DNA of 64,000 bases from contig NZ_JADALJ010000001.1 of assembly GCF_014876185.1 (NCBI RefSeq), positions 1,612,001 to 1,676,000 of the forward strand. The letters are read 5' to 3'. Source of the DNA: Rufibacter sp. LB8 (lineage in GTDB: Bacteria > Bacteroidota > Bacteroidia > Cytophagales > Hymenobacteraceae). Below the pieces are notes generated by a model. That model saw nothing but the letters and a program-made list of their open reading frames with translations. It had not been told where the DNA came from and did no database searches. The number at the start of each line of letters is the position of its first letter. Positions within the stretch are counted from its first letter, which is position 1. This document shows, piece by piece, positions 1 to 64,000 of this stretch. A program made the position numbers and the translations under genes.

Positions 1-247
1 CGGCCAGGAATTTATGCACGCTCTTATCTGTGATTTTGCCGTACTGGTGGTAATGCTCAATCAAAGAAGACAGGATTTCGTGGATTTTGGTGATCTCGGG
101 GGTTTGGCCCTGGATTTTGATCTCGTTGCCGCGCGAGATGATTTTGCTGCTGGGGAACGCGGCGGCCAATTGTTTGATGTTCTGATTTTCGAGGCCCAGG
201 AAATCTATAAGTGAGATATTCTCCAGGGTAATAGTTTTTTCTACCAA
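1..247 (-). CDS. phoH: PhoH-like ATPase, N-terminal part (cut by window edge)
   Basis: The minus-strand frame reads VEKTITLENISLIDFLGLEN, followed by an AAAFPSSKIISRGNEI segment, which matches the N-terminal domain of PhoH-like proteins of Bacteroidota. The family consists of cytoplasmic P-loop ATPases linked to RNA metabolism and phosphate starvation. About 82 residues are visible; the Walker motifs lie beyond base 1. The start is taken as TTG at 247-245, because an in-frame TAG lies two codons upstream (253-251) and no ATG or GTG start fits the conserved N-terminus. It is divergent from the next gene, with about 110 bp between them. Family assignment is by recognition of the sequence; the product is incomplete. 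Confidence 0.8.
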   Translation of the reverse strand, partial: MVEKTITLENISLIDFLGLENQNIKQLAAAFPSSKIISRGNEIKIQGQTPEITKIHEILSSLIEHYHQYGKITDKSVHKFLA

Positions 248-357
248 AGGCTATATCAGGTTTAAAAGTAGGTTTATGCGTGCTTCTACTGAAAATGTAG
301 TAGTTTTGTTTTAAGACAAATATAGGAATATTTAAGTTCTTCTCACCGACCGCCACC
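248..357. promoter_or_regulatory. Divergent promoter region with Bacteroidota-type -7 boxes
   Basis: The short gap between divergent genes holds TAGTTTTG at 301-308 on the plus strand and TATATTTG on the minus strand (317-324). Both fit the Bacteroidota -7 consensus TAnnTTTG. No good -33 TTTG was found at the usual spacing on either strand, so this is a weak prediction. Confidence 0.3.
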
Positions 358-1137
358 ATGGGTTTTCTCACGTTTTTATCAGACTTCGGCACTACTGACC
401 ACTACGTAGCCGCCGTAAAAGCTAAAATACTGACGCTCAACCCAGAGCAAGTGATTGTAGACATTTCGCACCACGTGGAGCCCTTCAATATTGCCCACGC
501 GCTGCACGTGATCAACTCCGTGTACCAAGACTTCCCGGAGGGCACGGTGCACCTCCTGGCGGTGGACACGCACGGCACCAAGAACGGCCGCTACCAGGCC
601 GCGCTCTACAAAGGCCATTATTTTGTCTGCGCCGACAACGGTTTGCTTTCCTTGATCACCGAGAACGACCCGCGCCAGTTGGTGGATTTGCCGGCCCAAC
701 CAGATTCCTCGTCGCCCTGCCGTGATATTATGGCCCCCGCAGCGGTGGGCCTGGCCAACGGCGCCAACATGGCCGAGGTAGGCGAACTGGCCGAAGACAT
801 GGTGCAGCGCATTAACCGCCAGCTTCGGCTTAACGACCACTCCATTATTGGCCATGTGGTACACGTAGACCACTACGGCAACCTGATCACCGACATAAGC
901 CAGGACAGCGTAGACGCCATTGGCCACGGCCGCCCCTACACCATCCAGTTCAACCGCGAAGTTATTGACCGCGTGAGCCGCCGCTACAACCAACCTGGCG
1001 AAGGCGATTGCGTGGCGCTGTTCAACCGCCAGGGTTTCCTGACCATTGGCATCAACAAAGGCCACGCCTCTGAACTGCTGGGCATGTACTTTGACTCCCG
1101 CGTAGAAGTCCATTTCACCCCAGACCCCGCTGAATAA
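358..1137 (+). CDS. SAM hydroxide adenosyltransferase (DUF62 family)
   Basis: This 259-residue protein belongs to the SAM hydrolase / chlorinase-fluorinase fold family, which splits S-adenosylmethionine to adenosine and methionine using a hydroxide ion. The N-terminal domain shows SDFGTTDHYV (residues 8-17), VDTHG (69-73) and ADNGLL (92-97). The C-terminal domain shows HVDHYGNLITDI (169-180). The length is normal for the family. The halogen-specific loop of true fluorinases is not evident, so the common housekeeping hydrolase is the better call. The ATG at 358 begins directly with the conserved fold. It stands alone, divergent from phoH. Confidence 0.85.
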   Translation: MGFLTFLSDFGTTDHYVAAVKAKILTLNPEQVIVDISHHVEPFNIAHALHVINSVYQDFPEGTVHLLAVDTHGTKNGRYQAALYKGHYFVCADNGLLSLITENDPRQLVDLPAQPDSSSPCRDIMAPAAVGLANGANMAEVGELAEDMVQRINRQLRLNDHSIIGHVVHVDHYGNLITDISQDSVDAIGHGRPYTIQFNREVIDRVSRRYNQPGEGDCVALFNRQGFLTIGINKGHASELLGMYFDSRVEVHFTPDPAE

Positions 1138-1212
1138 TTAATAATTGAGAATTAGGAATTAAGAATTAATTCGAAGACTGGTCCCAACGCCAATTAGACT
1201 GAAGCCATTAAT

Positions 1213-1256
1213 GCCCAATCCCTTCTCCCGCTGGGAGAAGGTTAGGTTGAGGGCGA
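1213..1256. repeat. Family D repeat end, single copy
   Basis: The segment contains CTTCTCCCGCTGGGAGAAGG followed by TTAGGTTGAGGG. Related copies occur at 29231-29272 and, inverted, at 29377-29418. It sits between simple AT repeats made of variants of AATTAAGAATT (1135-1170 and 1600-1635). Confidence 0.7.
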
Positions 1257-1326
1257 GTTTCTAAGCGTTTTGTTTTGATATACGCTTCTTATGCGTTTCT
1301 TAAACCTATGGTGAGAAATACCAACC

Positions 1327-1457
1327 CGTAGGGACAGGGCTCGACCTGTCCGCTGCGGTTGAGGTTGTCCTTTCGCTTTTTTGCCAACAAATTAGGATGA
1401 TTCTCGGGAATGCTTTATAAGGAATGCGTGGTGGACAGGTCAAGCCCTGTCCCTACG
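1327..1457. repeat. Family B inverted-repeat element (MITE-like), complete
   Basis: A left end CGTAGGGACAGGGCTCGACC (continuing TGTCC) is matched by an inverted right end, giving 25-bp terminal inverted repeats with one mismatch around about 80 bp. The interior holds GATTCTCGGGAATGC and GGAATGCGTG, words that recur in family C elements. Partial copies of the ends occur at 60171-60193 and 63461-63485. No coding capacity is seen. Confidence 0.75.
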
Positions 1458-1534
1458 AGGCTAAACTTTCCTAAACTTTACCTTTAGTTAATTTTTAGAA
1501 TCCTTCGGTTCCCAAAGGGAGAGGGAATTTCACC

Positions 1535-1576
1535 TTCCGTTTTTGGCTTCATTTCCCGAAATGGAGCCAAAAACGC
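1535..1576. repeat. Palindromic element A, copy 1
   Basis: The left arm CGTTTTTGGCTTCATTTC pairs with GAAATGGAGCCAAAAACG apart from one position. The usual CGGG/CCCG step is replaced by TGGC/GCCA on both sides, a paired change. It lies upstream of the ABM-like gene. Confidence 0.85.
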
Positions 1577-1636
1577 ATTCTCTTCTTACCTTCGCCCTAC
1601 CAATTCTTAATTCCTAATTCTTAATTTCTAATTAAA

Positions 1637-1927
1637 ATGTTGATACGGCTAGTGCGCATGACCTTTACCGAAGAAAACGTGCCGGCGTTCCTGGAGATTT
1701 TTAAGGCGTCTAGAGACAAGATTGCGGCGTTCCCGGGTTGCAGAAGCGTGGAATTGCTGCAGGATTACCATTTGCCCCACGTGTACAGCACCTACAGCCA
1801 CTGGGACTCTGACGAAGCCTTGAACCATTACCGGAAATCTGAGTTTTTCGGGAGCGTCTGGAAACCCACCAAGGCCTTGTTTTCTGAGCCCGCGCAGGCA
1901 TTTTCCTTCAAGCTTGCTATGGTCTAA
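1637..1927 (+). CDS. Antibiotic biosynthesis monooxygenase-like (ABM) protein
   Basis: This 96-residue protein has the size and pattern of the dimeric alpha/beta ABM fold: an opening strand LIRLVRMTFTEE, a helix with FLEIFKASRDKIAAFPGC, a strand VELLQDY, and YSTYSHWDSDEALNHYRKS at residues 53-71. Members include heme-degrading and quinone monooxygenases but also many proteins of unknown role. No heme-binding pattern can be assigned here, so the reaction is unknown. A second ATG at codon 8 exists, but the first keeps the first beta strand complete. It is flanked on both sides by AT-rich simple repeats and has no operon partner. Confidence 0.65.
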   Translation: MLIRLVRMTFTEENVPAFLEIFKASRDKIAAFPGCRSVELLQDYHLPHVYSTYSHWDSDEALNHYRKSEFFGSVWKPTKALFSEPAQAFSFKLAMV

Positions 1928-2046
1928 TTTCCTTGTACTGTATCTTTCCAGTTGCAAGGCCGTGTATGTGCTTTACACACTCTGCATAACCAACGGTTAG
2001 TTGTGAGCATACATCAGAACAAATTCTTAATTCTTAATTCGTCGTC

Positions 2047-2586
2047 GTGAACTACTTTGAATTTTACCAGATACCGGAAAGCTTCTTGCCCGACGAGATA
2101 GCCATTCAGACCAAATACTACGCCCTGAGCCGCGAGTTCCACCCAGATTTCTACACGCTGGAGCCCCAGGAGAAGCAGCAGGAAATTCTGGAGAAGTCCA
2201 CGCTCAACACCAACGCCTACAAAACGCTCTCCCACGTTGACCGCCGCATGCAGTACATTCTGGAACAGCACGGCCTGTTGGAGGAAGGCGGCCAGAACGA
2301 CCTGCCCCAGGATTTCCTGATGGAGATGATGGAACTGAACGAGCAACTGATGGACCTGGAAATGGACTTTGATAGGCTGCAGTTTAAGGTGGTGGCAGAC
2401 CAAACCCAGGAAATAGAGGGCGCGCTCAAAGCCAGCATCTGGCCCGTGCTGGAAACCTATGAAAGTTTACCACCTGATTCTCAGAAAGAAGCCCTGTTGC
2501 AGGTAAAAAATTATTACCTAAAACAGCGCTACCTCTTGCGAATCAAAGAATCATTGAATAAGTTTGCACCCACTTCAGACGAATAA
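2047..2586 (+). CDS. hscB: Fe-S cluster assembly co-chaperone HscB
   Basis: The 179-residue protein has an N-terminal J domain with HPD at residues 32-34 (context REFHPDFYTL) and a C-terminal three-helix domain (FLMEMMELNEQLMDLEMDFD, then SIWPVLETYESLPPDSQKEA). This is the HscB architecture: it brings the scaffold IscU to the Hsp70 HscA and stimulates its ATPase during iron-sulfur cluster transfer. HscA and the isc genes are not in the window. The start codon is not preceded by a strong Shine-Dalgarno sequence, as is usual in Bacteroidota. The length is normal. It ends just ahead of tRNA-Leu. Confidence 0.9.
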   Translation: MNYFEFYQIPESFLPDEIAIQTKYYALSREFHPDFYTLEPQEKQQEILEKSTLNTNAYKTLSHVDRRMQYILEQHGLLEEGGQNDLPQDFLMEMMELNEQLMDLEMDFDRLQFKVVADQTQEIEGALKASIWPVLETYESLPPDSQKEALLQVKNYYLKQRYLLRIKESLNKFAPTSDE

Positions 2587-2613
2587 ACCTTCTGAAGCTA
2601 CCAGAGAGTACCT

Positions 2614-2694
2614 GCCCAGATGGCGGAATTGGTAGACGCGTTGGTCTCAAACACCAATATCTTTGATGTGCCGGTTCGACTCCGGCTCTGGGTA
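2614..2694 (+). tRNA. tRNA-Leu (anticodon CAA)
   Basis: A cloverleaf can be drawn by hand. The acceptor strands GCCCAGA and TCTGGGT pair with one G-U. The anticodon stem TTGGT/ACCAA encloses the loop CTCAAAC, giving anticodon CAA. The variable arm is long (class II, as expected for Leu), and the T arm is GCCGG-TTCGACT-CCGGC. The discriminator base is A, and CCA is not encoded. Confidence 0.95.
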
Positions 2695-2710
2695 CTCCAG
2701 CCACATAGAA

Positions 2711-2744
2711 AGCCTTGTAACTTAATACGTTGCAAGGCTTTTTT
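2711..2744 (+). terminator. Rho-independent terminator after tRNA-Leu
   Basis: The stem AGCCTTG/CAAGGCT is followed by a six-T run, 16 bp after the tRNA. Confidence 0.8.
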
Positions 2745-2977
2745 GTTTTCAGGGGAGGTTTTTATACCAAATGCTCCTCCCTTCAGAAGTGTTGTCTTCT
2801 ATTTAATAACAATGGCTGATAATTTTGAAAGTATAAACGTCAGGTAAAGAACTGAACTCACAAGGCCTCCACGATCACCCTAATTTTTAAAATAACCAGA
2901 ACCGTCTTTTTTAGGTTTAACAAGCAGGGCGCCAGGGAAAACTGTCCGCTCGCCACCTAACCCTATGCCGTTCCTCT

Positions 2978-3796
2978 ATGAAAAATAGCAAAACCTTGGC
3001 CATGCTGAATCTGGTGTTCTTTTTGGTACACCTGGCGCCGTCGCAGTTATCACAGTTGGGGATGTTCAACAACCAAACCATTGGTGATGTCTCAGACAAA
3101 TACCCGGCGCTGTTTACGCCCGCGGGCCTCACCTTCTCCATTTGGGGCGTCATTTACCTGGGGCTTTCCATTTTCTGCGTGTACCATTTGATCAAAGCCT
3201 ACAAAGCCCCAGAAACGCATGAGGCCAACCAAGACTTGCAGCGGCTGGGGTATTTGTTTATGGTGAACAACCTGGCTACCGGGGCCTGGACCATTGCCTG
3301 GGTAAAGGAATGGTTGGTGCTATCTGTGGTGTTGATTTTTATTCAGTTGGGCACGCTGCTGGCCATGCACCTGCGGCTGGGGATTTTCAACGCGGGCCGG
3401 TCGGCGGCGGCCAGGTGGTGCACCATGGTTCCGCTGAGTTTGTATTTCGGCTGGATTATGATTGCCACGGTGGCCAATACCAGTTCTGCCCTGGCAGGCC
3501 TTGGGTGGGACGGCTTCGGGATTTCAGCAGGCACCTGGACGGTGATTATGGTTGCGGTGGCCACCAGTATTGTGACCTTTGTGGTACTCTCCCGCACCAA
3601 CCCGTATGTGGGGTTGGTTGGCGTTTGGGCCTTGTACGGCATCATCTTAAAACACCAGACCTTGAACGCCGAAGCCAGTTCCACAATAATCACCACGGCG
3701 TGGGTGGGCTTGGCTATAGTGGCCGTGGCTACCCTGTTTATTTTCCTGAAAAATATGAAAGTTGCCAGCACTTCACCGCATCAAACGGCTCTTTAA
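2978..3796 (+). CDS. Long TspO/MBR-like tryptophan-rich membrane protein
   Basis: This 272-residue protein is almost wholly membrane-embedded, with about eight hydrophobic segments. It carries FTPAGLTFSIWGVIY (residues 46-60), the hallmark of the TspO/peripheral benzodiazepine receptor fold, and further Trp-rich helices (GAWTIAWVKEW, YFGWIMIATVANTS). TspO proteins bind porphyrins and modulate stress and tetrapyrrole metabolism. This longer Bacteroidota branch is usually named tryptophan-rich sensory protein and has no proven ligand. It has no operon partners; the upstream gap of about 230 bp follows the tRNA terminator. Confidence 0.75.
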   Translation: MKNSKTLAMLNLVFFLVHLAPSQLSQLGMFNNQTIGDVSDKYPALFTPAGLTFSIWGVIYLGLSIFCVYHLIKAYKAPETHEANQDLQRLGYLFMVNNLATGAWTIAWVKEWLVLSVVLIFIQLGTLLAMHLRLGIFNAGRSAAARWCTMVPLSLYFGWIMIATVANTSSALAGLGWDGFGISAGTWTVIMVAVATSIVTFVVLSRTNPYVGLVGVWALYGIILKHQTLNAEASSTIITTAWVGLAIVAVATLFIFLKNMKVASTSPHQTAL

Positions 3797-4065
3797 GTCT
3801 CGTTCTTACTTCGTTTTTAATCTTTCTTTTAAAGTCGAATTGGAAGCCGTGGAAGGAAACAAGATCTTGGTGTGAGGCCATTTGGCATGTTTTGAGCCTT
3901 CCCAAATACACCACCGGCAAAGCCCTTGTAAATAGCTATTGTTGAGCGTATTCTGAATTGGGTTAACCAAAACGGCGCACCTCTAGTAAAAGTACTGAGT
4001 CACAAGCAGAAACAGTTTGAGATAAAACTGGTTTATCTGTGAGTTCCCTTAATCTTAGACTACCT

Positions 4066-5316
4066 ATGAAAATCACACAAAATTTAGTTGCCAGCGGCTT
4101 ACTGTTGGCAGTGTTGGGCTTTGGCTGCAAAAGCACCGAAGACAACCAGGACACTGTAGCCACCAACACCACCAATGCCTGCACCCCGTTAGAGACGCGC
4201 ACCGCCAACTCCCCAGACCAGAAACCAGCCTTTGCCGGACAAACCCGTGCCTGCGCCATGACCTCTACCACCGCATTTCAGGTAGAGACCTTGGCCACCG
4301 GGCTGGAGAAACCCTGGGCCGTGGAACCCTTGCCCAACGGCACCTTATTGGTCACTGAGAAGCCGGGCCGGTTGCGCATCGTGTCGGCTACGGGTCAGGT
4401 GGGGCCAGCCATTAACGGGCTACCGGCCGTAGACCCGCGGGGCCAGGGCGGCTTGCTGGATGTGGCCTTGAGCCCATCGTTTAGCTCAGACAGGACTATT
4501 TACTGGAGTTTTACAGAGCCTCGGGCAGATGGCAACGGCACCAGCGTGGCCCGCGGCGTTTTAAGCCAGAACAACCAGGCCCTGGAACAAGTGCAGGTAA
4601 TTTTCAGGGTGACGCCGTCTTACACCAACAATATGCACTACGGCTCGCGCATCGCGTTTGGGCCAGACAACATGCTGTACCTAACCACCGGCGAACGTTC
4701 TGACCTGGCCACCCGTCCGCAGGCCCAGCAGATGAACAGCCACCTGGGCAAAATCATGCGCATCAACCCGGCCACCGGCGCCGCGCCCCAAGACAATCCC
4801 TTCGTTAACCAATCTGGTTCAAAACCCGAAATATGGAGCGTAGGCCACCGCAACGTCCAGTCGGCGGCGTTTGACCAGAACGGCCGGCTGTGGGTAGTGG
4901 AAATGGGCCCGCAGGGCGGCGATGAATTGAACCTGGTGGAGAAAGGCAAAAACTACGGATGGCCTTTAGTCACTTACGGCGAAGAATACAGCGGTGCTCC
5001 TATCCCCAACGCCGTGACTCAGAAAGCCGGTTTTGAGCAGCCCGTGTATTATTGGGACCCGGTGATTGCCCCGTCTGGTGCGCAGTTCTACACCGGCTCG
5101 GCGTTCCCGGAATGGCGCGGCAACCTGTTTGTGGGCAACATGAAAGACCGCCGCCTGGTGCGCCTGAAAATTGAAAACGGCAAAGTCACCGGCGAAGAAC
5201 ATATGCTAGCCGACAAAGACAAACGCATCAGAGACGTACGCCAAGGCCCAGACGGCGCCCTGTACCTGGTCACCGATGAAACCAACGGCCAACTCTGGAA
5301 AATCTCCCCGCGCTAA
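4066..5316 (+). CDS. PQQ-dependent sugar dehydrogenase, lipoprotein
   Basis: This 416-residue protein has a type II signal peptide ending in LGFGC (Cys21), so it should be a periplasmic or outer-membrane lipoprotein. The mature part is a soluble glucose/sorbosone dehydrogenase beta-propeller (YliI/GSDH family): LEKPWAVEPLPNGTLLVTEK, GGLLDVALSP, HYGSRIAFGPDNMLYLTTGE, IWSVGHRNVQ, GPQGGDELNLVEKGKNYGWP. Family members oxidise aldoses using pyrroloquinoline quinone. The ATG at 4066 is preferred over an in-frame GTG at 4039 because it begins the signal peptide. No PQQ biosynthesis genes are nearby, so the cofactor may be scavenged. Substrate unknown. Confidence 0.85.
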   Translation: MKITQNLVASGLLLAVLGFGCKSTEDNQDTVATNTTNACTPLETRTANSPDQKPAFAGQTRACAMTSTTAFQVETLATGLEKPWAVEPLPNGTLLVTEKPGRLRIVSATGQVGPAINGLPAVDPRGQGGLLDVALSPSFSSDRTIYWSFTEPRADGNGTSVARGVLSQNNQALEQVQVIFRVTPSYTNNMHYGSRIAFGPDNMLYLTTGERSDLATRPQAQQMNSHLGKIMRINPATGAAPQDNPFVNQSGSKPEIWSVGHRNVQSAAFDQNGRLWVVEMGPQGGDELNLVEKGKNYGWPLVTYGEEYSGAPIPNAVTQKAGFEQPVYYWDPVIAPSGAQFYTGSAFPEWRGNLFVGNMKDRRLVRLKIENGKVTGEEHMLADKDKRIRDVRQGPDGALYLVTDETNGQLWKISPR

Positions 5317-5358
5317 ATAGTTGAATTTTCTGTTTTCCCATTTATAATGATTCTGCAT

Positions 5359-5402
5359 TTCCGTTTTTGGCTTCGTTTCCAGAAATGAGGCCGAAAACAG
5401 AA
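5359..5402. repeat. Palindromic element A, copy 2
   Basis: The left arm CCGTTTTTGGCTTCGTTTC faces GAAATGAGGCCGAAAACAG. Pairing is imperfect at three or four positions. It sits 43 bp after the sugar dehydrogenase stop codon and before a terminator. Confidence 0.8.
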
Positions 5403-5421
5403 ATAAATCACACCTACGTTT

Positions 5422-5464
5422 AAAACCAGAAAGGAGTAGCGGTTGCTGCTCCTTTCTGGTTTTA
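5422..5464 (+). terminator. Strong hairpin terminator
   Basis: The 15-bp stem AAAACCAGAAAGGAG/CTCCTTTCTGGTTTT ends the sugar dehydrogenase unit. Confidence 0.8.
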
Positions 5465-5577
5465 TTGCGTTTTGTATTCTTAGGCACCGCTGCAAAATTC
5501 TTGTAAGCTGGCCTGCCTAAGCACTCGCCAACAGAAAATCATGTAAATTCAGGTTTTCAACCGCAGCAGATTTCAGC

Positions 5578-7056
5578 ATGGCAGGCGCTACAGGATTTTC
5601 TTCGTCAGAACACCTTCTCCAGCAGGTACAAACCTTGGTACCAGAGGCTTTTACCCCAAACGGAAAACTGAACGTGGAGCATTTACAAACCCTGCTGGGT
5701 ACCGGAGTGGTAGATTCTTCTGAAGCCTATGGGTTAACCTGGCCAGGCAAGGCCGCCGCCTACCATGAGGCCCAGACGCCAGCCCAATCATGGCTCATGC
5801 CCTGCCCCCAGGAATCTGCTGACTGGGAAAACGCGCCCCATACCTTTATAGAAGGCGAAAACCTGGAGGTCTTGAAACTCCTGCAGCCAACCCATGCCGG
5901 CAAAGTAAAAGCCATTTACATTGACCCGCCGTACAACACGGGATCAGACAGTTTCATTTACGCAGATCGTTTCGCCGAAACTCGCAAAGCTTACCAACAT
6001 CGGGCCGGGAAAGCAAAAAACACCAGTGGTAATGGACACTACCACGCCAACTGGCTCAGCATGATGCTGCCCCGGCTGGTGCTGTCCAGAAACCTGCTGC
6101 GCGAAGACGGCCTTCTGTTTGTGAGCATTGATGACCATGAAGTGGCGCAGCTCAAGCTGGTATTAGATGAAGTGTACGGCGAAGAGAATTACATTGATAT
6201 TTTCTGCTGGGCCAAGTCTGAGACGCCCGCCAATCTCTCCAAAAAAAGCAAGAAAGTGGTGGAGTACGTGCTCTGCTACCAGAAAAAGAAATCAGACCAA
6301 ACGTTTACCGGCGTCCGAAAAAGCAGCCCCAGTTCCAACGGCCTTTTAAACCAGACCAACAAGCTGAACACGCTCACCTTCCCGGCCCACCATGTTACTA
6401 CCCGCCTGCCCAACGGTCCGCTACTCAAAGGCAGATACGGCACCAAAAGCTACACCATTGACTTGCTGGAAGATACCCAGGTAAAAGACGGTTTTTTCAT
6501 AGAACCTGTGGTTTTACGCGCCAAATTCAAGTGGACCCAGCCCAAACTGGAAGCCGAAATTCTGAAGGGCACCAAACTGAGCATTCCTACCGCGAAACTG
6601 AGCCCCTCATATGAAAAACTGGCCTACCCTGCCGAAGTGCCGCCCAACCTCATCAACGCCAAAGTGGGCGTGGGCACCAATGAAAACGCCAGCGCCGACC
6701 TGGAGGCACTGTTCGGGGCCAAGGTGTTTGACTTCCCCAAGCCGGTGAGTTTGATCAAATACCTGTTGGGCTTCTCAGATGACCCAGACGGCCTTTTCCT
6801 GGATTTCTTTGCCGGCTCAGGGGCCACGGCGCAGGCCGTTCTGGAGATGAACCAGCAAGACCAGGGCCGCCGCAAATTCATCTGCGTCCAGTTGGCTGAA
6901 CCCGTGGCTGCCTCTACCGTGGCCGCCGCCCAAGGATTTTCCACCATCTCAGAAATCACCAAAAAAAGAATAGAACTTGTGTTGTCAAGACTAGCGGAGC
7001 AGCACCCAGAAACACCGCTGGCCGGCTTTAGGTTTTACAGGCAACAACCTGCATAA
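5578..7056 (+). CDS. Beta-class N6-adenine DNA methyltransferase (type III Mod-like)
   Basis: The 492-residue protein has the catalytic motif IV DPPYNTG at residues 116-122 and the SAM-binding motif I DFFAGSG at 409-415. This order is catalytic, then target recognition, then SAM-binding, and defines beta-class amino-methyltransferases such as type III Mod subunits. SIDDHEVAQLKLVLDEVYGE (about 183-202) is also typical of Mod proteins. The 200-residue middle part should read the DNA site. No type III Res helicase follows; the next gene, 87 bp downstream on the same strand, is a small nuclease-like protein. It could be half of a compact restriction system or a solitary regulatory methylase. The recognition sequence cannot be told from here. 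Confidence 0.85.
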   Translation: MAGATGFSSSEHLLQQVQTLVPEAFTPNGKLNVEHLQTLLGTGVVDSSEAYGLTWPGKAAAYHEAQTPAQSWLMPCPQESADWENAPHTFIEGENLEVLKLLQPTHAGKVKAIYIDPPYNTGSDSFIYADRFAETRKAYQHRAGKAKNTSGNGHYHANWLSMMLPRLVLSRNLLREDGLLFVSIDDHEVAQLKLVLDEVYGEENYIDIFCWAKSETPANLSKKSKKVVEYVLCYQKKKSDQTFTGVRKSSPSSNGLLNQTNKLNTLTFPAHHVTTRLPNGPLLKGRYGTKSYTIDLLEDTQVKDGFFIEPVVLRAKFKWTQPKLEAEILKGTKLSIPTAKLSPSYEKLAYPAEVPPNLINAKVGVGTNENASADLEALFGAKVFDFPKPVSLIKYLLGFSDDPDGLFLDFFAGSGATAQAVLEMNQQDQGRRKFICVQLAEPVAASTVAAAQGFSTISEITKKRIELVLSRLAEQHPETPLAGFRFYRQQPA

Positions 7057-7143
7057 CTGCGCCTTCCGCTTCTGCCTAGCCATGTTTTACTGAACTGCTT
7101 CAAAATTGCTTCGTAGAAATCAGCAGTACCAAAAGCTTGCTGT

Positions 7144-7713
7144 ATGCTGGTCCAATCCTTCCATTTTGAGGCAGCCCTCAAAGACGCTATGGCCATGGCC
7201 CAGCAAATGGTGCGCAACGGTCTGTACTCGCGGTTCAGCCTTTCTGAGGAAGCGCGCGTGGAGAAGGCTATGATTGGGTGCCTGGGCGAACTGGCCTTTG
7301 AGCATTGCCTTCACCAGCTGGGCATTCAGTTTGAGGTAGACCGCGCGGGGTTTGAACACCGCAAAGCAGATGCGTTTGACTTTAAGATTGGCGGCCGGAA
7401 GATTGACGTGAAAGTGGCCAGGAAATCTGTCTCCGGCCCACCCCAGGACAGCTGGACCTATGGCTACCCGCAGGAGCAGAAACCCCAGACCAAAGATTTT
7501 GTGGTGGTAGGCTGGGTAGATTTTGAGGCGCAGCACGTGCAGTTTTACGGCTGGACCACCGGCTTGTTCGTCAGTCAGTGCCCGGTGGTGACTCAAAACA
7601 GATTCGCCAGATTCCCCTACCGCACGCCCAACCATGAGTTCGCGTGGGGCCAACTGCACAAAAACTTCCAGCAGCTTTTCCGGCAGCTCTCACACACAGT
7701 AGCGGAATCTTAA
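7144..7713 (+). CDS. Putative PD-(D/E)XK nuclease next to methyltransferase
   Basis: I do not recognise this 189-residue protein as a named family. It shows a plausible PD-(D/E)XK nuclease core: a helix with GELAFE (residues 48-53), Asp79 in DAFDFKIGG, and Asp88-Val89-Lys90 at the end of the next strand (GRKIDVKVARK). An aromatic-rich middle (DSWTYGYPQEQ) and VGWVDFEAQHVQFYGW follow. The arrangement E...D...DXK matches many type II restriction enzymes and related nucleases. Its place directly after a DNA methyltransferase on the same strand suggests a cognate endonuclease. The function is inference from motif and neighbourhood only. Confidence 0.5.
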   Translation: MLVQSFHFEAALKDAMAMAQQMVRNGLYSRFSLSEEARVEKAMIGCLGELAFEHCLHQLGIQFEVDRAGFEHRKADAFDFKIGGRKIDVKVARKSVSGPPQDSWTYGYPQEQKPQTKDFVVVGWVDFEAQHVQFYGWTTGLFVSQCPVVTQNRFARFPYRTPNHEFAWGQLHKNFQQLFRQLSHTVAES

Positions 7714-7732
7714 ATCTAAAACGAAAGTAAAA

Positions 7733-7776
7733 TTCCGTTTTCGGGCTCATTTACAGAAATGAGCCCGAAAACGGAA
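7733..7776. repeat. Palindromic element A, copy 3
   Basis: A full consensus copy (outer TTCCG/CGGAA) with central TTTACAGAAA, placed between the convergent nuclease-like and histidine kinase genes. Confidence 0.9.
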
Positions 7777-7846
7777 ACTTGCCTTGGTTCTCCCCCCATT
7801 CTGGTCTCTTTGAAAACACAGCAGATGAGACGAACTTGTCAAAACC

Positions 7847-10828
7847 TTACAACGCTGTTTGCAAACAGACATAGAAGGTGGAACCCGCGCCCGGGGTGCT
7901 CTCCACGCGTACACTTCCGCCCATGGCCTCTGCCTGGGTTTTAACCAAATAGAGCCCCAAGCCGCGCCCCGCCACGTGAAAGTGGAAGCGCTTGTACAAA
8001 CCAAACAGGTTTTTGCCTTCCTTCTCCAGGTTAATTCCCAGCCCATTGTCTGTGACGGCAAGGCACAGCTGCCGGTTTTCCTCGGTCCAATGGGCGGTGA
8101 TTTTAATCTGTAGAGGCCGGTCCAGTGACTTGTACTTGACAGCGTTAGACAACAGGTTAGACACAATGCTGCTCACGTAACTTCGCACAGAGTCAATTTC
8201 ATCAATGCCGTTGAGTTCCACCTGCACTTCTTGAATGCTGTCGGCGGGCAAGCCCTGCAAGGCCTGGTCCACCACCGTAGCCAAAGAAACTTTGTCGCGG
8301 GCCTCCAGCAGGCCGCCCTGCAGACTCAACAAATCATTCAGGTCTCTGATGATGGCATCCAGGTTTTGGGCGGTGAGTTTCAGGCGGTCGGTTAGGCCTT
8401 TCTGCATATCCACGTTGCCCCCAGAACTCAACAGCGAGGTAAGCCCCAGAATGTTGGCCACCGGCGAGCGCAGGTTGTGTGACACAATGTAGGTGAACTG
8501 CTGCAAGTGGTGGTTGCGGCGCAACAATTCATCGGTGAGTTTGATGCGTTCCTCCTCGGCAATTTTCTGGTCTGTGATCACGGTTTCGATCACAATGAAT
8601 TTTTTGGCTCCGCCCGAATGCTCATCAATGATAGGTGTCACATCCAATTTAGACCAGTAAATTTCCCCGAAGCGGTTCCGGTTCTGCACTTCCTGCACAA
8701 AGGGCTGGTCAAAGGTCAATTTCTGCCGGATGGCGCTCACTTTCTCTCTGTTAGTGGAGGGACCCGCCAGAAAATCGCCAGGTTTTCGGCCTTTTACTTC
8801 TTCTAAGGTGTAGCCCGAGATGCGCGTGAACCCGTCATTCACCCATTCTATGCAGGCTTCCTCATCTGTGATGTACACCGAGTTCACCGTTTTGCTGGCC
8901 ACCAAAGACAGTTTCTTGAGTTCGGCCTCCACGGCTTTACGGGCGTTTATGCCTTTGATGTAGACAGACAACCCTTCGTGTGATGGGTACACGCTCACGT
9001 CCAGCCACATGCCCAGCACTGCTACAAAAGCCTCAAATTGAATTGGCCTCTTTTCCTGCAGCGCCAGGTCAAACTGCTGGTAGAACACTTCATACTGGTC
9101 TTTGGGGTAGAGATTTCTAATATCCCTGCCGTACAGTTCCTCGCCGTCTACGTGCATGGCTTTCTCAAACTGATGGTTCACGTAGGTGAAGCACCAGGCC
9201 TTGTCTAAGGTAAAGAAGCCATCTTTAATACTTTCCAGGATGTTGTTGAGGCGGCTGGCGGTCTGTGACAGAAGTTTCTGCTGCTTTTTGTTGAGAGTGA
9301 TGTCTTTGGCAATACCGTGCACGCCCAGCAACTGCCCGTTCACTACCACCGGTACTTTGGTGATGGCCAAATGTATTTCCTGGCCCTTGGCGTTTAAGAC
9401 TATGAGCTCAGAGGTTCTGGAGTCGCCCGCCAGGCATTTATGAAACTCCTGAATGGCCACTTCCAGCCAGTCTGGGTGCAGCAACTCCACAAAATTCATC
9501 TGCAACAGCTGCTCTTCTGTATACCCGCTCTTCGCCACGGTGGCCGCATTCACAGAAGTAAAGAAGCCTTCAGTGTTTAAAGAGTAGACGCAGTCTGGGT
9601 TGTTCTCAAAGAGCGCTTTGTATTTTTTCTCGTTCAGTTCCAGCTGGTGCTGGTAGGCCAACCGCTCACTTATGTCTCTGGAATTAATGATGATGCCGTT
9701 GATGGAAGGAATATGAAAGCAGTTTACTCCTTTGGTTTCCACCCAGCGCCATTCGCCGCATTTGGTCTTAAACCTGAAAGGAGGCGTCTGTGATTCCATG
9801 CCCAGCAGTACTTTTTCAAACTGCTGCTGCACCGCTGGCAGGTCTTCTGGGTGAATGAAGCTGAAGGCATTAAAGCCCACCAAATCTTGCGGCTCATAGC
9901 CCAGTACATTACGCAGACTGCCACTCACATAAGAATACACTCCATTCCGGTCAATGATGCAGACCAGGTCATAGCCTTCCTGCAGCAGCGCCTCCATTTT
10001 GGTTTCATTCTCATGGTGCTTTTGCTCTATTTGAATCCTTTCTGTGATGTTGCGGGCAATGCAATAGATCTTGCCCACCTCTTTCAACAGAGAAGAGGAC
10101 CAAGACAAGTAGACAGTGGAGCCATTCTTGTGCAGGTAGCGGTTCCGGAAATTGTTGGTGATGTTTTGTTCCTGTACCTGTCTGGTGTCATCAATGGTAA
10201 TGGGAACATCTTCGGGGTGAATAAACTCCGTGTAGTTCTTACCAATCATCTCTTGGGCCGTGTACCCAAGAATCTGCCGGCAGGCATTGTTAATTTGCAG
10301 AATGGTGCCCTTCTGGTCAAACGTGCAGATCATGTCTGCGGAATGTTCCAGCACCAACTCCAGGTCTTTGAACGCATTCTGAAGGTCTTGCTGCTGCTCC
10401 GCTATCTTCTGCTTGGTTTTGTAATAAGTCCGCAGGTCGCGCACGTGCACGCTGGTCAGGGTCTTGTTGGCAGAATTGACGAAGGCGCGTGACTTCACCT
10501 CCACGGGAATACGGGAACCGTCTTGGTGCAGCATGTTCAATTCAGCCATGGACTGACCCGTTTGCTCCCGCTCCAGAAAAGACAGCCGCCATCTGGGGTC
10601 TTGGGGGTCGATGAGTAACGCACGGCCAAAGGTGAGCAGCTCTTCTTTTGACCTGCCGGTGAGCGAGCAGACCGCCTGGTTCACGTATAGTATGGTGCCA
10701 TCTGGTTCCAGCAGCAACATAGGTTCTGGGCTATGCTCTACCAACGCATTCATGAATGCCATGTCTACCAACGCCGCAGATGAGTCAACCCCGGTTTTGG
10801 CCGAGGCAGTAATTGCGTCCTCCATCAT
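7847..10828 (-). CDS. Multi-PAS sensor histidine kinase (six PAS domains)
   Basis: The 993-residue protein has no clear transmembrane segment and should be cytosolic. About six PAS/PAC repeats run from residue 27 to about 765; typical cores include VLEHSADMICTFDQKGTILQ, FENNPDCVYSLNTEGFF and VNSVYITDEEACIEWVNDGF. The kinase part has the phospho-acceptor His784 in FTYIVSHNLRSPVANI, an N box NLLSNAVKYKS, and G boxes DNGLGI and GRGLGLYLVK. No PAS residue typical of heme or flavin binding was assigned. No response regulator lies next to it, so it is an orphan kinase. It faces the nuclease gene tail to tail, across a palindrome. Confidence 0.85.
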   Translation of the reverse strand: MMEDAITASAKTGVDSSAALVDMAFMNALVEHSPEPMLLLEPDGTILYVNQAVCSLTGRSKEELLTFGRALLIDPQDPRWRLSFLEREQTGQSMAELNMLHQDGSRIPVEVKSRAFVNSANKTLTSVHVRDLRTYYKTKQKIAEQQQDLQNAFKDLELVLEHSADMICTFDQKGTILQINNACRQILGYTAQEMIGKNYTEFIHPEDVPITIDDTRQVQEQNITNNFRNRYLHKNGSTVYLSWSSSLLKEVGKIYCIARNITERIQIEQKHHENETKMEALLQEGYDLVCIIDRNGVYSYVSGSLRNVLGYEPQDLVGFNAFSFIHPEDLPAVQQQFEKVLLGMESQTPPFRFKTKCGEWRWVETKGVNCFHIPSINGIIINSRDISERLAYQHQLELNEKKYKALFENNPDCVYSLNTEGFFTSVNAATVAKSGYTEEQLLQMNFVELLHPDWLEVAIQEFHKCLAGDSRTSELIVLNAKGQEIHLAITKVPVVVNGQLLGVHGIAKDITLNKKQQKLLSQTASRLNNILESIKDGFFTLDKAWCFTYVNHQFEKAMHVDGEELYGRDIRNLYPKDQYEVFYQQFDLALQEKRPIQFEAFVAVLGMWLDVSVYPSHEGLSVYIKGINARKAVEAELKKLSLVASKTVNSVYITDEEACIEWVNDGFTRISGYTLEEVKGRKPGDFLAGPSTNREKVSAIRQKLTFDQPFVQEVQNRNRFGEIYWSKLDVTPIIDEHSGGAKKFIVIETVITDQKIAEEERIKLTDELLRRNHHLQQFTYIVSHNLRSPVANILGLTSLLSSGGNVDMQKGLTDRLKLTAQNLDAIIRDLNDLLSLQGGLLEARDKVSLATVVDQALQGLPADSIQEVQVELNGIDEIDSVRSYVSSIVSNLLSNAVKYKSLDRPLQIKITAHWTEENRQLCLAVTDNGLGINLEKEGKNLFGLYKRFHFHVAGRGLGLYLVKTQAEAMGGSVRVESTPGAGSTFYVCLQTAL

Positions 10829-11229
10829 TTTTTTCTAGTCTCTGATAACACAATCTGCTTGGGGGAGCAATAGTTTGAAAGGAAATGAAAATTTGCCACC
10901 ATAAATATACTGCTTCGCCTCTTAAATAAATAGCGTCTCCTGCAAAATATTATAAAACTCCTGACCCGTCTAATAGGGATTCTATTTTTCCTCTGAATTG
11001 CACAAAACTCTTGCCTACATTCATTTACCATCACATTCAAATTACTAAACTAAACCTGAAACTGTTCACAGCGGTAATTCACCCATAATCTGCGTCTTCA
11101 TTTCATCACATTTAAAGACTACACTAACGCTCCGCATGTAAACCAGAAATCTAGCTTCTTATGGCATGAACCTGCTAGTCTAACCAGAGAGGATTTCAGC
11201 CGAAATTCACCTAGCTGAGACTGAAAAAT
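10829..11229. other. Non-coding gap upstream of the histidine kinase
   Basis: About 400 bp of lower GC content with no convincing reading frame. It should hold the kinase promoter (minus strand), but no clear TAnnTTTG box was found. Confidence 0.5.
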
Positions 11230-11273
11230 TTCTGTTTTCGGGCTCATTTCTGGAAATGAGCCCGAAAACAGAA
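11230..11273. repeat. Palindromic element A, copy 4, fused to a terminator
   Basis: Here both outer pairs are changed together (TTCTG at the left, CAGAA at the right) while the core stays consensus. The right end overlaps the AAAGAGCC arm of the adjoining terminator. Confidence 0.9.
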
Positions 11274-11299
11274 AGAGCCACCAAATTGGCGGCTCTTTC
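11271..11299 (-). terminator. Terminator of the amidohydrolase operon
   Basis: The stem AAAGAGCC/GGCTCTTT lies 23 bp after the stop codon of the downstream amidohydrolase gene. On the minus strand it runs straight into the TTCTGTTTTC arm of a palindromic element. Confidence 0.75.
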
Positions 11300-11321
11300 A
11301 TTACATCAGCGTCAGGAGGTG

Positions 11322-12653
11322 TTACTTTCCTTCCTGGTATTTGCCGTTGAATTTTTCGTAGAGGTATTGTTGTTTGTCGGTGAGGTTGAGTTTGCGGCCT
11401 TGTATGAAGGCGTGACCCACTTTGTTGGTGCGCATGTCCAGCAAATCACCGTCAGAGACCACCAGGGTAGCGTCTTTGCCAACTTCCAGGGAACCTACTT
11501 TGTCCTCTACGCCCAGAATTTTGGCGGCATTGAGCGTCACGCTGGAGAGCGCCTGCTCTTTGCCCAAGCCAAAGGCCACGGCCGTGCCCGCAATGAACGG
11601 CAGATTGCGTGTGCCGTGCAAACTGGCGTCATAGTCCAGGCAGAACAGAATACCAGCCTGCTGCAAGAGACCCGGCATTTTGTAAGGCAGGTACACGTCA
11701 TCGCCGGCGCGGCCAGGCAAAGCATGCACACCCGAGTAGATGACCGGAATGTTGTTTTCCTTCAGGAAATCAGCCACTACCAGCGCGTCGCCGCCGCCTA
11801 CCACTACAATGTTTTTCACACCAGCTTTCTGCGCGAACCGGATACCTTCTACTATTTCCTTGCCGTAATTGGCATGCAGAAATAGTCTCTTAGATCCGTC
11901 GAACAAACCCGTCAAGGAAGACAGTTTCAGGTTTTCTTTGTCACGTGACTGGTTTTTGTACGAAGCCGCATCTGCCAGCAAGGTTTCCAGCTCGGTCAAA
12001 CCGGTCTGACGCGCCTGGCGTCTTTGGGCCGCTGCCGGGCTGTTATCTCCTGTTTGCAGCATGGCTGGCCACCGCAAATGTAACCCGCCATCGGCGCGCA
12101 CCAGGGCATCTTCCCAGTTCCAGGCATCTAACTGCACCACTGAGGAGGAACCCGAAATCACACCACCCGTGGGCGTGATTTGCGCCAACAACACACCGTT
12201 TGAACGAAGCGTGGGCACAATGTCTGAGTCTGTGTTATACGCCACCACTGACCGCACATTGGGGTTGAACAACCCCACTTCCTGCTGATCTAGCGTGGCG
12301 CGTACAGATTCAATCTCGTTCAAGCCTAGTTGGCTGTTCGGCAAAATCAACCCCGGGTAGATGTGCTTTCCGGCCACGTTAATGGATTCGGCCCCACTGC
12401 CTTTGTAACCAGAGGCCGGACCGGCATAGGTGATTTTTCCGTTCTCAAAAGCCACGGCGGCTTGTTCAATGACCTGGCCGTTGCCTACGTGGAGTGTAGC
12501 CCCGGTAAGCACGGTGGGTTTGGCTTGCTTGGTGGCGGGCACCGGCACCTGGGCCCAGGCGGCGGCACTTACCAGCAAAGTAGCAGCGAGTGCCGCGGCA
12601 CGTTTCATTTTTCTTGGCATGGTTTGCACCAGGGAGTTTTCTGTGTTTTGCAT
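11322..12653 (-). CDS. Secreted amidohydrolase family protein (shorter paralogue)
   Basis: The 443-residue product begins MQNTENS and has an N-terminal signal region RAAALAATLLVSAAAWAQ. The amidohydrolase TIM barrel follows: TGATLHVGNGQVIEQAAVAF, HIYPGLILPNSQLG, LFLHANYGKEI, and a C-terminal VTLNAAKILGVEDKVGSLEV. The normal HxH metal pair after the GKxxxPG strand is replaced by PNSQLG here, so the metal site may be altered or inactive. ATG 12653 is chosen because it sits 1 bp after the stop of the upstream gene, which indicates translational coupling. It probably works with that protein in peptide or imide hydrolysis; the substrate is unknown. Confidence 0.75.
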   Translation of the reverse strand: MQNTENSLVQTMPRKMKRAAALAATLLVSAAAWAQVPVPATKQAKPTVLTGATLHVGNGQVIEQAAVAFENGKITYAGPASGYKGSGAESINVAGKHIYPGLILPNSQLGLNEIESVRATLDQQEVGLFNPNVRSVVAYNTDSDIVPTLRSNGVLLAQITPTGGVISGSSSVVQLDAWNWEDALVRADGGLHLRWPAMLQTGDNSPAAAQRRQARQTGLTELETLLADAASYKNQSRDKENLKLSSLTGLFDGSKRLFLHANYGKEIVEGIRFAQKAGVKNIVVVGGGDALVVADFLKENNIPVIYSGVHALPGRAGDDVYLPYKMPGLLQQAGILFCLDYDASLHGTRNLPFIAGTAVAFGLGKEQALSSVTLNAAKILGVEDKVGSLEVGKDATLVVSDGDLLDMRTNKVGHAFIQGRKLNLTDKQQYLYEKFNGKYQEGK

Positions 12654-12654
12654 C

Positions 12655-15600
12655 TTAGTGTCCTCCTTGGGTTTTGTTGTGGTATTCAGATTCAAATAAG
12701 GTTTCTTCCTCTGCGTTTTCTACGTCTTCACAGTGTAGCACCTGCTGCCCAAATCTACGGCCGGTAGGTGCCGATTGGGTTTTCTCACCGCGGGCTTTGG
12801 CAGCCAGCATTTTGTTGACCAGACGCAGACGTTCTTTCTCCTGAGCTTCCTGCAAGGTTTTGTCGGAGTCCAAGTCAAAGTAGGCCACGCCGTCTACAAA
12901 GGTTTTCTCAGGGCGGGCATAGATAGAGAGTGGGTGCGTATTCCACAATACAACGTCTGCATCTTTACCGGCTTTCAGGCTACCTACTTTGTTGTCAATG
13001 TGCAGCAATTTTGCCGGGTTCAAGGTCACCATTTTCAGGGCGTCTTCCTCAGAAACTCCCCCGTATTTCATGGTTTTGGCAGCTTCCTGGTTTAGGCGGC
13101 GGGCCATTTCAGCATCATCTGAGTTAATGGCCGTGGTCACGCCCACGTTGTGCATAATGGCGGCGTTGTACGGAATAGCGTCTTTCACCTCCATTTTGTA
13201 GGCCCACCAGTCTGAGAAGGTAGAACCACCGGCGCCGTGCGCTTTCATTTTGTCAGCCACTTTGTAGCCTTCCAGAATGTGCGTGAAGGTGTTTACTTTA
13301 AAGCCCATTTGGTCGGCCACTTTCATCATCATGTTGATTTCAGACTGCACGTACGAGTGGCAGGTGATGTAGCGCTTGTTGTTCAAGATTTCCACCAAAG
13401 CATCAAGCTCAATGTCGCGGCGCGGGGCGGGCGTTTTGGCTTTCTGCGATTTGGACAGTTTGTTGTAGCCGGCCCAGGTTTTCTCGTATTCTTTGGCGCG
13501 CTGGAAGGCATCTACCATTACCTGCTCCACGCCCATGCGGGTCTGAGGGAACCGAACGGTGTACACCGCCGAGCGGTTAGAATGCTTCACGTTTTCGCCC
13601 AGGGCGAATTTGATGAAACCGTCTGCGCCTTCAAACATCAGTTTCTCCGGAGCCTGACCCCAACGCAATTTAATCAACGCGCTTTGGCCCCCGATTGGGT
13701 TGGCAGAACCGTGCAGCAACTGTGAGGTAGTCACACCACCGGCCAACTGGCGGTAAATGTTCACTTGTTCGTGGTTCACCACATCGGCCATGCGCACCTC
13801 AGCGGTCACGGCCTGGGTTCCTTCGTTCACGCCGTCCAGGGCAATGTGCGAGTGCTCGTCAATGATGCCTGGCGTAACGTGTTTACCGGTGCCGTCAATA
13901 ACTTTAGCACCGCTAGCCGACAGGTTCTTGCCTACCTGGGCAATCTTGCCATCGCGGAGCAGCACGTCTGCGTTTTCCAGCTTTCCTTCTTTCTCGTTCG
14001 TCCACACCGTGGCGTTTTTGATCAGGACGGTTTCTGATTTAGGTAATTCGGTTCTCCCGAAGGCCGCGAACGGATACACCATCTGGCCCAGTTCAATTTT
14101 CTCGGCGGCTTTGGTGCGGGCCGAATCTCTGCGGGCTTGTTGCGTGGCGGCTTGTGACAGCACGGCGTTCCATTTCACGGTCTGGGCATCTGGCAACTGC
14201 GCCTCGCCCTGGAACCCTTGCGCTGATTTCCAGCCAGTGAGTCTAATGCTTTCTTTGGCACCTTTGGCCGGGGCAAACGCAAACGTGAGCATGTCGCCGG
14301 AGAAAGTCAAACTGCCTTTGAGCGTATCGGTAGTCACCACTTTCAGGTCTGGTTTCTCGGCGGTGCCGGCAATGATCATGCGGCGCTCCGGTTGGTTGCC
14401 TACTTTCAAAGAATACACGCCACGGTAATCGCCGGGTGTCTCACTGATTTTGTAGCCTTCGCCTTGCACCCAGTTCTCCAGAAGAATGGTGGCGTTGTCA
14501 AATAATCTGCCGGAGGCGATCACAAAGTTGGCTTGCATGCCTTCGCGGAGCGCGCCTACCTGTTTTTCGGCTTTGATTAATCTGGCGGGCGTGGAAGTCA
14601 AGGCTTTCAGGGCTTCCTGCTCTGGCAAGCCGTATTGTACCGCCTTACGGAGGTTAGGCAAAAAGCGGTTTTTCTCGCGCAGGTCTGAGGCCGTGAACGC
14701 AATGGTCACGCCTTCTTTCACCAGCATTGACGGGTTGGCCGGAGCCATTTCCCAGTGCTTGAGGTCTTCTAAGTTAATGCGGCGCGTTTCATACGGGTCT
14801 TCCACGTTATAGGCGTCCGGGAAGTTCAGGCTCAAGATGAACGGCGCGCCGGTCTGCTTGATGGCAGGCAGCATTTGATACTCGTCGCCGTTGCCCTTGA
14901 AGATGTACTGGTGCCCGAATTCGTCGCCCACTTTATCAGCGCGCACGGCGTTGAGTTTGTTGCTGACCTCAAAAATCTGGGGCAGTTTGTTGGCCTCGGT
15001 GAAGGCTTTCAAGGAGATGTTCTGCTCTTTGTCGGGGTTCTGTTGGTTCCAGCGGGCGTCTAGGTACGTCTGGCGCAACAGGGCAATGGATCCCATCAGC
15101 GAACTTGGATATTCCTGCGTGGAGGAACCTTTGTCAAAAGATAAGGCCGCGGCGGCGCGGTCCAGCAAGATTACCTGGTTTTCGCGTTTGTTGGCCAGAG
15201 AAACCAGGGCGGCAGTACCGCGGGCCAACCCGTCTTGGTGTTGCGTAAGCACGGCACCGTAACCTAACTTGCGTAATTCATCAGCGGTGCGGTTGTCTAC
15301 TTTAAAGACTTCGGCGGCGTTGGTTTCTGGCCTGATGGCCTGGTTCCAGCTATAGGCGCCTTCTTTCTTAGATTCGGCCTGCGGACCACCCCCAAAACCA
15401 CCCGTTCTGGGAGGCATTGCCGGCATGCCGTAGGTGCTGAACGGGTCTACAAAGCCCGGGTAAACCGTTTTGCCTTTGAGGTCTACCACCTGGGCTCCGG
15501 TTGGAATTGACACTTTCGTGCCCACGGCCACAATTTTGCCGTCTTTAATAACCAGCGTGGCGTTCTCTAATTTGGTTTGGTGGTCTACGTAAATGGTGGC

Positions 15601-15723
15601 GTTGGTGAAGGCCCGCAGGCCGGACCGTTCATCATAGACCCCATTGCGCGGATACGTCTCCTGTGCTCGGCTCTGCAGCGACAAGGCCGCCACGGCCAAC
15701 ACGGAGAGGATTACTTTCTTCAT
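12655..15723 (-). CDS. Large secreted amidohydrolase family protein
   Basis: The 1022-residue protein starts at the ATG at 15723 with a Sec signal MKKVILSVLAVAALSLQSRA. A longer frame reaching 15855 only translates a palindromic repeat. The N-terminal third (TNATIYVDHQTKLENATLVI, TVYPGFVDPFSTYG) looks like a degenerate amidohydrolase domain. A middle linker follows (about residues 420-560), then a complete amidohydrolase domain with DEHSHIAL near residue 623, DVVNHEQVNIYRQLAGGVTT and VTLNPAKLLHIDNKVGSLKA. Proteins of this layout are common in Bacteroidota and are imidazolonepropionase-like. It is first in a two-gene operon with its shorter paralogue. Confidence 0.8.
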   Translation of the reverse strand: MKKVILSVLAVAALSLQSRAQETYPRNGVYDERSGLRAFTNATIYVDHQTKLENATLVIKDGKIVAVGTKVSIPTGAQVVDLKGKTVYPGFVDPFSTYGMPAMPPRTGGFGGGPQAESKKEGAYSWNQAIRPETNAAEVFKVDNRTADELRKLGYGAVLTQHQDGLARGTAALVSLANKRENQVILLDRAAAALSFDKGSSTQEYPSSLMGSIALLRQTYLDARWNQQNPDKEQNISLKAFTEANKLPQIFEVSNKLNAVRADKVGDEFGHQYIFKGNGDEYQMLPAIKQTGAPFILSLNFPDAYNVEDPYETRRINLEDLKHWEMAPANPSMLVKEGVTIAFTASDLREKNRFLPNLRKAVQYGLPEQEALKALTSTPARLIKAEKQVGALREGMQANFVIASGRLFDNATILLENWVQGEGYKISETPGDYRGVYSLKVGNQPERRMIIAGTAEKPDLKVVTTDTLKGSLTFSGDMLTFAFAPAKGAKESIRLTGWKSAQGFQGEAQLPDAQTVKWNAVLSQAATQQARRDSARTKAAEKIELGQMVYPFAAFGRTELPKSETVLIKNATVWTNEKEGKLENADVLLRDGKIAQVGKNLSASGAKVIDGTGKHVTPGIIDEHSHIALDGVNEGTQAVTAEVRMADVVNHEQVNIYRQLAGGVTTSQLLHGSANPIGGQSALIKLRWGQAPEKLMFEGADGFIKFALGENVKHSNRSAVYTVRFPQTRMGVEQVMVDAFQRAKEYEKTWAGYNKLSKSQKAKTPAPRRDIELDALVEILNNKRYITCHSYVQSEINMMMKVADQMGFKVNTFTHILEGYKVADKMKAHGAGGSTFSDWWAYKMEVKDAIPYNAAIMHNVGVTTAINSDDAEMARRLNQEAAKTMKYGGVSEEDALKMVTLNPAKLLHIDNKVGSLKAGKDADVVLWNTHPLSIYARPEKTFVDGVAYFDLDSDKTLQEAQEKERLRLVNKMLAAKARGEKTQSAPTGRRFGQQVLHCEDVENAEEETLFESEYHNKTQGGH

Positions 15724-15821
15724 GGGTATTTTATTGTTTGTTTGTGAGGTGATTGGGAACGTTTGAAGGTTGGAAAGTACTAAAGCCGAAGCCCAAATAA
15801 AAGCCCTTACCCAGAGAATCT

Positions 15822-15861
15822 GCGTTTTGGGGCTCATTTCCTGAAATGAAGCCAAAAACGC
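15822..15861. repeat. Palindromic element A, copy 5
   Basis: Variant arms GCGTTTTGGGGCTCATTTC and GAAATGAAGCCAAAAACGC; the inner part is less well paired. It lies upstream of the amidohydrolase operon. Confidence 0.8.
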
Positions 15862-15880
15862 CTGCGTTTGATCTAAAGCA

Positions 15881-15916
15881 AAACGCCCGCTGCAGTTGAG
15901 CAGCGGGCGCTTTTTA
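15881..15916 (-). terminator. Terminator of the permease gene
   Basis: The stem CGCCCGCTGC/GCAGCGGGCG is flanked by T-rich sequence on both sides and lies just past the permease stop codon, so it may work in both directions. Confidence 0.8.
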
Positions 15917-15933
15917 TAATTTCAATGCTAAGA

Positions 15934-17487
15934 TTACAGGTTGCTGTTCTCCTTGTTCAGCACGCTGTGTTTCTTGCCATAGAAGAAGTAAATCACCACG
16001 CCAATAGCCATCCAGCCCAAGAGTCTGTACCAGGTTTCAGCCGGAAGGCCTGCCATCATTCCCAAGCAGGTTAAAATACCCAAGATAGGCACCAACGGCA
16101 CCAACGGGGTTTTGAACGGACGCGGACGGTTGGGCTCTTTCACGCGCAGGTACCACACGCCGCCGCACACAATCACGAAGGCCAGCAACGTACCAATAGA
16201 CACCAGGTGACCCAGTTCATCTACAGAGAAAGCACCAGCCACAATAGCGCAGATACCACCCGTTAAGATAGTGCTCACGTGTGGCGTCTTGAATTTAGGG
16301 TGCAGCCTTCCGAAGATTGGAGGCAATAAACCGTCTTTAGACATGGTGTAGAAAATACGCGGCTGTGACATCAACATTACCAGCATCACCGAAGAAAGAC
16401 CGGCAATAGCACCAATCTTAATCAAGTCACGCAGGAACGTGTAACCGGTTTTCTCAATACCCACGGCAATCGGCTCCGCTACGTTCAGCTGGCTGTAATG
16501 CACCATGGCAGTCAAGATACCAGACACCAGAATGTAAAGAACCGTACAGATCACCAAAGACCCCAAGATACCAATGGGCATGTCTTTCTGCGGGTTTTTG
16601 GCTTCCTGGGCCGTGGTAGAAACGGCGTCAAACCCTATGTAGGCGAAGAAAATAACACCGGCGGCTCTGATGATACCACTGATGCCGTATTCGCCAAACT
16701 CGCCTTTGTTGTCTGGCAAGAAAGGCGTCCAGTTAGCAGCGGCTTCTTCTGGGTGACCAATCAGATATTTAATACCGGCCAAGATGAACAAGATCACCAC
16801 GCCTACTTTAATGATTACCGCCACGTTGTTGAACTTGGCAGACTCGCTCATGCCGCGCACCAACAAGATAGTCACCAAGGCAATGGCCACGGCAGCTACC
16901 AAGTTAAAGGTACCGGTAGCGTGCGGCAAAGAGGCAATGTCCACACCCTCAGAGGCCAAAGAAGCCGACAATTGCTCCGTGATGCGTACCCAAGAGCTGG
17001 TACCGGGCAACTGCACCAGTTCCACGCCCACGGCGTTGCTCCACTGCGGCGGAATGTTCACGCCAAAGTCCCTAAGGAAGGAGACCACGTAACCAGACCA
17101 ACCCACGGCCACGGTGGCCGCGCCAAACAGGTATTCCAGAATCAAATCCCAGCCAATGATCCAGGCAATGAACTCGCCCAGGGTGGCATACCCATACGTA
17201 TAAGCAGACCCCGCAATAGGAATCATAGAAGCGAACTCGGCATAGCAAAGACCCGCGAACGCGCAGCCCAGACCAGCCAGAATAAAGGCGAAGACAATGG
17301 CCGGACCCGTGTACTGGGCAGCGGCGCTACCGGTCAATACAAAGATACCCGTTCCAATGATGGCCCCAATACCCAGCGCGATCAGGTTCCCAGGCCCTAG
17401 CGTGCGTTTCAGGGAGTGTTCGCCTTCAATAAAGGCGTCTGCGCTAAGCTTGTCAATAGACTTCCTAGCGAAAAGTTGGTTTGCCAT
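15934..17487 (-). CDS. APC-family amino acid permease (cationic-type)
   Basis: The 517-residue inner-membrane protein has twelve or more hydrophobic helices. The first helix carries GIGAIIGTGIFVLTG (residues 39-53), the unwound helix that binds the substrate backbone in amino acid-polyamine-organocation transporters. ANWTPFLPDNKGEFGEYGIS and FFAYIGFDAVSTTAQEAKNP are typical of the cationic amino acid transporter (CAT/YfnA) branch. The specific amino acid is unknown. It is a single-gene unit with its own terminator, divergent from sbcD. Confidence 0.85.
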   Translation of the reverse strand: MANQLFARKSIDKLSADAFIEGEHSLKRTLGPGNLIALGIGAIIGTGIFVLTGSAAAQYTGPAIVFAFILAGLGCAFAGLCYAEFASMIPIAGSAYTYGYATLGEFIAWIIGWDLILEYLFGAATVAVGWSGYVVSFLRDFGVNIPPQWSNAVGVELVQLPGTSSWVRITEQLSASLASEGVDIASLPHATGTFNLVAAVAIALVTILLVRGMSESAKFNNVAVIIKVGVVILFILAGIKYLIGHPEEAAANWTPFLPDNKGEFGEYGISGIIRAAGVIFFAYIGFDAVSTTAQEAKNPQKDMPIGILGSLVICTVLYILVSGILTAMVHYSQLNVAEPIAVGIEKTGYTFLRDLIKIGAIAGLSSVMLVMLMSQPRIFYTMSKDGLLPPIFGRLHPKFKTPHVSTILTGGICAIVAGAFSVDELGHLVSIGTLLAFVIVCGGVWYLRVKEPNRPRPFKTPLVPLVPILGILTCLGMMAGLPAETWYRLLGWMAIGVVIYFFYGKKHSVLNKENSNL

Positions 17488-17630
17488 AAATGCGTAAAAG
17501 TTAGGGAATAGTTTGTTTGTAGTTTGTTTGTAAAAGGCTTGAAGGGGCTAATATAAGTACTTTTTGCAAGAACCAATGCGACGATACCGTTTTTACAATC
17601 TTTGCAAAAAGGTAACTTCCTGACAGCCAC

Positions 17631-17666
17631 TTTTTAGCCTATTTCAAAAACAGAGGCCAAAAACGC
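17631..17666. repeat. Degenerate palindromic element A
   Basis: TTTTTAGCCTATTTC and GAGGCCAAAAACG remain recognisable, but the arms no longer pair well. Confidence 0.45.
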
Positions 17667-17757
17667 CCCTAAAAGCTAACGCTTGTTCTGCCATGCCACA
17701 GAATTCAACCTAGTTTAGTATCTTCGGGCTGCGGAAGATGACCAGAAAAGGAGCAGC

Positions 17758-19014
17758 ATGATACGGGTATTACACACAGCAGATTGGCATTTAGGGCAGC
17801 GCCTGGCCGGGCATGAACGCACCGAGGAACACCGTGCCTTCCTCACTTGGCTCTGCCAAACCATCTGTGACCAGAAAATTGACCTGTTGGTCATTGCCGG
17901 CGACATCTTTGACACCGGTTTTCCCTCCAACACCGCCCTCAAGCTGTACTATGATTTTCTGCGCGAAGTCAAAGACACCTGCTGCCAGGAAGTGGTGGTC
18001 ATTGGCGGCAATCATGATTCGGTTTCTACCCTCAATGCGCCGGCGGAGTTTCTGCGCCATTACAAAGTTCACGTGGTGGGCGGCGCCCCTGAGAATGCAG
18101 CAGACCAGGTCCTTCTAATTTCCTCCGCATTGGGTGAGCCGCAATTGGTGGTCTGCGCCGTGCCCTTTTTGCGCGACAAAGACGTGCGCCTCTCGGTGCC
18201 CGGAGAAACGTCTGAGGAACGCGAAGCCCGGCTAAAGCAAGGCATCTGTGACCATTACAGTCAGTTCTCGCCGTTGGTGGACGATTACAAAAAACAAGGA
18301 ATCCCGGTTCTGGCCACCGGTCATTTGTTTGCCGCCGGCAGCAGCGCCTCAGATTCAGAGAAAGAGATCCACGTGGGCAACCTGGGCCAGATCACCGGCG
18401 ACCAATTCCCCACCTGTTTTGACTACGTGGCCCTGGGCCATTTGCACCGCCCGCAGGTAGTGAACAAACTGCCCCACATCCGGTACAGCGGGTCACCTAT
18501 TCCGTTGAGTTTCTCTGAGAACACAGACCGCAAACAGGTAGTGGTGTTGGAGTTCGCCGACGGGAAATTGGCCAGTATCCAGGATTTGCCTGTCCCCTGC
18601 TGGCGCAAGCTGGTGCGGTTCAAAGGCACCCTGGACGAAATTCTGCCCAAGATTCTGGCCTACGACAACATTGAATTCCCCCACCCTGCCTGGGCCGAGG
18701 TCCAATTACAGTACGAACACAACCTGCACGAACACACGGCCAAACTCCACGAAGCTTTCGCCGCAAACACTTGCGTGCACCTGCTCATTCACCGGCACCA
18801 GCGCACCATCTCAGACCAAAGCCTGGACCAGCAAATAACCCAAGACCAGGACCTCGCTGATTTGAAACCGAAGGAAGTTTTCCTGAAAAGATGCGAAGAA
18901 GCCCTCGGCAACGCTGGTTATGACGAACTGGTTTCCACCTTTGACGAACTGCTGGAACTCATGCCGCAGCAGGATGAGGAAATCCGGCAGACCGCCAACG
19001 TTTCGGTTTCTTAA
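17758..19014 (+). CDS. sbcD: DNA repair exonuclease SbcCD, nuclease subunit SbcD (Mre11-like)
   Basis: The 418-residue protein has the metallophosphoesterase motifs HTADWHLGQ (residues 6-14), VIAGDIFDTG, VIGGNHDSVSTL and the later VALGHLHRPQ, RYSGSPIPLSF. The C-terminal capping domain is present. SbcD is the Mn-dependent nuclease of the SbcCD complex, which opens hairpins and cruciforms and trims DNA ends. Its partner sbcC is not adjacent but lies about 16 kb downstream at 34754. The ATG at 17758 begins the first beta strand. In a genome dense with long perfect palindromes, this hairpin nuclease may matter more than usual (inference). Confidence 0.92.
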   Translation: MIRVLHTADWHLGQRLAGHERTEEHRAFLTWLCQTICDQKIDLLVIAGDIFDTGFPSNTALKLYYDFLREVKDTCCQEVVVIGGNHDSVSTLNAPAEFLRHYKVHVVGGAPENAADQVLLISSALGEPQLVVCAVPFLRDKDVRLSVPGETSEEREARLKQGICDHYSQFSPLVDDYKKQGIPVLATGHLFAAGSSASDSEKEIHVGNLGQITGDQFPTCFDYVALGHLHRPQVVNKLPHIRYSGSPIPLSFSENTDRKQVVVLEFADGKLASIQDLPVPCWRKLVRFKGTLDEILPKILAYDNIEFPHPAWAEVQLQYEHNLHEHTAKLHEAFAANTCVHLLIHRHQRTISDQSLDQQITQDQDLADLKPKEVFLKRCEEALGNAGYDELVSTFDELLELMPQQDEEIRQTANVSVS

Positions 19015-19034
19015 TTTCTGAAGGATTGCCGGTT

Positions 19035-19077
19035 TTCCGTTTTCGGGCTCATTTCTGAAAATGAGCCCGAAAACGGA
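19035..19077. repeat. Palindromic element A, copy 7
   Basis: A consensus copy with centre TTTCTGAAAA, about 20 bp after the sbcD stop codon. Confidence 0.9.
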
Positions 19078-19310
19078 TTTTTTATTGAAAGCCATTTTTG
19101 ATTCTATATTCCACTGGCTTTCTTCCCTTTCACTTCAATTTCTCTCTTAAGCATTTTTTAATTTCTGGTAGAATCCTGCCGGGTTTTCCTTTTTTATACT
19201 TCCTGAAAATCATTAATAATGAGTATTGATTTCATTTAATGGCTCTAGTAATTTGCGACTTTGTTATTTCCTCAAACACAAAGGTTGTGTTCCACCTAAT
19301 TTAAAAACGC

Positions 19311-22300
19311 ATGAGAAAATTAGTACTCACGTTACTCGTTCCACTTTTACTTTCCCACACCCTGCTCGCTGACACCTGGTATGTGCGGTCCGGCGGTACT
19401 GGAAACGGCTCCTCTGCCACTTCTGCCTTTGGCACCATCAGCGCGGCTATGGCAGCCGCCTCCAACGGCGACATCATCAATATTGGGTCTGGCACCTTTA
19501 CTGAACGCCTTACCATTGAAAAAGCCCTGGACTTTAGGGGCGCTAACTATGGGGTAGCTCCCTGGGAGTGGACCCAGCCGGCCACCAGAATCCTGCCGCC
19601 CACCACCAATTTTGCCAGCAATACCGGCGCCGCCTTGGCGAATGTGCGCGCGAGTGGCGTAAAAATCAACGGCATTGAATTCAACGGCGCAAACGACAAC
19701 CTCTCAGACGCTTCCCCCCGGGTCATAAATGGAGTGAACTCCAGAAACAGCATTGGCGTGGTGGCTACTACCGGGTTCACCGATATGCAGGTGGTCAACA
19801 ATAAATTCTCTAACCTGACGGCCTACGGCGTTTATGGGGCCTCCACCCCCGTTCCCAGCCTTCCGCTGGTCATTCAAGAAAATCAGTTTGACAACATTAC
19901 CGCCACTGGCACCGGGTCAGCCCTGGCCATCTTTATCAACAACCATATTCCCTCCGTCATAGGCAACAGAGTCACCAAGTCCAACATAGGCATTTCTGTT
20001 CTGTACTCCGGCACCACAGAGACTGCCGGGGTGGCCACGGTAATGTCTAACCAGATTGAGGCGCACCGGTTTGGCATTGCCGTACGCGGAAACAACAATG
20101 CCCTTAACCCAGAGGTATTGTTGATGGACAACACCATCAGCAGCATTGACTACGCGCAGTGGTCTGCTGATGACCTGGTAAAACCAGCTTCTAGGGAGTT
20201 TACCGGCTTTGACATTGAGTTCCTGTTTGGGGACAAAGACATTAAAGTGGAGCAGAACGTGGTGAACAATGCCCGTTCGGCTTTCTATTTCCTGAACATT
20301 GGCAAAAGCGCCACCAAACCAGACCGGCTCCTGATGAAACAGAACCTGGTGCGGGGCAGCATGTTTGGTGTGTTCATGGACAATGCCTCTGTGGCAGATG
20401 CCCGCCTGGTAGTGGAAGGTGGCACCATCAGAAACAGCCTGATCAATGGCATACAAGTAATGGGCGATGGCGCGTTTACCAATGAGATTGCCTTGAGAAA
20501 CGGCGTAGTCATTGAACACCCAGAACCTGACATGGGCGAATACAACAACGCCATTTACCTAACAAGTCCCAAAGCTGTATTGGCAGAGCTGAACGACACC
20601 AAACTGAGCGGCGCCAAGTACACGTTCATCATGTTTGACAGAAGCGCCATGGCGGGCCGCACCGTGAACGCCGACCACGTCATCTTTGACGGTACCGTAG
20701 GTGGCATGTCCTTTACCAACTACATACCATCTGCCAACCCAGACAACGCCTTGCGCGCCGCCGTGAAAGACAGAATCTTGGACGGTGAAGACACGGAATG
20801 GGCTTCTAGCGGACAGGTGGAGATTTCACCGGTTGCCAACGCCACCTGGTATGTACGCACGGGTGCCAACGGAAACGGAGCTACCGCTGATAACGGCTTC
20901 GGGACCATTTCCAGAGCTATTACGGCTGCCCAAGACGGCGATATTATTGACATTGGCCCTGGTACCTTTGTAGAACGCCTTTCCATAGATAAAACCTTGG
21001 ATATTAGGGGCGTGAATTATGGGGTGGCACCCTGGAACTGGGGACAATCCGTGACCAGAATCATTCCTCCAACTACCAACCTCACTTTGAATACTGGCGC
21101 TGCCCTTGCTTTGATAAGAGACAACGGCGTAAAAATTGACGGTATTGAATTTAATGGCGTAAATACCAACCTCTCTGACGCTAGCCCAGCTATGATAAAT
21201 GGAATTAGCACCAGAAATTCTTTAGGCGTGGTAGCAACCAATGGTTTCACTGACATACTTATCCAAAATAACAGGTTTTCTAACCTCACCTATTATGGCA
21301 CTTACACTGCCTCAACTGCCATAACTAATTCTCCGTTATTGATAAAGAATAATCAATTCGAGAATATCACCGGCACTGGTACTACAGTGGCTGTTTCTAT
21401 GTTTGGAATTAACCATGTGCCCACCATTACTGGAAACCGCGTGGCCAACTCCAATTATGGGGTACTGTACAGATATGACGCTTCTACCCAAATCTCTGGC
21501 ACCACCACCATCACAGACAATCAAATTGCTGCGCACGTAGAAGGTATTGCGGTTAGAGGTATTAACGGTGCCATTGCGCCAGCCGTTTTAATACAGAACA
21601 ACACCATCAACGCCATTGATTACAGTCAATGGTCAGCAGATGGGTTGAACAAGCCAGCTATTGTGGAATTCACGGGCATGGAAGCAGCAACCTTGTTAGG
21701 AGACAACTCCATTCGGTTTGAAGGCAACACCGTGACCGGCGCCCGTTCAGCTATCTATTTGCTTAACAATGTGAAGAGCGCCACCAACCCAGACAGGCTA
21801 GTCATCAACAACAACCTACTCAGAAGAAGCGGTGCCGGCATGTACATTGACAATGCCACTTTAGGAAATACCCGCGCAGTGGTGACCAACACCACCGTAC
21901 AAGACGGGGTACGGGTGGGTATGCAAGTGGTAGGCCTGGGTCAATATGAAAATGACCTTGCCCTTAAGGGCGGTGTGGTGATTGAACACCCAACTGCCAT
22001 CACCACAGAATACAATGACGGTATTTACCTCAATGGTCCCAAGGCCGTTATCTCTGACCTCAGTGACACCAAAATCAGTACTGTGAAATTCAGCTTCATT
22101 ACGTTTGCAGAGAATGCAATGGCGGGTAAGGAAGTAAGCGCCGACAACGTAACCTTTGACGGAACCGTGAACGGATTCACCTTCAACAACTACAAACCAT
22201 CTGCGCAGGCTGTGAATGCATTGCGGGCCGCGGCCAAGGACAGAATTTTTGACGGCGAGGACGCCAACAACTCAGGTGCCGGCATTGTGCGCATTGGCCT

Positions 22301-22583
22301 GGTGACCAGCATGACCGATCAGCGCGAGGAAGCTAACGTGAAAATCTACCCGAACCCATCTTCTACCGGCAACATTACCATAGAGTTGTCTCAAGTTAAA
22401 GCCAGGGAAGTAACCGTAGCCTTGGTATCAGTGGCCGGACAAACCGTGAAGACGCAGAAACTGAACGTTACCGGAACTTCTGTAGAAGCAAAGCTCTCCA
22501 CCGAAGGACTTGCCAAAGGCCTATACCTGCTGCAAATCAGAGAAGACGGCAACACCATCACAAGAAAAGTGATTGTGGAATAA
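19311..22583 (+). CDS. Secreted right-handed beta-helix protein, internally duplicated, T9SS-sorted
   Basis: The 1090-residue protein has a signal peptide (MRKLVLTLLVPLLLSHTLLA) and then two homologous units of about 490 residues. Unit 1 begins TWYVRSGGTGNGSS near residue 22 and unit 2 TWYVRTGANGNGAT near residue 512. Each unit has parallel beta-helix repeats (ITGNRVANSNYGV, VIQENQFDNIT) and ends with NALRAAVKDRILDGED or a close match. The last 75 residues (VKIYPNPSSTGNITIELS to the end, KVIVE) are a type A C-terminal sorting domain, so the protein should be exported by type IX secretion and anchored at the cell surface. Such folds often bind or cut polysaccharides, but no catalytic residues were identified. 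Confidence 0.8.
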   Translation: MRKLVLTLLVPLLLSHTLLADTWYVRSGGTGNGSSATSAFGTISAAMAAASNGDIINIGSGTFTERLTIEKALDFRGANYGVAPWEWTQPATRILPPTTNFASNTGAALANVRASGVKINGIEFNGANDNLSDASPRVINGVNSRNSIGVVATTGFTDMQVVNNKFSNLTAYGVYGASTPVPSLPLVIQENQFDNITATGTGSALAIFINNHIPSVIGNRVTKSNIGISVLYSGTTETAGVATVMSNQIEAHRFGIAVRGNNNALNPEVLLMDNTISSIDYAQWSADDLVKPASREFTGFDIEFLFGDKDIKVEQNVVNNARSAFYFLNIGKSATKPDRLLMKQNLVRGSMFGVFMDNASVADARLVVEGGTIRNSLINGIQVMGDGAFTNEIALRNGVVIEHPEPDMGEYNNAIYLTSPKAVLAELNDTKLSGAKYTFIMFDRSAMAGRTVNADHVIFDGTVGGMSFTNYIPSANPDNALRAAVKDRILDGEDTEWASSGQVEISPVANATWYVRTGANGNGATADNGFGTISRAITAAQDGDIIDIGPGTFVERLSIDKTLDIRGVNYGVAPWNWGQSVTRIIPPTTNLTLNTGAALALIRDNGVKIDGIEFNGVNTNLSDASPAMINGISTRNSLGVVATNGFTDILIQNNRFSNLTYYGTYTASTAITNSPLLIKNNQFENITGTGTTVAVSMFGINHVPTITGNRVANSNYGVLYRYDASTQISGTTTITDNQIAAHVEGIAVRGINGAIAPAVLIQNNTINAIDYSQWSADGLNKPAIVEFTGMEAATLLGDNSIRFEGNTVTGARSAIYLLNNVKSATNPDRLVINNNLLRRSGAGMYIDNATLGNTRAVVTNTTVQDGVRVGMQVVGLGQYENDLALKGGVVIEHPTAITTEYNDGIYLNGPKAVISDLSDTKISTVKFSFITFAENAMAGKEVSADNVTFDGTVNGFTFNNYKPSAQAVNALRAAAKDRIFDGEDANNSGAGIVRIGLVTSMTDQREEANVKIYPNPSSTGNITIELSQVKAREVTVALVSVAGQTVKTQKLNVTGTSVEAKLSTEGLAKGLYLLQIREDGNTITRKVIVE
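19374..22313 (+). repeat. Tandem duplication inside the beta-helix gene (period 1470 bp)
   Basis: Corresponding ACCTGGTATGT segments start at 19374 and 20844, exactly 490 codons apart. The two units stay alignable throughout at protein level but have diverged at DNA level, so the duplication is not recent. Confidence 0.85.
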
Positions 22584-22605
22584 AAAGTTGAATATTTCTT
22601 TTACA

Positions 22606-22639
22606 AAAGAGGCCACCTGCTGAGCAGGTGGCCTCTTTT
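22606..22639 (+). terminator. Terminator after the beta-helix gene
   Basis: The stem GAGGCCACCTGC/GCAGGTGGCCTC with a TGA loop is followed by a T run. Confidence 0.9.
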
Positions 22640-22697
22640 CGTTTTACGAAGGGTTTATTGACTATGGTGTCCTAGGTTAACTGGACCAACCTCAAGT

Positions 22698-22772
22698 GTA
22701 GAGACGCAATACTTTGCGTCTGGCGTTCCCCAACATATAATGGTGCCAAGCCGCTGGGTATTGCGTCTCTAC
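22698..22772. repeat. Family E short inverted-repeat element
   Basis: Perfect 15-bp ends (GTAGAGACGCAATAC and GTATTGCGTCTCTAC) enclose 45 bp. An inner TTTGCGTCT repeats part of the end. No coding capacity. Confidence 0.75.
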
Positions 22773-22814
22773 CATTGCTGCTTGCTACTTCAAACACCAG
22801 TAACGGATTAGTAT

Positions 22815-22858
22815 TTCCGTTTTCGGGCTCATTTCCAGAAATGAGCCCGAAAACGGAA
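22815..22858. repeat. Palindromic element A, copy 8
   Basis: A full consensus copy with centre TTTCCAGAAA, 20 bp past the end of gabD, between convergent genes. Confidence 0.9.
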
Positions 22859-22878
22859 ATCTGCAGGCATCTACGCCG

Positions 22879-24324
22879 CTACTGCACGCCGCCAAAACAC
22901 AGGTACTTCATTTCCATATAATAGTCCATTCCATATTTAGAACCCTCACGCCCGAAACCGGATTCTTTGATGCCGCCAAACGGAGCCACTTCCGTGGAAA
23001 TCAAGCCTTCATTGATGCCTACCATACCGTATTCCAGGGCCTCGGCCACGCGCCAACAGCGGTTCACATTTTGGCTGTAGAAGTAAGAGGCCAAGCCGTA
23101 TTCAGTGTCATTGGCCAGTTGAATGGCTTCTTCCTCGGTTTTGAATTTGAAAATAGGCGCTACCGGCCCGAAGACTTCCTCCCGCGCAATCAGCATGTCG
23201 GGCGTGGCGCCGGCCAGGACGGTGGGTTGGAAAAAAAGGCCTTCTTTCACTTTTCCGCCCGTGGTGATGGTAGCGCCTTTGGTCTGGGCATCTTTGATGT
23301 GTTCCTGCACTTTCTCTAAGCCCTTCTGGTTGATAAGCGGTCCAATCTGTGTGGCTTTTTCTAGTACGTCGCCGGTTTTAAGCCCCTGAACTGCTTTGGT
23401 GAATTTCTCCAGAAACGCATCATACACAGAATCCTGCACCAGAATGCGGTTCACGCAGACGCAGGTCTGGCCGTTGTGCCTGAATTTGGAGACCAACGCA
23501 CCTTGCACGGCCTCGTCTAAGTCAGCATCGTCAAAAACAATAAACGGCGCGTTGCCGCCTAACTCCAGAGACAGTTTCTTCAAGGTGCTCGCCGATTGCT
23601 CCATCAGGATTTTGCCCACGGGCGTGGAACCGGTGAACGAGAGTTTTCTGATGTGCGGGTGCTCGCAGAGTTCCTTGCCAATGCCGCCGCTGTCTTTGGA
23701 CGTGAGGGTGTTGTACACGCCCTTCGGGAAACCCGCTTGTTCTGCCAGATACGCGAGGGCCAAGCCGGTGAGAGGCGTTTCTGAGGGCACCTTCACAATG
23801 ACCGGGCAACCAGCGGCCAGCGCGGGTCCAACCTTGCGGGTAATCATGGCCAACGGAAAATTCCAGGGCGTAATGGCGGCCACCACCCCAATGGCCTGCT
23901 TGATGACCACCATTCGTTTGTCGGGTGTGGGGGCCGGAATAACATCGCCGTAGGTGCGCTTGGCTTCTTCAGAAAACCACTCAATGAACGCTGCGCCGTA
24001 AGCCACTTCCCCTAAACTCTCGGTCATCACTTTGCCAGATTCAAGGGTCATGAGATGGGCTAATTCCTCTTTGTACTCTATTATTAAATCAAACCAGCGG
24101 CGCAGGAGGGCGGCTCTTTCTTTGGCGGTGAGGGCGCGGTAATCTGGCCAGGCAGTATGGGCAGCATCAATGGCGTGGCGCACGTCCTCGCGGGTCATGT
24201 CGGGCACGGTGCTTATGATTTCGCCGGTAGCAGGATTGGTCACGTCAAAGGATTTTCCGGCGGTCGCCTGGACCCATTTCCCGTTGACAAACGCTTGGTT
24301 TTTAAGCAGTTTCTTGTATTCCAT
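22879..24324 (-). CDS. gabD: NAD(P)-dependent succinate-semialdehyde dehydrogenase
   Basis: The 481-residue protein (start MEYKKLLKNQ at 24324) is a full-length aldehyde dehydrogenase of the GabD branch. It shows TPWNFPLAMITRKVGPALAA, the nucleotide-binding SFTGSTPVGK, the catalytic Glu in LELGGNAPFIVFDDADLDEA, the catalytic Cys in GQTCVCVNRI, and EEVFGPVAPIF. GabD oxidises succinic semialdehyde to succinate in the GABA shunt and related catabolism. An upstream extension to 24471 is possible but adds 49 residues not seen in the family. No GABA transaminase is nearby, and other short-chain semialdehydes cannot be excluded. Confidence 0.85.
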   Translation of the reverse strand: MEYKKLLKNQAFVNGKWVQATAGKSFDVTNPATGEIISTVPDMTREDVRHAIDAAHTAWPDYRALTAKERAALLRRWFDLIIEYKEELAHLMTLESGKVMTESLGEVAYGAAFIEWFSEEAKRTYGDVIPAPTPDKRMVVIKQAIGVVAAITPWNFPLAMITRKVGPALAAGCPVIVKVPSETPLTGLALAYLAEQAGFPKGVYNTLTSKDSGGIGKELCEHPHIRKLSFTGSTPVGKILMEQSASTLKKLSLELGGNAPFIVFDDADLDEAVQGALVSKFRHNGQTCVCVNRILVQDSVYDAFLEKFTKAVQGLKTGDVLEKATQIGPLINQKGLEKVQEHIKDAQTKGATITTGGKVKEGLFFQPTVLAGATPDMLIAREEVFGPVAPIFKFKTEEEAIQLANDTEYGLASYFYSQNVNRCWRVAEALEYGMVGINEGLISTEVAPFGGIKESGFGREGSKYGMDYYMEMKYLCFGGVQ

Positions 24325-24395
24325 TTGGTTTACTTCTAACTTAGGGATGAAGCCTCTAGCGTCTGTTATAACCTGCCAAAGACTTTTTGGTTTAA

Positions 24396-24427
24396 CGTTC
24401 ATTTCCAGTTTAGAGGCCAAAAACGAA
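24396..24427. repeat. Degenerate palindromic element A
   Basis: GTTCATTTCCAGTTTAGAGG followed by CCAAAAACG resembles the right half of the element; the left arm is largely lost. It lies just upstream of gabD. Confidence 0.35.
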
Positions 24428-24677
24428 AGTCTATCGTTTGTAAAACAGCAACAGGGCAATTTGGAAAGCAAAATTCATAATCGAAAATCTAGTTCATAAT
24501 AGACACACACTATGATTGCATAGCCATTATCAATTTGAACGATAACAACAAAGGCCGCACCTTTGAGTATAAATTAAACGAGTGACTGTAAAATTTCCAG
24601 TGGAACGCTAGTATTTCAGATTGTGCCTGCTCCGCTGTTACATACAAAACGATTCAACCTCTTAACCCACCCAAACT

Positions 24678-26288
24678 ATGGTAAACGAAAAAGACCAATC
24701 ACCCAACCAACCCGGCGACGGCACCGGTGAAAAACAGAACCTGACCACCCGCCAGGGCCATCCGGTCACTGACAACCAGAACATCAGGACCATTGGCAAC
24801 CGCGGGCCGGCGGTGCTGGAGAATTACCACTTCATTGAGAAAATCAGTCACTTTGACCGCGAACGGATTCCTGAGCGCGTGGTGCATGCCCGCGGTGCCG
24901 GTGCGCACGGCGTGTTCACGGCCTACGGAAAAGTGGGCGACGAAAACATTTCTAAATATACCCGCGCCAAGCTGTTCCAGGAAAAAGGGAAAGAGACGCC
25001 GGTTTTTGTTCGTTTCTCTACGGTAGGCCACGGTACGCATTCCCCTGAGACGTTGCGTGACCCGCGCGGGTTTGCGGTGAAGTTCTACACCGAAGACGGA
25101 AACTGGGACTTGGTGGGCAACAACCTGAAGATTTTCTTCATACGCGATGCCATGAAATTCCCGGACCTGATTCACTCGCAGAAGCCAGACCCGGTGACCA
25201 ACATCCAGAGCGGCGAGCGCATCTTTGATTTCATCTGCAACACGCCTGAATCTACGCACATGGCCACCTTCCTGTTTTCGCCGTGGGGTATTCCGGCTAA
25301 CTACCGCCAGATGCAGGGTTCCGGGGTGAACACGTACAAATGGGTGAATGCTGATGGTGAAGCCGTGCTGGTGAAATACCACTGGGAGCCGCTCAAACAA
25401 GGCATCAGAAACCTCACCCAGCCAGAAGCCGAAGCCATTCAAGCCAAGAACTTCAACCACGCCACCCAAGATTTGTTTGAGGCTATTAAAGAAGGGAATT
25501 ACCCAGAATGGGAACTGTGCGTGCAGATTATGTCTGATGACGAACACCCGGAACTGGACTTTGACCCGCTAGATGACACTAAACTCTGGCCCGTGGACCA
25601 ATTCCCGTTCCTGCCCGTGGGCAAGATGGTCTTGAACCGCAACCCCGTGGATTACTTTAACGAGGTGGAGCAAGTAGCCTTCGGGACCGGGGTTTTGGTG
25701 GACGGTTTGGATTTCTCAGATGACAAAATGCTGCAGGGCAGAACCTTCTCTTATTCAGACACGCAGCGCTACCGTGTGGGCCCCAACTACCTGCAACTGC
25801 CCATCAACGCGCCCAAAAACCAGGTAGTCACCAACCAACGCGGCGGCCAGATGTCGTATCACACAGACTTCGGGAAAGGCCAGAACGCGCACATCAACTA
25901 TGAACCGTCCACGCTGGGCAACATTGTAGAAGCGCCTAAACCTGGCAAAGACTACGAGCCGCGCTATGAAGCGAATTTAGTTCGGGCCAAAATTGACCGC
26001 ACCAATGACTTCAAACAAGCCGGCGAAACGTATCGCAACTTTGAAGACTGGGAGCGCGATGACTTGATCAACAACCTGGTCAACACCCTGGCTACCGCCG
26101 ACAAACGTATTCAGGACAAAATGGTGGAGCACTTCACGCTAGCCGATGAAGACTACGGCCGCCGCGTGCGCGAAGGCCTGGCCGCCACTTCCAAAGCCAA
26201 AGACGACAAAGGCCCCATTGGTGCCACCTCGCCCAAGGAAGGCGTGGACGCTGCCCAGGAAAAATCACACGAAGCAAAGCCATACTAA
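24678..26288 (+). CDS. Monofunctional heme catalase
   Basis: The 536-residue protein is a typical small-subunit clade catalase that dismutates hydrogen peroxide. The catalytic His70 is in [12 protein letters not shown], the distal Asn is in [14 protein letters not shown], and the proximal heme ligand Tyr359 is in [34 protein letters not shown] is also diagnostic. The C-terminal 25 residues ([20 protein letters not shown] and onward) are a low-complexity tail. It has no signal peptide and should be cytoplasmic. It is a single gene with its own terminator, divergent from gabD; no OxyR or PerR gene is adjacent. Confidence 0.95.
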
Positions 26289-26308
26289 GTTTCTTTTAAC
26301 ACACACAC

Positions 26309-26344
26309 AGAAGCGCCACCTCCCAGAAGTGGCGCTTCGTTTTT
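26309..26344 (+). terminator. Catalase terminator
   Basis: The stem AAGCGCCAC/GTGGCGCTT has its T-tail continuing directly into the arm of a degraded palindromic element. Confidence 0.85.
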
Positions 26345-26377
26345 GGGCTCTGTTTTGGAAATAGGAGCGAAAACGGG
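26337..26377. repeat. Degenerate palindromic element A fused to the catalase terminator
   Basis: TTCGTTTTTGGGCTC and GAGCGAAAACGGG are recognisable around a changed centre (TGTTTTGGAAATAG). Confidence 0.6.
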
Positions 26378-26378
26378 A

Positions 26379-26773
26379 ATGCAGGCAAAATATGCGAAAC
26401 CCGAGCTAAAGCACGGGTCTATTGATTTCAGAATTATTCATAGTTATGCGAAGAGTTAGCGGAAGCGCTCTTCGAATAATAGGACCGCCAATCTTCAGAT
26501 TGGCGAAGCATGAATTATCTGTGATTGCTGGTTTGAACCGCATCCTTAAAAGAATCCGGCCCTAAAGGGTAGGACTATTCAAGTCTAAAAAGTATAAGCT
26601 GCTTTAGTGAAGGGCAGTCTTGGTCGTTGGTGAGAACACCAACAACGGCGAGGAAAACGGGAATGGGCAGAGACACTCGTAGGAGCTGCGCACACTACGA
26701 GGTCTTTCGCGCAAGCGGCATTTGCGAAGTGCAAGCGCAAGAGACAAGGCGGTGCCTGGTCTCTACGAATTAT
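26379..26773. repeat. Gene-free stretch packed with short hairpins
   Basis: No convincing gene. In order there are stems ACCCG/CGGGT (about 26399-26418), CGAAGAG/CTCTTCG (26449-26474), CGCCAATCT/AGATTGGCG (26486-26505), CTCGTAG/CTACGAG (26676-26701) and GAGACAAGGC/GCCTGGTCTC (26741-26763). The last hairpin recurs at 60070-60092. This looks like a nest of repeat-element remnants. Confidence 0.6.
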
Positions 26774-26813
26774 GGTTCGGGCTCCATTTTGAAAATAGAG
26801 CTTGAAAACGGAT
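26774..26813. repeat. Degenerate palindromic element A
   Basis: GGTTCGGGCTCCATTTT and GAAAATAGAGCTTGAAAACG keep the spacing of the element with several mismatches. Confidence 0.55.
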
Positions 26814-26940
26814 GAATACATAAGGACAATTTACAAATAAAGACACTTGCTAAAAATTACCTCATACTGAAATCTAATCTGCGCAAAACTCCTTCCCCAC
26901 ATCCTCACAATTTCCTTCCTTTGCAAAAACCTCCACTACC

Positions 26941-27876
26941 ATGACCCCGCAAAACCTCACCGCCACCGCCCAACGAATTCAACCCTACATTCACCGAACT
27001 CCCGTCCTCACGTCCAGATTACTGAATGAAATTGCAGGCGCGGAGGTCTTTTTCAAATGCGAGAATTTCCAGCGGATGGGGGCTTTTAAAATGCGCGGAG
27101 CCATGAACGCGGTGTTGCAATTATCTGACGCGCAAAAAGCGAAGGGCGTAGTCACGCATTCCTCGGGAAATTTTGCGCAGGCATTGGCGTTGGCGGCGCA
27201 GAGCGTGGGCGTGAAAGCCTACATTGTCATGCCCCAGAATGCGCCGCAGGTAAAGAAATACGCGGTGCGCGGCTATGGCGGCGAAATCATTGAGTGCGAA
27301 TCTACACCCGAAGCGCGGGAACAAGTGGCGGCGCAGGTGCAGCAGGAGAAAGGCGCTTTTTTCATCCATCCCAGCAATGATTTGGACGTAATTCTTGGCC
27401 AGGGAACCGCTGCGCTGGAACTGCTGGAGGACCAACCACAACTTCAAACTATTTTCTCCCCGGTGGGCGGCGGCGGTCTGATTGCGGGTACGGCGTTGGC
27501 AGCGCACTACTTCGGGAAGAATTGCCAGGTAGTGGGCGGCGAACCGTTTGGTGCGGATGACGCGTACCGGTCTTTGCAGAGCGGGAAGATTGAGGGAAAT
27601 AACACCACCAACACCATCGCAGACGGCCTGAGAACCCAATTAGGCGACATCAATTTTCCTATCATCAAAAATCACGTGACCAAAATTATACGGGTGGACG
27701 AAGAGGAAATCACAGCGTCCATGAAACTGATCTGGGAACGTTTGAAAGTGGTGGTGGAGCCTTCCAGCGCCGTGGCGTTTGCAGCTTTGCTGCGGGAGAA
27801 AGAAGCCTATCAAGGGCAGAAAGTGGGCGTCATTCTCTCCGGCGGAAACGCGGACTTGAGCAAACTTCCGTTTTAG
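26941..27876 (+). CDS. PLP-dependent threonine/serine dehydratase (serine racemase-like)
   Basis: The 311-residue protein is a fold-type II pyridoxal phosphate enzyme. The Schiff-base lysine is Lys50 in ENFQRMGAFKMRGA, the substrate loop is THSSGNFAQALALAA, and the phosphate-binding loop is VGGGGLIAGTALAAH. It lacks the C-terminal regulatory ACT domain of biosynthetic IlvA. This puts it with catabolic threonine deaminases and serine racemases, which this sequence cannot separate. Its last codons (CTT CCG TTT TAG) are the left arm of a palindromic element, which supplies the stop codon. It has no operon partners. Confidence 0.85.
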   Translation: MTPQNLTATAQRIQPYIHRTPVLTSRLLNEIAGAEVFFKCENFQRMGAFKMRGAMNAVLQLSDAQKAKGVVTHSSGNFAQALALAAQSVGVKAYIVMPQNAPQVKKYAVRGYGGEIIECESTPEAREQVAAQVQQEKGAFFIHPSNDLDVILGQGTAALELLEDQPQLQTIFSPVGGGGLIAGTALAAHYFGKNCQVVGGEPFGADDAYRSLQSGKIEGNNTTNTIADGLRTQLGDINFPIIKNHVTKIIRVDEEEITASMKLIWERLKVVVEPSSAVAFAALLREKEAYQGQKVGVILSGGNADLSKLPF

Positions 27877-27910
27877 GGCTCGTTTCTGGAAATGAAGCCA
27901 AAAACAGGAA
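27866..27910. repeat. Palindromic element A, copy 12, overlapping a stop codon
   Basis: The left arm TTCCGTTTTAGGGCTCGTTTC carries A where most copies have C, which makes the TAG stop of the dehydratase. The right arm GAAATGAAGCCAAAAACAGG does not compensate for this change. Confidence 0.85.
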
Positions 27911-28055
27911 AGTCAAATCCGCTGGTTTCCTGGCTGACATCATTTGAAAATCAGGCATTTACATCGTTTTCAAGTAAGAAATAAAAATAGATTAAATCTT
28001 ACAGCAACACTTGCCGTATTTTAAGGTTTAGACTTCAATCAAATCTTAAAATACT

Positions 28056-29114
28056 ATGATCGAATCCAAAGGATACGCCGCGTTTGACCCTAATTCGCCG
28101 CTGGCGCCCTATAATTTCAACCGCCGCGACGTGGGTCCGCATGATGTCATGATCCAGATTCTGTTCTGCGGCGTGTGCCACTCAGACCTGCACACCGCCA
28201 AAGGCGAATGGGGCGGCGCCAATTACCCTGTGGTGCCGGGCCACGAAATTGTGGGCCGCATTGTGAAAGTGGGCGAGCACGTCAAAAATTTCAGCGTGGG
28301 CGAAGTGGCCGGCGTGGGCTGCATGGTGGACTCCTGCCAATCTTGCCCCAGCTGCTCAGACGGCCTGGAACAATACTGCGAGAACGGCTTCACGGGCACC
28401 TACAACAGTCCAGAAAAAGGCATGGATACCCCAACGTACGGTGGCTATTCCAACCAGATTGTGGTATCAGAGAAATTCGTATTGAAAGTGCGCGAAGACC
28501 AGGATTTAGCCCGTGTAGCGCCGCTGCTGTGTGCCGGTATCACCACGTTTTCGCCGCTGCGCCACTGGGGCGTGGGCCAAGGGCATAAAGTAGCCGTGGT
28601 AGGTTTGGGCGGATTGGGCCACATGGCCGTGAAACTGGCCGCTTCCATGGGCGCCGAAGTGACCGTTCTCTCAACTTCACCCTCCAAAGAACCAGATGCG
28701 CAGGCATTGGGCGCGCATAAATTCGTGGTAACCAAAGACCAAGAAGCCCTAAAGCAAGTGCGCGGGTATTTTGACTTCATCATTAATACCGTGTCGGCTA
28801 AAGTGAGTTTGGACATGTACGCCGGTTTACTCAAGCGCGACGGTACCATGATTCTGCTGGGCGTTCCGCCGGAGGCACCTGAACTGCACGCAGGTACCTT
28901 GATTTTTGGAAGAAGAAGTATTGCCGGTTCTTTAATTGGCGGTATAAAAGAAACCCAGGAAATGCTGGATTACTGCGCCGAGCACAACATTCTCTCAGAT
29001 ATTGAGGTCATCAACATCGCCCAAATCAACACCGCTTATGACCGCATGTTGGCAGGCGACGTAAAATACCGCTTCGTGATTGACATGTCCAGTTTGGAGA
29101 CAGCCGACGCGTAA
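28056..29114 (+). CDS. Zinc-dependent NAD(P) alcohol dehydrogenase (YahK/CAD type)
   Basis: The 352-residue medium-chain dehydrogenase has catalytic zinc ligands Cys41 (FCGVCHSDLH) and His63 (PGHEIVG), structural zinc cysteines at 94, 97, 100 and 108 (CQSCPSCSDGLEQYC), and a Rossmann motif VVGLGGLGHMAVKLA. YahK-type enzymes reduce a broad range of aldehydes with NADPH and are related to cinnamyl alcohol dehydrogenases. This suggests aldehyde detoxification, but the substrate is not known. It is a single gene preceded by about 145 bp and ended by a hairpin at 29149. Confidence 0.88.
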   Translation: MIESKGYAAFDPNSPLAPYNFNRRDVGPHDVMIQILFCGVCHSDLHTAKGEWGGANYPVVPGHEIVGRIVKVGEHVKNFSVGEVAGVGCMVDSCQSCPSCSDGLEQYCENGFTGTYNSPEKGMDTPTYGGYSNQIVVSEKFVLKVREDQDLARVAPLLCAGITTFSPLRHWGVGQGHKVAVVGLGGLGHMAVKLAASMGAEVTVLSTSPSKEPDAQALGAHKFVVTKDQEALKQVRGYFDFIINTVSAKVSLDMYAGLLKRDGTMILLGVPPEAPELHAGTLIFGRRSIAGSLIGGIKETQEMLDYCAEHNILSDIEVINIAQINTAYDRMLAGDVKYRFVIDMSSLETADA

Positions 29115-29148
29115 TTTTTAAAAATTTTATTCGGACATATTTTCAACC

Positions 29149-29182
29149 AAAAAGCCAGCTTCTAACCTAGAGGCTGGCTTTT
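29149..29182 (+). terminator. Alcohol dehydrogenase terminator
   Basis: The stem AAAAGCCAGC/GCTGGCTTTT; the final TT is the first two bases of a palindromic element. Confidence 0.85.
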
Positions 29183-29224
29183 CTGTTTTCGGGCTCATTT
29201 CTGAAAACGAAGCCGAAAACGGAA
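29181..29224. repeat. Palindromic element A, copy 13, fused to a terminator
   Basis: The left outer bases are TTCTG and the right ones CGGAA. The centre is TTTCTGAAAA, followed by CGAAGCCGAAAACGG. Confidence 0.85.
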
Positions 29225-29230
29225 AGAAAA

Positions 29231-29418
29231 AAATCCCCTCTCCCCCTGGGAGAGGGTTAGGTTGAGGGAGTAAACCTTTGTTCTAAATAGCTCCTCCCGC
29301 AAGTTTAGCGGTAGATAAAGATTTTATCTTTGTTGAACGGCGAGTCTGGAATCTCTCGCGAGAAGTAATAAGAATACACCCTCATCCTAACCTTCTCCCA
29401 GAGTGAGAAGGGACTGGG
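29231..29418. repeat. Family D inverted-repeat element (188 bp)
   Basis: The left end CCCTCTCCCCCTGGGAGAGG plus GTTAGGTTGAGGG is matched by an inverted right end CCCTCATCCTAACCTTCTCC plus CAGAGTGAGAAGGG. The interior of about 100 bp is AT-rich and contains hairpins (AGATAAAGATTTTATCT). No coding capacity. It is sandwiched between two palindromic A elements. Confidence 0.7.
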
Positions 29419-29422
29419 CTTT

Positions 29423-29465
29423 TTCGTTTTCGGGCTCATTTCTGGAAACGAGGCCCAAAACAGAA
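29423..29465. repeat. Palindromic element A, copy 14
   Basis: The left arm CGTTTTCGGGCTCATTTC is consensus and the right arm is GAAACGAGGCCCAAAACAG. It lies 50 bp upstream of the hydrolase start; a longer upstream frame would merely translate it. Confidence 0.85.
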
Positions 29466-29516
29466 AAGCTAAAACACCATGGGCGCCGTATGTGCTCTCA
29501 GACTTTGAAAATAACA

Positions 29517-30374
29517 ATGCGGAATTTTTCTTTTTTTCGTCTTCTTCTGGTTTTCATGGCAGTAGGGCAATTGTCGGGCTGTGCGTTCAGGCGGGTGACT
29601 ACCACCAGAGACATCACCTACCAGCCGGTCAATCTGTCTAAAGGCACCGAAGCCCAGAAACTGGACGTGTATGCACCCAAAAAAACGCCGGAACGCAGCC
29701 CGGTTCTTATTTTTGTGCACGGCGGAAACTGGAATTCGGGCAACAAAAACCTGTACAAATTTCTGGGCAAGCGCCTGGCCCGGAAAAAAATCACCGCTGT
29801 CATTATCTCCTACCCGTTGAGCCCCGGCGCCAACTACCAGCAGATGGAAACGGCCGTCCGGAACGCGGTGCAATGGACCCGCCAAAACATTGGCTCATAC
29901 GGCGCAGACGCCAACCAACTTTTCTTATCGGGACACTCGGCGGGTGGGCATTTGGCGGCCTTGGTGGGGTTGCGGCAAGACACCGTGGCGGCCCAGCGGC
30001 TGGTGAAAGGCTTGGTTTTAATTGATGCGGCAGGCCTGGACATGCACGGGTATTTGCACGAAGCAAAATTTAGCGCCGGCCACACGTATCTCAAAACCTT
30101 CACCGCTGATTCTACCAACTGGAAAGACGCCACGCCGCTGTTCCACTTTCACCAAAACATGGTGCCTATGCTGGTGTACATGGGTGGCAAAACGTATCCT
30201 TCCATTCAAAAAAGCACCGCCCGGTTTCTAGCCGAGGCCAAAGCCTTTAACCCCGCCCCGGTATATCATCTGCAGAAAGGCAAGCACCATATTCCCATGA
30301 TTCTCCAGTTTTTCTGGACCTGGAACCCCAGATACAAGCAAATAAAAACCTTCATGCAAAGCGTGCCGAAGTAA
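29517..30374 (+). CDS. Lipoprotein alpha/beta-hydrolase (esterase-like)
   Basis: The 285-residue protein has a lipoprotein signal ending LSGC (Cys22), so it should sit in an envelope membrane. The mature part is an alpha/beta hydrolase of the BD-FAE/kynurenine formamidase-like type. The oxyanion loop is FVHGGNWNSG, the nucleophile elbow is LSGHSAGGH, and a C-terminal His lies in QKGKHHIPM. Its natural ester or amide substrate is unknown. ATG 29517 is chosen because it begins the signal peptide; the longer frame from 29403 only reads through a palindrome. It is followed after about 120 bp by a ceramidase-like gene. Confidence 0.8.
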   Translation: MRNFSFFRLLLVFMAVGQLSGCAFRRVTTTRDITYQPVNLSKGTEAQKLDVYAPKKTPERSPVLIFVHGGNWNSGNKNLYKFLGKRLARKKITAVIISYPLSPGANYQQMETAVRNAVQWTRQNIGSYGADANQLFLSGHSAGGHLAALVGLRQDTVAAQRLVKGLVLIDAAGLDMHGYLHEAKFSAGHTYLKTFTADSTNWKDATPLFHFHQNMVPMLVYMGGKTYPSIQKSTARFLAEAKAFNPAPVYHLQKGKHHIPMILQFFWTWNPRYKQIKTFMQSVPK

Positions 30375-30492
30375 ATGCACCTACATTTTGCTGACTCAGC
30401 GGAACAATTGGAACTTGGCCGGTTTTCTAAAGTCAGGAAGAACGCCTATTTTGGGAACTGCATTCGCTTTCAGCCCCCTTCACCTAACTTCC

Positions 30493-31272
30493 ATGACCGT
30501 TTTTGATCCGCACCGCTACCAGAAAATTGGGGTTTTGCTCTTACTGGTGACAGCGGCCGTGGTGGGTGTTTTCTTGGTAGATCCCATTCCGCAGGACCTG
30601 GCCTACCATGCCTTCGCCGATGGGCAGACGCACGTTGGCATTCCCAATTTCTGGAATGTGTTGTCTAACCTGCCCTTCATGGTAGTGGGTTTATACTGTG
30701 TCATGCGCTTATACCAAGGCAACCCCAAAGGGCTGATGAAAGGCACCAAAACGGGGTATCAACTCTTCTTTGCAGGCATTTTTTTCACTGGGCTGGGCTC
30801 GGCGTATTACCACCTGGCTCCAGACAACCACACCCTGCTCTGGGACCGCTTGCCCATGACCATTGCCTTTATGGGCTTTTTCTCTGTGGTGGTGAGCGAA
30901 TACATTCACCTGAAAGCTGGCCAACGGCTGCTGGTTCCTTTGGTAGTGCTGGGCCTTCTTTCAGTAGGGTATTGGTATGTTACGGAGCAGGACGGCCACG
31001 GCGATTTGCGCTTTTACGTGCTGGTGCAGTTTCTGCCCATTCTCCTGACCCCGCTGATTCTCCTGCTGTTCAAATCGCCGTTCAGCACCAATGCCTACAC
31101 GTGGTATGTGGTTCTGGCCTACGCCCTGGCGAAAGTTCTGGAGACGTTTGACCAGGAAATTTTTGCCTTTACCGGGCAACTCATGAGTGGCCACGCTTTG
31201 AAACATGTGTTGGCCGCTGCGGCTCCCTGGTTCTTGTTTTTGGGCTTATACAAAAGATCCATAAAACCTTAA
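30493..31272 (+). CDS. Ceramidase-like CREST family membrane protein
   Basis: The 259-residue protein has about seven transmembrane helices. Conserved CREST/alkaline ceramidase features are visible: ADGQTHVGIPNFWNVLSNLP (Asn/Ser on the first loop), GSAYYHLAPDNHTLLWDRLP (His and Asp), and SGHALKHVLAAAA near the C-terminus (two His). These His and Asp residues form the zinc-dependent amidase site in ceramidases and adiponectin-receptor-type enzymes. Bacteroidota make sphingolipids, so ceramide hydrolysis is plausible but unproven. ATG 30493 is preferred over 30388, whose extra 35 residues do not resemble the family. Confidence 0.75.
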   Translation: MTVFDPHRYQKIGVLLLLVTAAVVGVFLVDPIPQDLAYHAFADGQTHVGIPNFWNVLSNLPFMVVGLYCVMRLYQGNPKGLMKGTKTGYQLFFAGIFFTGLGSAYYHLAPDNHTLLWDRLPMTIAFMGFFSVVVSEYIHLKAGQRLLVPLVVLGLLSVGYWYVTEQDGHGDLRFYVLVQFLPILLTPLILLLFKSPFSTNAYTWYVVLAYALAKVLETFDQEIFAFTGQLMSGHALKHVLAAAAPWFLFLGLYKRSIKP

Positions 31273-31323
31273 ACCAGCAATTTCAATTTATCACTTACCA
31301 TCAATTGTAAGAGCACCTTTTTC

Positions 31324-31833
31324 ATGAATATATTGCAGACAGACCGGTTAGAATTACGCCAGTTAGACGAGGGAGATGCTGCGTTTATTTTAGCCTTGGT
31401 CAACTCGCCGGGGTGGCTGGAATTTATTGGGGACAAAGGCATAAGAACCGAACACGCCGCTAAAACCTACATTCAGGAAGGCCCCAAAACCAGTTACCTG
31501 TTGAACGGGTATGGCTTGTATGCGGTGGTGGAGAAAGCCTCTGAAAAAGTATTGGGCGTCTGCGGATTGGTGAAGCGGGAACAGTTGGCGTTTCCAGATG
31601 TGGGGTTTGCGTTTCTGCCGGAGCACATGAGCCAGGGATTTGCCTTAGAGGCAGCGCAGGCAGTCTTAGAACATGCCCATGCTGCGTTCCATTTCGCTAC
31701 TATTTATGCGGTGACCACCTTGCACAATGAACGTTCTGTACGGCTTTTGGGCAAACTGGGCATGGGTTGGGAGAAGATAATCAGGCTAAACCCCAGCGCA
31801 GATGAACTCAATCTTTTCAGCAAACACCTTTGA
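31324..31833 (+). CDS. GNAT-family N-acetyltransferase (RimJ/RimL-like)
   Basis: The 169-residue protein begins LQTDRLELRQLDEGDAAFIL, the usual opening of the RimJ/RimL branch. It continues with YAVVEKASEKVLGVCGLVKR, VGFAFLPEHMSQGFALEAAQ (pantetheine pocket region) and a final AVTTLHNERSVRLLGKLGMG. Such enzymes transfer acetyl groups from acetyl-CoA to protein N-termini or small amines; the target is unknown. It follows the ceramidase-like gene by 51 bp and could be co-transcribed. It is convergent with the next gene across a shared hairpin. Confidence 0.85.
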   Translation: MNILQTDRLELRQLDEGDAAFILALVNSPGWLEFIGDKGIRTEHAAKTYIQEGPKTSYLLNGYGLYAVVEKASEKVLGVCGLVKREQLAFPDVGFAFLPEHMSQGFALEAAQAVLEHAHAAFHFATIYAVTTLHNERSVRLLGKLGMGWEKIIRLNPSADELNLFSKHL

Positions 31834-31860
31834 GCTGGAACTTAGAAATCTCATAAAGAA

Positions 31861-31894
31861 AAAGGGCAGTGACCATGTGGTCACTGCCCTTTTC
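31861..31894. terminator. Bidirectional terminator between convergent genes
   Basis: The stem AAAGGGCAGTGACCA/TGGTCACTGCCCTTT is flanked by A-rich sequence on the left and T-rich sequence on the right. Confidence 0.9.
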
Positions 31895-31931
31895 AGAACT
31901 ATTTACTTCGGCCGAAGGCCAGACTTTCAGA

Positions 31932-32396
31932 CTATCTTTTCACTTGCACCGGGTGGTCTTCTAACTGGGCATAGTGCAGTTTCCAGGCACCTTTGTCATT
32001 CTTTTTCCAGAGGAGGAGGAAGTTCCCTTCGCCTTCGCCGCGGGGCAATTGGCGGTCAGCGGGCAACACATCTACGGTGAAGGTTCCGCCCTCAAAGGCT
32101 ATGTTCTCATCTATGCCAGAACTTACCGGCGAGATGCGCAGGTTTTCAATGGTGCCCAGGGTCTCACGCACCCACTTGTTGGAGACTTCAGACTTACCGC
32201 TGTAATGGACTTCGCCTTGCACAAAATGAACGTCTTCAGCTAACAGGGTATCTAATTGGGTGGCGTTGCGGCTGTTCCAGGCGCCAATGAAGGTCTGGTT
32301 CAACTGGCTCACGTTCACGGCTTGTTTCTGGTCATCAACCTTGGTGCAGGAAGAAAGCAGAGCCACCACGGCTAACATTAACAAATACGGTTTCAT
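31932..32396 (-). CDS. NTF2-like (SnoaL/DUF4440) lipoprotein
   Basis: The 154-residue product has a lipobox LLSSC near residue 16. A small cone-shaped alpha+beta domain follows: LNQTFIGAWNSRNATQLDTL, LAEDVHFVQGEVHYSGKSEV, NFLLLWKKNDKGAWKLHYAQ. This pattern is typical of the nuclear transport factor 2-like superfamily, which includes isomerases, hydrolases and non-catalytic binding proteins; the role is unknown. ATG 32396 starts the signal peptide. Transcribed after the glycine-zipper gene, from which it is separated by a terminator. Confidence 0.7.
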   Translation of the reverse strand: MKPYLLMLAVVALLSSCTKVDDQKQAVNVSQLNQTFIGAWNSRNATQLDTLLAEDVHFVQGEVHYSGKSEVSNKWVRETLGTIENLRISPVSSGIDENIAFEGGTFTVDVLPADRQLPRGEGEGNFLLLWKKNDKGAWKLHYAQLEDHPVQVKR

Positions 32397-32473
32397 AGAT
32401 TCAGGATTAGGGTTTGTACACACATACTCCATTTGAATATTAGGAGTTTCAAATATTTTAAATCGGGTCCGAA

Positions 32474-32504
32474 AAAAAGCCCAAACACAGGGCTTGGGCT
32501 TTTT
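32474..32504 (-). terminator. Terminator of the glycine-zipper gene
   Basis: The stem AAAAGCCCAA/TTGGGCTTTT lies 20 bp past the stop codon. Confidence 0.75.
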
Positions 32505-32524
32505 CTTTGGGGGCTCCTGTTTAC

Positions 32525-33055
32525 TTACCAGCTCTTTCTTCTGTACTCAGAAGAAGCATATGGTTTTGAGTAGTCACCGTAATGCTCGTTGGGCAAGAAA
32601 GACAGGTTAGACATACTCATGATCTGTGGCTGACCGGCAGTGTACCCGGTATAGGCCATGGTAGCGGGGGCAGCGGCCACAGCGGCAGCTTTGGTGGCAG
32701 ACGCTTTACGGCTGGAACCGGCAGATTTGTTAGAAGAGCTGTAGGCATACGCCCGGTTAGCAGCTACTTGTCTGTTAAACTCGGCTTGCTCCTCAGCGGC
32801 TTTTTTCTTCTGCTTGTTGTCAATGATTTTACCAACTCCGTAACCGGCGGCTCCACCAACCACGCCACCTACCACACCACCTACTACTCTATTTCTTTTA
32901 TTGATGATGGCACCTGCCGCAGCCCCGGTACCAGCTCCAATCACAGCGCCTTTGGCCTGTGGGCTCCATTTCTTTTTCTCCTGGGCCTGGGCACCTACGC
33001 TAAACAACACAGATACCAAGAACATTACGCTGAATACTACACTTAGCTTTTTCAT
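32525..33055 (-). CDS. Secreted glycine-zipper protein
   Basis: The 176-residue protein has a signal peptide (MKKLSVVFSVMFLVSVLFSV...AQAQ). A YMGG-like glycine-zipper segment follows at about residues 34-80: GAVIGAGTGAAAGAIINKRN, then VVGGVVGGVVGGAAGYGVGK. The rest is basic and Ala/Ser-rich, ending SSEYRRKSW. Glycine zippers insert in or span the outer membrane in related envelope proteins. The exact role is unknown. The promoter region upstream is long (426 bp). Confidence 0.75.
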   Translation of the reverse strand: MKKLSVVFSVMFLVSVLFSVGAQAQEKKKWSPQAKGAVIGAGTGAAAGAIINKRNRVVGGVVGGVVGGAAGYGVGKIIDNKQKKKAAEEQAEFNRQVAANRAYAYSSSNKSAGSSRKASATKAAAVAAAPATMAYTGYTAGQPQIMSMSNLSFLPNEHYGDYSKPYASSEYRRKSW

Positions 33056-33369
33056 AACACGTTCAGTTTATATTGAAACAACACTCTAAGTTTCTTGAAT
33101 ACCCTACTTGCAACTTGCGTGCCAAACTCTGTTTCTGGGTGTTCCTCAAAAAATAGAAACCAGGCCGAAAGGCGTATATAGGATATTTGCAATCTTATGT
33201 GCCACAACTGTAGGCTTCAACGGATTTCCTGCATTTTAGATGCACCAATGCCCAAATACCCTTTTAAATACCACAATAGAAGAAAAGCACCATTACCTGC
33301 TATTTTAACTTATAAGGTGCCTGAATGATTTGCTCCAGTTCCTTCTAAGCTGAAGACGCCCACCTGAAT
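33056..33369. other. Non-coding gap between divergent genes
   Basis: About 310 bp with no convincing gene; it must hold the promoter of the glycine-zipper gene. No clear promoter boxes were found. Confidence 0.4.
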
Positions 33370-33414
33370 TTCCCGTTTTCGGGCTCATTTCCAGAAATGG
33401 GCCCGAAAACAGAA
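33370..33414. repeat. Palindromic element A, copy 15
   Basis: Arms CCCGTTTTCGGGCTCATTTC and GAAATGGGCCCGAAAACAG with centre TTTCCAGAAA. It lies about 70 bp upstream of a gene start, a less usual position. Confidence 0.85.
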
Positions 33415-33481
33415 AAGGCAAGATTGCCAGATAGCGATGGAATTACAGTAATCCGTATCTTTAGAAGACATTTTATTCCTT

Positions 33482-34405
33482 ATGAAATTTAAGCTCTTAT
33501 TCCCCTTCTTATTTATTTCGTTTTTAACATTTGGCCAGACAATTTCTGGCTTGGTGCCCGTACCAGGAACAAAGATAAAAATGACACCGCCGGCGGGTTT
33601 CATCAAAGCCACCAATTACCCAGGTTTTCAGCAGGAAGCCACCGGCGCGTCTATCATGGTGACGGAGTTAGAAGGCCCCGTGCAGGAATTGATGACTGGT
33701 TTTACCGCCGACAACCTGAAAACCCGTGGTATGGTGTTGCTGAACAAACAAACTGTTGACCACCAAGGCGCTAAAGCCACGCTGTACAAAGTGAGCCAGC
33801 AAGCCAACGGCCTTACCTATATCAAACTGATGCTTCTTTTTGGCGATGCCCAAAAATCAATCATTATCAACAGCATGTTTCCGGAGCAAAGCAAAGGCTT
33901 AGAAAACGAACTAAAGACAGCGCTTTTAACGGCCATGTATGTGAAGGACCAAGACCCGCAAGCCGAAGAAGCAGTTAAATTTCAGGTGGCCACGGCGGGC
34001 ACGGCTTTTAAATTCTCCACTGGTTTGGCGGGTACCCTTATTTTCACAAAAGACGGCAAAACCCCTACTGCTTCCCCAGACCAAGCCTCTTTTATAGTAG
34101 CCAATTCTTTAGGCCCGGCCACGGTACAAGACCAGAAAGCCTTCAGTGTGAACCGACTCATGAAATTACCCAATGGCAGTACTTCTGTCATCAAGGAAAC
34201 CAACCCCGTGACCATTGGCCAATTACCAGGCTATGAAATCATTGCTGATGGAAAAGACCAAAAAGGGCAGCAGGAACTGGTGTACCAAGTCATTCTCTTT
34301 GACACCAACGGCGAATATTACATTATGGTAGGCTCTGCCTCCGGTGATTTTGACACCAACCTAACGGCGTTCAAACTTATGGCCAACACTTTTTCCAGGA
34401 AATAG
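33482..34405 (+). CDS. Exported protein of unknown function
   Basis: I do not recognise this 307-residue protein. It has a signal peptide (MKFKLLFPFLFISFLTFGQ) and two similar alpha/beta halves. The first runs PGTKIKMTPPAGFIKATNYP to LKTALLTAMYVKD. The second runs FKFSTGLAGTLIFTKDGKTP to FDTNLTAFKLMANTF, suggesting a repeated domain. It is probably periplasmic. A 41-residue membrane peptide gene begins 1 bp after its stop codon, so the two are likely translated together. Confidence 0.6.
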   Translation: MKFKLLFPFLFISFLTFGQTISGLVPVPGTKIKMTPPAGFIKATNYPGFQQEATGASIMVTELEGPVQELMTGFTADNLKTRGMVLLNKQTVDHQGAKATLYKVSQQANGLTYIKLMLLFGDAQKSIIINSMFPEQSKGLENELKTALLTAMYVKDQDPQAEEAVKFQVATAGTAFKFSTGLAGTLIFTKDGKTPTASPDQASFIVANSLGPATVQDQKAFSVNRLMKLPNGSTSVIKETNPVTIGQLPGYEIIADGKDQKGQQELVYQVILFDTNGEYYIMVGSASGDFDTNLTAFKLMANTFSRK

Positions 34406-34406
34406 C

Positions 34407-34532
34407 ATGGCCCACTTTTTCTCTTCGCGCCGACGCCTGATTACCCTTGGCTTAATCTTGCTGTCCTCCTTTTTCATTTACCAGGGCGGCAAGCGTCTGG
34501 GGGAGTTTCTAGGGTATATGCTCTCCCGTTAA
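34407..34532 (+). CDS. Small single-span membrane protein, 41 residues
   Basis: The frame begins with ATG one base after the upstream TAG and reads MAHFFSSRRRLITLGLILLS, then SFFIYQGGKRLGEFLGYMLS and a final Arg before TAA. A basic N-terminus (RRR) and one hydrophobic helix (about residues 11-25) predict an inner-membrane peptide with the N-terminus inside. The tight coupling to the exported protein gene supports real translation. Function unknown; it may assist its neighbour. Confidence 0.55.
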   Translation: MAHFFSSRRRLITLGLILLSSFFIYQGGKRLGEFLGYMLSR

Positions 34533-34646
34533 CCGGTTAACACGGTACCAGAACCAAACAGGCCCGCCCGTGGACAATCTTTGAATCTCTGGTTTTAGAC
34601 ATTCTGTTAGACACCACAGTTTTCTAGTGGCTTGCCCACCTGAATC

Positions 34647-34690
34647 TTCCGTTTTCGGGCTCATTTCCAGAAATGAGGCCGAAAACGGAA
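34647..34690. repeat. Palindromic element A, copy 16
   Basis: Full length, with one mismatch in the right arm (GAGGCC for GAGCCC). Its ATG (34673) opens an in-frame extension of sbcC that is unlikely to be real. Confidence 0.9.
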
Positions 34691-34753
34691 AAGTCGCCCT
34701 CCTCCCCTTCCCCAAAACCTGCTATCTTTACTTTCCCGCAACGCGCCACTCCC

Positions 34754-37700
34754 GTGAAGATACTTTCCGTCCGTTTTTTCAACCTCAACTCGCTGCAGGG
34801 CGAGCACCACGTTCAGTTTAATGAACCGCCGCTGAGCGAGAGCGGCCTGTTTGCCATTACCGGGCCCACGGGCGCCGGCAAAACCACCATTCTAGACGCC
34901 ATCACGGTGGCCTTGTACGGGCAGGTGCCGCGCCACGGCAAAGACGTAGCCGAAATCATGACGCGCCACACCGGCGAGTGCTGGTCTGAAGTGGAGTTTG
35001 AAGCCCAGGAGAAAACTTATCGGGCGCGATGGAGCCTCTGGCGCAGCCGCAGCAAACCAGACGGCAAGCTGCAGTCGCCCGCCATGGAACTCGTAGACGC
35101 GGCCACCCAGGAAGTGCTGGAAAGTAGGCTCACCGAAACCAAACAGCGTATCATAGACCTCTGCGGCCTGGACTTTCAACAGTTCCTGCGGTCAGTGATG
35201 CTCAGCCAAGGCGATTTCACCCGGTTTCTCAAAGCTAACGAAAACGAGCGCAGCGAACTCCTAGAGAAACTCACCGACACCCGCATCTATTCCCAGATTT
35301 CCATGGCCGCGTTTGAGAAAGCCAAGGCCGAAAAACAGAAACTCCTGGATTTGCAGCTCCTGTTGCAAGCCGACCAATTACTGCCAGAGGAAGAGCGCGC
35401 CGCCCTGGAGCAGGAAGCCGCCACCATACAAGCCAACGCCGACCTGGCCCACCACCAACTCCTGCGGCACCAGGCGCAACAGACCTGGCTGCAGCTACTG
35501 GAGAAACTTCAGCAGAAAGAAAGTGCCTTAACCCAGCAACTCACCCAAGCCAAAACCCAGGAACTGGCCTGGCAACCATCGCGTGACCGCCTTGCGCGGC
35601 ATGACGAGGCCCAACCGTTTCAGGCCGCGCTGGCCAGGCTTTCTGAGGTGCAACGCCATGGCCAGGAACTCCACCAGACCGTTCAGCAACTGCAGGAACA
35701 ATTGCCCGCGCAGAAAGAACTGGTGCAACAGCTCGCTACTTCTTCTGAAGCCGCGGCGCAGGCACACGCCCTAGGCCAGGAAACGCTCAAGACCGCCGAG
35801 CCCCGCCTGGACCAGGTGTTGCAGCTAGACTCAAAACTGGCGGCGCAACAAGAGCAGTTCGGTAAAGACCGGCAGGTAGCCGAGCAACTGGAGAAAGAAG
35901 TGCGGCAACTTACCTCCACCTTAGAACAACAACAAATACTGCTGCAGGAAGTGGAGCAGGCCCAAGGGCAACTGGCTACCTGGCTGCTGGCCAACCAGCA
36001 AGACGAGGAATTAACCAACAGCCTCGCGGAACTCAAAGCCGAAGCCCGCAGCCTGCGTGAGATCAGAGTTCTTAAGCAAAAGTTTCAGCAGGAAAAAGCT
36101 GATTTCGGGCTCATTTCTGAAAATGAGGCCAAAAACGCCAGCGCGCTGCAAACCAAATTAGCCGCCACCCAAAATACCCTGCAACAACACCGCGACCTGC
36201 TGCAGAATCTGCAGAAACAAATGCAACAAGCCTTGCAGGGCCAGGAACCCGAAGCGCTGGAACAACTTTGCCACAGCCTTCCATCGGTGTGCAGCCAGCT
36301 GGAGAAACAGTTGCATCTGAGCAAGGCTTACGTGCAATTAGAGGAACAGCGGCAAACCCTGCAAACCCAACTAGCCCGCACCACGGGAGATTTGCATGCC
36401 CAGCGCAAAGCCCTCGCGGAAACGCAGGTGCTGTACGCCCAGGCCCTTGACAAACAGAAAGACCTGCAGCAGATTGTAGATTTACAACGCCAGATCCAGA
36501 AATACGAAGATGCCCGGGCTCAGCTTCAGCCAGAAGAACCGTGCCCGTTGTGCGGCGCTTTGCACCATCCGTTTGTGGAGGCGCATCAGCCCCTCACGCT
36601 CTCAGCCGCCGAACAGAACCTGCAGGCCCAGCAAAAAGTAGTGCAGCAATATGACCAGCAGGAACGCAACCTGGCCGCGGCCATCCATAAACTGGAAGTG
36701 GCGGAGCAGCACACCCAGGAGAAAGCCGCGCAATTGGCTACTAACGCAGAGCAGTTGCTCCAGCAGTTTCAGCAGGTGAACACCGCCCTGGACCTGGCGC
36801 ACCAAATTGCCAGCGCAGACACCATTGACCTTTACTGGAACGCGCGTAAAACCGAACTGCAGCAAGCCACCACCACCTTGGAGGGCATCCGGAGCCAACG
36901 CGCCAAAACCGAACAGGCTCGCCAGCAGGAGCAACATCTGCTGTCTGAGGAACAGAAACTAAGACATGCCCTGGAAATTTCCACGGAAAAACGCAGCGCC
37001 GCGCAAATACAATTAAACCGCCTGCAGCAGGAATTGGTAGATCTGGCCGAACAGGAACAAGTGGTCTCCGGTACCGTGCGTGGCTTTTTTGCCACGTATG
37101 GCCTTACGTACACTGGAACCAACGGTGCCGAATTAATGGCCCTGCTGGAAACGCGTCGTCAAACGTTTGAGCAGAAAAAAGCCCAGCAAGCAGCGTTACG
37201 CGAGAAATTTCTGACCGCCAAAAACCAGGTAGAGAATGGTTCTACCACCAAAGGTGAAAAGCAAAAAGAACTGGAGCAACGCCAGCAATTGGTGCGCACC
37301 TCGCAGGAACACTTACAGAAACTGACAGACCAGCGTCACCAACTGTTACCGGCAGACCTTCAACCTCAGCAAGAAAAGCAGCGCTTGCAACAAGCCCTGC
37401 AAGAAGCCGGTCAGGCCCTGCAAAAAGCTGAGGCCGAACTACAAAAAGAACAGGCCCATGTAAACCAACTCATCGCGCGGCTGTCAGACAAAACCAAAGA
37501 ACATCAAGCCAACGCCCAAAGCCAGACCGCGCAGGAAGCACAACTGCTGCACCAGATACAACCGCTGGGCTATCAAGCGCTGACCGACTTACAGGCTATC
37601 TTATTGCCAGAGGCGGAGGCCCGGGCACTAAGAATGGAGCAGGAGCAACTGCAAAAAGCCTTAACCCAACTGGAACACAGCCTGCAGGAAACATCCGCAG

Positions 37701-38419
37701 AACTGACCCTTGAAAAAGCGCGCCACCTCACAGAACTAACTTTGGAGGAGGTGGTGCCGCAGATTCTGGCCCTGGAGGAAGAGAAAAAGGAATTACTGGC
37801 CCAGAACACGCGGGTGCAGGTCAGGCTGCAGCAAGACACGCAGCTCCGCGAGAAACACCGGCAACTCACCCAGCAACTGGGCACCCAGAAAACCGAGGCC
37901 GAGCGGTGGCAGCGGCTGGCGGCGCTCATTGGCTCCTCAGATGGTAAACGGTTCAGCAAGTACGCCCAAAGCCTCACCCTGGCCCGCCTGGTAGAACTGG
38001 GCAACCGCCACCTGCACCGCCTCAATGACCGCTACCGCATCTTGAAAAGCGGCGAACATGAACTGGAACTGCAGATTGTGGACACCTACCAAGGCGATGC
38101 CGTGCGATCTGTCAATTCCCTGTCTGGCGGCGAAAGCTTTTTAGTGAGTTTGGCCCTGGCCTTGGGACTCTCTGACTTGGCCAGCCACAAAACGCAGATT
38201 CATTCGTTGTTTATTGACGAAGGCTTCGGGACACTGGACGCTGACACCTTGGACATTGCCATGGACGCGCTGGAAAGCCTGCAGGCCAGCGGCAAAATGA
38301 TTGGCATCATCTCGCACGTAGAAGCCTTGAAAGAACGCATCAGCACGCAGATTGTGGTGGAGAAACTAGCCGCTGGCCGAAGCGCTATTAGAGTGCTGGG
38401 TTATGGCGTGGTGGTGTAA
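34754..38419 (+). CDS. sbcC: DNA repair exonuclease SbcCD, ATPase subunit SbcC (Rad50-like)
   Basis: The 1221-residue SMC-like ATPase has Walker A GPTGAGKTT (residue 37 onward), long Gln/Glu-rich coiled coils, a zinc hook CPLC at 597-600, the ABC signature LSGGESF (near 1122) and Walker B LFIDEGFGTLDADT. With SbcD it cleaves hairpins and cruciforms. The start is taken as GTG at 34754 (VKILSVRFFNLNSL), the conserved N-terminus. An in-frame ATG at 34673 lies in a palindromic repeat and is rejected. Residues 450-461 (DFGLISENEAKN), in the first coiled coil, are encoded by a degraded copy of the same palindrome. sbcD is about 16 kb upstream. Confidence 0.9.
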   Translation: MKILSVRFFNLNSLQGEHHVQFNEPPLSESGLFAITGPTGAGKTTILDAITVALYGQVPRHGKDVAEIMTRHTGECWSEVEFEAQEKTYRARWSLWRSRSKPDGKLQSPAMELVDAATQEVLESRLTETKQRIIDLCGLDFQQFLRSVMLSQGDFTRFLKANENERSELLEKLTDTRIYSQISMAAFEKAKAEKQKLLDLQLLLQADQLLPEEERAALEQEAATIQANADLAHHQLLRHQAQQTWLQLLEKLQQKESALTQQLTQAKTQELAWQPSRDRLARHDEAQPFQAALARLSEVQRHGQELHQTVQQLQEQLPAQKELVQQLATSSEAAAQAHALGQETLKTAEPRLDQVLQLDSKLAAQQEQFGKDRQVAEQLEKEVRQLTSTLEQQQILLQEVEQAQGQLATWLLANQQDEELTNSLAELKAEARSLREIRVLKQKFQQEKADFGLISENEAKNASALQTKLAATQNTLQQHRDLLQNLQKQMQQALQGQEPEALEQLCHSLPSVCSQLEKQLHLSKAYVQLEEQRQTLQTQLARTTGDLHAQRKALAETQVLYAQALDKQKDLQQIVDLQRQIQKYEDARAQLQPEEPCPLCGALHHPFVEAHQPLTLSAAEQNLQAQQKVVQQYDQQERNLAAAIHKLEVAEQHTQEKAAQLATNAEQLLQQFQQVNTALDLAHQIASADTIDLYWNARKTELQQATTTLEGIRSQRAKTEQARQQEQHLLSEEQKLRHALEISTEKRSAAQIQLNRLQQELVDLAEQEQVVSGTVRGFFATYGLTYTGTNGAELMALLETRRQTFEQKKAQQAALREKFLTAKNQVENGSTTKGEKQKELEQRQQLVRTSQEHLQKLTDQRHQLLPADLQPQQEKQRLQQALQEAGQALQKAEAELQKEQAHVNQLIARLSDKTKEHQANAQSQTAQEAQLLHQIQPLGYQALTDLQAILLPEAEARALRMEQEQLQKALTQLEHSLQETSAELTLEKARHLTELTLEEVVPQILALEEEKKELLAQNTRVQVRLQQDTQLREKHRQLTQQLGTQKTEAERWQRLAALIGSSDGKRFSKYAQSLTLARLVELGNRHLHRLNDRYRILKSGEHELELQIVDTYQGDAVRSVNSLSGGESFLVSLALALGLSDLASHKTQIHSLFIDEGFGTLDADTLDIAMDALESLQASGKMIGIISHVEALKERISTQIVVEKLAAGRSAIRVLGYGVVV
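36098..36139 (+). repeat. Palindromic element A inside the sbcC reading frame
   Basis: GATTTCGGGCTCATTTCTG then AAAATGAGGCCAAAAACG keeps 30 or more bases of the element core. It is read in frame as DFGLISENEAKN, the peptide expected from this frame of the consensus with two or three substitutions. Confidence 0.85.
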
Positions 38420-38469
38420 TTTATAAACTACCATCAAATAATCAGTTGTATTACTTTAAGTTGCACAAC

Positions 38470-38709
38470 ATGAAACCGAAGATAAACTTCTCCACCCACG
38501 CGCAGCAAGACGACCAGCGTGCCTACTGGCAGACTAAAAGTTACAGTGAAAGGCTGGCTGAAGCATTTCGGCTTAACAGAAAAGTGTACCATGCTTATTA
38601 TGCACAGGCCAATCCTCAACCTATTAAGGTGACCAGAATCTTCGTGAAAGAAGAACATGAAACACTTGAAGAATTCTTTGCCCGTAAAAATGCGCAAGCA
38701 GCCAAATAG
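38470..38709 (+). CDS. Small protein paired with a nucleotidyltransferase
   Basis: I do not recognise this 79-residue protein. It reads MKPKINFSTHAQQDDQRAYW, then QTKSYSERLAEAFRLNRKVY, and ends with a charged helix EEHETLEEFFARKNAQAAK. It is basic, with Tyr and Gln-rich helices. It ends 5 bp before a nucleotidyltransferase gene, an arrangement often seen in nucleotidyltransferase-type toxin-antitoxin pairs. ATG 38470 is preferred to the TTG at 38446. Its role as partner or antitoxin is inference from gene order. Confidence 0.55.
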   Translation: MKPKINFSTHAQQDDQRAYWQTKSYSERLAEAFRLNRKVYHAYYAQANPQPIKVTRIFVKEEHETLEEFFARKNAQAAK

Positions 38710-38714
38710 ATTAT

Positions 38715-39167
38715 ATGCAGTTATTTGATGCGCATTTTCTTCAGTTTTTACAGTTGCTCCAGGAGCATCAGGTACGGTATTTATTAGTTGGTGGCTACGC
38801 CGTGAACTTTCACGGATACCCGCGCACTACAGGTGATATGGACATCTGGGTAGAACCGTCTAATGAAAATGCCTTACATCTGGTAAAAGCAATTGATGCG
38901 TTCGGCTATGATGCCTCGCCCTTGTTAACTATGAACTTTGCAGAAATGACTGTTTTTGACATCGGTTCTCCCCCTTCTCAGATTGAAATCATGAATCACA
39001 TTTCTGGTGTTACGTTTGCTGAGGCGTATCCTAACAGAATGGAGATTGAATTGGAAGGTGTTCATATTGCCTTAATTCACTTAAATGACCTTCGCCTGAA
39101 TAAAAAAGCAGCCGCCAGACACAAAGATTTAAATGACTTAGAACACTTGCCAGATGATGATTCTTAA
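38715..39167 (+). CDS. Minimal nucleotidyltransferase (AbiEii/DUF6036-like)
   Basis: The 150-residue protein carries the polymerase-beta-type nucleotidyltransferase signature: LLVGGYAVNFHGYPRTTGDM at residues 23-42, with the metal-binding Asp41 and Asp43 (DMDIWV). The third acidic residue is probably Glu/Asp in PSQIEIMNH. The length is minimal, without a C-terminal nucleotide-binding domain. Relatives occur as toxins of type IV systems (AbiEii), as MNT antitoxins and as isolated proteins of unknown target. It forms a two-gene unit with the preceding 79-residue protein, ended by a palindromic element. Confidence 0.7.
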   Translation: MQLFDAHFLQFLQLLQEHQVRYLLVGGYAVNFHGYPRTTGDMDIWVEPSNENALHLVKAIDAFGYDASPLLTMNFAEMTVFDIGSPPSQIEIMNHISGVTFAEAYPNRMEIELEGVHIALIHLNDLRLNKKAAARHKDLNDLEHLPDDDS

Positions 39168-39170
39168 AAT

Positions 39171-39210
39171 CCCGTTTTCGGGCTCATTTCTGGAAATGAG
39201 CCCGAAAACG
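39171..39210. repeat. Palindromic element A, copy 18, abutting the amt stop codon
   Basis: Consensus arms; the element ends at 39210 and the amt stop codon (TGA on the minus strand) occupies 39211-39213. It separates convergent genes and no other terminator is seen. Confidence 0.9.
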
Positions 39211-40518
39211 TCACACTTTTTCATCATGCTGCGATAAGTCAAGCCCCAGGGCTTCCTCCTCCATAGACACGCGTAACGGCGAGATAAGGTTAGTTACCTT
39301 GAGCAGCACCCAGGAACCTGCAAACGCGAAAATAGAAACACCTATCATGGCACCCAACTGCACCAGAAACAGGCGGGTTTCCCCAAAGAACAAGCCTTGC
39401 TCGGTGAGAGCGGGGTTCACATTTTTGCTGGCGAACACACCCGTGAGCAACATGCCCACCATGCCGCCCACCCCGTGGCACGGAAACACATCCAGGGTGT
39501 CATCTAAAGAAGTCCGGGACCTATAATCAACCAGCAGGTTACTGATCACAGCGGCCACCACGCCAATCACCAGAGAATGCGGCAATGACACGAAACCGGC
39601 CGCCGGCGTAATGGCCACCAAACCCACCACGGCCCCAATGCAGGTGCCCAAGGCGCTGGGTTTCTTTCCTTTCACGGCATCAAAGAAAATCCAGGCCAAG
39701 GCGGCGGCGGCAGAAGCAGTCATGGTGGTGGCCAGCGCGGTGGCGGCCAACGTATTCGCGCCCATGGCAGAGCCCGCGTTGAACCCAAACCATCCAAACC
39801 ACAGCAGCCCCGTGCCCAGGAGCACAAAGGTGACCATGGCCGGTGAATGGCTCACCTTGTGCCGCCGTTTTAAACAGATGGCAGAAGCCAGCGCCGCCCA
39901 GCCCGCCGACATGTGCACCACCGTTCCGCCCGCGAAATCCAGCACGCCCAATTTAAACAGCAGGCCTTCTGGGTGCCAGGTGGCATGGGCCAGGGGCGCG
40001 TAGATGAACACAAAAAACAACAAGATGAACACCGTGTAAGACGTGAACCTAATGCGTTCGGCAAAGGCCCCGGTGATAAGCGCCGGCGTGATGATGGCGA
40101 ACTTCAATTGAAACATGGCAAACAAGGCCAGCGGAATAGTGGGTGCCAGGGCCCAGGGCGCACCGTCCAATACGTTTCGCATCATGAAAAACGTGCTTGG
40201 GTCGCCAATGACACCGCCAATAGAATCGCCGAAGGCCAGGCTGAAGCCAAAGACCACCCACACCACCGCCACCAGCGCCATGCAAATAAAACTCTGCAGC
40301 ATGGTGGAGATGACATTCTTGCGGTTGACCATGCCCCCGTAGAAAAAGGCCAGGCCCGGCGTCATGATCAGCACCAACGCGGCGGCGGTCAGCATCCAGG
40401 CGGTATCGGCTTGGTTTAGGTCATAGGCTTTCGCTACTCCGGAAGCTGAGGGGAACGCCAGGGCCAGCACCACCACGGCCACCAATAAAATGAAGGGAAT
40501 TTTTGAGAGTTTCGTCAT
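39211..40518 (-). CDS. amt: Ammonium transporter
   Basis: The 435-residue inner-membrane protein is a full-length Amt/Rh channel of about eleven helices. It shows DTAWMLTAAALVLIMTPGLA (helix 1), FFYGGMVNRKNV, FAGGTVVHMSAGWAALASAI (with the first pore His of the HSAG-like motif), WFGWFGFNAGSA, and FPCHGVGGMVGMLLTG (second pore His). It should conduct ammonia/ammonium. Usual partners glnB/glnK are not adjacent. ATG 40518 is chosen over 40554 because it begins the first helix. Its 3' end touches a palindromic element. Confidence 0.93.
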   Translation of the reverse strand: MTKLSKIPFILLVAVVVLALAFPSASGVAKAYDLNQADTAWMLTAAALVLIMTPGLAFFYGGMVNRKNVISTMLQSFICMALVAVVWVVFGFSLAFGDSIGGVIGDPSTFFMMRNVLDGAPWALAPTIPLALFAMFQLKFAIITPALITGAFAERIRFTSYTVFILLFFVFIYAPLAHATWHPEGLLFKLGVLDFAGGTVVHMSAGWAALASAICLKRRHKVSHSPAMVTFVLLGTGLLWFGWFGFNAGSAMGANTLAATALATTMTASAAAALAWIFFDAVKGKKPSALGTCIGAVVGLVAITPAAGFVSLPHSLVIGVVAAVISNLLVDYRSRTSLDDTLDVFPCHGVGGMVGMLLTGVFASKNVNPALTEQGLFFGETRLFLVQLGAMIGVSIFAFAGSWVLLKVTNLISPLRVSMEEEALGLDLSQHDEKV

Positions 40519-40849
40519 TTTTACAGGAAGTAAATTTGTTTCATTTCCTTTCAAGATGTTGAAGAATTCACAAATTTCAAATGAACTTGGTATGAGTTAA
40601 TCACTCAAACTCCCTACATATTACCATTATTAAATTATTTTATTTATATATTGGAAACACTATAGATATCTGATTGCTATTTTAAAAGAAAAGGAGCCTT
40701 AGCGGGATGCCTAATTCGGAAAGTGTTAATTTTAAGGGAAAATCCACTGAACCCATTTTTTTTCTGACGGGCAAAATATTTTTAATAACAGAGGCTCAAA
40801 ACGTTACGACGCCTCCGTTCGTCAGAAACAAACTCTTACGTATTGATGT
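40519..40849. other. AT-rich divergent promoter region of amt
   Basis: About 330 bp with no gene seen. On the minus strand GAGTTTG is followed 20 bp later by TTCATTTG, a possible but imperfect promoter for amt. Confidence 0.35.
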
Positions 40850-41584
40850 ATGGCACGCTTCTTCCCGCAGACTACTGATATTTTCTGGTTATGGCTCACG
40901 CTTCTGTTGCTGGGTTGCCAGCAGGCGCAGAAAAAAGAAGAAAATGCTCCCAAGGAAAACCAGTACAGAGTCATCGGGATCAAGGACGGCGACACCATTG
41001 AAATTCTGAAAGACGGCAAAGGACTCACGGTCAGGCTGCAAGGCGTGGACGCGCCGGAGAAAAACCAGGATTACGGCACGCGGGCCCGGGAGTTCGCCTC
41101 TGACCTGGCCTTTGGGAAATACGTGGAACTGGTGGTGCGCGACATTGACCGTTACGGCCGTACCGTGGGCGACATTCTGCTGCCCGATGGCCGAAGCCTG
41201 AATCATGAACTGGTAAAACAAGGCTATGCCTGGCATTACACCGCTTATTCCAAAGACCAGGCGTTGGCCCAACTGGAACTGGAAGCCCGCGCCCAAAAAA
41301 GAGGCCTCTGGGCTGGCCCAACCCCGGTGGCTCCCTGGGAATTCAGGAAAAACCGGAAAACTGCTTCGGCGGCGGCCAAGGCCAGCCTCCCTAAAAAAGC
41401 CAACTCGGGCACCGCCACCATCACCAACAAATCTGGCAAAGCGTTTATCTGCACTGGCTCCAATATCTACCACCTTGACCAGAACTGTCGCTCCCTCAAG
41501 CGTTGCAAAAGCGGCTCCAAGTCCATCACAGCTCCCCAAGCGAAATCACAAGGAAAAGCAGCCTGCAAAGTCTGTGCGGTGTAA
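40850..41584 (+). CDS. Lipoprotein thermonuclease (SNase family)
   Basis: The 244-residue protein has a lipobox LLLGC (Cys23) and an SNase-like OB-fold: VIGIKDGDTIEILKDGKGLT, VRLQGVDAPEKNQDYGTRAR (catalytic Arg and Asp/Glu residues), VELVVRDIDRYGRTVGDILL, and the conserved HELVKQGYAWHYTAYSKD. Family members cleave DNA and RNA in a Ca-dependent way. The C-terminal part (residues about 190-244) is a separate Cys-containing segment with CTGSNIYHLDQNCRSL and CKVCAV, resembling short His/Cys domains that often follow nuclease domains in Bacteroidota. It should act outside the cell membrane, perhaps to use extracellular DNA. Confidence 0.85.
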   Translation: MARFFPQTTDIFWLWLTLLLLGCQQAQKKEENAPKENQYRVIGIKDGDTIEILKDGKGLTVRLQGVDAPEKNQDYGTRAREFASDLAFGKYVELVVRDIDRYGRTVGDILLPDGRSLNHELVKQGYAWHYTAYSKDQALAQLELEARAQKRGLWAGPTPVAPWEFRKNRKTASAAAKASLPKKANSGTATITNKSGKAFICTGSNIYHLDQNCRSLKRCKSGSKSITAPQAKSQGKAACKVCAV

Positions 41585-41669
41585 AAAGTAAGGGAATGGA
41601 GAGAACAGCCGGAGGTTTATCCTTCGGCCTCAGATGTAAGATTGTACCTTTTAAAGGAAGGACACACTT

Positions 41670-41712
41670 TTCCGTTTTCGGGCTCATTTCTGGAAATGAG
41701 CCCGAAAACGGA
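41670..41712. repeat. Palindromic element A, copy 19
   Basis: A perfect consensus core between the convergent nuclease and EamA transporter genes. Confidence 0.92.
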
Positions 41713-41772
41713 TGGAGAAGCAGAAGGTAATCCGTTATTGAACTAAGGTTTACCGAAGGGTGGCTACAGAAT

Positions 41773-42681
41773 TTAACGCTTCGCCTTTAGGGTAATTAAG
41801 GCCACTGCCGTTACGAGCAAGGCGGCCGCAATCAAGGTTTGGCTGGTTATTTCTTCCTTCGCGAAGCCCCAACCCAACAAGACGGCAATCACGGGATTCA
41901 CATACGCGTAGGTAGAAACCTGCGCAGGCGGCGCCACCCGGGTGAGCCAACTGTAGGCGGTAAAAGCCACCAGAGAACCAAACACCACCAGATACCCAAA
42001 TGCCCACCAAGACCGCTCACTTACCTCAGACCAATTGGTGGTTTGCCATTCGCCGGTAAGGGTGCCCGTGAGCAGCAGCAGCGCGCCGCCGCAGAGCATC
42101 TGCATGCCGGTGGTTAAAATTGGAGAAGCAGGCAACTGGGCCGAAGCCGAATACAGAGAACCCATAGCCCAGGCCCCGGCAGCTAAAAAGATGGCCCCGC
42201 CGCCCCAAAGATCAATGCCGCCACTAATTTCCCAGGGGCTCACCAAGACTACCATGCCGGCCAAGCCAATGGCTAAACCCAGCACCACACCCAAGGTGGG
42301 TTTCTTGTGAGCAGGCCCCCACCATTGCAACAGCACCACCCACAAAGGCACAGTGGTCACCAACAGCGCGGCAATGCCGGTGGCCACCCGCTGTTCGGCC
42401 CAGACTACGGCCCCGTTGCCAATTAGCAAGAGCAACGCGCCAATGAGGGCCGTACTTTTCCAATGAATAATTTTGGGCGCAGGCGTACCAGATAACCGGG
42501 CGAACGCATACAAGGCCACCCCGGCCAGCAAAAACCGAAGCCCCGCCATGAGGAACGGCGGCAACGTTTCAATGGCGATGAAAATGGCCAGGTACGTGGA
42601 ACCCCAGATAATATAGATAGCCCCAAAGGCCAGAACTTTAAGCCACCGCGCCGGCGCGGCGGCTTCAGGAGCAGATGCCAT
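41773..42681 (-). CDS. EamA/DMT-family exporter (YedA-like)
   Basis: The 302-residue protein has ten predicted helices in two homologous EamA halves. The first begins AFGAIYIIWGSTYLAIFIAI and the second GGGAIFLAAGAWAMGSLYSA. WAEQRVATGIAALLVTTVPL is typical of the YedA/PecM drug-metabolite exporters. The substrate is unknown. It starts 7 bp after the universal stress protein gene on the same strand, so the two form an operon. Confidence 0.85.
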   Translation of the reverse strand: MASAPEAAAPARWLKVLAFGAIYIIWGSTYLAIFIAIETLPPFLMAGLRFLLAGVALYAFARLSGTPAPKIIHWKSTALIGALLLLIGNGAVVWAEQRVATGIAALLVTTVPLWVVLLQWWGPAHKKPTLGVVLGLAIGLAGMVVLVSPWEISGGIDLWGGGAIFLAAGAWAMGSLYSASAQLPASPILTTGMQMLCGGALLLLTGTLTGEWQTTNWSEVSERSWWAFGYLVVFGSLVAFTAYSWLTRVAPPAQVSTYAYVNPVIAVLLGWGFAKEEITSQTLIAAALLVTAVALITLKAKR

Positions 42682-42688
42682 AAAATCT

Positions 42689-43543
42689 TTAGTCCTGGTC
42701 AGCGTGGAGTACCAGCAGCGGAAGTTTGGTTTGGTAGGTCAATTTCTCGGCCAGGCTCATGGTGAACAGGTCTTTAAAGAAATTGCGGCGTTTTTTCAAG
42801 ATGGCCAGCATGTTGCTTTGGGTATTGCTTAGATATTCTTTGAGGCCGGCGTCTTCTTCCTCGTGCACAATTTGCTGGAACCGGATGGCAGATTCACCCA
42901 GATCCTGCCGCAGGCGCTCCATAAAGGTTTGGGCTTGGTTCGCAGACTCGGCATCAGCGCTTTTGCTCACGTGTACCACCTCCACTTCGGCCTGGAACAC
43001 AGCGGCCAATTCTAATACCTGGCGCAAAGCCGTTGAATCTTCTGGCTGGTAATCTGAGGCGTATACAATGCGGTGGATGCTGGGGAACATGGCATTGGCC
43101 GGAATAGCCAGCACCGGGCATTTCACCTGACGGATCACGCTTTCAGTATTGCTGCCAATCAAGATTTCCTCTAGCCTGTTGCCGCCGCCGGTGGTACCCA
43201 GCACTACAAAATCAACGCCTTCTTCCAGGGCCATGCGCTCCACGGCATCTGCCAGAAACGCCTCCTGCACCTTGGAGTCGGTGACGTACCGGGCCCCGCC
43301 TGTTTCGCCAAACAGGCCTTGCAGGTGCAGCGACAGGGAATGCAGTTTGTCTGTGGCGGTGCGGCGCTGCTCGTCCAGTACCTGGCTGGCCATCATGGCC
43401 GACTCAGAGGTGTCCATGATGGGCAGGTGCAGCACATGCAGCAGGGTGAGCGAGGCGCCGGTGTGTTGGGCAATGTGGGCCGCGTACTCAGCGGCTCTGT
43501 TGGAGGTCTTGGAGAAATCTACGGGGCAAACAATCTTTTTCAT
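42689..43543 (-). CDS. Tandem universal stress protein
   Basis: The 284-residue cytosolic protein has two UspA domains. The first (residues 1-148) opens MKKIVCPVDFSKTSNRAAEY and has the ATP-binding GTTGGGNRLEEILIGSNTES. The second opens IHRIVYASDYQPEDSTALRQ but lacks a clear G-2x-G-9x-G(S/T) ATP motif at its end (MLAILKKRRNFFKDLFTMSL), so it is probably non-nucleotide-binding. Such pairs act in stress survival. First gene of an operon with a DMT exporter. Confidence 0.88.
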   Translation of the reverse strand: MKKIVCPVDFSKTSNRAAEYAAHIAQHTGASLTLLHVLHLPIMDTSESAMMASQVLDEQRRTATDKLHSLSLHLQGLFGETGGARYVTDSKVQEAFLADAVERMALEEGVDFVVLGTTGGGNRLEEILIGSNTESVIRQVKCPVLAIPANAMFPSIHRIVYASDYQPEDSTALRQVLELAAVFQAEVEVVHVSKSADAESANQAQTFMERLRQDLGESAIRFQQIVHEEEDAGLKEYLSNTQSNMLAILKKRRNFFKDLFTMSLAEKLTYQTKLPLLVLHADQD

Positions 43544-43663
43544 AGCAGGGATGGTTGGTACGTGCCGAACAGTGATGGCTTGCTAAGCTACTAACAAATC
43601 ACAGAAAGCACTACGTTTCCCTATATGTACGCAGAATGGGGTGAAGGTTTTCCTGGGGCCGGC

Positions 43664-44056
43664 TCAGGAAACCTCGGCGAGCCAGGCTTCGGCGTCTTCT
43701 AGGCTGTCAAAAATGTTGAGCGGGAGATTGCTTTCATGGGCCAGGTCAATGGCTTGTTCGCTGGCGGGCTCATTCAAGGTATGGACTTCGGCTACCTGCG
43801 AAAGACCGGCGGCCACAATCATTTTCTGCACGCGCAGATGGAGCGCACGCACGCCTACCCCGTATTCCCGGCCTTCCCTGATATCAGAAAGCAAGGAAAA
43901 GCCCGGCTTTACCAGGGCCAGGGCCTGTTTCCAGTGCTCAACGTAAAGCGGCACATCCTTTTCCTTTGACCAAGACCCAAATACCTTAAAGTATATCCTG
44001 TTTTTAACGGGGTCTACGGCAAGCTCGTAAAAGAAATTCTGGGCAATCTGTACCAT
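43664..44056 (-). CDS. Small cytosolic protein, possibly STAS/SpoIIAA-like
   Basis: This 130-residue protein is not firmly recognised. The pattern YELAVDPVKNRIYFKVFGSW, then YVEHWKQALALVKPGFSLLS, then DAEAWLAEVS resembles an alternating alpha/beta SpoIIAA/STAS-type fold, as in phosphoantagonist-like proteins of Bacteroidota. No conserved phospho-Ser is assigned. ATG 44056 is preferred over 44077, since the extra residues (MNSCSFA) look spurious. It is monocistronic. Confidence 0.5.
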   Translation of the reverse strand: MVQIAQNFFYELAVDPVKNRIYFKVFGSWSKEKDVPLYVEHWKQALALVKPGFSLLSDIREGREYGVGVRALHLRVQKMIVAAGLSQVAEVHTLNEPASEQAIDLAHESNLPLNIFDSLEDAEAWLAEVS

Positions 44057-44285
44057 GGCGAAAGAACAACTGTTCAATGCGTTGCCATCTGGTTGGGGGG
44101 AGCCGGAAAGACGCTAGTTCATTAACAATAAAATAATTCGAAAGATAGGGGCTTGCCAAGTGTACATCAAGAGAGGATTCTTTCATTTTTTTGCATTTTT
44201 CAAAGCATTGTATTTACTTTAATATCAAAAGCGCAGAATAACCACTAATATTTTAATAATCAGCGGATTCCGAAGCTTTAAATCC

Positions 44286-44329
44286 TTCCGTTTTAGGGTT
44301 CATTTCTGGAAATGAGCCCCAAAACGGAA
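44286..44329. repeat. Palindromic element A, copy 20
   Basis: The left arm CCGTTTTAGGGTTCATTTC and right arm GAAATGAGCCCCAAAACGG show an A/C mismatch and a G-T wobble position. It lies 8 bp past the end of the HNH gene. Confidence 0.85.
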
Positions 44330-44337
44330 GCATTGCC

Positions 44338-44646
44338 TTACCTTTTCCTGCGACGGTTGGAGATTCTGTCAAGGCGTTTAGTCTTTACCCAAAGCAAATA
44401 TTTCTGCAGGTCTTCGGCTTGCCGGAGTTTCTCCAGGGTGTTGTAGAGCACGGCCAGTTCTTTGTTGGTGAAGGTGAGGTGGATGGTACTATGGCAAGGT
44501 TGGCACAATGGGGCGGTGGGCCCGTGCCGCCCGCCTTCCTCCCTAGGAATTAAATGGTGCAGGGTGGTGAACCCTACCTCGCGGCCGCACAGGGCGCAGA
44601 CGGGGTCTGAGGCAGGGAAAGCCGCGTTTTTCTTTTTCTTCGCCAC
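44338..44646 (-). CDS. Small HNH endonuclease-like protein
   Basis: The 102-residue protein has the zinc-ribbon HNH motif: CALC (Cys17/Cys20), TTLHHLIPREEGGRHG with His30-His31, and CQPCHSTIH (Cys48, Cys51, His52, His56). The C-terminal 45 residues form a helix and basic tail (RISNRRRKR). Small HNH proteins of this kind nick or bind DNA and are common in many bacteria; a defence or housekeeping role cannot be told. It lies alone, divergent from an MFS gene. Confidence 0.75.
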   Translation of the reverse strand: MAKKKKNAAFPASDPVCALCGREVGFTTLHHLIPREEGGRHGPTAPLCQPCHSTIHLTFTNKELAVLYNTLEKLRQAEDLQKYLLWVKTKRLDRISNRRRKR

Positions 44647-44816
44647 CAGTGGTCACAGGAATGTTGGTTCATTTTAAACAGAAAGCCAGTGGTTTGGGTT
44701 TTACCCATGTGATTTATTTACTTTTGCGCCCTCACGCTTTTTGCCGGCAGAAACCTCTTGGTAACGGCCGCGTAAGGCTTGGGTAGTTTTCACTTTCCCC
44801 TCGCTCCACAACCCAC

Positions 44817-46040
44817 ATGTCTTCCGCTACTTCTTTGCCGTCTTCCCCGCACGCCCTGCGTGAAAGTTGGTTGCTGTTCATATTGGCCGCCATACAATTC
44901 ACGCACATCATGGACTTTGTGATCATGATGCCCCTGGGCCCGCAGCTCATGCGGGTTTTCTCCATATCACCGCGCGAATTTGGGTTTCTGGTGTCAGCGT
45001 ACACGTTCAGTGCGGCCATTTCAGGCTTGCTCAGCGCGTTTTTCATTGACAAGTTTGACCGCAAGCAAGCGCTGCTGGTGTTGTACCTGGGTTTTACTTT
45101 GGGCACGTTTGCCTGCGCGCTGGCGCCTACCTTCACTTTTCTGCTTATTGCCCGCGTGCTGGCCGGCGCGTTTGGCGGCGTGCTGGGCGCGTTGGTGCTG
45201 GCCATTATTGGCGATTCTATTCCGGAGGAACGCCGGGGCGCGGCCACGGGCAAGGTCATGGCGGCGTTCTCTATTGCGTCTATTGGCGGCATTCCGGTGG
45301 GTTTGTATCTGGCCAGCCATGCCAGTTGGCACGCCCCGTTTTACCTTTTGACCGTGCTATGCTTGCTGGTGCTGGTGTTGGCCTGGCGCATGCTGCCGTC
45401 TATGCGCGCGCATTTGCTGCACCACGTGCCCCAGCATCCGGCCCAAAACCTGAAGACCATTTTCACCAGAGCCAACTGCTTGTGGGCCTTCGCGCTGATG
45501 GTGGTGCTGTCCATGGCCGGGTTTACCGTGGTGCCGTTTCTGAGCCCGTACATGGTGGCCAATGTGGGCTTTGCCGAAGTGGAGTTGAGTTACATTTACC
45601 TTTTTGGCGGTTTGGCCACGGTGGTGACCTCGCAATACGCCGGCAAGCTGGCAGACAAGCACGGCAAGAAGAAAGTGTTCATGTGGGCGGCGCTGGTTTC
45701 TATCATTCCTATTCTGGTGGTGACCAACTTGCCCCAGGTGCCTCACTGGCAGGCGTTTGTGGTGACCACGGCGTTTTTTATTGTGTTCGGGGCGAGGTTT
45801 GTGCCGGCCATGTCCATGATCACCTCCAGCATTGAACCGCGGTTGCGTGGCTCGTTCATGAGCGTGAACTCATCGGTGCAGCAGTTGGCGTCTGGCATGG
45901 CGGCGTTTATTGCGGGCCTTATTATCACCAATGACCCTATCACCCAAAAACTTCAGCATTTTGGTACCATTGGCATTATTGCGTCTGTGTTCACGGTGCT
46001 GTCTATGTGGGTGGTCACCAAACTGAAGCAGGTGAGTTAA
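44817..46040 (+). CDS. MFS drug-type exporter
   Basis: The 407-residue inner-membrane protein has twelve helices. It shows FVIMMPLGPQLMRVFSISPR (helix 1 to loop), the motif A-like DKFDRKQALLVLYLGFTLGT, and IIGDSIPEERRGAATGKVMA before helix 6. The second half has KLADKHGKKKVFMWAALVSI. It resembles the DHA1/AraJ-like proton antiporters. The exported compound is unknown. No adjacent regulator gene. Ended by a palindrome and a hairpin terminator. Confidence 0.88.
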   Translation: MSSATSLPSSPHALRESWLLFILAAIQFTHIMDFVIMMPLGPQLMRVFSISPREFGFLVSAYTFSAAISGLLSAFFIDKFDRKQALLVLYLGFTLGTFACALAPTFTFLLIARVLAGAFGGVLGALVLAIIGDSIPEERRGAATGKVMAAFSIASIGGIPVGLYLASHASWHAPFYLLTVLCLLVLVLAWRMLPSMRAHLLHHVPQHPAQNLKTIFTRANCLWAFALMVVLSMAGFTVVPFLSPYMVANVGFAEVELSYIYLFGGLATVVTSQYAGKLADKHGKKKVFMWAALVSIIPILVVTNLPQVPHWQAFVVTTAFFIVFGARFVPAMSMITSSIEPRLRGSFMSVNSSVQQLASGMAAFIAGLIITNDPITQKLQHFGTIGIIASVFTVLSMWVVTKLKQVS

Positions 46041-46062
46041 TTTACTTGCTGCTTGTTGATGG

Positions 46063-46104
46063 CCGTTTTCGAGCTCGTTTCCAGAAACGAGCCCGAAAAC
46101 GGAA
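46063..46104. repeat. Palindromic element A, copy 21, fused to a terminator
   Basis: Arms CCGTTTTCGAGCTCGTTTC and GAAACGAGCCCGAAAACGG. The inner ATTTC/GAAAT pair is replaced on both arms by GTTTC/GAAAC, a paired change. Confidence 0.9.
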
Positions 46105-46136
46105 AAAGCCCCTGTCCTAAAGAACCGGGGCTTTTT
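46103..46136. terminator. Bidirectional terminator between MFS and lipase genes
   Basis: The stem AAAAAGCCCC/GGGGCTTTTT; its A tract is shared with the end of the preceding palindrome. Confidence 0.85.
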
Positions 46137-46158
46137 CGTGGTGAAAAAATCCAAATGC

Positions 46159-47370
46159 TTATTTCTTTTTCAAGGAAGTAAACCAGGGAATGAGGTCTTT
46201 GATCATGGGTTCCAGACTGCTAAAATGCGTGCCTCCTTTTATGGGAACAAACGTGAGCGTAGTAGCACCAGCGGCGTTCATGGCGTTTACCGTTACCTGT
46301 GAGTTCTCAAACGGCACCATGGTGTCTGCGGTGCCGTGGTACAGACGGGCCGGACTTTTAGGCACCCAGTTCTTCAAACTATTGCGTTTGAGCGCGTCTT
46401 TCAAAGGCTGTTCCCCGGCTCCCCGGAGGGCCGCCAAAAAGGTGGAGTTGAACAGTTGGGCAGGATCTGAAGACAAGGCGCTGTTGATGGAACTGCTGGT
46501 GCGTGTGCCATCAATCAATTCCTGAATGCGGGTGGCGTACGGTTCCCGGAAGAAATCGGTTAAAGGTCGGTTCCAGTTGTAGGTTTTGTTATAGGCCTGA
46601 ATAATGAAGGCCAGGTTGGCAGGGTAGTCATACTTCTGACCAGAGACAATGCGGGCCAGCATGCCTTCCAGGTCATAGCCTCCGGCTCCAGCCCCGGCGC
46701 CCGTCACGGTGAGGCCATGGGTTGGGTTCTCCTCAATTTCCTTCTGCGCCGCCAAGGTCACGTACCCGCCCTCAGAGTAACCGGCCAGAAATAATTCCCC
46801 AGACTCTTTGATGTTGTTTTTCTGGAAGAACGATTTACCGGCCTTGATCATGTCTACCACGGCGGTGCCGGAGTGTTTCACGTCATAATACGGGTGCAGA
46901 ATGTGCTTAGACTCGCCGTAGCCAATAAAGTCAGGTACCACCGTCAGGTAGCCCGCCGCCCCAAAAGCCTCAAAACCAGTGAGCGAATTCAGCTGAAAGT
47001 TGCTGGGCGCGTATTTCTGGTCAAAGGTGGTGCCGTGGTGCGCACTCAAAATGGGTGCCGGGCCCGGCATGTTCAAGGGTACCACCATCAGCCCCGAGGC
47101 TTTGATTTCCTGCCCGTTGTACTGGGTAAGGTACACCACGCGGTACACATCCACGTCAAATTTCACTTGCGCGGCCAGCTCCGGCTGCCCGTTAGAGACG
47201 GCAATCTGCCTTAGGCCCGCGGCCGGAATGGTAGTCAGTTTGGTAGCCGACACCAACAGGTCTTTCTGTTTTTCAACGGCGGTCACCGGGCCTTCCAGCA
47301 CCTCCGGATCTTTGCACGAAGAGCAACCCAGCAAGGCAATGAATATGGTAGATAAAAGGAAAGTTTTCAA
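46159..47370 (-). CDS. Secretory lipase-like alpha/beta-hydrolase, lipoprotein
   Basis: The 403-residue protein has a signal peptide with Cys residues (FIALLGCSSC), suggesting lipid anchoring. The mature part is an alpha/beta hydrolase. It shows ILSAHHGTTFDQKYAPSNFQ, the nucleophile elbow LAGYSEGGYVTL, the late Asp in LYHGTADTMVPFENS, and a final His in KGGTHFSS. The fold resembles fungal-type secretory lipases and bacterial relatives. Its substrate could be a lipid ester or another acyl compound. Monocistronic. Confidence 0.8.
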   Translation of the reverse strand: MKTFLLSTIFIALLGCSSCKDPEVLEGPVTAVEKQKDLLVSATKLTTIPAAGLRQIAVSNGQPELAAQVKFDVDVYRVVYLTQYNGQEIKASGLMVVPLNMPGPAPILSAHHGTTFDQKYAPSNFQLNSLTGFEAFGAAGYLTVVPDFIGYGESKHILHPYYDVKHSGTAVVDMIKAGKSFFQKNNIKESGELFLAGYSEGGYVTLAAQKEIEENPTHGLTVTGAGAGAGGYDLEGMLARIVSGQKYDYPANLAFIIQAYNKTYNWNRPLTDFFREPYATRIQELIDGTRTSSSINSALSSDPAQLFNSTFLAALRGAGEQPLKDALKRNSLKNWVPKSPARLYHGTADTMVPFENSQVTVNAMNAAGATTLTFVPIKGGTHFSSLEPMIKDLIPWFTSLKKK

Positions 47371-47559
47371 GGGGGAAATGGTTAGGTGAGTGTCCTTTTG
47401 TAAAGGTTCTGTGGGGCCAGAAAGTTCCGTTGCGGGGCTAACCCGTCCACCTCAAAAAGTCAGAAAAAGCCAATTTTTATGACAAGGAAATACGCAATGG
47501 AGTTCACCTGGAACTGGCTTTCCCCGTATAGGTTCTTGGACCAGAAATTCAAAGGAAGT

Positions 47560-47868
47560 ATGGCGAAAAAATCATTCCAGGAATTAATCAACAGCCCCGG
47601 CATGCCCGTGCTGGTAGACTTCTACGCCGACTGGTGCGGCCCCTGCAAAACCATGGCGCCCATTCTGCAGCAAGTGGCCCAGCAGTACGCCGGCAAGGTG
47701 AAAGTGATCAAGATTGACGTAGACAAAAACCCAGCGGTGGCGCAGCAATACCGCGTGCAGGGCATACCTACGCTGTTACTTTTTCACCAGGGCAAACAGG
47801 TCTGGCGGCAGTCAGGCGTGGTCCCGGCGCACCAACTCAGCCAGATTGTGCAGCAGCATTTGACATAG
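47560..47868 (+). CDS. trxA: Thioredoxin
   Basis: The 102-residue protein reads MAKKSFQELINSPGMPVLVD, then FYADWCGPCKTMAPILQQVA, with the redox site WCGPCK, and the cis-Pro in QGIPTLLLF. It is a general disulfide reductant in the cytosol. An in-frame ATG at 47479 would add 27 residues (MTRKYAMEFTWNWL and onward) not seen in thioredoxins; ATG 47560 follows AAAGGAAGT and is preferred. No reductase gene is adjacent. Confidence 0.88.
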   Translation: MAKKSFQELINSPGMPVLVDFYADWCGPCKTMAPILQQVAQQYAGKVKVIKIDVDKNPAVAQQYRVQGIPTLLLFHQGKQVWRQSGVVPAHQLSQIVQQHLT

Positions 47869-47872
47869 CGGT

Positions 47873-47916
47873 TTCCGTTTTCGGGCTCATTTCTGGAAAC
47901 GGAGCCGAAAACGGAA
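47873..47916. repeat. Palindromic element A, copy 22
   Basis: Five base pairs after the thioredoxin stop codon; the right arm is GAAACGGAGCCGAAAACGG. It is the only hairpin there and may act as terminator. Confidence 0.88.
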
Positions 47917-47940
47917 ATCACCCCATCTACTTCGCTATTG

Positions 47941-48122
47941 GGAGTCTTCCGCAAGGCGACTTCACATCAGTCCTGAATCTGGAGGAACTCTGTTATGAGC
48001 AACCTGTATTTCTGGTGGCTAAGAATTACCATAGATTTCACCAATAGCGCCATTTGCCATTCGGCAGGAAGTCAGAGACTTCCATTCCATTCAAAGTTAG
48101 GAGTCGCCCTGCGGAAGACTCC
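47941..48122. repeat. Family F inverted-repeat element (182 bp)
   Basis: Terminal inverted repeats of 23 bp (left GGAGTCTTCCGCAAGGCGAC, two mismatches to the right end) enclose about 135 bp without coding capacity. An inner AGGAAGTCAGAGACTTCC forms another hairpin (48066-48083). Confidence 0.65.
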
Positions 48123-48165
48123 GAACAGCAGAGAAAGTGATGGCCTGGCCTCAAACAGTTAAAAG

Positions 48166-48208
48166 TCCGTTTTTGGCTTCGCTTCTGTAAATGAGCCCGA
48201 AAACGGAA
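48166..48208. repeat. Palindromic element A, copy 23
   Basis: The left arm TCCGTTTTTGGCTTCGCTTC is of the TGGC subtype, while the right arm AATGAGCCCGAAAACGGA is of the CCCG subtype: a hybrid with mismatched arms. Confidence 0.85.
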
Positions 48209-48345
48209 ACTACCATTTTGTAAGTTTTAGACGCCCCCCGCTACTTATAGAAGAAGTGTAAACGAGCCTGTGGCCAGGAAATTATCTTGGGCACGTACCT
48301 AAAACGGGTAACTTTCGTTTTCATAGCATTCCATACAATTCCAAC

Positions 48346-50220
48346 ATGCGTAAAAACTTTTTGGCAGCGCTGGGCCTGGCCCTTTTGTTGCAGTTCCCTA
48401 CACAGGCTGACCCAGAGCCAGAAACGGCCGCTCGCGGGTACCGGTTCTCCATTGACCTGACCCAGGTAAAAAATGACAAACTGCAGGTCACCCTCCTAAC
48501 CCCCGACATTGACCAGGACGAAATCATCTACAATTTCCCCAAGATGGTGCCGGGCACGTACTCAGTGTATGACTTCGGGAAGTTTGTGAATGACATGGTG
48601 GCCCTTGACAAAAAAGGCAAGAAACTGCCCGTGGAACGCATCAATCAGAACAGCTGGCGCATAAAGAAAGCCAAGAAACTGGCCAAGCTCACCTATTGGG
48701 TAGAGGACACCTGGGACACATCTAAAAAAGAAGATATTGTGTTTGAACCCGCTGCCACAGACATTGAAAATGGCAAGGTGTTTCTGCTCAACAACCACGG
48801 GTTTTACGGCTATTTTGACGGCATGACCAAAGTGCCCTATGAGGTAACCGTAACCAAACCGAAGGGTTTCTACGGTGCCACGCCCTTGCGCGCCACGTCT
48901 TCCACCGCCACCGCAGACACCTACCGTTTGGCCAATTACAATGACCTGGTAGACTCGCCCATGCTCTACAGCGTGCCAGACACGGCCATGCTCAAAGTAG
49001 GCAGCGCCGAAGTGCTCATCTCCACCTACGCCGCCGGCGGGGGCAAGCGCTCCCAAAACCTGGCGCAGAACATCAAAACCATTCTGGAGGCGCAGAAAAA
49101 CTACCTGGGCGGTGACCTGCCCGTGGACAAATACGCGTTCCTGATTTACATTGACAACAAACCCAACCGCACGGGCATGTATGGCGCGCTGGAGCATTCG
49201 TATTCGTCGGTGTATTATTTCCCGGAGATGCCCCCGGCTATGCTGGCCGAGCAGGTGCGCAACATTGCGGCGCATGAGTTCTTCCATATTGTCACGCCGC
49301 TCAACATCCACTCAGAGGAAATCGGCAATTTTGATTTCGGCAACCCTAAAATGTCCAAACACCTGTGGCTCTATGAAGGCGTGACCGAATACTTTGCCCA
49401 CCACGTGCAGGTAAACCAGAAACTGGTGGAGTTTCCAGATTTTCTGGCGGAGTTGCGCAACAAAATCATTTCGTCTAAACAGGAATACAAAGATGACCTG
49501 GCCTTTACGGAGCTGAGCCTGGGCGCCCTGGACCAGCATGAGAAACAGTACGGCAACGTGTACCAGAAAGGCGCGCTGCTGGGCATGGCCCTGGACATCA
49601 GGCTTCGGGAACTGTCAGGTGGCAAATACGGCATCCGGAACCTGATGGCCGATCTGAGCAAGACCTACGGCAAAGACCAATCGTTTAAAGACGAAGAACT
49701 GTTTGACAAGATCACGGCCCTCACCTACCCAGAAATCAGGGAGTTTTTCAGGCTGTACGTGGAAGGCGCCACGCCGCTGCCGTACCAGGAGATTTTCAGT
49801 AAAGTGGGGGTAACTTACGCGCCCACCGGCGTGCAGCGCAGGTTGTCGTTGGGCAGGCCTACGTTGGGATACGACCAGGCCTCTGGGCACATCATGGTGG
49901 CCAGCGTGGAGAACGTCACGGCCTTCGGGAAACAGCTGGGCTACCAGGCCGGCGACCAACTCTGGCAAATCAACGGCGAAGATATCACGCTGCAGAACGC
50001 CACCGACCTCATCACCAAACACGTGCTCAACGGCCAGGAAGGCAGCGACTTGACCCTTGTGGTAGGTAGAAAAGACGCCAGCGGCACCGTGAAACCCAAA
50101 GTGCTCAAAACCAAACTGGTGCCCTCAGAAGAATATGTGGCCCATGTGTTAAACCCAGACCCCAACGCCACGGAAGCCCAGAAAGCCCTGCAGCAAGCCT
50201 GGCTGTATTCCACGCTGTAA
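48346..50220 (+). CDS. M61-family glycyl aminopeptidase with PDZ domain
   Basis: The 624-residue protein has a signal peptide (LAALGLALLLQFPTQA). It has the M61 N-terminal beta domain (YRFSIDLTQVKNDKLQVTLL), a thermolysin-like centre with HEFFH at 310-314, and the third zinc ligand region LWLYEGVTEYFAHH. A C-terminal PDZ domain follows (LGYQAGDQLWQINGEDITLQ and onward). M61 enzymes release N-terminal Gly or Ala from peptides. It should be periplasmic or exported. Single gene, followed by a palindrome 18 bp after its stop. Confidence 0.88.
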   Translation: MRKNFLAALGLALLLQFPTQADPEPETAARGYRFSIDLTQVKNDKLQVTLLTPDIDQDEIIYNFPKMVPGTYSVYDFGKFVNDMVALDKKGKKLPVERINQNSWRIKKAKKLAKLTYWVEDTWDTSKKEDIVFEPAATDIENGKVFLLNNHGFYGYFDGMTKVPYEVTVTKPKGFYGATPLRATSSTATADTYRLANYNDLVDSPMLYSVPDTAMLKVGSAEVLISTYAAGGGKRSQNLAQNIKTILEAQKNYLGGDLPVDKYAFLIYIDNKPNRTGMYGALEHSYSSVYYFPEMPPAMLAEQVRNIAAHEFFHIVTPLNIHSEEIGNFDFGNPKMSKHLWLYEGVTEYFAHHVQVNQKLVEFPDFLAELRNKIISSKQEYKDDLAFTELSLGALDQHEKQYGNVYQKGALLGMALDIRLRELSGGKYGIRNLMADLSKTYGKDQSFKDEELFDKITALTYPEIREFFRLYVEGATPLPYQEIFSKVGVTYAPTGVQRRLSLGRPTLGYDQASGHIMVASVENVTAFGKQLGYQAGDQLWQINGEDITLQNATDLITKHVLNGQEGSDLTLVVGRKDASGTVKPKVLKTKLVPSEEYVAHVLNPDPNATEAQKALQQAWLYSTL

Positions 50221-50238
50221 GGTGTTTAAGGTGTAGTA

Positions 50239-50280
50239 TCCGTTTTCGGGCTCATTTCTGTAAATGAGCCCGAAAACGGA
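50239..50280. repeat. Palindromic element A, copy 24
   Basis: Consensus copy with centre TTTCTGTAAA, the only hairpin after the M61 gene. Confidence 0.92.
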
Positions 50281-50405
50281 TTTCTTCTTTTGCCGGGTTC
50301 GTAGGGGAAAACCCAGCATGAGCGGTCAAGTAGAGGTGTCTTTTTGAAAACCCGGGGCCAGGAGCCAGGCATCCGCCAAAAGAAGAGACTGTGGCTGGTT
50401 CTGTT

Positions 50406-50570
50406 TAGAGCTTGTTTAAATTTTGATTTTGCAGGCGAAAAATGGTAGCAATAGGTTCTGGCAAAGCCCTTTTTGAGCAGCATAGCAGCGCTATGGTGAG
50501 AAAAAATGGTGAAGTCAGGTTCTGTTGATACCGTATTGCAGCGCAAAAGGCAAATTTAAACATGCTCTTA
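50406..50570. repeat. Inverted-repeat element upstream of the TonB receptor gene
   Basis: The ends TAGAGCTTGTTTAAATTTTG (left) and CAAATTTAAACATGCTCTTA (right) are inverted repeats with few mismatches around about 125 bp. An inner pair of direct repeats GAAAAATGGTAGCAATAGG and GAAAAAATGGTGAAGTCAGG, each followed by TTCTG, is present. It looks like a MITE or the remnant of an insertion sequence; no transposase frame remains. Confidence 0.65.
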
Positions 50571-50633
50571 GTAGGCCAACCAAAGCGCAATCTTTTCTGT
50601 ATCAGCTGAAAACAAATCAAGCGTCTGGGCGTT

Positions 50634-53003
50634 ATGCCTGTAGCTACATTTACTAGAAACGTGTATTCATTTGCCCAACTTGTACCCTTGCCTTTCTTAA
50701 AACGTGTGCTGCCGGCCTTGCTGGCGCTGCTGGTGTATGCCCACACGGGGCAGGCTCAGGCCAGAGTCACGCTTACCGGCACCTTGCGCTCCGCCACCAC
50801 CGGCGAACCGCTCATTGGCGCCACCGTGGCCGTCCCCAGCCTGGGCACCGGCGCAGAAACCAACGTGAACGGCCTGTATTCCCTCTCCCTGGCACCCGGC
50901 ACGTACCAGGTCCAATTCTCCTACCTGGGCTTCCAGACTGAACTCCGGGACGTGAAACTCACCGCCAACACCCGCCTCAACCTGGAACTGAAAGAAACCA
51001 CCAACACGCTCAATGAAGTAGTGGTGGAAGCCGAGCGCAACTCATACCAGCAACGCCTCACCACGCCCCAGATGAGTGTGGAAACCTTGACCGCCCGTGA
51101 GGCCAAACTTCTGCCCGCGCTGTTCGGGGAAGTGGACATCATCAAAACCTTGCAACTGAAACCGGGCGTGCAGAGCGGCGGCGAAGGCAGCACCGGCCTG
51201 TTTGTGCGCGGCGGTAGCAATGACCAGAATTTAGTGTTGTTAGACGACGCCCTGGTGTACAATCCCAGCCACTTGTTCGGGTTTTTCAGTGTGTTCAACC
51301 CAGATGCGGTGCGGGGCGTGGAGCTTTACAAAGGCGGTTTTCCGGCGCAGTTTGGGGGGCGGCTCTCCAGCGTGTTGGACGTAAAGCTGCGCGAAGGCAA
51401 CCGCAAGGAATATGACGTGTCTGGTGGTCTGGGTTTGATAGCCTCAAGGGTGACGGTGGAAGGCCCTATTCAGAAAGACAAATCCTCCTTCTTGATCTCC
51501 GGCCGAAGAACGTATGTAGACGTGTTCACGCGCCTGATCAACAAATCTCAGGAAAGTGACCCAGAATGGGCGCCCATCCCAGATTATTACTTCTATGACT
51601 TCAACGCCAAGGCTTCTTTTGAACTGGGCGAAAAAGACCGCATCTTCTTTAGCGGGTACTACGGCCGTGATTTTTTCACCTTCAATGACGCCGACTTCAA
51701 CTTCAATTTCAACTGGGGCAACCGGGTGGGCTCTCTGCGCTGGGTACACCAGTTTTCGCCTAAATTCTTCTCCAACACTACGCTCACCTCGTCCAGATAC
51801 TCTTATGAGATCAAAAACCAGCTGGACATTTTCAGTTTCAGCCTTACCTCCCAGATCTCAGACATTAACCTCAAAACCGACTTTGAGTGGAGCCCCAAAG
51901 AGAACCACACCTTGAAATTTGGCCTTTCTGGCACCAACCATGAGTTTGTGGTGGGCCGCCTGCAGGCTGGCAGCGAAGACGGATCTGTGAGCGTGAACGC
52001 GGGCAATACCTACACCGGCTTTGAGTATGGCGCCTACGCCTCAGATGACTGGGAACTGAGCCCCAGCCTGACTTTGAGTTATGGCTTGCGCGTGTCGGGG
52101 TTTGTGAACAAGGGTAAGAACTTCACGGGCCTGGAGCCGCGCGCCGCCGCCAGTTACCGTTTAAATGAAACACTCACGCTCAAGGGTTCTTACACGCGCA
52201 TGTACCAGTACGTGCATCTGGTGTCTAACTCCGGCGCTTCGTTGCCCACTGATATCTGGTACCCGTCTAGCCCCGGCGTAAAACCGCAGCTCTCTGACCA
52301 GGTGGCGCTGGGCCTCACCAAAGTGTACAAAGAAGACTGGCTGTTCAGCACGGAGGCCTATTACAAAGACATGACCCGGCAACTGGATTTACGTGACGGC
52401 GCAGAGCTGTTCGGGAACACAGAACTGGAGGGCGAATTTGTCTTTGGCACCGGTGAAAGCTATGGTCAGGAATTTTACGTGGAGAAGAAAAACGGCCGCA
52501 CCACCGGCTGGGTGGGCTACACCCTCTCCTGGACCAACCGCACCTTCCCAGACATTAACAACGGCAAGACCTTCCCTACCCGTTTTGACCGGCGGCATGA
52601 CATTTCCATAGTGGCCATACAAGAAGTGAACAAGCGCATAAGCGCCACCGCCACCTTTGTGTACGGCACGGGCAACGCCTATTCTTTGCCGGTACAGCGC
52701 ATTCTGGTGCAAGACGTGGAGGGCGAAGATTTTGTGGTGGTGCCCATTTACCCAGACCGCAATTCGTTCAGGCTGGCGGCTTACCACCGCTTAGATTTAG
52801 GTTTGGTTTGGAAGTTGCGGCCCAAGCGCGGCAGCGCAGACCTTACCTTTAGCGTGTACAACGCCTACAACCGCCGCAACCCCTATTTTGTGTATTTTGA
52901 AACCATTGAAGACGAAGAGACGCGCCAAATCACGGGCTTTGCGGCCAAACAGGTGTCTTTGTTCCCCATAATTCCGTCTGTGACCTATAATTTCAAGTTC
53001 TAA
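50634..53003 (+). CDS. TonB-dependent outer-membrane receptor with carboxypeptidase-regulatory domain
   Basis: The 789-residue protein has a signal region ending near AHTGQAQA. A CarboxypepD_reg-like domain follows (VTLTGTLRSATTGEPLIGAT...VQFSYLGFQ). The plug domain (LKPGVQSGGEGSTGLFVRGG, NPSHLFGFFSVFNPDAVRGV, LSSVLDVKLREG) leads into a 22-strand barrel ending IIPSVTYNFKF. It should import a ligand using TonB energy. The stop codon overlaps the ATG of the DUF4249 gene (TAATG), so the two are coupled; such pairs replace SusC/SusD in many Bacteroidota. The ligand is unknown, possibly an iron complex or peptide. Confidence 0.88.
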   Translation: MPVATFTRNVYSFAQLVPLPFLKRVLPALLALLVYAHTGQAQARVTLTGTLRSATTGEPLIGATVAVPSLGTGAETNVNGLYSLSLAPGTYQVQFSYLGFQTELRDVKLTANTRLNLELKETTNTLNEVVVEAERNSYQQRLTTPQMSVETLTAREAKLLPALFGEVDIIKTLQLKPGVQSGGEGSTGLFVRGGSNDQNLVLLDDALVYNPSHLFGFFSVFNPDAVRGVELYKGGFPAQFGGRLSSVLDVKLREGNRKEYDVSGGLGLIASRVTVEGPIQKDKSSFLISGRRTYVDVFTRLINKSQESDPEWAPIPDYYFYDFNAKASFELGEKDRIFFSGYYGRDFFTFNDADFNFNFNWGNRVGSLRWVHQFSPKFFSNTTLTSSRYSYEIKNQLDIFSFSLTSQISDINLKTDFEWSPKENHTLKFGLSGTNHEFVVGRLQAGSEDGSVSVNAGNTYTGFEYGAYASDDWELSPSLTLSYGLRVSGFVNKGKNFTGLEPRAAASYRLNETLTLKGSYTRMYQYVHLVSNSGASLPTDIWYPSSPGVKPQLSDQVALGLTKVYKEDWLFSTEAYYKDMTRQLDLRDGAELFGNTELEGEFVFGTGESYGQEFYVEKKNGRTTGWVGYTLSWTNRTFPDINNGKTFPTRFDRRHDISIVAIQEVNKRISATATFVYGTGNAYSLPVQRILVQDVEGEDFVVVPIYPDRNSFRLAAYHRLDLGLVWKLRPKRGSADLTFSVYNAYNRRNPYFVYFETIEDEETRQITGFAAKQVSLFPIIPSVTYNFKF

Positions 53004-53845
53004 TGAAAACTTTTTTTAACGGTAGGCTGATATTGACCCTGTTTCTGGCGGCGGTTTGCACGGCCTGTGACATGGAGCAGGAAATTGAGGTGAAATTGCC
53101 TAAAATACCCGCGCAACTGGTAGTAGAGTGCTATCTGGAGAACGGAAAACCCATTAAAATGGCACTGTCTGAGTCTACCGGCTATTTTGACAACGTGCAG
53201 CCCACCATTGTAGACGATGCCACCGTGCTTATCACCAAAAACAATGAAGCGCCCATCAAGCTCACGTTCCGGTTACAGGTAGATGAGGAAAACCGAAAGG
53301 CCTACAACTACCACAACCCCGTGCTCATTGACGCCAAACCCGGCGATGTCTATACCCTGGAAATCACCGACCCCAGAGGCCGCCGCGTGACCGGCTCCAC
53401 CAAGATTCTGCCGCCCGTGCCTTTTGACAGTGTGGGCTACAAGTTCAATGACAAACCCGACAACGTGAAAGAGGCCTATCTATATGTGCGCTGGCAAGAC
53501 GACCCCGCCGCCGAAAACTTTTACCGCCTGCTGGCCCACCAGAAAGACACTTCCACCGTGGACAACACCAACAGCCGCATGGACGCCGAAATCACCGACC
53601 GCCTGCGCAACGGCCAGAAAATCACCTACACCACCACCTACCGTTTCAAGAAAGACGACACGCTCAACCTAAAGCTTTACCACGTAGACCAGGCTTACTA
53701 CCGCTTTATCAGCAGCACCGAAGACGCCCGCCGTTCCAACGGCAACCCCTTCGCGCAGCCCGTGGCGATCCAGAATACCGTGGTAGGCGGCTACGGCGTG
53801 TTCACGCACCTGAACTACGTCACCAAGGAACTGATCTTGAAATAG
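53003..53845 (+). CDS. DUF4249 lipoprotein, partner of the TonB receptor
   Basis: The 280-residue protein has a type II signal peptide (LTLFLAAVCTAC), so it should be lipid-anchored at the outer membrane. The DUF4249 pattern is seen in LVVECYLENGKPIKMALSES, IVDDATVLITKNNEAPIKL, DAKPGDVYTLEITDPRGRRV and the closing NPFAQPVAIQNTVVGGYGVF. The family is found almost only beside TonB receptors. It overlaps the receptor stop by one base and probably helps capture its ligand. The reaction is unknown. Confidence 0.88.
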   Translation: MKTFFNGRLILTLFLAAVCTACDMEQEIEVKLPKIPAQLVVECYLENGKPIKMALSESTGYFDNVQPTIVDDATVLITKNNEAPIKLTFRLQVDEENRKAYNYHNPVLIDAKPGDVYTLEITDPRGRRVTGSTKILPPVPFDSVGYKFNDKPDNVKEAYLYVRWQDDPAAENFYRLLAHQKDTSTVDNTNSRMDAEITDRLRNGQKITYTTTYRFKKDDTLNLKLYHVDQAYYRFISSTEDARRSNGNPFAQPVAIQNTVVGGYGVFTHLNYVTKELILK

Positions 53846-53862
53846 CAGAACCTCGCATTAAA

Positions 53863-53910
53863 AAAAAGCCTCCGCTTGATTTCCCCCACGGGCATCAAGC
53901 GGAGGCTTTT
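53863..53910 (+). terminator. Terminator of the TonB receptor operon
   Basis: The stem AAAAGCCTCCGCTTGAT/ATCAAGCGGAGGCTTTT is a strong hairpin whose T tail runs directly into a palindromic element. Confidence 0.9.
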
Positions 53911-53952
53911 CTGTTTTCGGGCTCATTTCTGGAAATGAGCCCTAAAACGGAA
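53909..53952. repeat. Palindromic element A, copy 25, fused to a terminator
   Basis: The left arm TTCTGTTTTCGGGCTCATTTC faces GAAATGAGCCCTAAAACGG, with an unpaired C/T. Confidence 0.9.
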
Positions 53953-53980
53953 ATCTCAATGGACTATTAAGATTTACTTC

Positions 53981-54138
53981 ACGCATCTCGTCCCCCTTTG
54001 AAGGGGGTAGGGGGATGATAAGGCCAGTTGTAGGCCCGACTACTAACTAATTTTAACAAGAAAGTCTGATTCTCGGGAAAGCAAATTCATTTAAAGTCAT
54101 CATCCCCCTACCCCCTTCAAAGGGGGACGAAATGCGTG
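53981..54138. repeat. Family C inverted-repeat element, copy 1 (158 bp)
   Basis: The 39-bp ends (left ACGCATCTCGTCCCCCTTTG then AAGGGGGTAGGGGGATGAT; right the inverse, ending GACGAAATGCGT) enclose about 80 bp. The interior contains GATTCTCGGGAAAGC, close to the family B interior. No coding capacity. Confidence 0.8.
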
Positions 54139-54171
54139 TTGATTTTCATTCACTAATACTATTCTTCAAGT

Positions 54172-54217
54172 AAAGCCCCGGTCTGAAATCCTTACAGGAA
54201 ATCAGGCCGGGGCTTTT
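54172..54217. terminator. Hairpin terminator downstream of pnp
   Basis: The stem AAAGCCCCGG/CCGGGGCTTT encloses a smaller inner hairpin. It lies beyond the palindrome that follows pnp. Confidence 0.75.
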
Positions 54218-54258
54218 CTGTTTTAGGGCTCATTTCTGGAAATGAGCACTAAAACGGG
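54216..54258. repeat. Palindromic element A, copy 26, fused to a terminator
   Basis: The left arm TTCTGTTTTAGGGCTCATTTC and right arm GAAATGAGCACTAAAACGGG carry paired A/T at the position that is usually C/G, plus one mismatch. Confidence 0.85.
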
Positions 54259-54271
54259 TTGCCATAGCTAC

Positions 54272-55090
54272 TTAGGGTTGGCGCTGGATGAGTTCTTTGA
54301 TTAACAAGGTCATGTTGGGCTCGGCCTGGGCGGCGGCGTCTAGAATGTCTTGCAAAATCACTTTCTTGATCTTGCCGGGCACGCACATATCTGTGATCAC
54401 AGAAACGGCAAAGACGGGCAGGTTCATGTGTACGGCGGCAATGACCTCGGGCACGGTGCTCATGCCCACGGCATCGGCGCCAATGAGGCCCAGGTACTTG
54501 TATTCGGCTTTGGTTTCCAGCATGGGGCCGGGCACGCTCACGTACACGCCGGTCTGCACGTTCAGGTTATGGCGCTCAGAAATATCCAGGGCCTGGGAGA
54601 TCATGTCGGGGTCATAGGGTTCGCTCATGTCTGGGAAGCGGGGCCCCAGCGTGGACAGATTCTTGCCAATGAGTGGGTTGGTGGGCTGCAGGTTGATGTG
54701 GTCTGTGATGACCATTAAATCTGAGGTATTGAACTGGGGGTTGAGGCCGCCGGCGGCGTTGCTCACCAGCAGTTTCTGAATGCCCAGCATTTTCATGACC
54801 CGTATGGGAAACACCACCTGCTCCATGGTGTAGCCTTCATAGTAATGGAACCTGCCCTGCATGACCACCACGTTTCGGCCGCCCAGCTGGCCAAAGATCA
54901 ACTTGCCGCTGTGGCTCTCTACCGTTGACACCGGAAAATGCGGAATATCCTGGTAGTCCAGGGCGTACTGCACGGCAATGTCTTGCACCAGCGCGCCCAG
55001 GCCCGTGCCCAGCACTATGCCGAAGTCTGGTTGAAACTGCTCTATTTGCTGCTGTATGTACGTGGTGGCTTCTTGTAGGTGCGGTAGCAT
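54272..55090 (-). CDS. Purine-nucleoside phosphorylase
   Basis: The 272-residue protein (start MLPHLQEATT at 55090) is a trimeric-type PNP: IVLGTGLGALVQDI (phosphate loop), VSTVESHSGKLIFGQLGGRN (His of the phosphate site), MQGRFHYYEGYTMEQVVFPI, SNAAGGLNPQFNTSDLMVIT, and the base site ADAVGMSTVPEVIAAVHMNL. The enzyme splits guanosine or inosine with phosphate in purine salvage. The upstream extension to 55135 runs into a degraded palindrome. Monocistronic. Confidence 0.92.
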   Translation of the reverse strand: MLPHLQEATTYIQQQIEQFQPDFGIVLGTGLGALVQDIAVQYALDYQDIPHFPVSTVESHSGKLIFGQLGGRNVVVMQGRFHYYEGYTMEQVVFPIRVMKMLGIQKLLVSNAAGGLNPQFNTSDLMVITDHINLQPTNPLIGKNLSTLGPRFPDMSEPYDPDMISQALDISERHNLNVQTGVYVSVPGPMLETKAEYKYLGLIGADAVGMSTVPEVIAAVHMNLPVFAVSVITDMCVPGKIKKVILQDILDAAAQAEPNMTLLIKELIQRQP

Positions 55091-55114
55091 GTTGCGTAAT
55101 GGTTGGTGGGCGCC

Positions 55115-55157
55115 GCGTTTTGGGCGGCGTTTCACAAATGTAGCCCGAAAACGGAAA
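55115..55157. repeat. Degenerate palindromic element A upstream of pnp
   Basis: GCGTTTTGGGCGGCGTTTC and TGTAGCCCGAAAACGGAA keep the layout of the element, with a damaged centre. Confidence 0.6.
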
Positions 55158-55250
55158 ACATGAAGAAAGCGCCCCTGTTAATCTTTTCACGTTGCCAAGG
55201 CAGCGGTTGGTTCACATACTTCCGGGCTTTCTTGCACCGGTAGTGACAGA

Positions 55251-55294
55251 TTCGTTTTTGGCCTCATTTCTGGAAATGAGCCCCAAAACAGGAA
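55251..55294. repeat. Palindromic element A, copy 28
   Basis: Arms CGTTTTTGGCCTCATTTC and GAAATGAGCCCCAAAACAGG. It ends two bases before the TAA of the downstream lipoprotein gene. Confidence 0.88.
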
Positions 55295-55296
55295 AT

Positions 55297-56121
55297 TTAT
55301 AGAAATCCGTATTCCAGTTCCATCACATCTTGCCCAAACCGAATGACCGTAGGGTACCCGTTTTTGTTGTATTCATAGGTGAATGCATAGGTGGTACTGG
55401 TAGGGGTGCCAGACACGTTGGTGTCAATGGTTAGCTTGGTAATATTATTGGGGCTGTAAAAAAACGCCGCGTTGGTATAGCCAAAATCTAAATAGGTAGA
55501 GGGCACGCCAAAAAGGGGGTTTACGGGGCTAGTCAAACCTTGCAAGGGGTTTTTCTGGGCATCATAGGAATAGGCAAAGGAAGCTATTTTCCCTAAAATG
55601 GTTTTCAAGGAATTGGACTTGAAAATTTCCTCTTTCACTACGTTGCCATTGGCGTCAAATTCTGTGACAATGGCGTAGGCAATGGCTTGGCCGTCAAAAT
55701 TCACAAAAGCCGTCATTTTCCCATCTGCGCCATATTCATACGTGAAATTCCTATGCGCATAGCCTTTTGACGTAGCAATTCTTCCTTGGGCATCATAGGT
55801 CAGCACTTCTATAAATTTAGTTAAGGTAGCTGCATCTGTAATGGTTTCAAGTTTGCCCTCTGCGGTATAGGTGAACGTGTTGGTAAAATGCGCTGCATTA
55901 TTTTTATCATTGAACGTAAAGGCCTCCAATTTTCCATTAGCGTTGTATTGAAGCGTGCGCACGCCGTTGAAAAAACTACCAGCATGGCGGTCATCGCCCA
56001 CCCGATGCGTGATTTTGGTTAACAGGTACTGCTTGGGTTCCTCTTCTTCCTCTGTACACCCGAAGGAAAGCAGAACCAGAAACAGGAAATACCACGTGGC
56101 GCGCAGGTGAATTGTTTTCAT
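55297..56121 (-). CDS. Lipoprotein with YD/RHS-like repeats
   Basis: The 274-residue protein has a lipoprotein signal (FLFLVLLSFGC, Cys22). The mature part is a series of short repeats with the pattern Y-x-x-x-G-(K/R)-x (LQYNANGKLEAFTF, FTYTAEGKLETIT, LTYDAQGRIATSKG, YEYGADGKMTAFVN, FDANGNVVKEE). This resembles the YD repeats of RHS proteins and MORN-like surface lipoproteins of Bacteroidota. Function unknown. It begins 20 bp after the stop of the restriction enzyme gene on the same strand and may be read through from it. Confidence 0.65.
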   Translation of the reverse strand: MKTIHLRATWYFLFLVLLSFGCTEEEEEPKQYLLTKITHRVGDDRHAGSFFNGVRTLQYNANGKLEAFTFNDKNNAAHFTNTFTYTAEGKLETITDAATLTKFIEVLTYDAQGRIATSKGYAHRNFTYEYGADGKMTAFVNFDGQAIAYAIVTEFDANGNVVKEEIFKSNSLKTILGKIASFAYSYDAQKNPLQGLTSPVNPLFGVPSTYLDFGYTNAAFFYSPNNITKLTIDTNVSGTPTSTTYAFTYEYNKNGYPTVIRFGQDVMELEYGFL

Positions 56122-56141
56122 CTTGTTGTACGTGCTTGGGT

Positions 56142-59100
56142 TTAGCTGGCTTCTACCAGGGCAATTTCTTCGGGGGTGAGGTCATAGAGTTGGTACACCA
56201 GTTGGTCTATCTGCCTTTCCAGCGAAGCCGTGTCTGCCTGTGGGTTTTCTTTTTTGAGGTCGAGGATTTGGGTGACGAGTACGATTATATCATTTTGGTC
56301 TAAACTGTTTTCAAATTTAAATAATGGCAATGATTTAAATTCTTTAGTTTTAATTTTAGGAAATAATTTATCAAATTCATTATTAGTATTTTGAAAATAC
56401 CAAAACACCAATTTTGAGTTTAACAAGGCTAAAACAACTTTTATATAGTCATCATTTTTGCTCTTCAGTTTTGCCACATAGGCAGTTTGATCAACAATAA
56501 AATCATCACTAGTGTAGGCCACAACAAGTTTAGTACTTCCTGGAATTTGTCGTATTAAAATTTTTGCTCCTAGAAACTGGTAAAATTGTCTTGGCTCAGC
56601 TAACCACTTTCCATAACTTAAATATTCATTATTCCATTTGACTATATAATTTAAAATATTTTTTCCTCTTAATTCAGGCAAATATGTTTCATCTAGCTTT
56701 ACATTTGAATTAAAGACTCTGCCTTTTACTTCAATTTCTGTTTGTTTAGGAGTTCCTTTACCTATCTGGTACTCTTTAACTCCAGATATCACATCGAACA
56801 AATCTTCAACTCTCTGAGATTTGGAATTAATTTTATCAATTACTGATATTAAACCTGCATCTAAAGTAATTGTAAAATTGTAGTTTGTATTTTCTCTAAA
56901 TTTTTCGGCAGAAAACTTGTTCACTTCTCTAAATCCGTTATCATCTAATATAATATAGGAACCATTATCATTAGAACCTGTTAATTTAAAGTTAGCGATA
57001 ACTACTTCAACAGAAGCATCATCAAATACTTGTTTTTTAAAATCAATAATTGAATATAACTTTAGATTTTCAAGAATAAATTTTCTTAAGTTTTTGCAAT
57101 TTTCATTTCCTAAAAAAGTATTTGGAATAATAAATGATATAACACTTTCCTGGTGCGCAATCATTTTAGCTCTTTCTATAAATAAATGATATAAATCGAG
57201 TTGATTTTCTGCAGATGTATAATTTTTTAGAAAGTAATTTCTAATTGAGGTTTTATCATCTCGTAATCTTAAATACGGCGGGTTCCCAATCACCACGTCA
57301 AAGCCAGCAAAGTTGCCGTCGTTGTCCAGCACCTCGGGGAACTCGAAGCGCCACTCAAAGGCGTTCCGGTAAATGGCGTTGCTTTTGATTTCGTCAATGC
57401 CCGTGCTCAGGGCGGCAATGTCTTGCTCCAGTTTCTGCTGCTGCTGTTTCCGGGTTTTCTTCTCCTTGGCGCTGGGCTCAAACATGGGGATCTGGGTGGT
57501 GAGCACCTGCAGTTCGCCGGTGAGTTTCTGCAGGCGTTTCACCTTGGGGTCATTGCGCTGAATCTCCGTCCGGAAATCTGCCTTAATGTGGTTGATGATG
57601 GTTTCCAGCTCGCGCTTGCGGTCTTTGTTGTGGCTGTTCTTGTATTCCTGCACAAAGCTGCGGTACTGGGCCACGCTGTACTTGGTGCCGCGCAGCGCCT
57701 CGCTCAAGTCTGTGTCCAGCCCAAACCGGCTCAATAGAGAATTTCCCTGCTTTATGTTAATGTCAATGTTGGGCAGCGTCTGCAGTTCTGGTTGGTTGCT
57801 GACCTGGGCAAAACCATCACGCAAGCCCGCCGCGCTGGCGTAGCACACCGGGCTGCTGAGCCCCACCCCCGGCCCCTCCCCAACGGAGAGGGGAGCACTT
57901 GAAAGTCCCTCTCCGTTGGGGAGGGATTTAGGGTGGGGCAAATAATATGCATTTTTAAGCAGTTCAATCCAGAGGCGCAACCGGCAGATTTTGACAGAGT
58001 TGGGGTTGATGTCTACGCCGAACAGGCAGTTCTCAATAATGGTCTGCTTTTCATGGAAGAGCGTCTGCTGCACGCGCTGCGTTTCGGGGGCAATGTACAG
58101 CCCTTTGCCCTGGGCGGCGGGGCTCACGGTGTACTCAAAAATATCTTGCGTGTGCAGGTCTGTGACAATCAGTTCATCGTTCTCAATGCTCACGTCATGC
58201 TCTGTGAGGCGCACGCCTTTGTAGTCGGCCAGCAGTTTGAGTTCGGCTTTTACGGCAATGAGTTCATTGAGCGCACTCACCAGAAAGTGCCCGCTGCCCA
58301 CGGCGGGGTCACAGATGTGCAAACTGTTGAGCAGCGCGTTGAATTCCAGAATTTTGGCCGCGCTTTTGTGGTCGGCCAGGTAATTCTTGAGGTCGTCGAA
58401 GTTCTGGGCCTGCCAGTTGTAGGCTTCGTTGAATTTCTGCACTACCGCCAACCGAATGGCCTGCCGGCACATGTACATGGTAATAAAGCCGGGCGTGTAA
58501 ATGGAGCCGTCTTTGTACCCGTTGATCTTCTCGAAGATAAGGCCCAGCACGGCGGCGTTGATCAGGGTTTTGCTTTCCTCCTGAATCTCTTCGCGGCCTT
58601 CAGACGCAAAATCATACGCATCCAGAAACCGGAGCAAATATTCCAGTGCGTTCAGGCTCTGGGCCACGGGTTTGTTTTTGGCATCGCGCAGCACGGTGTT
58701 GGGGTGCAGCGGCAAGGTGGTCATGTCATCTAAGCTGTTGACCCTGATAATGTCATCTTCCAGCTCGGTGGGCTCAAACAAAGAACTGTTGAGGTAGGGT
58801 ACGTGCCCGTATTTCTGCTGAATAGCGCCGGTGCGCTGCTCCGGCCGCCGCGCCAACACCTGAAAGAACAGCTTGTTCAGTTCATCATACTGCGGAATGG
58901 TGGCATAGTTCAGGAATTTATAGCCCGCGCCGCCCCGGTGGTATTTAATCAACTGCGCTTCCAGCAGTTTCAAAAACAAGATGCGGTTGACCCAGGTAAT
59001 GCACAGCTCCAGCGCCACCGTGAACAGCCGTTCCTCCTCGGTGGCCCCATACGCCGAAGGCGGGTTCAACTTGCGCAGCCGGTCTTCTGACTCAATGGTA

Positions 59101-59975
59101 AGAATGGCGTTTTCCAGCAACGCTCCCTCCTGCCGCCGCTCCGGCGGTTTGCGCTGAATCAGTTTCTTGTTGCCCACCTTAGTTTCCTCCAGCCCGATGA
59201 GGTGCAGCAATTCACTGTAAAAGCCTTTGTCTAAGCTGTTGCTGTCATTGGTGAACGGCAGCTTGAGCAAATGCACCGGGCTCAGAATCTTGTAGAGGCC
59301 AATGAGTTGGTTGTCGTCTTTCTGGTTTTGGTTACGCAGCGCCTTCTCAAAATCCTTGAGGTTGAAATAGGTGAAAGGCAGTTCCTCGGGCAGCGTGTCT
59401 AGAAAAGGTTTGGCAATCTCTTTGTAGAAATGGTCTGTGTTGTTGCTTACTTTCTGGCCGGTTTTCCAGGCGTCATAGTCCTTTTTGAGCTGCGTATTCT
59501 TCCCAAACAGCCGCTCAAAATCCTGCGCGTCAAATACAAACCACTCGTAAATGTTGGTGATGACCAGGTGGCGCATGTCGGTGTTCTGGCCGTCTAGCCG
59601 TTCGCGCAGGTAATACAAGATGAGTTCGTGCAGGGCCTTGGCGTTCAGGTTGGTTTTGGTCACCATGTCACTCTTGTTGCTGTGCCGTTTCACCTCAAAC
59701 AGCACGCCCGCCGGGGTTTTGGCCTCTTTGCCCGTGTGCAGCACGAAATCTGTCTTGCCCTTGGTGGCCACCAAATGGTCTGGGTTGTAGAAGGTATTTT
59801 TGAGGAAATCCATGAGGTGGCCTTTCACGTTTTCCTCGGTTTCTTTGTCATCAATGCGGTTCAGGAGCTGCACCAGATTGCCCTTGAACACCTCCATGGC
59901 GGCGCGTTTGGGTTTGATGAGGCGGTAGGCTTTGTTCAGGCGTTGCTTAATAGAAGATGGCGTGGCAGAAATCAT
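56142..59975 (-). CDS. Type IIG (Eco57I-like) restriction enzyme-methyltransferase
   Basis: The 1277-residue protein combines three parts. The N-terminal nuclease domain has the PD-(D/E)XK residues TDFVLHTG...GVLFEVKRHS (near 94). The gamma-class adenine methyltransferase has motif I CDPAVGSGHF (near 555) and motif IV GNPPYLRLRDD (near 896). The C-terminal target recognition domain runs from about 903 to 1228 and is encoded by distinctly AT-rich DNA (56290-57265). Such single-chain enzymes both methylate and cut beside their site. Between motifs I and IV (residues about 680-705) an in-frame palindromic repeat adds PHPKSLPNGEGLSSAPLSVG and more. Start ATG 59975; a TTG at 60002 is less likely. 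Confidence 0.88.
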   Translation of the reverse strand: MISATPSSIKQRLNKAYRLIKPKRAAMEVFKGNLVQLLNRIDDKETEENVKGHLMDFLKNTFYNPDHLVATKGKTDFVLHTGKEAKTPAGVLFEVKRHSNKSDMVTKTNLNAKALHELILYYLRERLDGQNTDMRHLVITNIYEWFVFDAQDFERLFGKNTQLKKDYDAWKTGQKVSNNTDHFYKEIAKPFLDTLPEELPFTYFNLKDFEKALRNQNQKDDNQLIGLYKILSPVHLLKLPFTNDSNSLDKGFYSELLHLIGLEETKVGNKKLIQRKPPERRQEGALLENAILTIESEDRLRKLNPPSAYGATEEERLFTVALELCITWVNRILFLKLLEAQLIKYHRGGAGYKFLNYATIPQYDELNKLFFQVLARRPEQRTGAIQQKYGHVPYLNSSLFEPTELEDDIIRVNSLDDMTTLPLHPNTVLRDAKNKPVAQSLNALEYLLRFLDAYDFASEGREEIQEESKTLINAAVLGLIFEKINGYKDGSIYTPGFITMYMCRQAIRLAVVQKFNEAYNWQAQNFDDLKNYLADHKSAAKILEFNALLNSLHICDPAVGSGHFLVSALNELIAVKAELKLLADYKGVRLTEHDVSIENDELIVTDLHTQDIFEYTVSPAAQGKGLYIAPETQRVQQTLFHEKQTIIENCLFGVDINPNSVKICRLRLWIELLKNAYYLPHPKSLPNGEGLSSAPLSVGEGPGVGLSSPVCYASAAGLRDGFAQVSNQPELQTLPNIDINIKQGNSLLSRFGLDTDLSEALRGTKYSVAQYRSFVQEYKNSHNKDRKRELETIINHIKADFRTEIQRNDPKVKRLQKLTGELQVLTTQIPMFEPSAKEKKTRKQQQQKLEQDIAALSTGIDEIKSNAIYRNAFEWRFEFPEVLDNDGNFAGFDVVIGNPPYLRLRDDKTSIRNYFLKNYTSAENQLDLYHLFIERAKMIAHQESVISFIIPNTFLGNENCKNLRKFILENLKLYSIIDFKKQVFDDASVEVVIANFKLTGSNDNGSYIILDDNGFREVNKFSAEKFRENTNYNFTITLDAGLISVIDKINSKSQRVEDLFDVISGVKEYQIGKGTPKQTEIEVKGRVFNSNVKLDETYLPELRGKNILNYIVKWNNEYLSYGKWLAEPRQFYQFLGAKILIRQIPGSTKLVVAYTSDDFIVDQTAYVAKLKSKNDDYIKVVLALLNSKLVFWYFQNTNNEFDKLFPKIKTKEFKSLPLFKFENSLDQNDIIVLVTQILDLKKENPQADTASLERQIDQLVYQLYDLTPEEIALVEAS
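57860..57938. repeat. Family D-like palindrome inside the type IIG gene
   Basis: The 79-bp palindrome (CCCCACCC...CCCCTCCCCAACGGAGAGGG and the inverse TCCCTCTCCGTTGGGGAGGG...GGGTGGGG) has an 11-bp centre. It is translated in frame on the minus strand without any stop. Confidence 0.85.
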
Positions 59976-60069
59976 GCAGGACGTAACGGGTTTTACCCCC
60001 AAAAGCTACGGAAATTCCGCCGGGTTTTAAAAGCCACCCGTTATTAAAGCGGCCCTCAGGAATGCGCGG

Positions 60070-60092
60070 GAGACAAGGCAATGCCTGGTCTC
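60070..60092. repeat. Small hairpin repeat
   Basis: GAGACAAGGC-AAT-GCCTGGTCTC, nearly identical to the hairpin at 26741-26763. Confidence 0.7.
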
Positions 60093-60103
60093 TACAGGTT
60101 TCA

Positions 60104-60147
60104 TTCCCGTTTTTGGCTTCATTTCCAGAATTAAGCACAAAAACGGA
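60104..60147. repeat. Palindromic element A, copy 29
   Basis: The left arm CCCGTTTTTGGCTTCATTTC is intact while the right arm (GAATTAAGCACAAAAACGG) has decayed. Confidence 0.75.
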
Positions 60148-60170
60148 CTATTGTGTTTCGGACTATTGTG

Positions 60171-60254
60171 TACGGACATGTCTTGACCTGTCCCCACGCA
60201 TTCCTGATTACCACGCGTGTCTGATTGTGTAGGGGCGTATCGCATACGCCCCAC
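60171..60254. repeat. Family B partial end plus related modules
   Basis: TACGGACATGTCTTGACCTG plus TCC is a family B end. After it come CACGCATTCCTGATT and a hairpin GGGGCGTAT/ATACGCCCC (60232-60252) followed by CACGCATTTCTGATT. Confidence 0.65.
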
Positions 60255-60266
60255 GCATTTCTGATT

Positions 60267-60428
60267 CACGCATTTCTTCCCCCTTTGAAGGGGTTGGGGG
60301 ATGATCACTCTTCTCGGTTACAAGCATTCCCGAGATATTTTTTTGTAAGGGGCTATTCCACTAGCTGATGGTTCTTCAAACTGCCTTGTCATCCCCCTAC
60401 CCCCTTCAAAGGGGGACGGAATGCGTGT
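60267..60428. repeat. Family C inverted-repeat element, copy 2 (162 bp)
   Basis: The left end CACGCATTTCTTCCCCCTTT and the inverted right end (TTCAAAGGGGGACGGAATGC) match copy 1 at 53981-54138. The interior differs in sequence but holds GCATTCCCGAGA, the inverse of the TCTCGGGAATGC word in family B. Confidence 0.8.
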
Positions 60429-60492
60429 TTGAACAATTGAAAAACTTAGGCTGACGAAAGAATTTTTTGAAAGGGATTTTCCTAAGCCGCCT

Positions 60493-60534
60493 GCGTTTTG
60501 GGGCTCATTTCCGGAAATGAGCCCCAAAACGGAA
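60493..60534. repeat. Palindromic element A, copy 30
   Basis: GCGTTTTGGGGCTCATTTCC and GGAAATGAGCCCCAAAACGG form a nearly perfect palindrome, with CGGG/CCCG replaced on both sides by GGGG/CCCC. Confidence 0.92.
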
Positions 60535-60584
60535 CGCTGTTGCCTTGTTCTTTGCAGGCAAATCCTTTCTTGCAAGGCATAAAA

Positions 60585-60616
60585 AAAAGGCTGCCCCAAA
60601 ATGGGAACAGCCTTTT
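60585..60616 (-). terminator. Terminator of the YsnF-like gene
   Basis: The stem AAAAGGCTG/CAGCCTTTT with inner CCCC/GGGA lies about 20 bp beyond the stop codon. Confidence 0.8.
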
Positions 60617-60637
60617 CAAAAATTATCTGTTAGCTAA

Positions 60638-61486
60638 TTATACAGAACGGTTTTGGTCAGAAGAATACCCTGGCTGTGTGCCGTCCTGGCGGGTGCGGGT
60701 AGTGTCTTTGTTGAGGTTCTCCACATCTACCTCGGTAGAACGCACGGTGCCTCTCACCACTTCCTCACGCTCTTCCACTTCTTTGTTCAAGGCCACTTCG
60801 CCTACCACGCGGGCTTCTTTGTTTACTACCGGAACTTCGGCGCGCTCGGTGATATTGAGTTCGCCTTCTTTAAAGTTGTTGAAATCTGCCTCGGTGGCGG
60901 GTCTGTCTACTTCGCGGCGTTCTACGCGCACGTGCTCAGACCGCAGACGCAGATGCTCCTCTACGGGGCGTTCCACAATTCTGCTTCTGATCTGGGCACC
61001 GCCAGTCTCTACTTCGCGCTTGCCTACCTGCAGGTTTTCCTCAATGATAGGAATAGCGCCGGTGGTCTGCTGCTGGTTAGAACCTGTCCAGTTATTGCTG
61101 GTGTAGCCGTACTGGGCGGCGCGGTCGTTTACATCTACAGAACCGTACTGGTCAAGGATGGTGGCGGCACGGCGGGCTTCCTCATCTGTGGACGCATGCA
61201 CGGTCACTACGCAGTCGCTGCGCCGGGCCACGTGTGAATAGGCGCGGGCGTCATCATCATCGGCACCAAACAAAGACCGGAAAAACCCAGAGATGCTGTC
61301 ATCGTCTTTTTCCTGGTACGCATTGGTGGTGGTTGACCCTGCTGCTGACGAAGAGGAACCGGTGGCTCCGTTGGTGGCGCTGGATACGTCTATTCTGCTA
61401 TTGTCTATGCCCAGGGTACGCAATTCCTGTACGGCTCTCTGTGCTTCTGATGAACTGTCGAAAATACCAATGACTGTCTTGCTCAT
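60638..61486 (-). CDS. YsnF/AvaK-type stress protein with N-terminal general-stress domain
   Basis: The 282-residue protein has an N-terminal flavin/transporter-like GSP-17M domain (KTVIGIFDSSSEAQRAVQEL, then VVTVHASTDEEARRAATILD). A low-complexity Ser/Thr linker (about 40-60) lies within it. The C-terminal DUF2382 domain has IPIIEENLQVGKREVETGGA and RPVEEHLRLRSEHVRVERRE. Bacillus YsnF is a general stress protein, and the biochemical role is unknown. It is the last of three DUF2382 genes on this strand, each with its own spacing of 50-270 bp. Confidence 0.8.
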   Translation of the reverse strand: MSKTVIGIFDSSSEAQRAVQELRTLGIDNSRIDVSSATNGATGSSSSAAGSTTTNAYQEKDDDSISGFFRSLFGADDDDARAYSHVARRSDCVVTVHASTDEEARRAATILDQYGSVDVNDRAAQYGYTSNNWTGSNQQQTTGAIPIIEENLQVGKREVETGGAQIRSRIVERPVEEHLRLRSEHVRVERREVDRPATEADFNNFKEGELNITERAEVPVVNKEARVVGEVALNKEVEEREEVVRGTVRSTEVDVENLNKDTTRTRQDGTQPGYSSDQNRSV

Positions 61487-61536
61487 AGTTTTAGAATTAA
61501 GGTTAAAAAAATTGGGGGATATACTACTTGTGAAAA

Positions 61537-62016
61537 TTATGCTTGGGAGGGTGCCGCACCGGCCTGGTCATGGCTGGTGCGCTCAATAATGATTTCTTCT
61601 TTCTTGAGGGTGACGTGCTGCACCTCTTGGGTGGTGACCTGCTGCTTGGTGATGTGCAGTTCCTCTACCACCATGAGGCGTTTTTCTACCACCAGCACCT
61701 CCTGCAGAATAGGAATGATCATGGTATTGCCCTCATGGCGAATGGGCGGGGGCGGCGTCTCTACAAACTGGTTAACCGGCACCCGCTGAATGTCATGCTC
61801 TTCCTGCAACAAGGGTAAGTTCACCGGCACTTGCTGCTCATTGACAATCTTGGTGATTTTTACATTACCACGTTCCACCACCTCTTTGTCAATCATTACC
61901 TTTTCCTCTATCACTGGAATGATGGTGGAAGCGCCGTCCTGGGAAGCAGTGTGTTGTTGCTCCCTTGCCCGAGGATCATTGCCTGATGTATGAGATTGGT
62001 TAGGGGTAGGTTCCAT
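61537..62016 (-). CDS. DUF2382 (YsnF-like) protein, short
   Basis: The 159-residue protein consists of a short polar N-terminus (MEPTPNQSHTSGNDPRAREQ) and DUF2382 repeats: IIPVIEEKVMIDKEVVERGN, VPVNLPLLQEEHDIQRVPVN, then IIPILQEVLVVEKRLMVVEE. Strand-rich, with no signal peptide. It probably acts in the same stress response as its two neighbours; the upstream gap of about 265 bp is AT-rich and may carry a promoter. Confidence 0.75.
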   Translation of the reverse strand: MEPTPNQSHTSGNDPRAREQQHTASQDGASTIIPVIEEKVMIDKEVVERGNVKITKIVNEQQVPVNLPLLQEEHDIQRVPVNQFVETPPPPIRHEGNTMIIPILQEVLVVEKRLMVVEELHITKQQVTTQEVQHVTLKKEEIIIERTSHDQAGAAPSQA

Positions 62017-62282
62017 TGGCTCGTTTTATAAAAGGCTAAACGGCAATGGCTTTGATTGGTTTGATATTTTTGTATTTTTTAATTACTATCTTAATCATAC
62101 AAAATATAAACTCTGCTTAAAACCACATTATCCACAAGCAACTATTTGAATTACAGATCATTTAAGGAAACCCAGTTTAATTACACCTGGAAACCGCTAT
62201 TAATACCAATATGACTATATTAATAATTCTGAATTTTTAACCTTTACCATTTTTAACTGGAAAAGGCATGTGCTTAAAGAGT

Positions 62283-63065
62283 TTATTTGGTGTTTTCAGG
62301 TGTAGATGTGGGATCTGCATCCGGCGAGGTGGAGTTGAATAGCTGTACATCTACGGCTGTGCTACGGGCGGAAGTGTGCACGTGGGTTTCTTGCTCATCG
62401 GTTTCTTTGTGGAGGACTACCTCCTCCACCACAAAAGCCTGCTTGGTCACCACCGGTATCTCGGTTAGCTCTGGCAAGACAAGGGCACCTTCCTGAAAAG
62501 GGCGCAAAGAAGCTTTTTCCGCAGCGGGCCCCAGAGGCACTTCCGTAATTTGCTTCTCCACAGGTGTTAGCGTAATTTCTGGAATAGGCTTTCTTAGCGT
62601 GGCTGGCTCATGCTGGTCAATTATACCATTTGGCAAGTCTGGCGCTTGGCCCGGGAGCGCGGAGCCTGGCACATGCACATGGCCCTCCATAAACACCCGC
62701 AGCACCATGGTCTCCATGGCAGACGTCACCTGGCCTTTTTCATAGGCGGGCAACGCCAACAACTGTTGTTCCGGCACATGCGGCACCAGCACCGTTCTTT
62801 CTGGGGCTTGCAGTACGCTGGGCCCCACCGGCACCAAGACAGCGTAAGGCGGTTGATTTTGTTCCGTTGCCAGAGCCACCACCAGGTAACTGGCTTTCTG
62901 AGCCGCGCGGTCAATCAGTAATTCGGTCACGTTTCCTACCAGCAGACCCTGGGTGGTGACCACCTGCCAACCCCGTACATCGGGCTCCCCTTGCCGCACC
63001 TGGTAGTCACTATCGCCTAATTCCAGCAAATGACTGCTCCTAGAACCTACCTCTCTATTCTCCAT
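62283..63065 (-). CDS. PRC-barrel plus DUF2382 stress protein
   Basis: The 260-residue protein has an N-terminal PRC-barrel (VRGWQVVTTQGLLVGNVTEL, LIDRAAQKASYLVVALA). A central linker with a GHVHVPGSALPGQAPDLPNG stretch follows, then a C-terminal DUF2382 part (LPELTEIPVVTKQAFVVEEV, VLHKETDEQETHVHTSARST). PRC-barrel with DUF2382 is the classic AvaK layout in cyanobacteria and Bacteroidota. First gene of the three-gene stress cluster. Function not established. Confidence 0.8.
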   Translation of the reverse strand: MENREVGSRSSHLLELGDSDYQVRQGEPDVRGWQVVTTQGLLVGNVTELLIDRAAQKASYLVVALATEQNQPPYAVLVPVGPSVLQAPERTVLVPHVPEQQLLALPAYEKGQVTSAMETMVLRVFMEGHVHVPGSALPGQAPDLPNGIIDQHEPATLRKPIPEITLTPVEKQITEVPLGPAAEKASLRPFQEGALVLPELTEIPVVTKQAFVVEEVVLHKETDEQETHVHTSARSTAVDVQLFNSTSPDADPTSTPENTK

Positions 63066-63274
63066 GTTATCTATTTTTTAAGCCGGACCGTAAAGCCCCG
63101 TTGAATAAAACACTCGCCGCCGACGCCAACTTTTACTTCTGAAAAAGAACACCAGGTTGCCTTGCACCAACCGCCGCCAGCCTAGTAAATACGAGGCCTT
63201 TCCGTAGTTGTTAAGATTATTATGTTTTGGAAAGTATGCCACATGTTAAGAAGGCCCTGAAGAGTAGAAAAGGC

Positions 63275-63318
63275 TTCCGTTTTCAGGCTCATTTCTGAAA
63301 ATGAGCCCAAAAACGGAA
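63275..63318. repeat. Palindromic element A, copy 31
   Basis: The left arm TTCCGTTTTCAGGCTCATTTC and right arm AAATGAGCCCAAAAACGGAA have mismatches at two positions. Confidence 0.88.
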
Positions 63319-63460
63319 GCTAAGGCAGCGCAACCGTAGAGACGAGTCATGAACTGGACACCCCCGCATTTCTGATCAGTACGCATTGCTGATTTTCACG
63401 CCTTCCCGCAGGGGATATTATTTTGTGGCATAGCAAGCCTAAGACTCAGGACAGAGTTTA

Positions 63461-63485
63461 GGACAGGTCAAGCCCTGTCCGTACC
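63461..63485. repeat. Family B end, single
   Basis: GGACAGGTCAAGCCCTGTCC then GTACC matches the right end of the element at 1327-1457. Upstream, CCGCATTTCTGATC and ACGCATTGCTGATT (63365-63395) are the recurrent module seen at 60195-60265. Confidence 0.7.
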
Positions 63486-63518
63486 ATCTGCATATAGCGT
63501 TTCTACTTCATCTAAAAC

Positions 63519-63547
63519 AAAAGAGACTGCCAGGGGCAGCCTCTTTT
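63519..63547 (-). terminator. sppA terminator
   Basis: The stem AAAAGAGaCTGCC/GGCAGcCTCTTTT lies 25 bp after the stop codon. Confidence 0.8.
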
Positions 63548-63571
63548 GCAGGGGAAAGCTCTGAATCAATT

Positions 63572-64000
63572 CTAATCAATGGTGATTTCAAAGGGCATGC
63601 GGGCCTGTATGCCTTGCAGTTGCATTACCTTCTGGTATTGCTGGTAATACGGCAGGGCGGCGCCCAGTTCTTGTTGCAGGGCGCGGTGCTTGAGTTGGGT
63701 TTCCGTGTCTGAGAAGAAGCTTTGCATAAAGGATTTTTGCGCCGGCAGGCTGCGCAGGCGGTAATCACCTTCTTTAAGGTCGGCTTTTTTGGCGGCGATG
63801 GCAATGGCGGTTTCCAGGCCACCCAGCACATCTACCAGGCCGTTTTCTTTGGCTTCCAGGCCAGACCACACACGGCCCGAGGCCAGTTTCTTCAGCTGGT
63901 CCACGGGCATGTTGCGGGCCTTGGCGGCTTTGGTGGTGAAATCCTCGTAGATGCGTTCCACTTCGCGCTGAATGTGCATTTTCTCATAGGCGGTCATAGG
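63572..64000 (-). CDS. sppA: Signal peptide peptidase SppA, C-terminal part (cut by window edge)
   Basis: About 143 C-terminal residues are visible: YEKMHIQREVERIYEDFTTK, then VDQLKKLASGRVWSGLEAKE and NGLVDVLGGLETAIAIAAKK. This is the end of the second S49 domain of the long (67K-type) SppA, a membrane-bound serine protease that digests cleaved signal peptides. The catalytic Ser and Lys lie to the right of the window. The true start is beyond 64000; an inner ATG at 63997 is not the start. Confidence 0.88.
   Translation of the reverse strand, partial: PMTAYEKMHIQREVERIYEDFTTKAAKARNMPVDQLKKLASGRVWSGLEAKENGLVDVLGGLETAIAIAAKKADLKEGDYRLRSLPAQKSFMQSFFSDTETQLKHRALQQELGAALPYYQQYQKVMQLQGIQARMPFEITID

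Follow-up and report, generated by a model that had tools for sequence, protein, structure and literature searches.

A genus-wide palindromic DNA site beside gene ends in Rufibacter, which may dock a putative DNA-binding protein

Why does one short palindrome recur between the genes of a 64,000-nucleotide stretch of Rufibacter sp. LB8, an environmental bacterium (contig NZ_JADALJ010000001.1, positions 1,612,001 to 1,676,000; this whole stretch is called the window), and is it a mobile repeat, an RNA hairpin or a site on double-stranded DNA? The element is a palindrome of 36-44 bp, intergenic and mostly adjoining gene ends, carried by this strain and its sister species. Its arm, CGTTTTCGGGCTCATTTC, matched the window 44 times at up to 3 mismatches, against 0.11 expected from 100 shuffles, and the dispersed intergenic family described in a first-pass annotation is therefore well above chance. 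Ungapped repeat families in the window comprised a 60-mer with 26 copies and a 43-mer with 29 copies. A generic 36-mer pattern recovered 28 copies at no more than 3 mismatches and 4 further ones at 4-6 (at least three of them at 5), which bears out the 26 clear and 5 decayed palindromes first reported, and gave no match in 30 dinucleotide-block shuffles. The outermost 44-mers lie at 1535-1578 and 63275-63318. The copies listed are the following, with no strand assigned (strand.) and with offsets counted from the stop codon where genomes G017, G022 and G060 are named.

1535..1578, strand., element, tandem gap, gene 1658-1927 follows at 83 bp (generic-pattern scan)
5359..5402, strand., element, tandem gap, stop of 4066-5316 is 46 bp earlier (generic-pattern scan)
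7733..7776, strand., element, convergent gap (generic-pattern scan)
11230..11273, strand., element, tandem gap, 3' end of 11322-12695(-) at a distance of 52 bp
15820..15863, strand., element, tandem gap (generic-pattern scan)
19035..19078, strand., element, tandem gap, stop 24 bp earlier
22815..22858, strand., element, convergent gap (generic-pattern scan)
26335..26378, strand., decayed element with 3 mismatches, tandem gap
27866..27909, strand., element overlapping the stop codon of 26941-27876; offset -7 also in G017 and G022
29181..29224, strand., element immediately 3' of an intrinsic terminator hairpin
29422..29465, strand., element, tandem gap (generic-pattern scan)
33371..33414, strand., element, divergent gap (generic-pattern scan)
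34647..34690, strand., element, tandem gap upstream of sbcC
36097..36140, strand., match within sbcC (generic-pattern scan)
39170..39213, strand., element, 43-bp convergent gap; offset 1 after the stop also in G017 and G060
41670..41713, strand., element, convergent gap (generic-pattern scan)
44286..44329, strand., element, 3' end of 44338-44646(-) at a distance of 12 bp
46061..46104, strand., element, convergent gap (generic-pattern scan and syntenic-gap comparison)
47873..47916, strand., element, stop 8 bp earlier
48165..48208, strand., element, tandem gap (generic-pattern scan)
50238..50281, strand., element, 21 bp past the stop of 48346-50220; offsets 24 in G017 and 23 in G022
53909..53952, strand., element right behind an intrinsic terminator hairpin, the T-tract running into GTTTT
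54216..54259, strand., element immediately 3' of an intrinsic terminator hairpin
55113..55156, strand., diverged element (generic-pattern scan)
55250..55293, strand., element, 3' end of 55297-56121(-) at a distance of 7 bp
60105..60148, strand., diverged element (generic-pattern scan)
60491..60534, strand., element with G/C at pair 10 (GGGG/CCCC) (generic-pattern scan)
63275..63318, strand., element, tandem gap (generic-pattern scan)

The match within sbcC has a weaker counterpart (2-4 mismatches) at about the same place in all 7 congener stretches listed, four of which hold a second in-gene match further on; these sbcC matches are probably coding coincidences. The window also contains GTAG-type repeats, separate from the 44-mer, at 1328-1352 and 1433-1457.

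The host-species consensus, built from 170 of 176 copies at up to 9 mismatches, reads TTCCGTTTT...AAAACGGAA, and can be written as a pair of inverted half-sites, each (c)cGTTTTnGGsyTsnTTTy, that enclose a 2-bp centre. In 329 of 369 copies this centre, which the first-pass annotation had also given as 2 nt, consists of a pyrimidine followed by a purine (TG 154, CA 142, CG 25, TA 8; 369 of 370 copies used). The stem, given there as 21 bp, is not uniform: GTTTT/AAAAC and the inner TTT/AAA hardly vary at all, and several other columns vary freely, one of the underlying counts using the 147 of 176 copies whose centre is TG or CA. The spacing between half-sites is rigid, a single spacer serving 159 of 166, and isolated half-sites are nearly absent (18 outside elements, 405 inside). 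The features expected of a sequence-specific dimer site, namely two equal half-sites, a fixed spacing and constraint on each half, are thus present. Unique palindromic flanks extend 5-16% of the copies, some of these being intrinsic terminators with the element at their apex.

A genome-wide scan, as the first-pass annotation had advised, shows that the family is not confined to the window: the host genome carries 658 exact arms and 1,866 copies (about 1,870) of the generic pattern. All 16 Rufibacter genomes possess the element, with 269-2,007 copies each, G006 with 269 and G057 with 433 being poor in them; the pattern was drafted after copies in 20-kb stretches of the same species had been viewed, and the counts favour these species by those few copies. 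Outside the genus, 0-4 copies were found in 84 other genomes of the family and 0-2 in 177 other genomes of the order, close to the 0-3 matches of a reversed-pattern control. An exact-core scan of 84,980 species, a set that may leave out the source genome or a near relative, returned no stretch. In agreement with the statement that no named family has this sequence, the literature searched yielded no match, and the only known RNA family (Rfam) in the window is a tRNA. Recently acquired DNA is poor in the element, with 5 copies against 65 expected on a second, plasmid-like contig and none in a 20-kb conjugative-transposon stretch.

Copies had been described as lying almost only at gene ends, in all classes of gap. 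They are indeed intergenic, only 16 of 370 falling inside called genes, but one lies in sbcC and the gap classes are unequally served. Among gaps of at least 40 bp in 884 kb of chromosome, copies occupy convergent ones most often (79 of 93), tandem ones less often (175 of 322) and divergent ones least (28 of 91), these counts excluding 16 of the 370 copies at stretch edges together with the 16 in genes, and relying on gene calls from our own codon-usage script rather than an established caller, with rough start sites. Genes face the element within 30 nt by their 3' side in 155 of 408 cases and by their 5' side in 18 of 268. Such gene-end placement could be mere tolerance. Neighbouring terminator hairpins were read on a set of 180 elements in 404 kb of sequence. 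Of 93 elements accompanied by a canonical terminator, 75 are situated past it and hence outside the mature mRNA. Canonical terminators are equally frequent with and without the element (convergent 52/150 and 7/20; tandem 41/175 and 26/127), so nothing here shows a role in termination. Rho was present in all 41 family genomes searched, 8 of them Rufibacter, leaving no obvious gap for the element to fill, and the idea of a substitute for a lost Rho was rejected.

The copies are conserved in place. Where both orthologues of a gene are followed by an element within 170 nt, the offsets agree within 3 nt in 42 of 100 cases, against a null mean of 8.4 and maximum of 16 in 1,000 randomisations. Between the host and other species, 40 gene pairs were compared, and in 14 of them the offset from the stop agrees within 3 nt (3.3 under the null, at most 11 in 5,000). 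In the closest pair of species, G017 and G022, both carry the element in 24 cases, one only in 0 and 10, and neither in 38 (p 1.6e-11). Identity between the two is 0.93 in core columns, 0.77 in variable columns and 0.53 and 0.46 in the flanks, which have diverged between species. Counting against the case, only tandem gaps reach significance when syntenic gaps are compared (13 both, 5 and 3 one only, neither in 16; p 0.0008; each own gap entered once per species); convergent (7, 9, 0, 3; p 0.26) and divergent gaps (0, 3, 2, 10; p 1) do not. Seven discordant G017/G022 gaps held a copy with 4-5 mismatches in four cases, a half copy in two and nothing in one. Although many copies stay in place, their letters change together. 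At half-site position 16, C occurs in 369 of 382 host half-sites and G is the commonest letter in all 7 congeners with at least 15 copies; in 18 in-register orthologous pairs the host has C in 36 of 36 arms, and the other species show G 29 times, A 4 times, C twice and T once. The element therefore differs from species to species, as dialects, with many copies remaining where they were; several nodes of the tree are weakly supported.

These data bear on the repeat-based explanations. The first-pass annotation had seen a REP-like family and named a RAYT as an example of its mobilising enzyme. A REP-like or MITE-like element that a RAYT or some other transposase once dispersed, and that has since largely ceased to move, would account for short palindromes present by thousands in gaps, for the unequal copy number across species and for gaps in which one species only has the element. 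High-copy, short, intergenic palindromes are also what the available text of PMC3733652 describes for REP/REPIN, mainly in convergent and tandem gaps and downstream of coding regions, but the present element is longer, with two equal arms at rigid spacing, and is inherited in place. RAYT-like genes are absent from the window among the genome matches listed, as had been stated, and ten distinct ones lie elsewhere in the host genome. Other short palindromes flank nine of these ten, six on both sides (34 and 2 of 120 control genes), whereas the 44-mer flanks 5 of 46 RAYT-like genes on both sides within 300 bp, the figure for ordinary genes being 23 of 251, with the controls coming from the host species only and 36 of the 46 loci from other species, some of them poorer in the element. 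With an association not above background, mobilisation by RAYT was rejected. The five loci are L004, L196, L199, L201 and L230; L196 and L201 hold the same RAYT in two species, behind the same gene (which we take to be methylmalonyl-CoA-mutase-like), whose terminator contains the element, and by eye these RAYTs carry GAGTCT-type palindromes of their own. Furthermore, G017, with 1,341 copies, has no RAYT above the NCBIfam cut-off and no Y1_Tnp match, and inspection of species consensus half-sites revealed no GTAG or CGTC tag. Target-site duplication was not seen in 369 copies (best value 0.314, null 0.297, perfect repeats rare), and the arms vary almost independently, unlike those of copies made from one master (mean z 1.4 across arms, 18.8 for same-arm neighbours). 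Shared positions, dialect change in place and the degraded or half copies in 6 of 7 discordant gaps point the same way, and we consider a mobile origin of this kind improbable; of the earlier reading, the large dispersed palindrome family stands and the RAYT-mobilised REP does not. A selfish or mutational repeat, its arms homogenised by template switching or gene conversion and serving no cellular function, would fit the extended unique palindromes and the covariation of outer pairs, which resemble template switching between arms. Homogenised arms should nevertheless covary at inner pairs too, and most do not; conversion between 40-bp repeats with unrelated flanks seems implausible, and invariant GTTTT next to free columns is left unexplained; we consider this explanation improbable as well.

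A function in RNA, as a 3' untranslated hairpin terminating transcription or shielding mRNA from 3' exonucleases, would agree with the proximity to stop codons and with a minority of copies that form the apex of a classical terminator hairpin ending in a T-tract. In such copies base pairing persists across species, as in G022 and G012 behind one and the same gene. The outer pairs covary mildly (in the host pairs 1, 2, 4 and 10, z 3.3-6.1; a few single pairs elsewhere), and the hairpins lose a little stability when arms are swapped (from -20.3 to -19.0 kcal/mol, p 0.05). Against this, most inner pairs show no covariation, and compensatory change on the RNA strand was not found: in transcription orientation G-U pairs are no commoner than A-C (373 and 361, p 0.68; within 60 nt of the stop 215 and 201), unlike in the REPs of PMC3733652, where the available text interprets abundant GT pairs as pointing to a function of the RNA. 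Instead of a GC-rich hairpin followed by a T-run, the consensus has a T-rich 5' arm and an A-rich 3' arm; because this polarity is opposite to that of intrinsic (Rho-independent) terminators, the copies are not ordinary ones, even though both are palindromes after genes. The first-pass annotation had held that copies at the same place in distant genomes would mark conserved terminators; constancy of place is largely what we find, the polarity of a terminator is not. Most copies lack a U-tract and occur independently of canonical terminators, usually beyond them, divergent gaps carry the element too, no Rfam family matches it in the window, and Rho is at hand. We therefore reject an RNA hairpin as the main target of selection, the covarying outer pairs and the terminator-merged minority counting against that rejection, and regard an RNA-level function as doubtful. 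In a DNA uptake sequence, the cell would prefer DNA with the element and recombination would keep it common. Dialects, thousands of copies, in-place drift and inverted pairs near terminators recall the Neisseria DUS and other DUS/USS (PMC3630211, available text), and depletion in the plasmid-like contig and conjugative element would fit. Uptake sequences are, according to the same text, single short words often within genes, whereas the element is a rigid two-arm unit, almost wholly intergenic, with hardly any lone half-sites. Such a role is unlikely, and we give it a very slim chance.

On balance, and with confidence near the midpoint, we regard the palindrome as a genus-wide DNA site rather than a currently mobile repeat, most likely read by a putative dimeric sequence-specific protein. 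The data show its architecture, copy number, restriction to the genus, conservation in place, joint change of dialect and lack of an RNA-strand signature, whereas both the protein and its job are inferred. Since the palindrome is unlike known jumping repeats in its behaviour, it may be the docking site of a putative DNA-binding protein, which would recognise it as symmetric double-stranded DNA, with selection keeping sites mostly beside gene 3' ends. The preference of this protein would drift by species, and with it the letters of some 2,000 sites would change jointly in place. The most likely job would be a boundary just past the gene end, either a topological insulator or a protein roadblock supporting transcription termination from both sides. 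E. coli BIMEs are bound by gyrase and IHF, and gene-end palindromes have been proposed as topological sites; the element resembles them in this suggestion but has another sequence and build, and conservation in place with dialects was found for it. As for roadblocks, DNA-bound LacI, CcpA, CodY, Fis and Tus are described as stopping RNA polymerase in the available text of PMC10310618, which is the mode proposed here past a gene; those proteins are regulators or dedicated systems, whereas that of the element is only putative, and no bacterial genome-wide gene-end roadblock system was seen in that text. More tentatively, and a little short of an even chance, Rufibacter would possess a dedicated gene-end system, in which a putative genus-confined dimeric protein occupies roughly 1,000-2,000 sites per chromosome just beyond genes and terminators, forming a boundary that acts in both directions on RNA polymerase or supercoiling. 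The protein would co-evolve with its sites so closely that every species has a dialect of its own, thousands of sites having been rewritten without moving.

If the palindrome proved to be selfish or mutational, it would show that a 40-bp repeat needs no RAYT mobility to hold its place and change in concert, and the reading of REP-like families would change. If instead one protein binds these sites, Rufibacter would offer a bacterial analogue of genome-wide boundary factors; it would also be a tractable system in which a protein and some 2,000 sites shift specificity together, for which the dialects of 16 species already supply the comparison.

The high density of the palindrome family claimed in the first-pass annotation proved real, as the window holds 44 arm matches against 0.11 expected, 26-29 ungapped copies of the palindrome and 28 copies of a generic pattern (GTTTWNGVSYKNNTTTYNNRAAANNMRSBCNWAAAC, at most 3 mismatches) that was found 0 times in 30 shuffles. 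A whole-genome scan shows that the element extends beyond the window, which lies within the 4.59-Mb contig of a 4.75-Mb, two-contig genome. There are 339 exact arms on one strand and 319 on the other, 667 own-type palindromes (at most 3 mismatches) and 1,866 copies of the generic form; 404 kb of this genome contain 176 copies with at most 10/38 mismatches. The exact own-type palindrome is nearly restricted to Rufibacter sp. LB8, with 0-3 occurrences in 15 congeners and 0 in 134 other genomes of the family; scanning 84,980 species, possibly without the LB8 genome among them, for the exact core found nothing. Over four concatenated proteins, LB8 is 0.62-0.69 identical to congeners. The 20-kb stretches examined in congeners carry palindromes of the same build in different letters, and the generic pattern is present in 269-2,007 copies in each of 16/16 genus genomes. 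Outside the genus it has 0-4 matches per genome in 84 members of the family and 0-2 in 177 further members of the order; the same pattern read backwards gave 0-3 matches. In one genus of the family, g3, matches slightly exceed this reversed control (up to 4 in genome G082), possibly as remnants or by transfer. In two Rufibacter genomes, G006 and G057, the copies are sparse (269 and 433) and heterogeneous, possibly through natural loss of a maintaining factor. No description of the family was found in the open-access collection searched, which omits most subscription journals, and the main text of RepRanger (PMC12306157) does not mention Rufibacter.

Within the element, almost no variation is seen in GTTTT, in the inner TTT or in their mirror-image counterparts, and the remaining columns are freely variable. 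The spacer between outer blocks is 14 in 159/166 cases, the centre is pyrimidine-purine in 329/369 copies, and 405 half-sites lie inside elements vs 18 outside. Neighbouring columns are strongly coupled within one arm (mean z 18.8) and hardly across opposite arms (1.4), except for the centre and the pair 10/35. In some copies one inner arm reads GTTTAGAGCC in place of GAAATGAGCC, a possible sub-type:
own-genome region A, 78842, copy with GTTTAGAGCC inner arm
own-genome region A, 79185, copy with GTTTAGAGCC inner arm
window 24385-24428, copy with GTTTAGAGCC inner arm

If a transcribed hairpin were under selection, G-U should exceed A-C on the transcribed strand. No such excess was detected in 208 tandem-gap copies (373 vs 361, p 0.68) or in copies within 60 nt of a stop (215 vs 201, p 0.52). 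Covariation was absent for most inner pairs in all six species tested, with outer pairs 1-4 and 9-10 covarying in several, and arm-swapped chimeras fold nearly as well as the observed copies (-19.0 vs -20.3 kcal/mol, p 0.05). The constraint therefore falls mainly on each half-site as DNA, the outer symmetry being a weaker tendency. Unique flanks extend the palindrome in 5-16% of copies (null at most 1.2%), which sometimes makes it a classical terminator.

Placement was assessed on 370 copies in 884 kb, counting gaps of at least 40 bp. Copies occupy 79/93 convergent, 175/322 tandem and 28/91 divergent gaps, with densities of 3.44, 2.08 and 0.88 per kb, respectively, and lie within 30 nt of the gene end on 155/408 3'-facing vs 18/268 5'-facing sides. 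A strong hairpin ends within 9 nt of the element in 24/204 3'-facing flanks, 2/140 5'-facing flanks and 1/344 shuffled ones (smaller sample, 180 elements). Canonical terminators (0/472 in shuffled sequence) are equally common with and without an element at convergent (52/150 and 7/20) and tandem ends (41/175 and 26/127). At ends that have both, the terminator is followed by the element in 75/93, at a median of 18 nt, 24 of them within -5 to +4 nt. An element-like match also lies inside sbcC (window 36097-36140), and 7/7 congeners compared have a weaker one in nearly the same position; it is probably a coding coincidence, or else a genuine in-gene site.

The first-pass annotation had named a RAYT transposase as an example of the mobilising enzyme, which it found absent from the window. 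The LB8 genome does encode 10 distinct RAYT-like genes, and other palindromes flank 9/10 of them, on both sides in 6 (control genes, 34/120 and 2/120). RAYT mobilisation of the present element is not supported: it stands on both sides of 5/46 RAYT-like genes vs 23/251 controls, the congener G017 carries 1,341 copies with no RAYT above the cut-off and no Y1_Tnp match, and target duplication was looked for at the element and not found. The element is scarce in acquired DNA: the second contig has 5 copies vs 65 expected, and none lies in a 20-kb stretch (L184, C1:3400001-3420000) carrying the CTnDOT-type conjugative-transposon genes TraG, TraJ and TraM. The window also holds a second, ordinary repeat family, made up of inverted pairs of GTAG-type REPs (GTAGGGACAGG...CCTGTCC) of the kind adjoining a RAYT-like gene in locus L009, and two further dispersed repeats of CCCCCTTTGAAGGGGG type (89-98% identity over 36-41 bp):
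window 1328-1352, GTAG-type REP
window 1433-1457, GTAG-type REP
window 63448-63484, GTAG-type REP
window 53978-54140, CCCCCTTTGAAGGGGG-type repeat
window 60265-60429, CCCCCTTTGAAGGGGG-type repeat
A 1,286-residue frame (window 56142-59975, minus strand) has weak similarity, below family cut-offs, to BREX PglX-type and Alw26-type DNA methyltransferases.

Comparison of orthologous gaps, proposed in the same annotation, indicates that elements are shared in place across species: downstream offsets agree within 3 nt in 42/100 orthologous genes (null 8.4), and in 14/40 between LB8 and other species (null 3.3). In the closest pair, G017/G022 (proteins 87% identical on average), an element is present in both genomes at 20 syntenic gaps, in neither at 17 and in one only at 7; in 6/7 discordant gaps the other species has a copy with 4-5 mismatches or a half copy. 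Core columns of this pair are 93% identical and flanks about 50%. A test of syntenic gaps in LB8 against other species reached significance in tandem gaps alone.

The consensus differs from species to species. In LB8, 369/382 half-sites have C at position 16, and G is commonest there in 7/7 congeners with at least 15 copies. In 18 in-register orthologous pairs, some LB8 sites being counted for more than one species, this dialect letter is C in 36/36 LB8 arms and G in 29, A in 4, C in 2 and T in 1 of the others, and position 17 is A in LB8 and T in the other species in 24/36. Since orthologous sites differ in the dialect letters, the change took place at existing sites, which a shifted preference of a putative protein would explain most simply. 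In some copies the terminator T-tract and the element abut directly, a point to explain under a bound-protein view, because polymerase would reach the protein while still on the T-tract. For this conserved, symmetrical DNA site we favour a model in which a putative dimeric protein would sit on the element at gene ends and act as a boundary, possibly as a roadblock or insulator.
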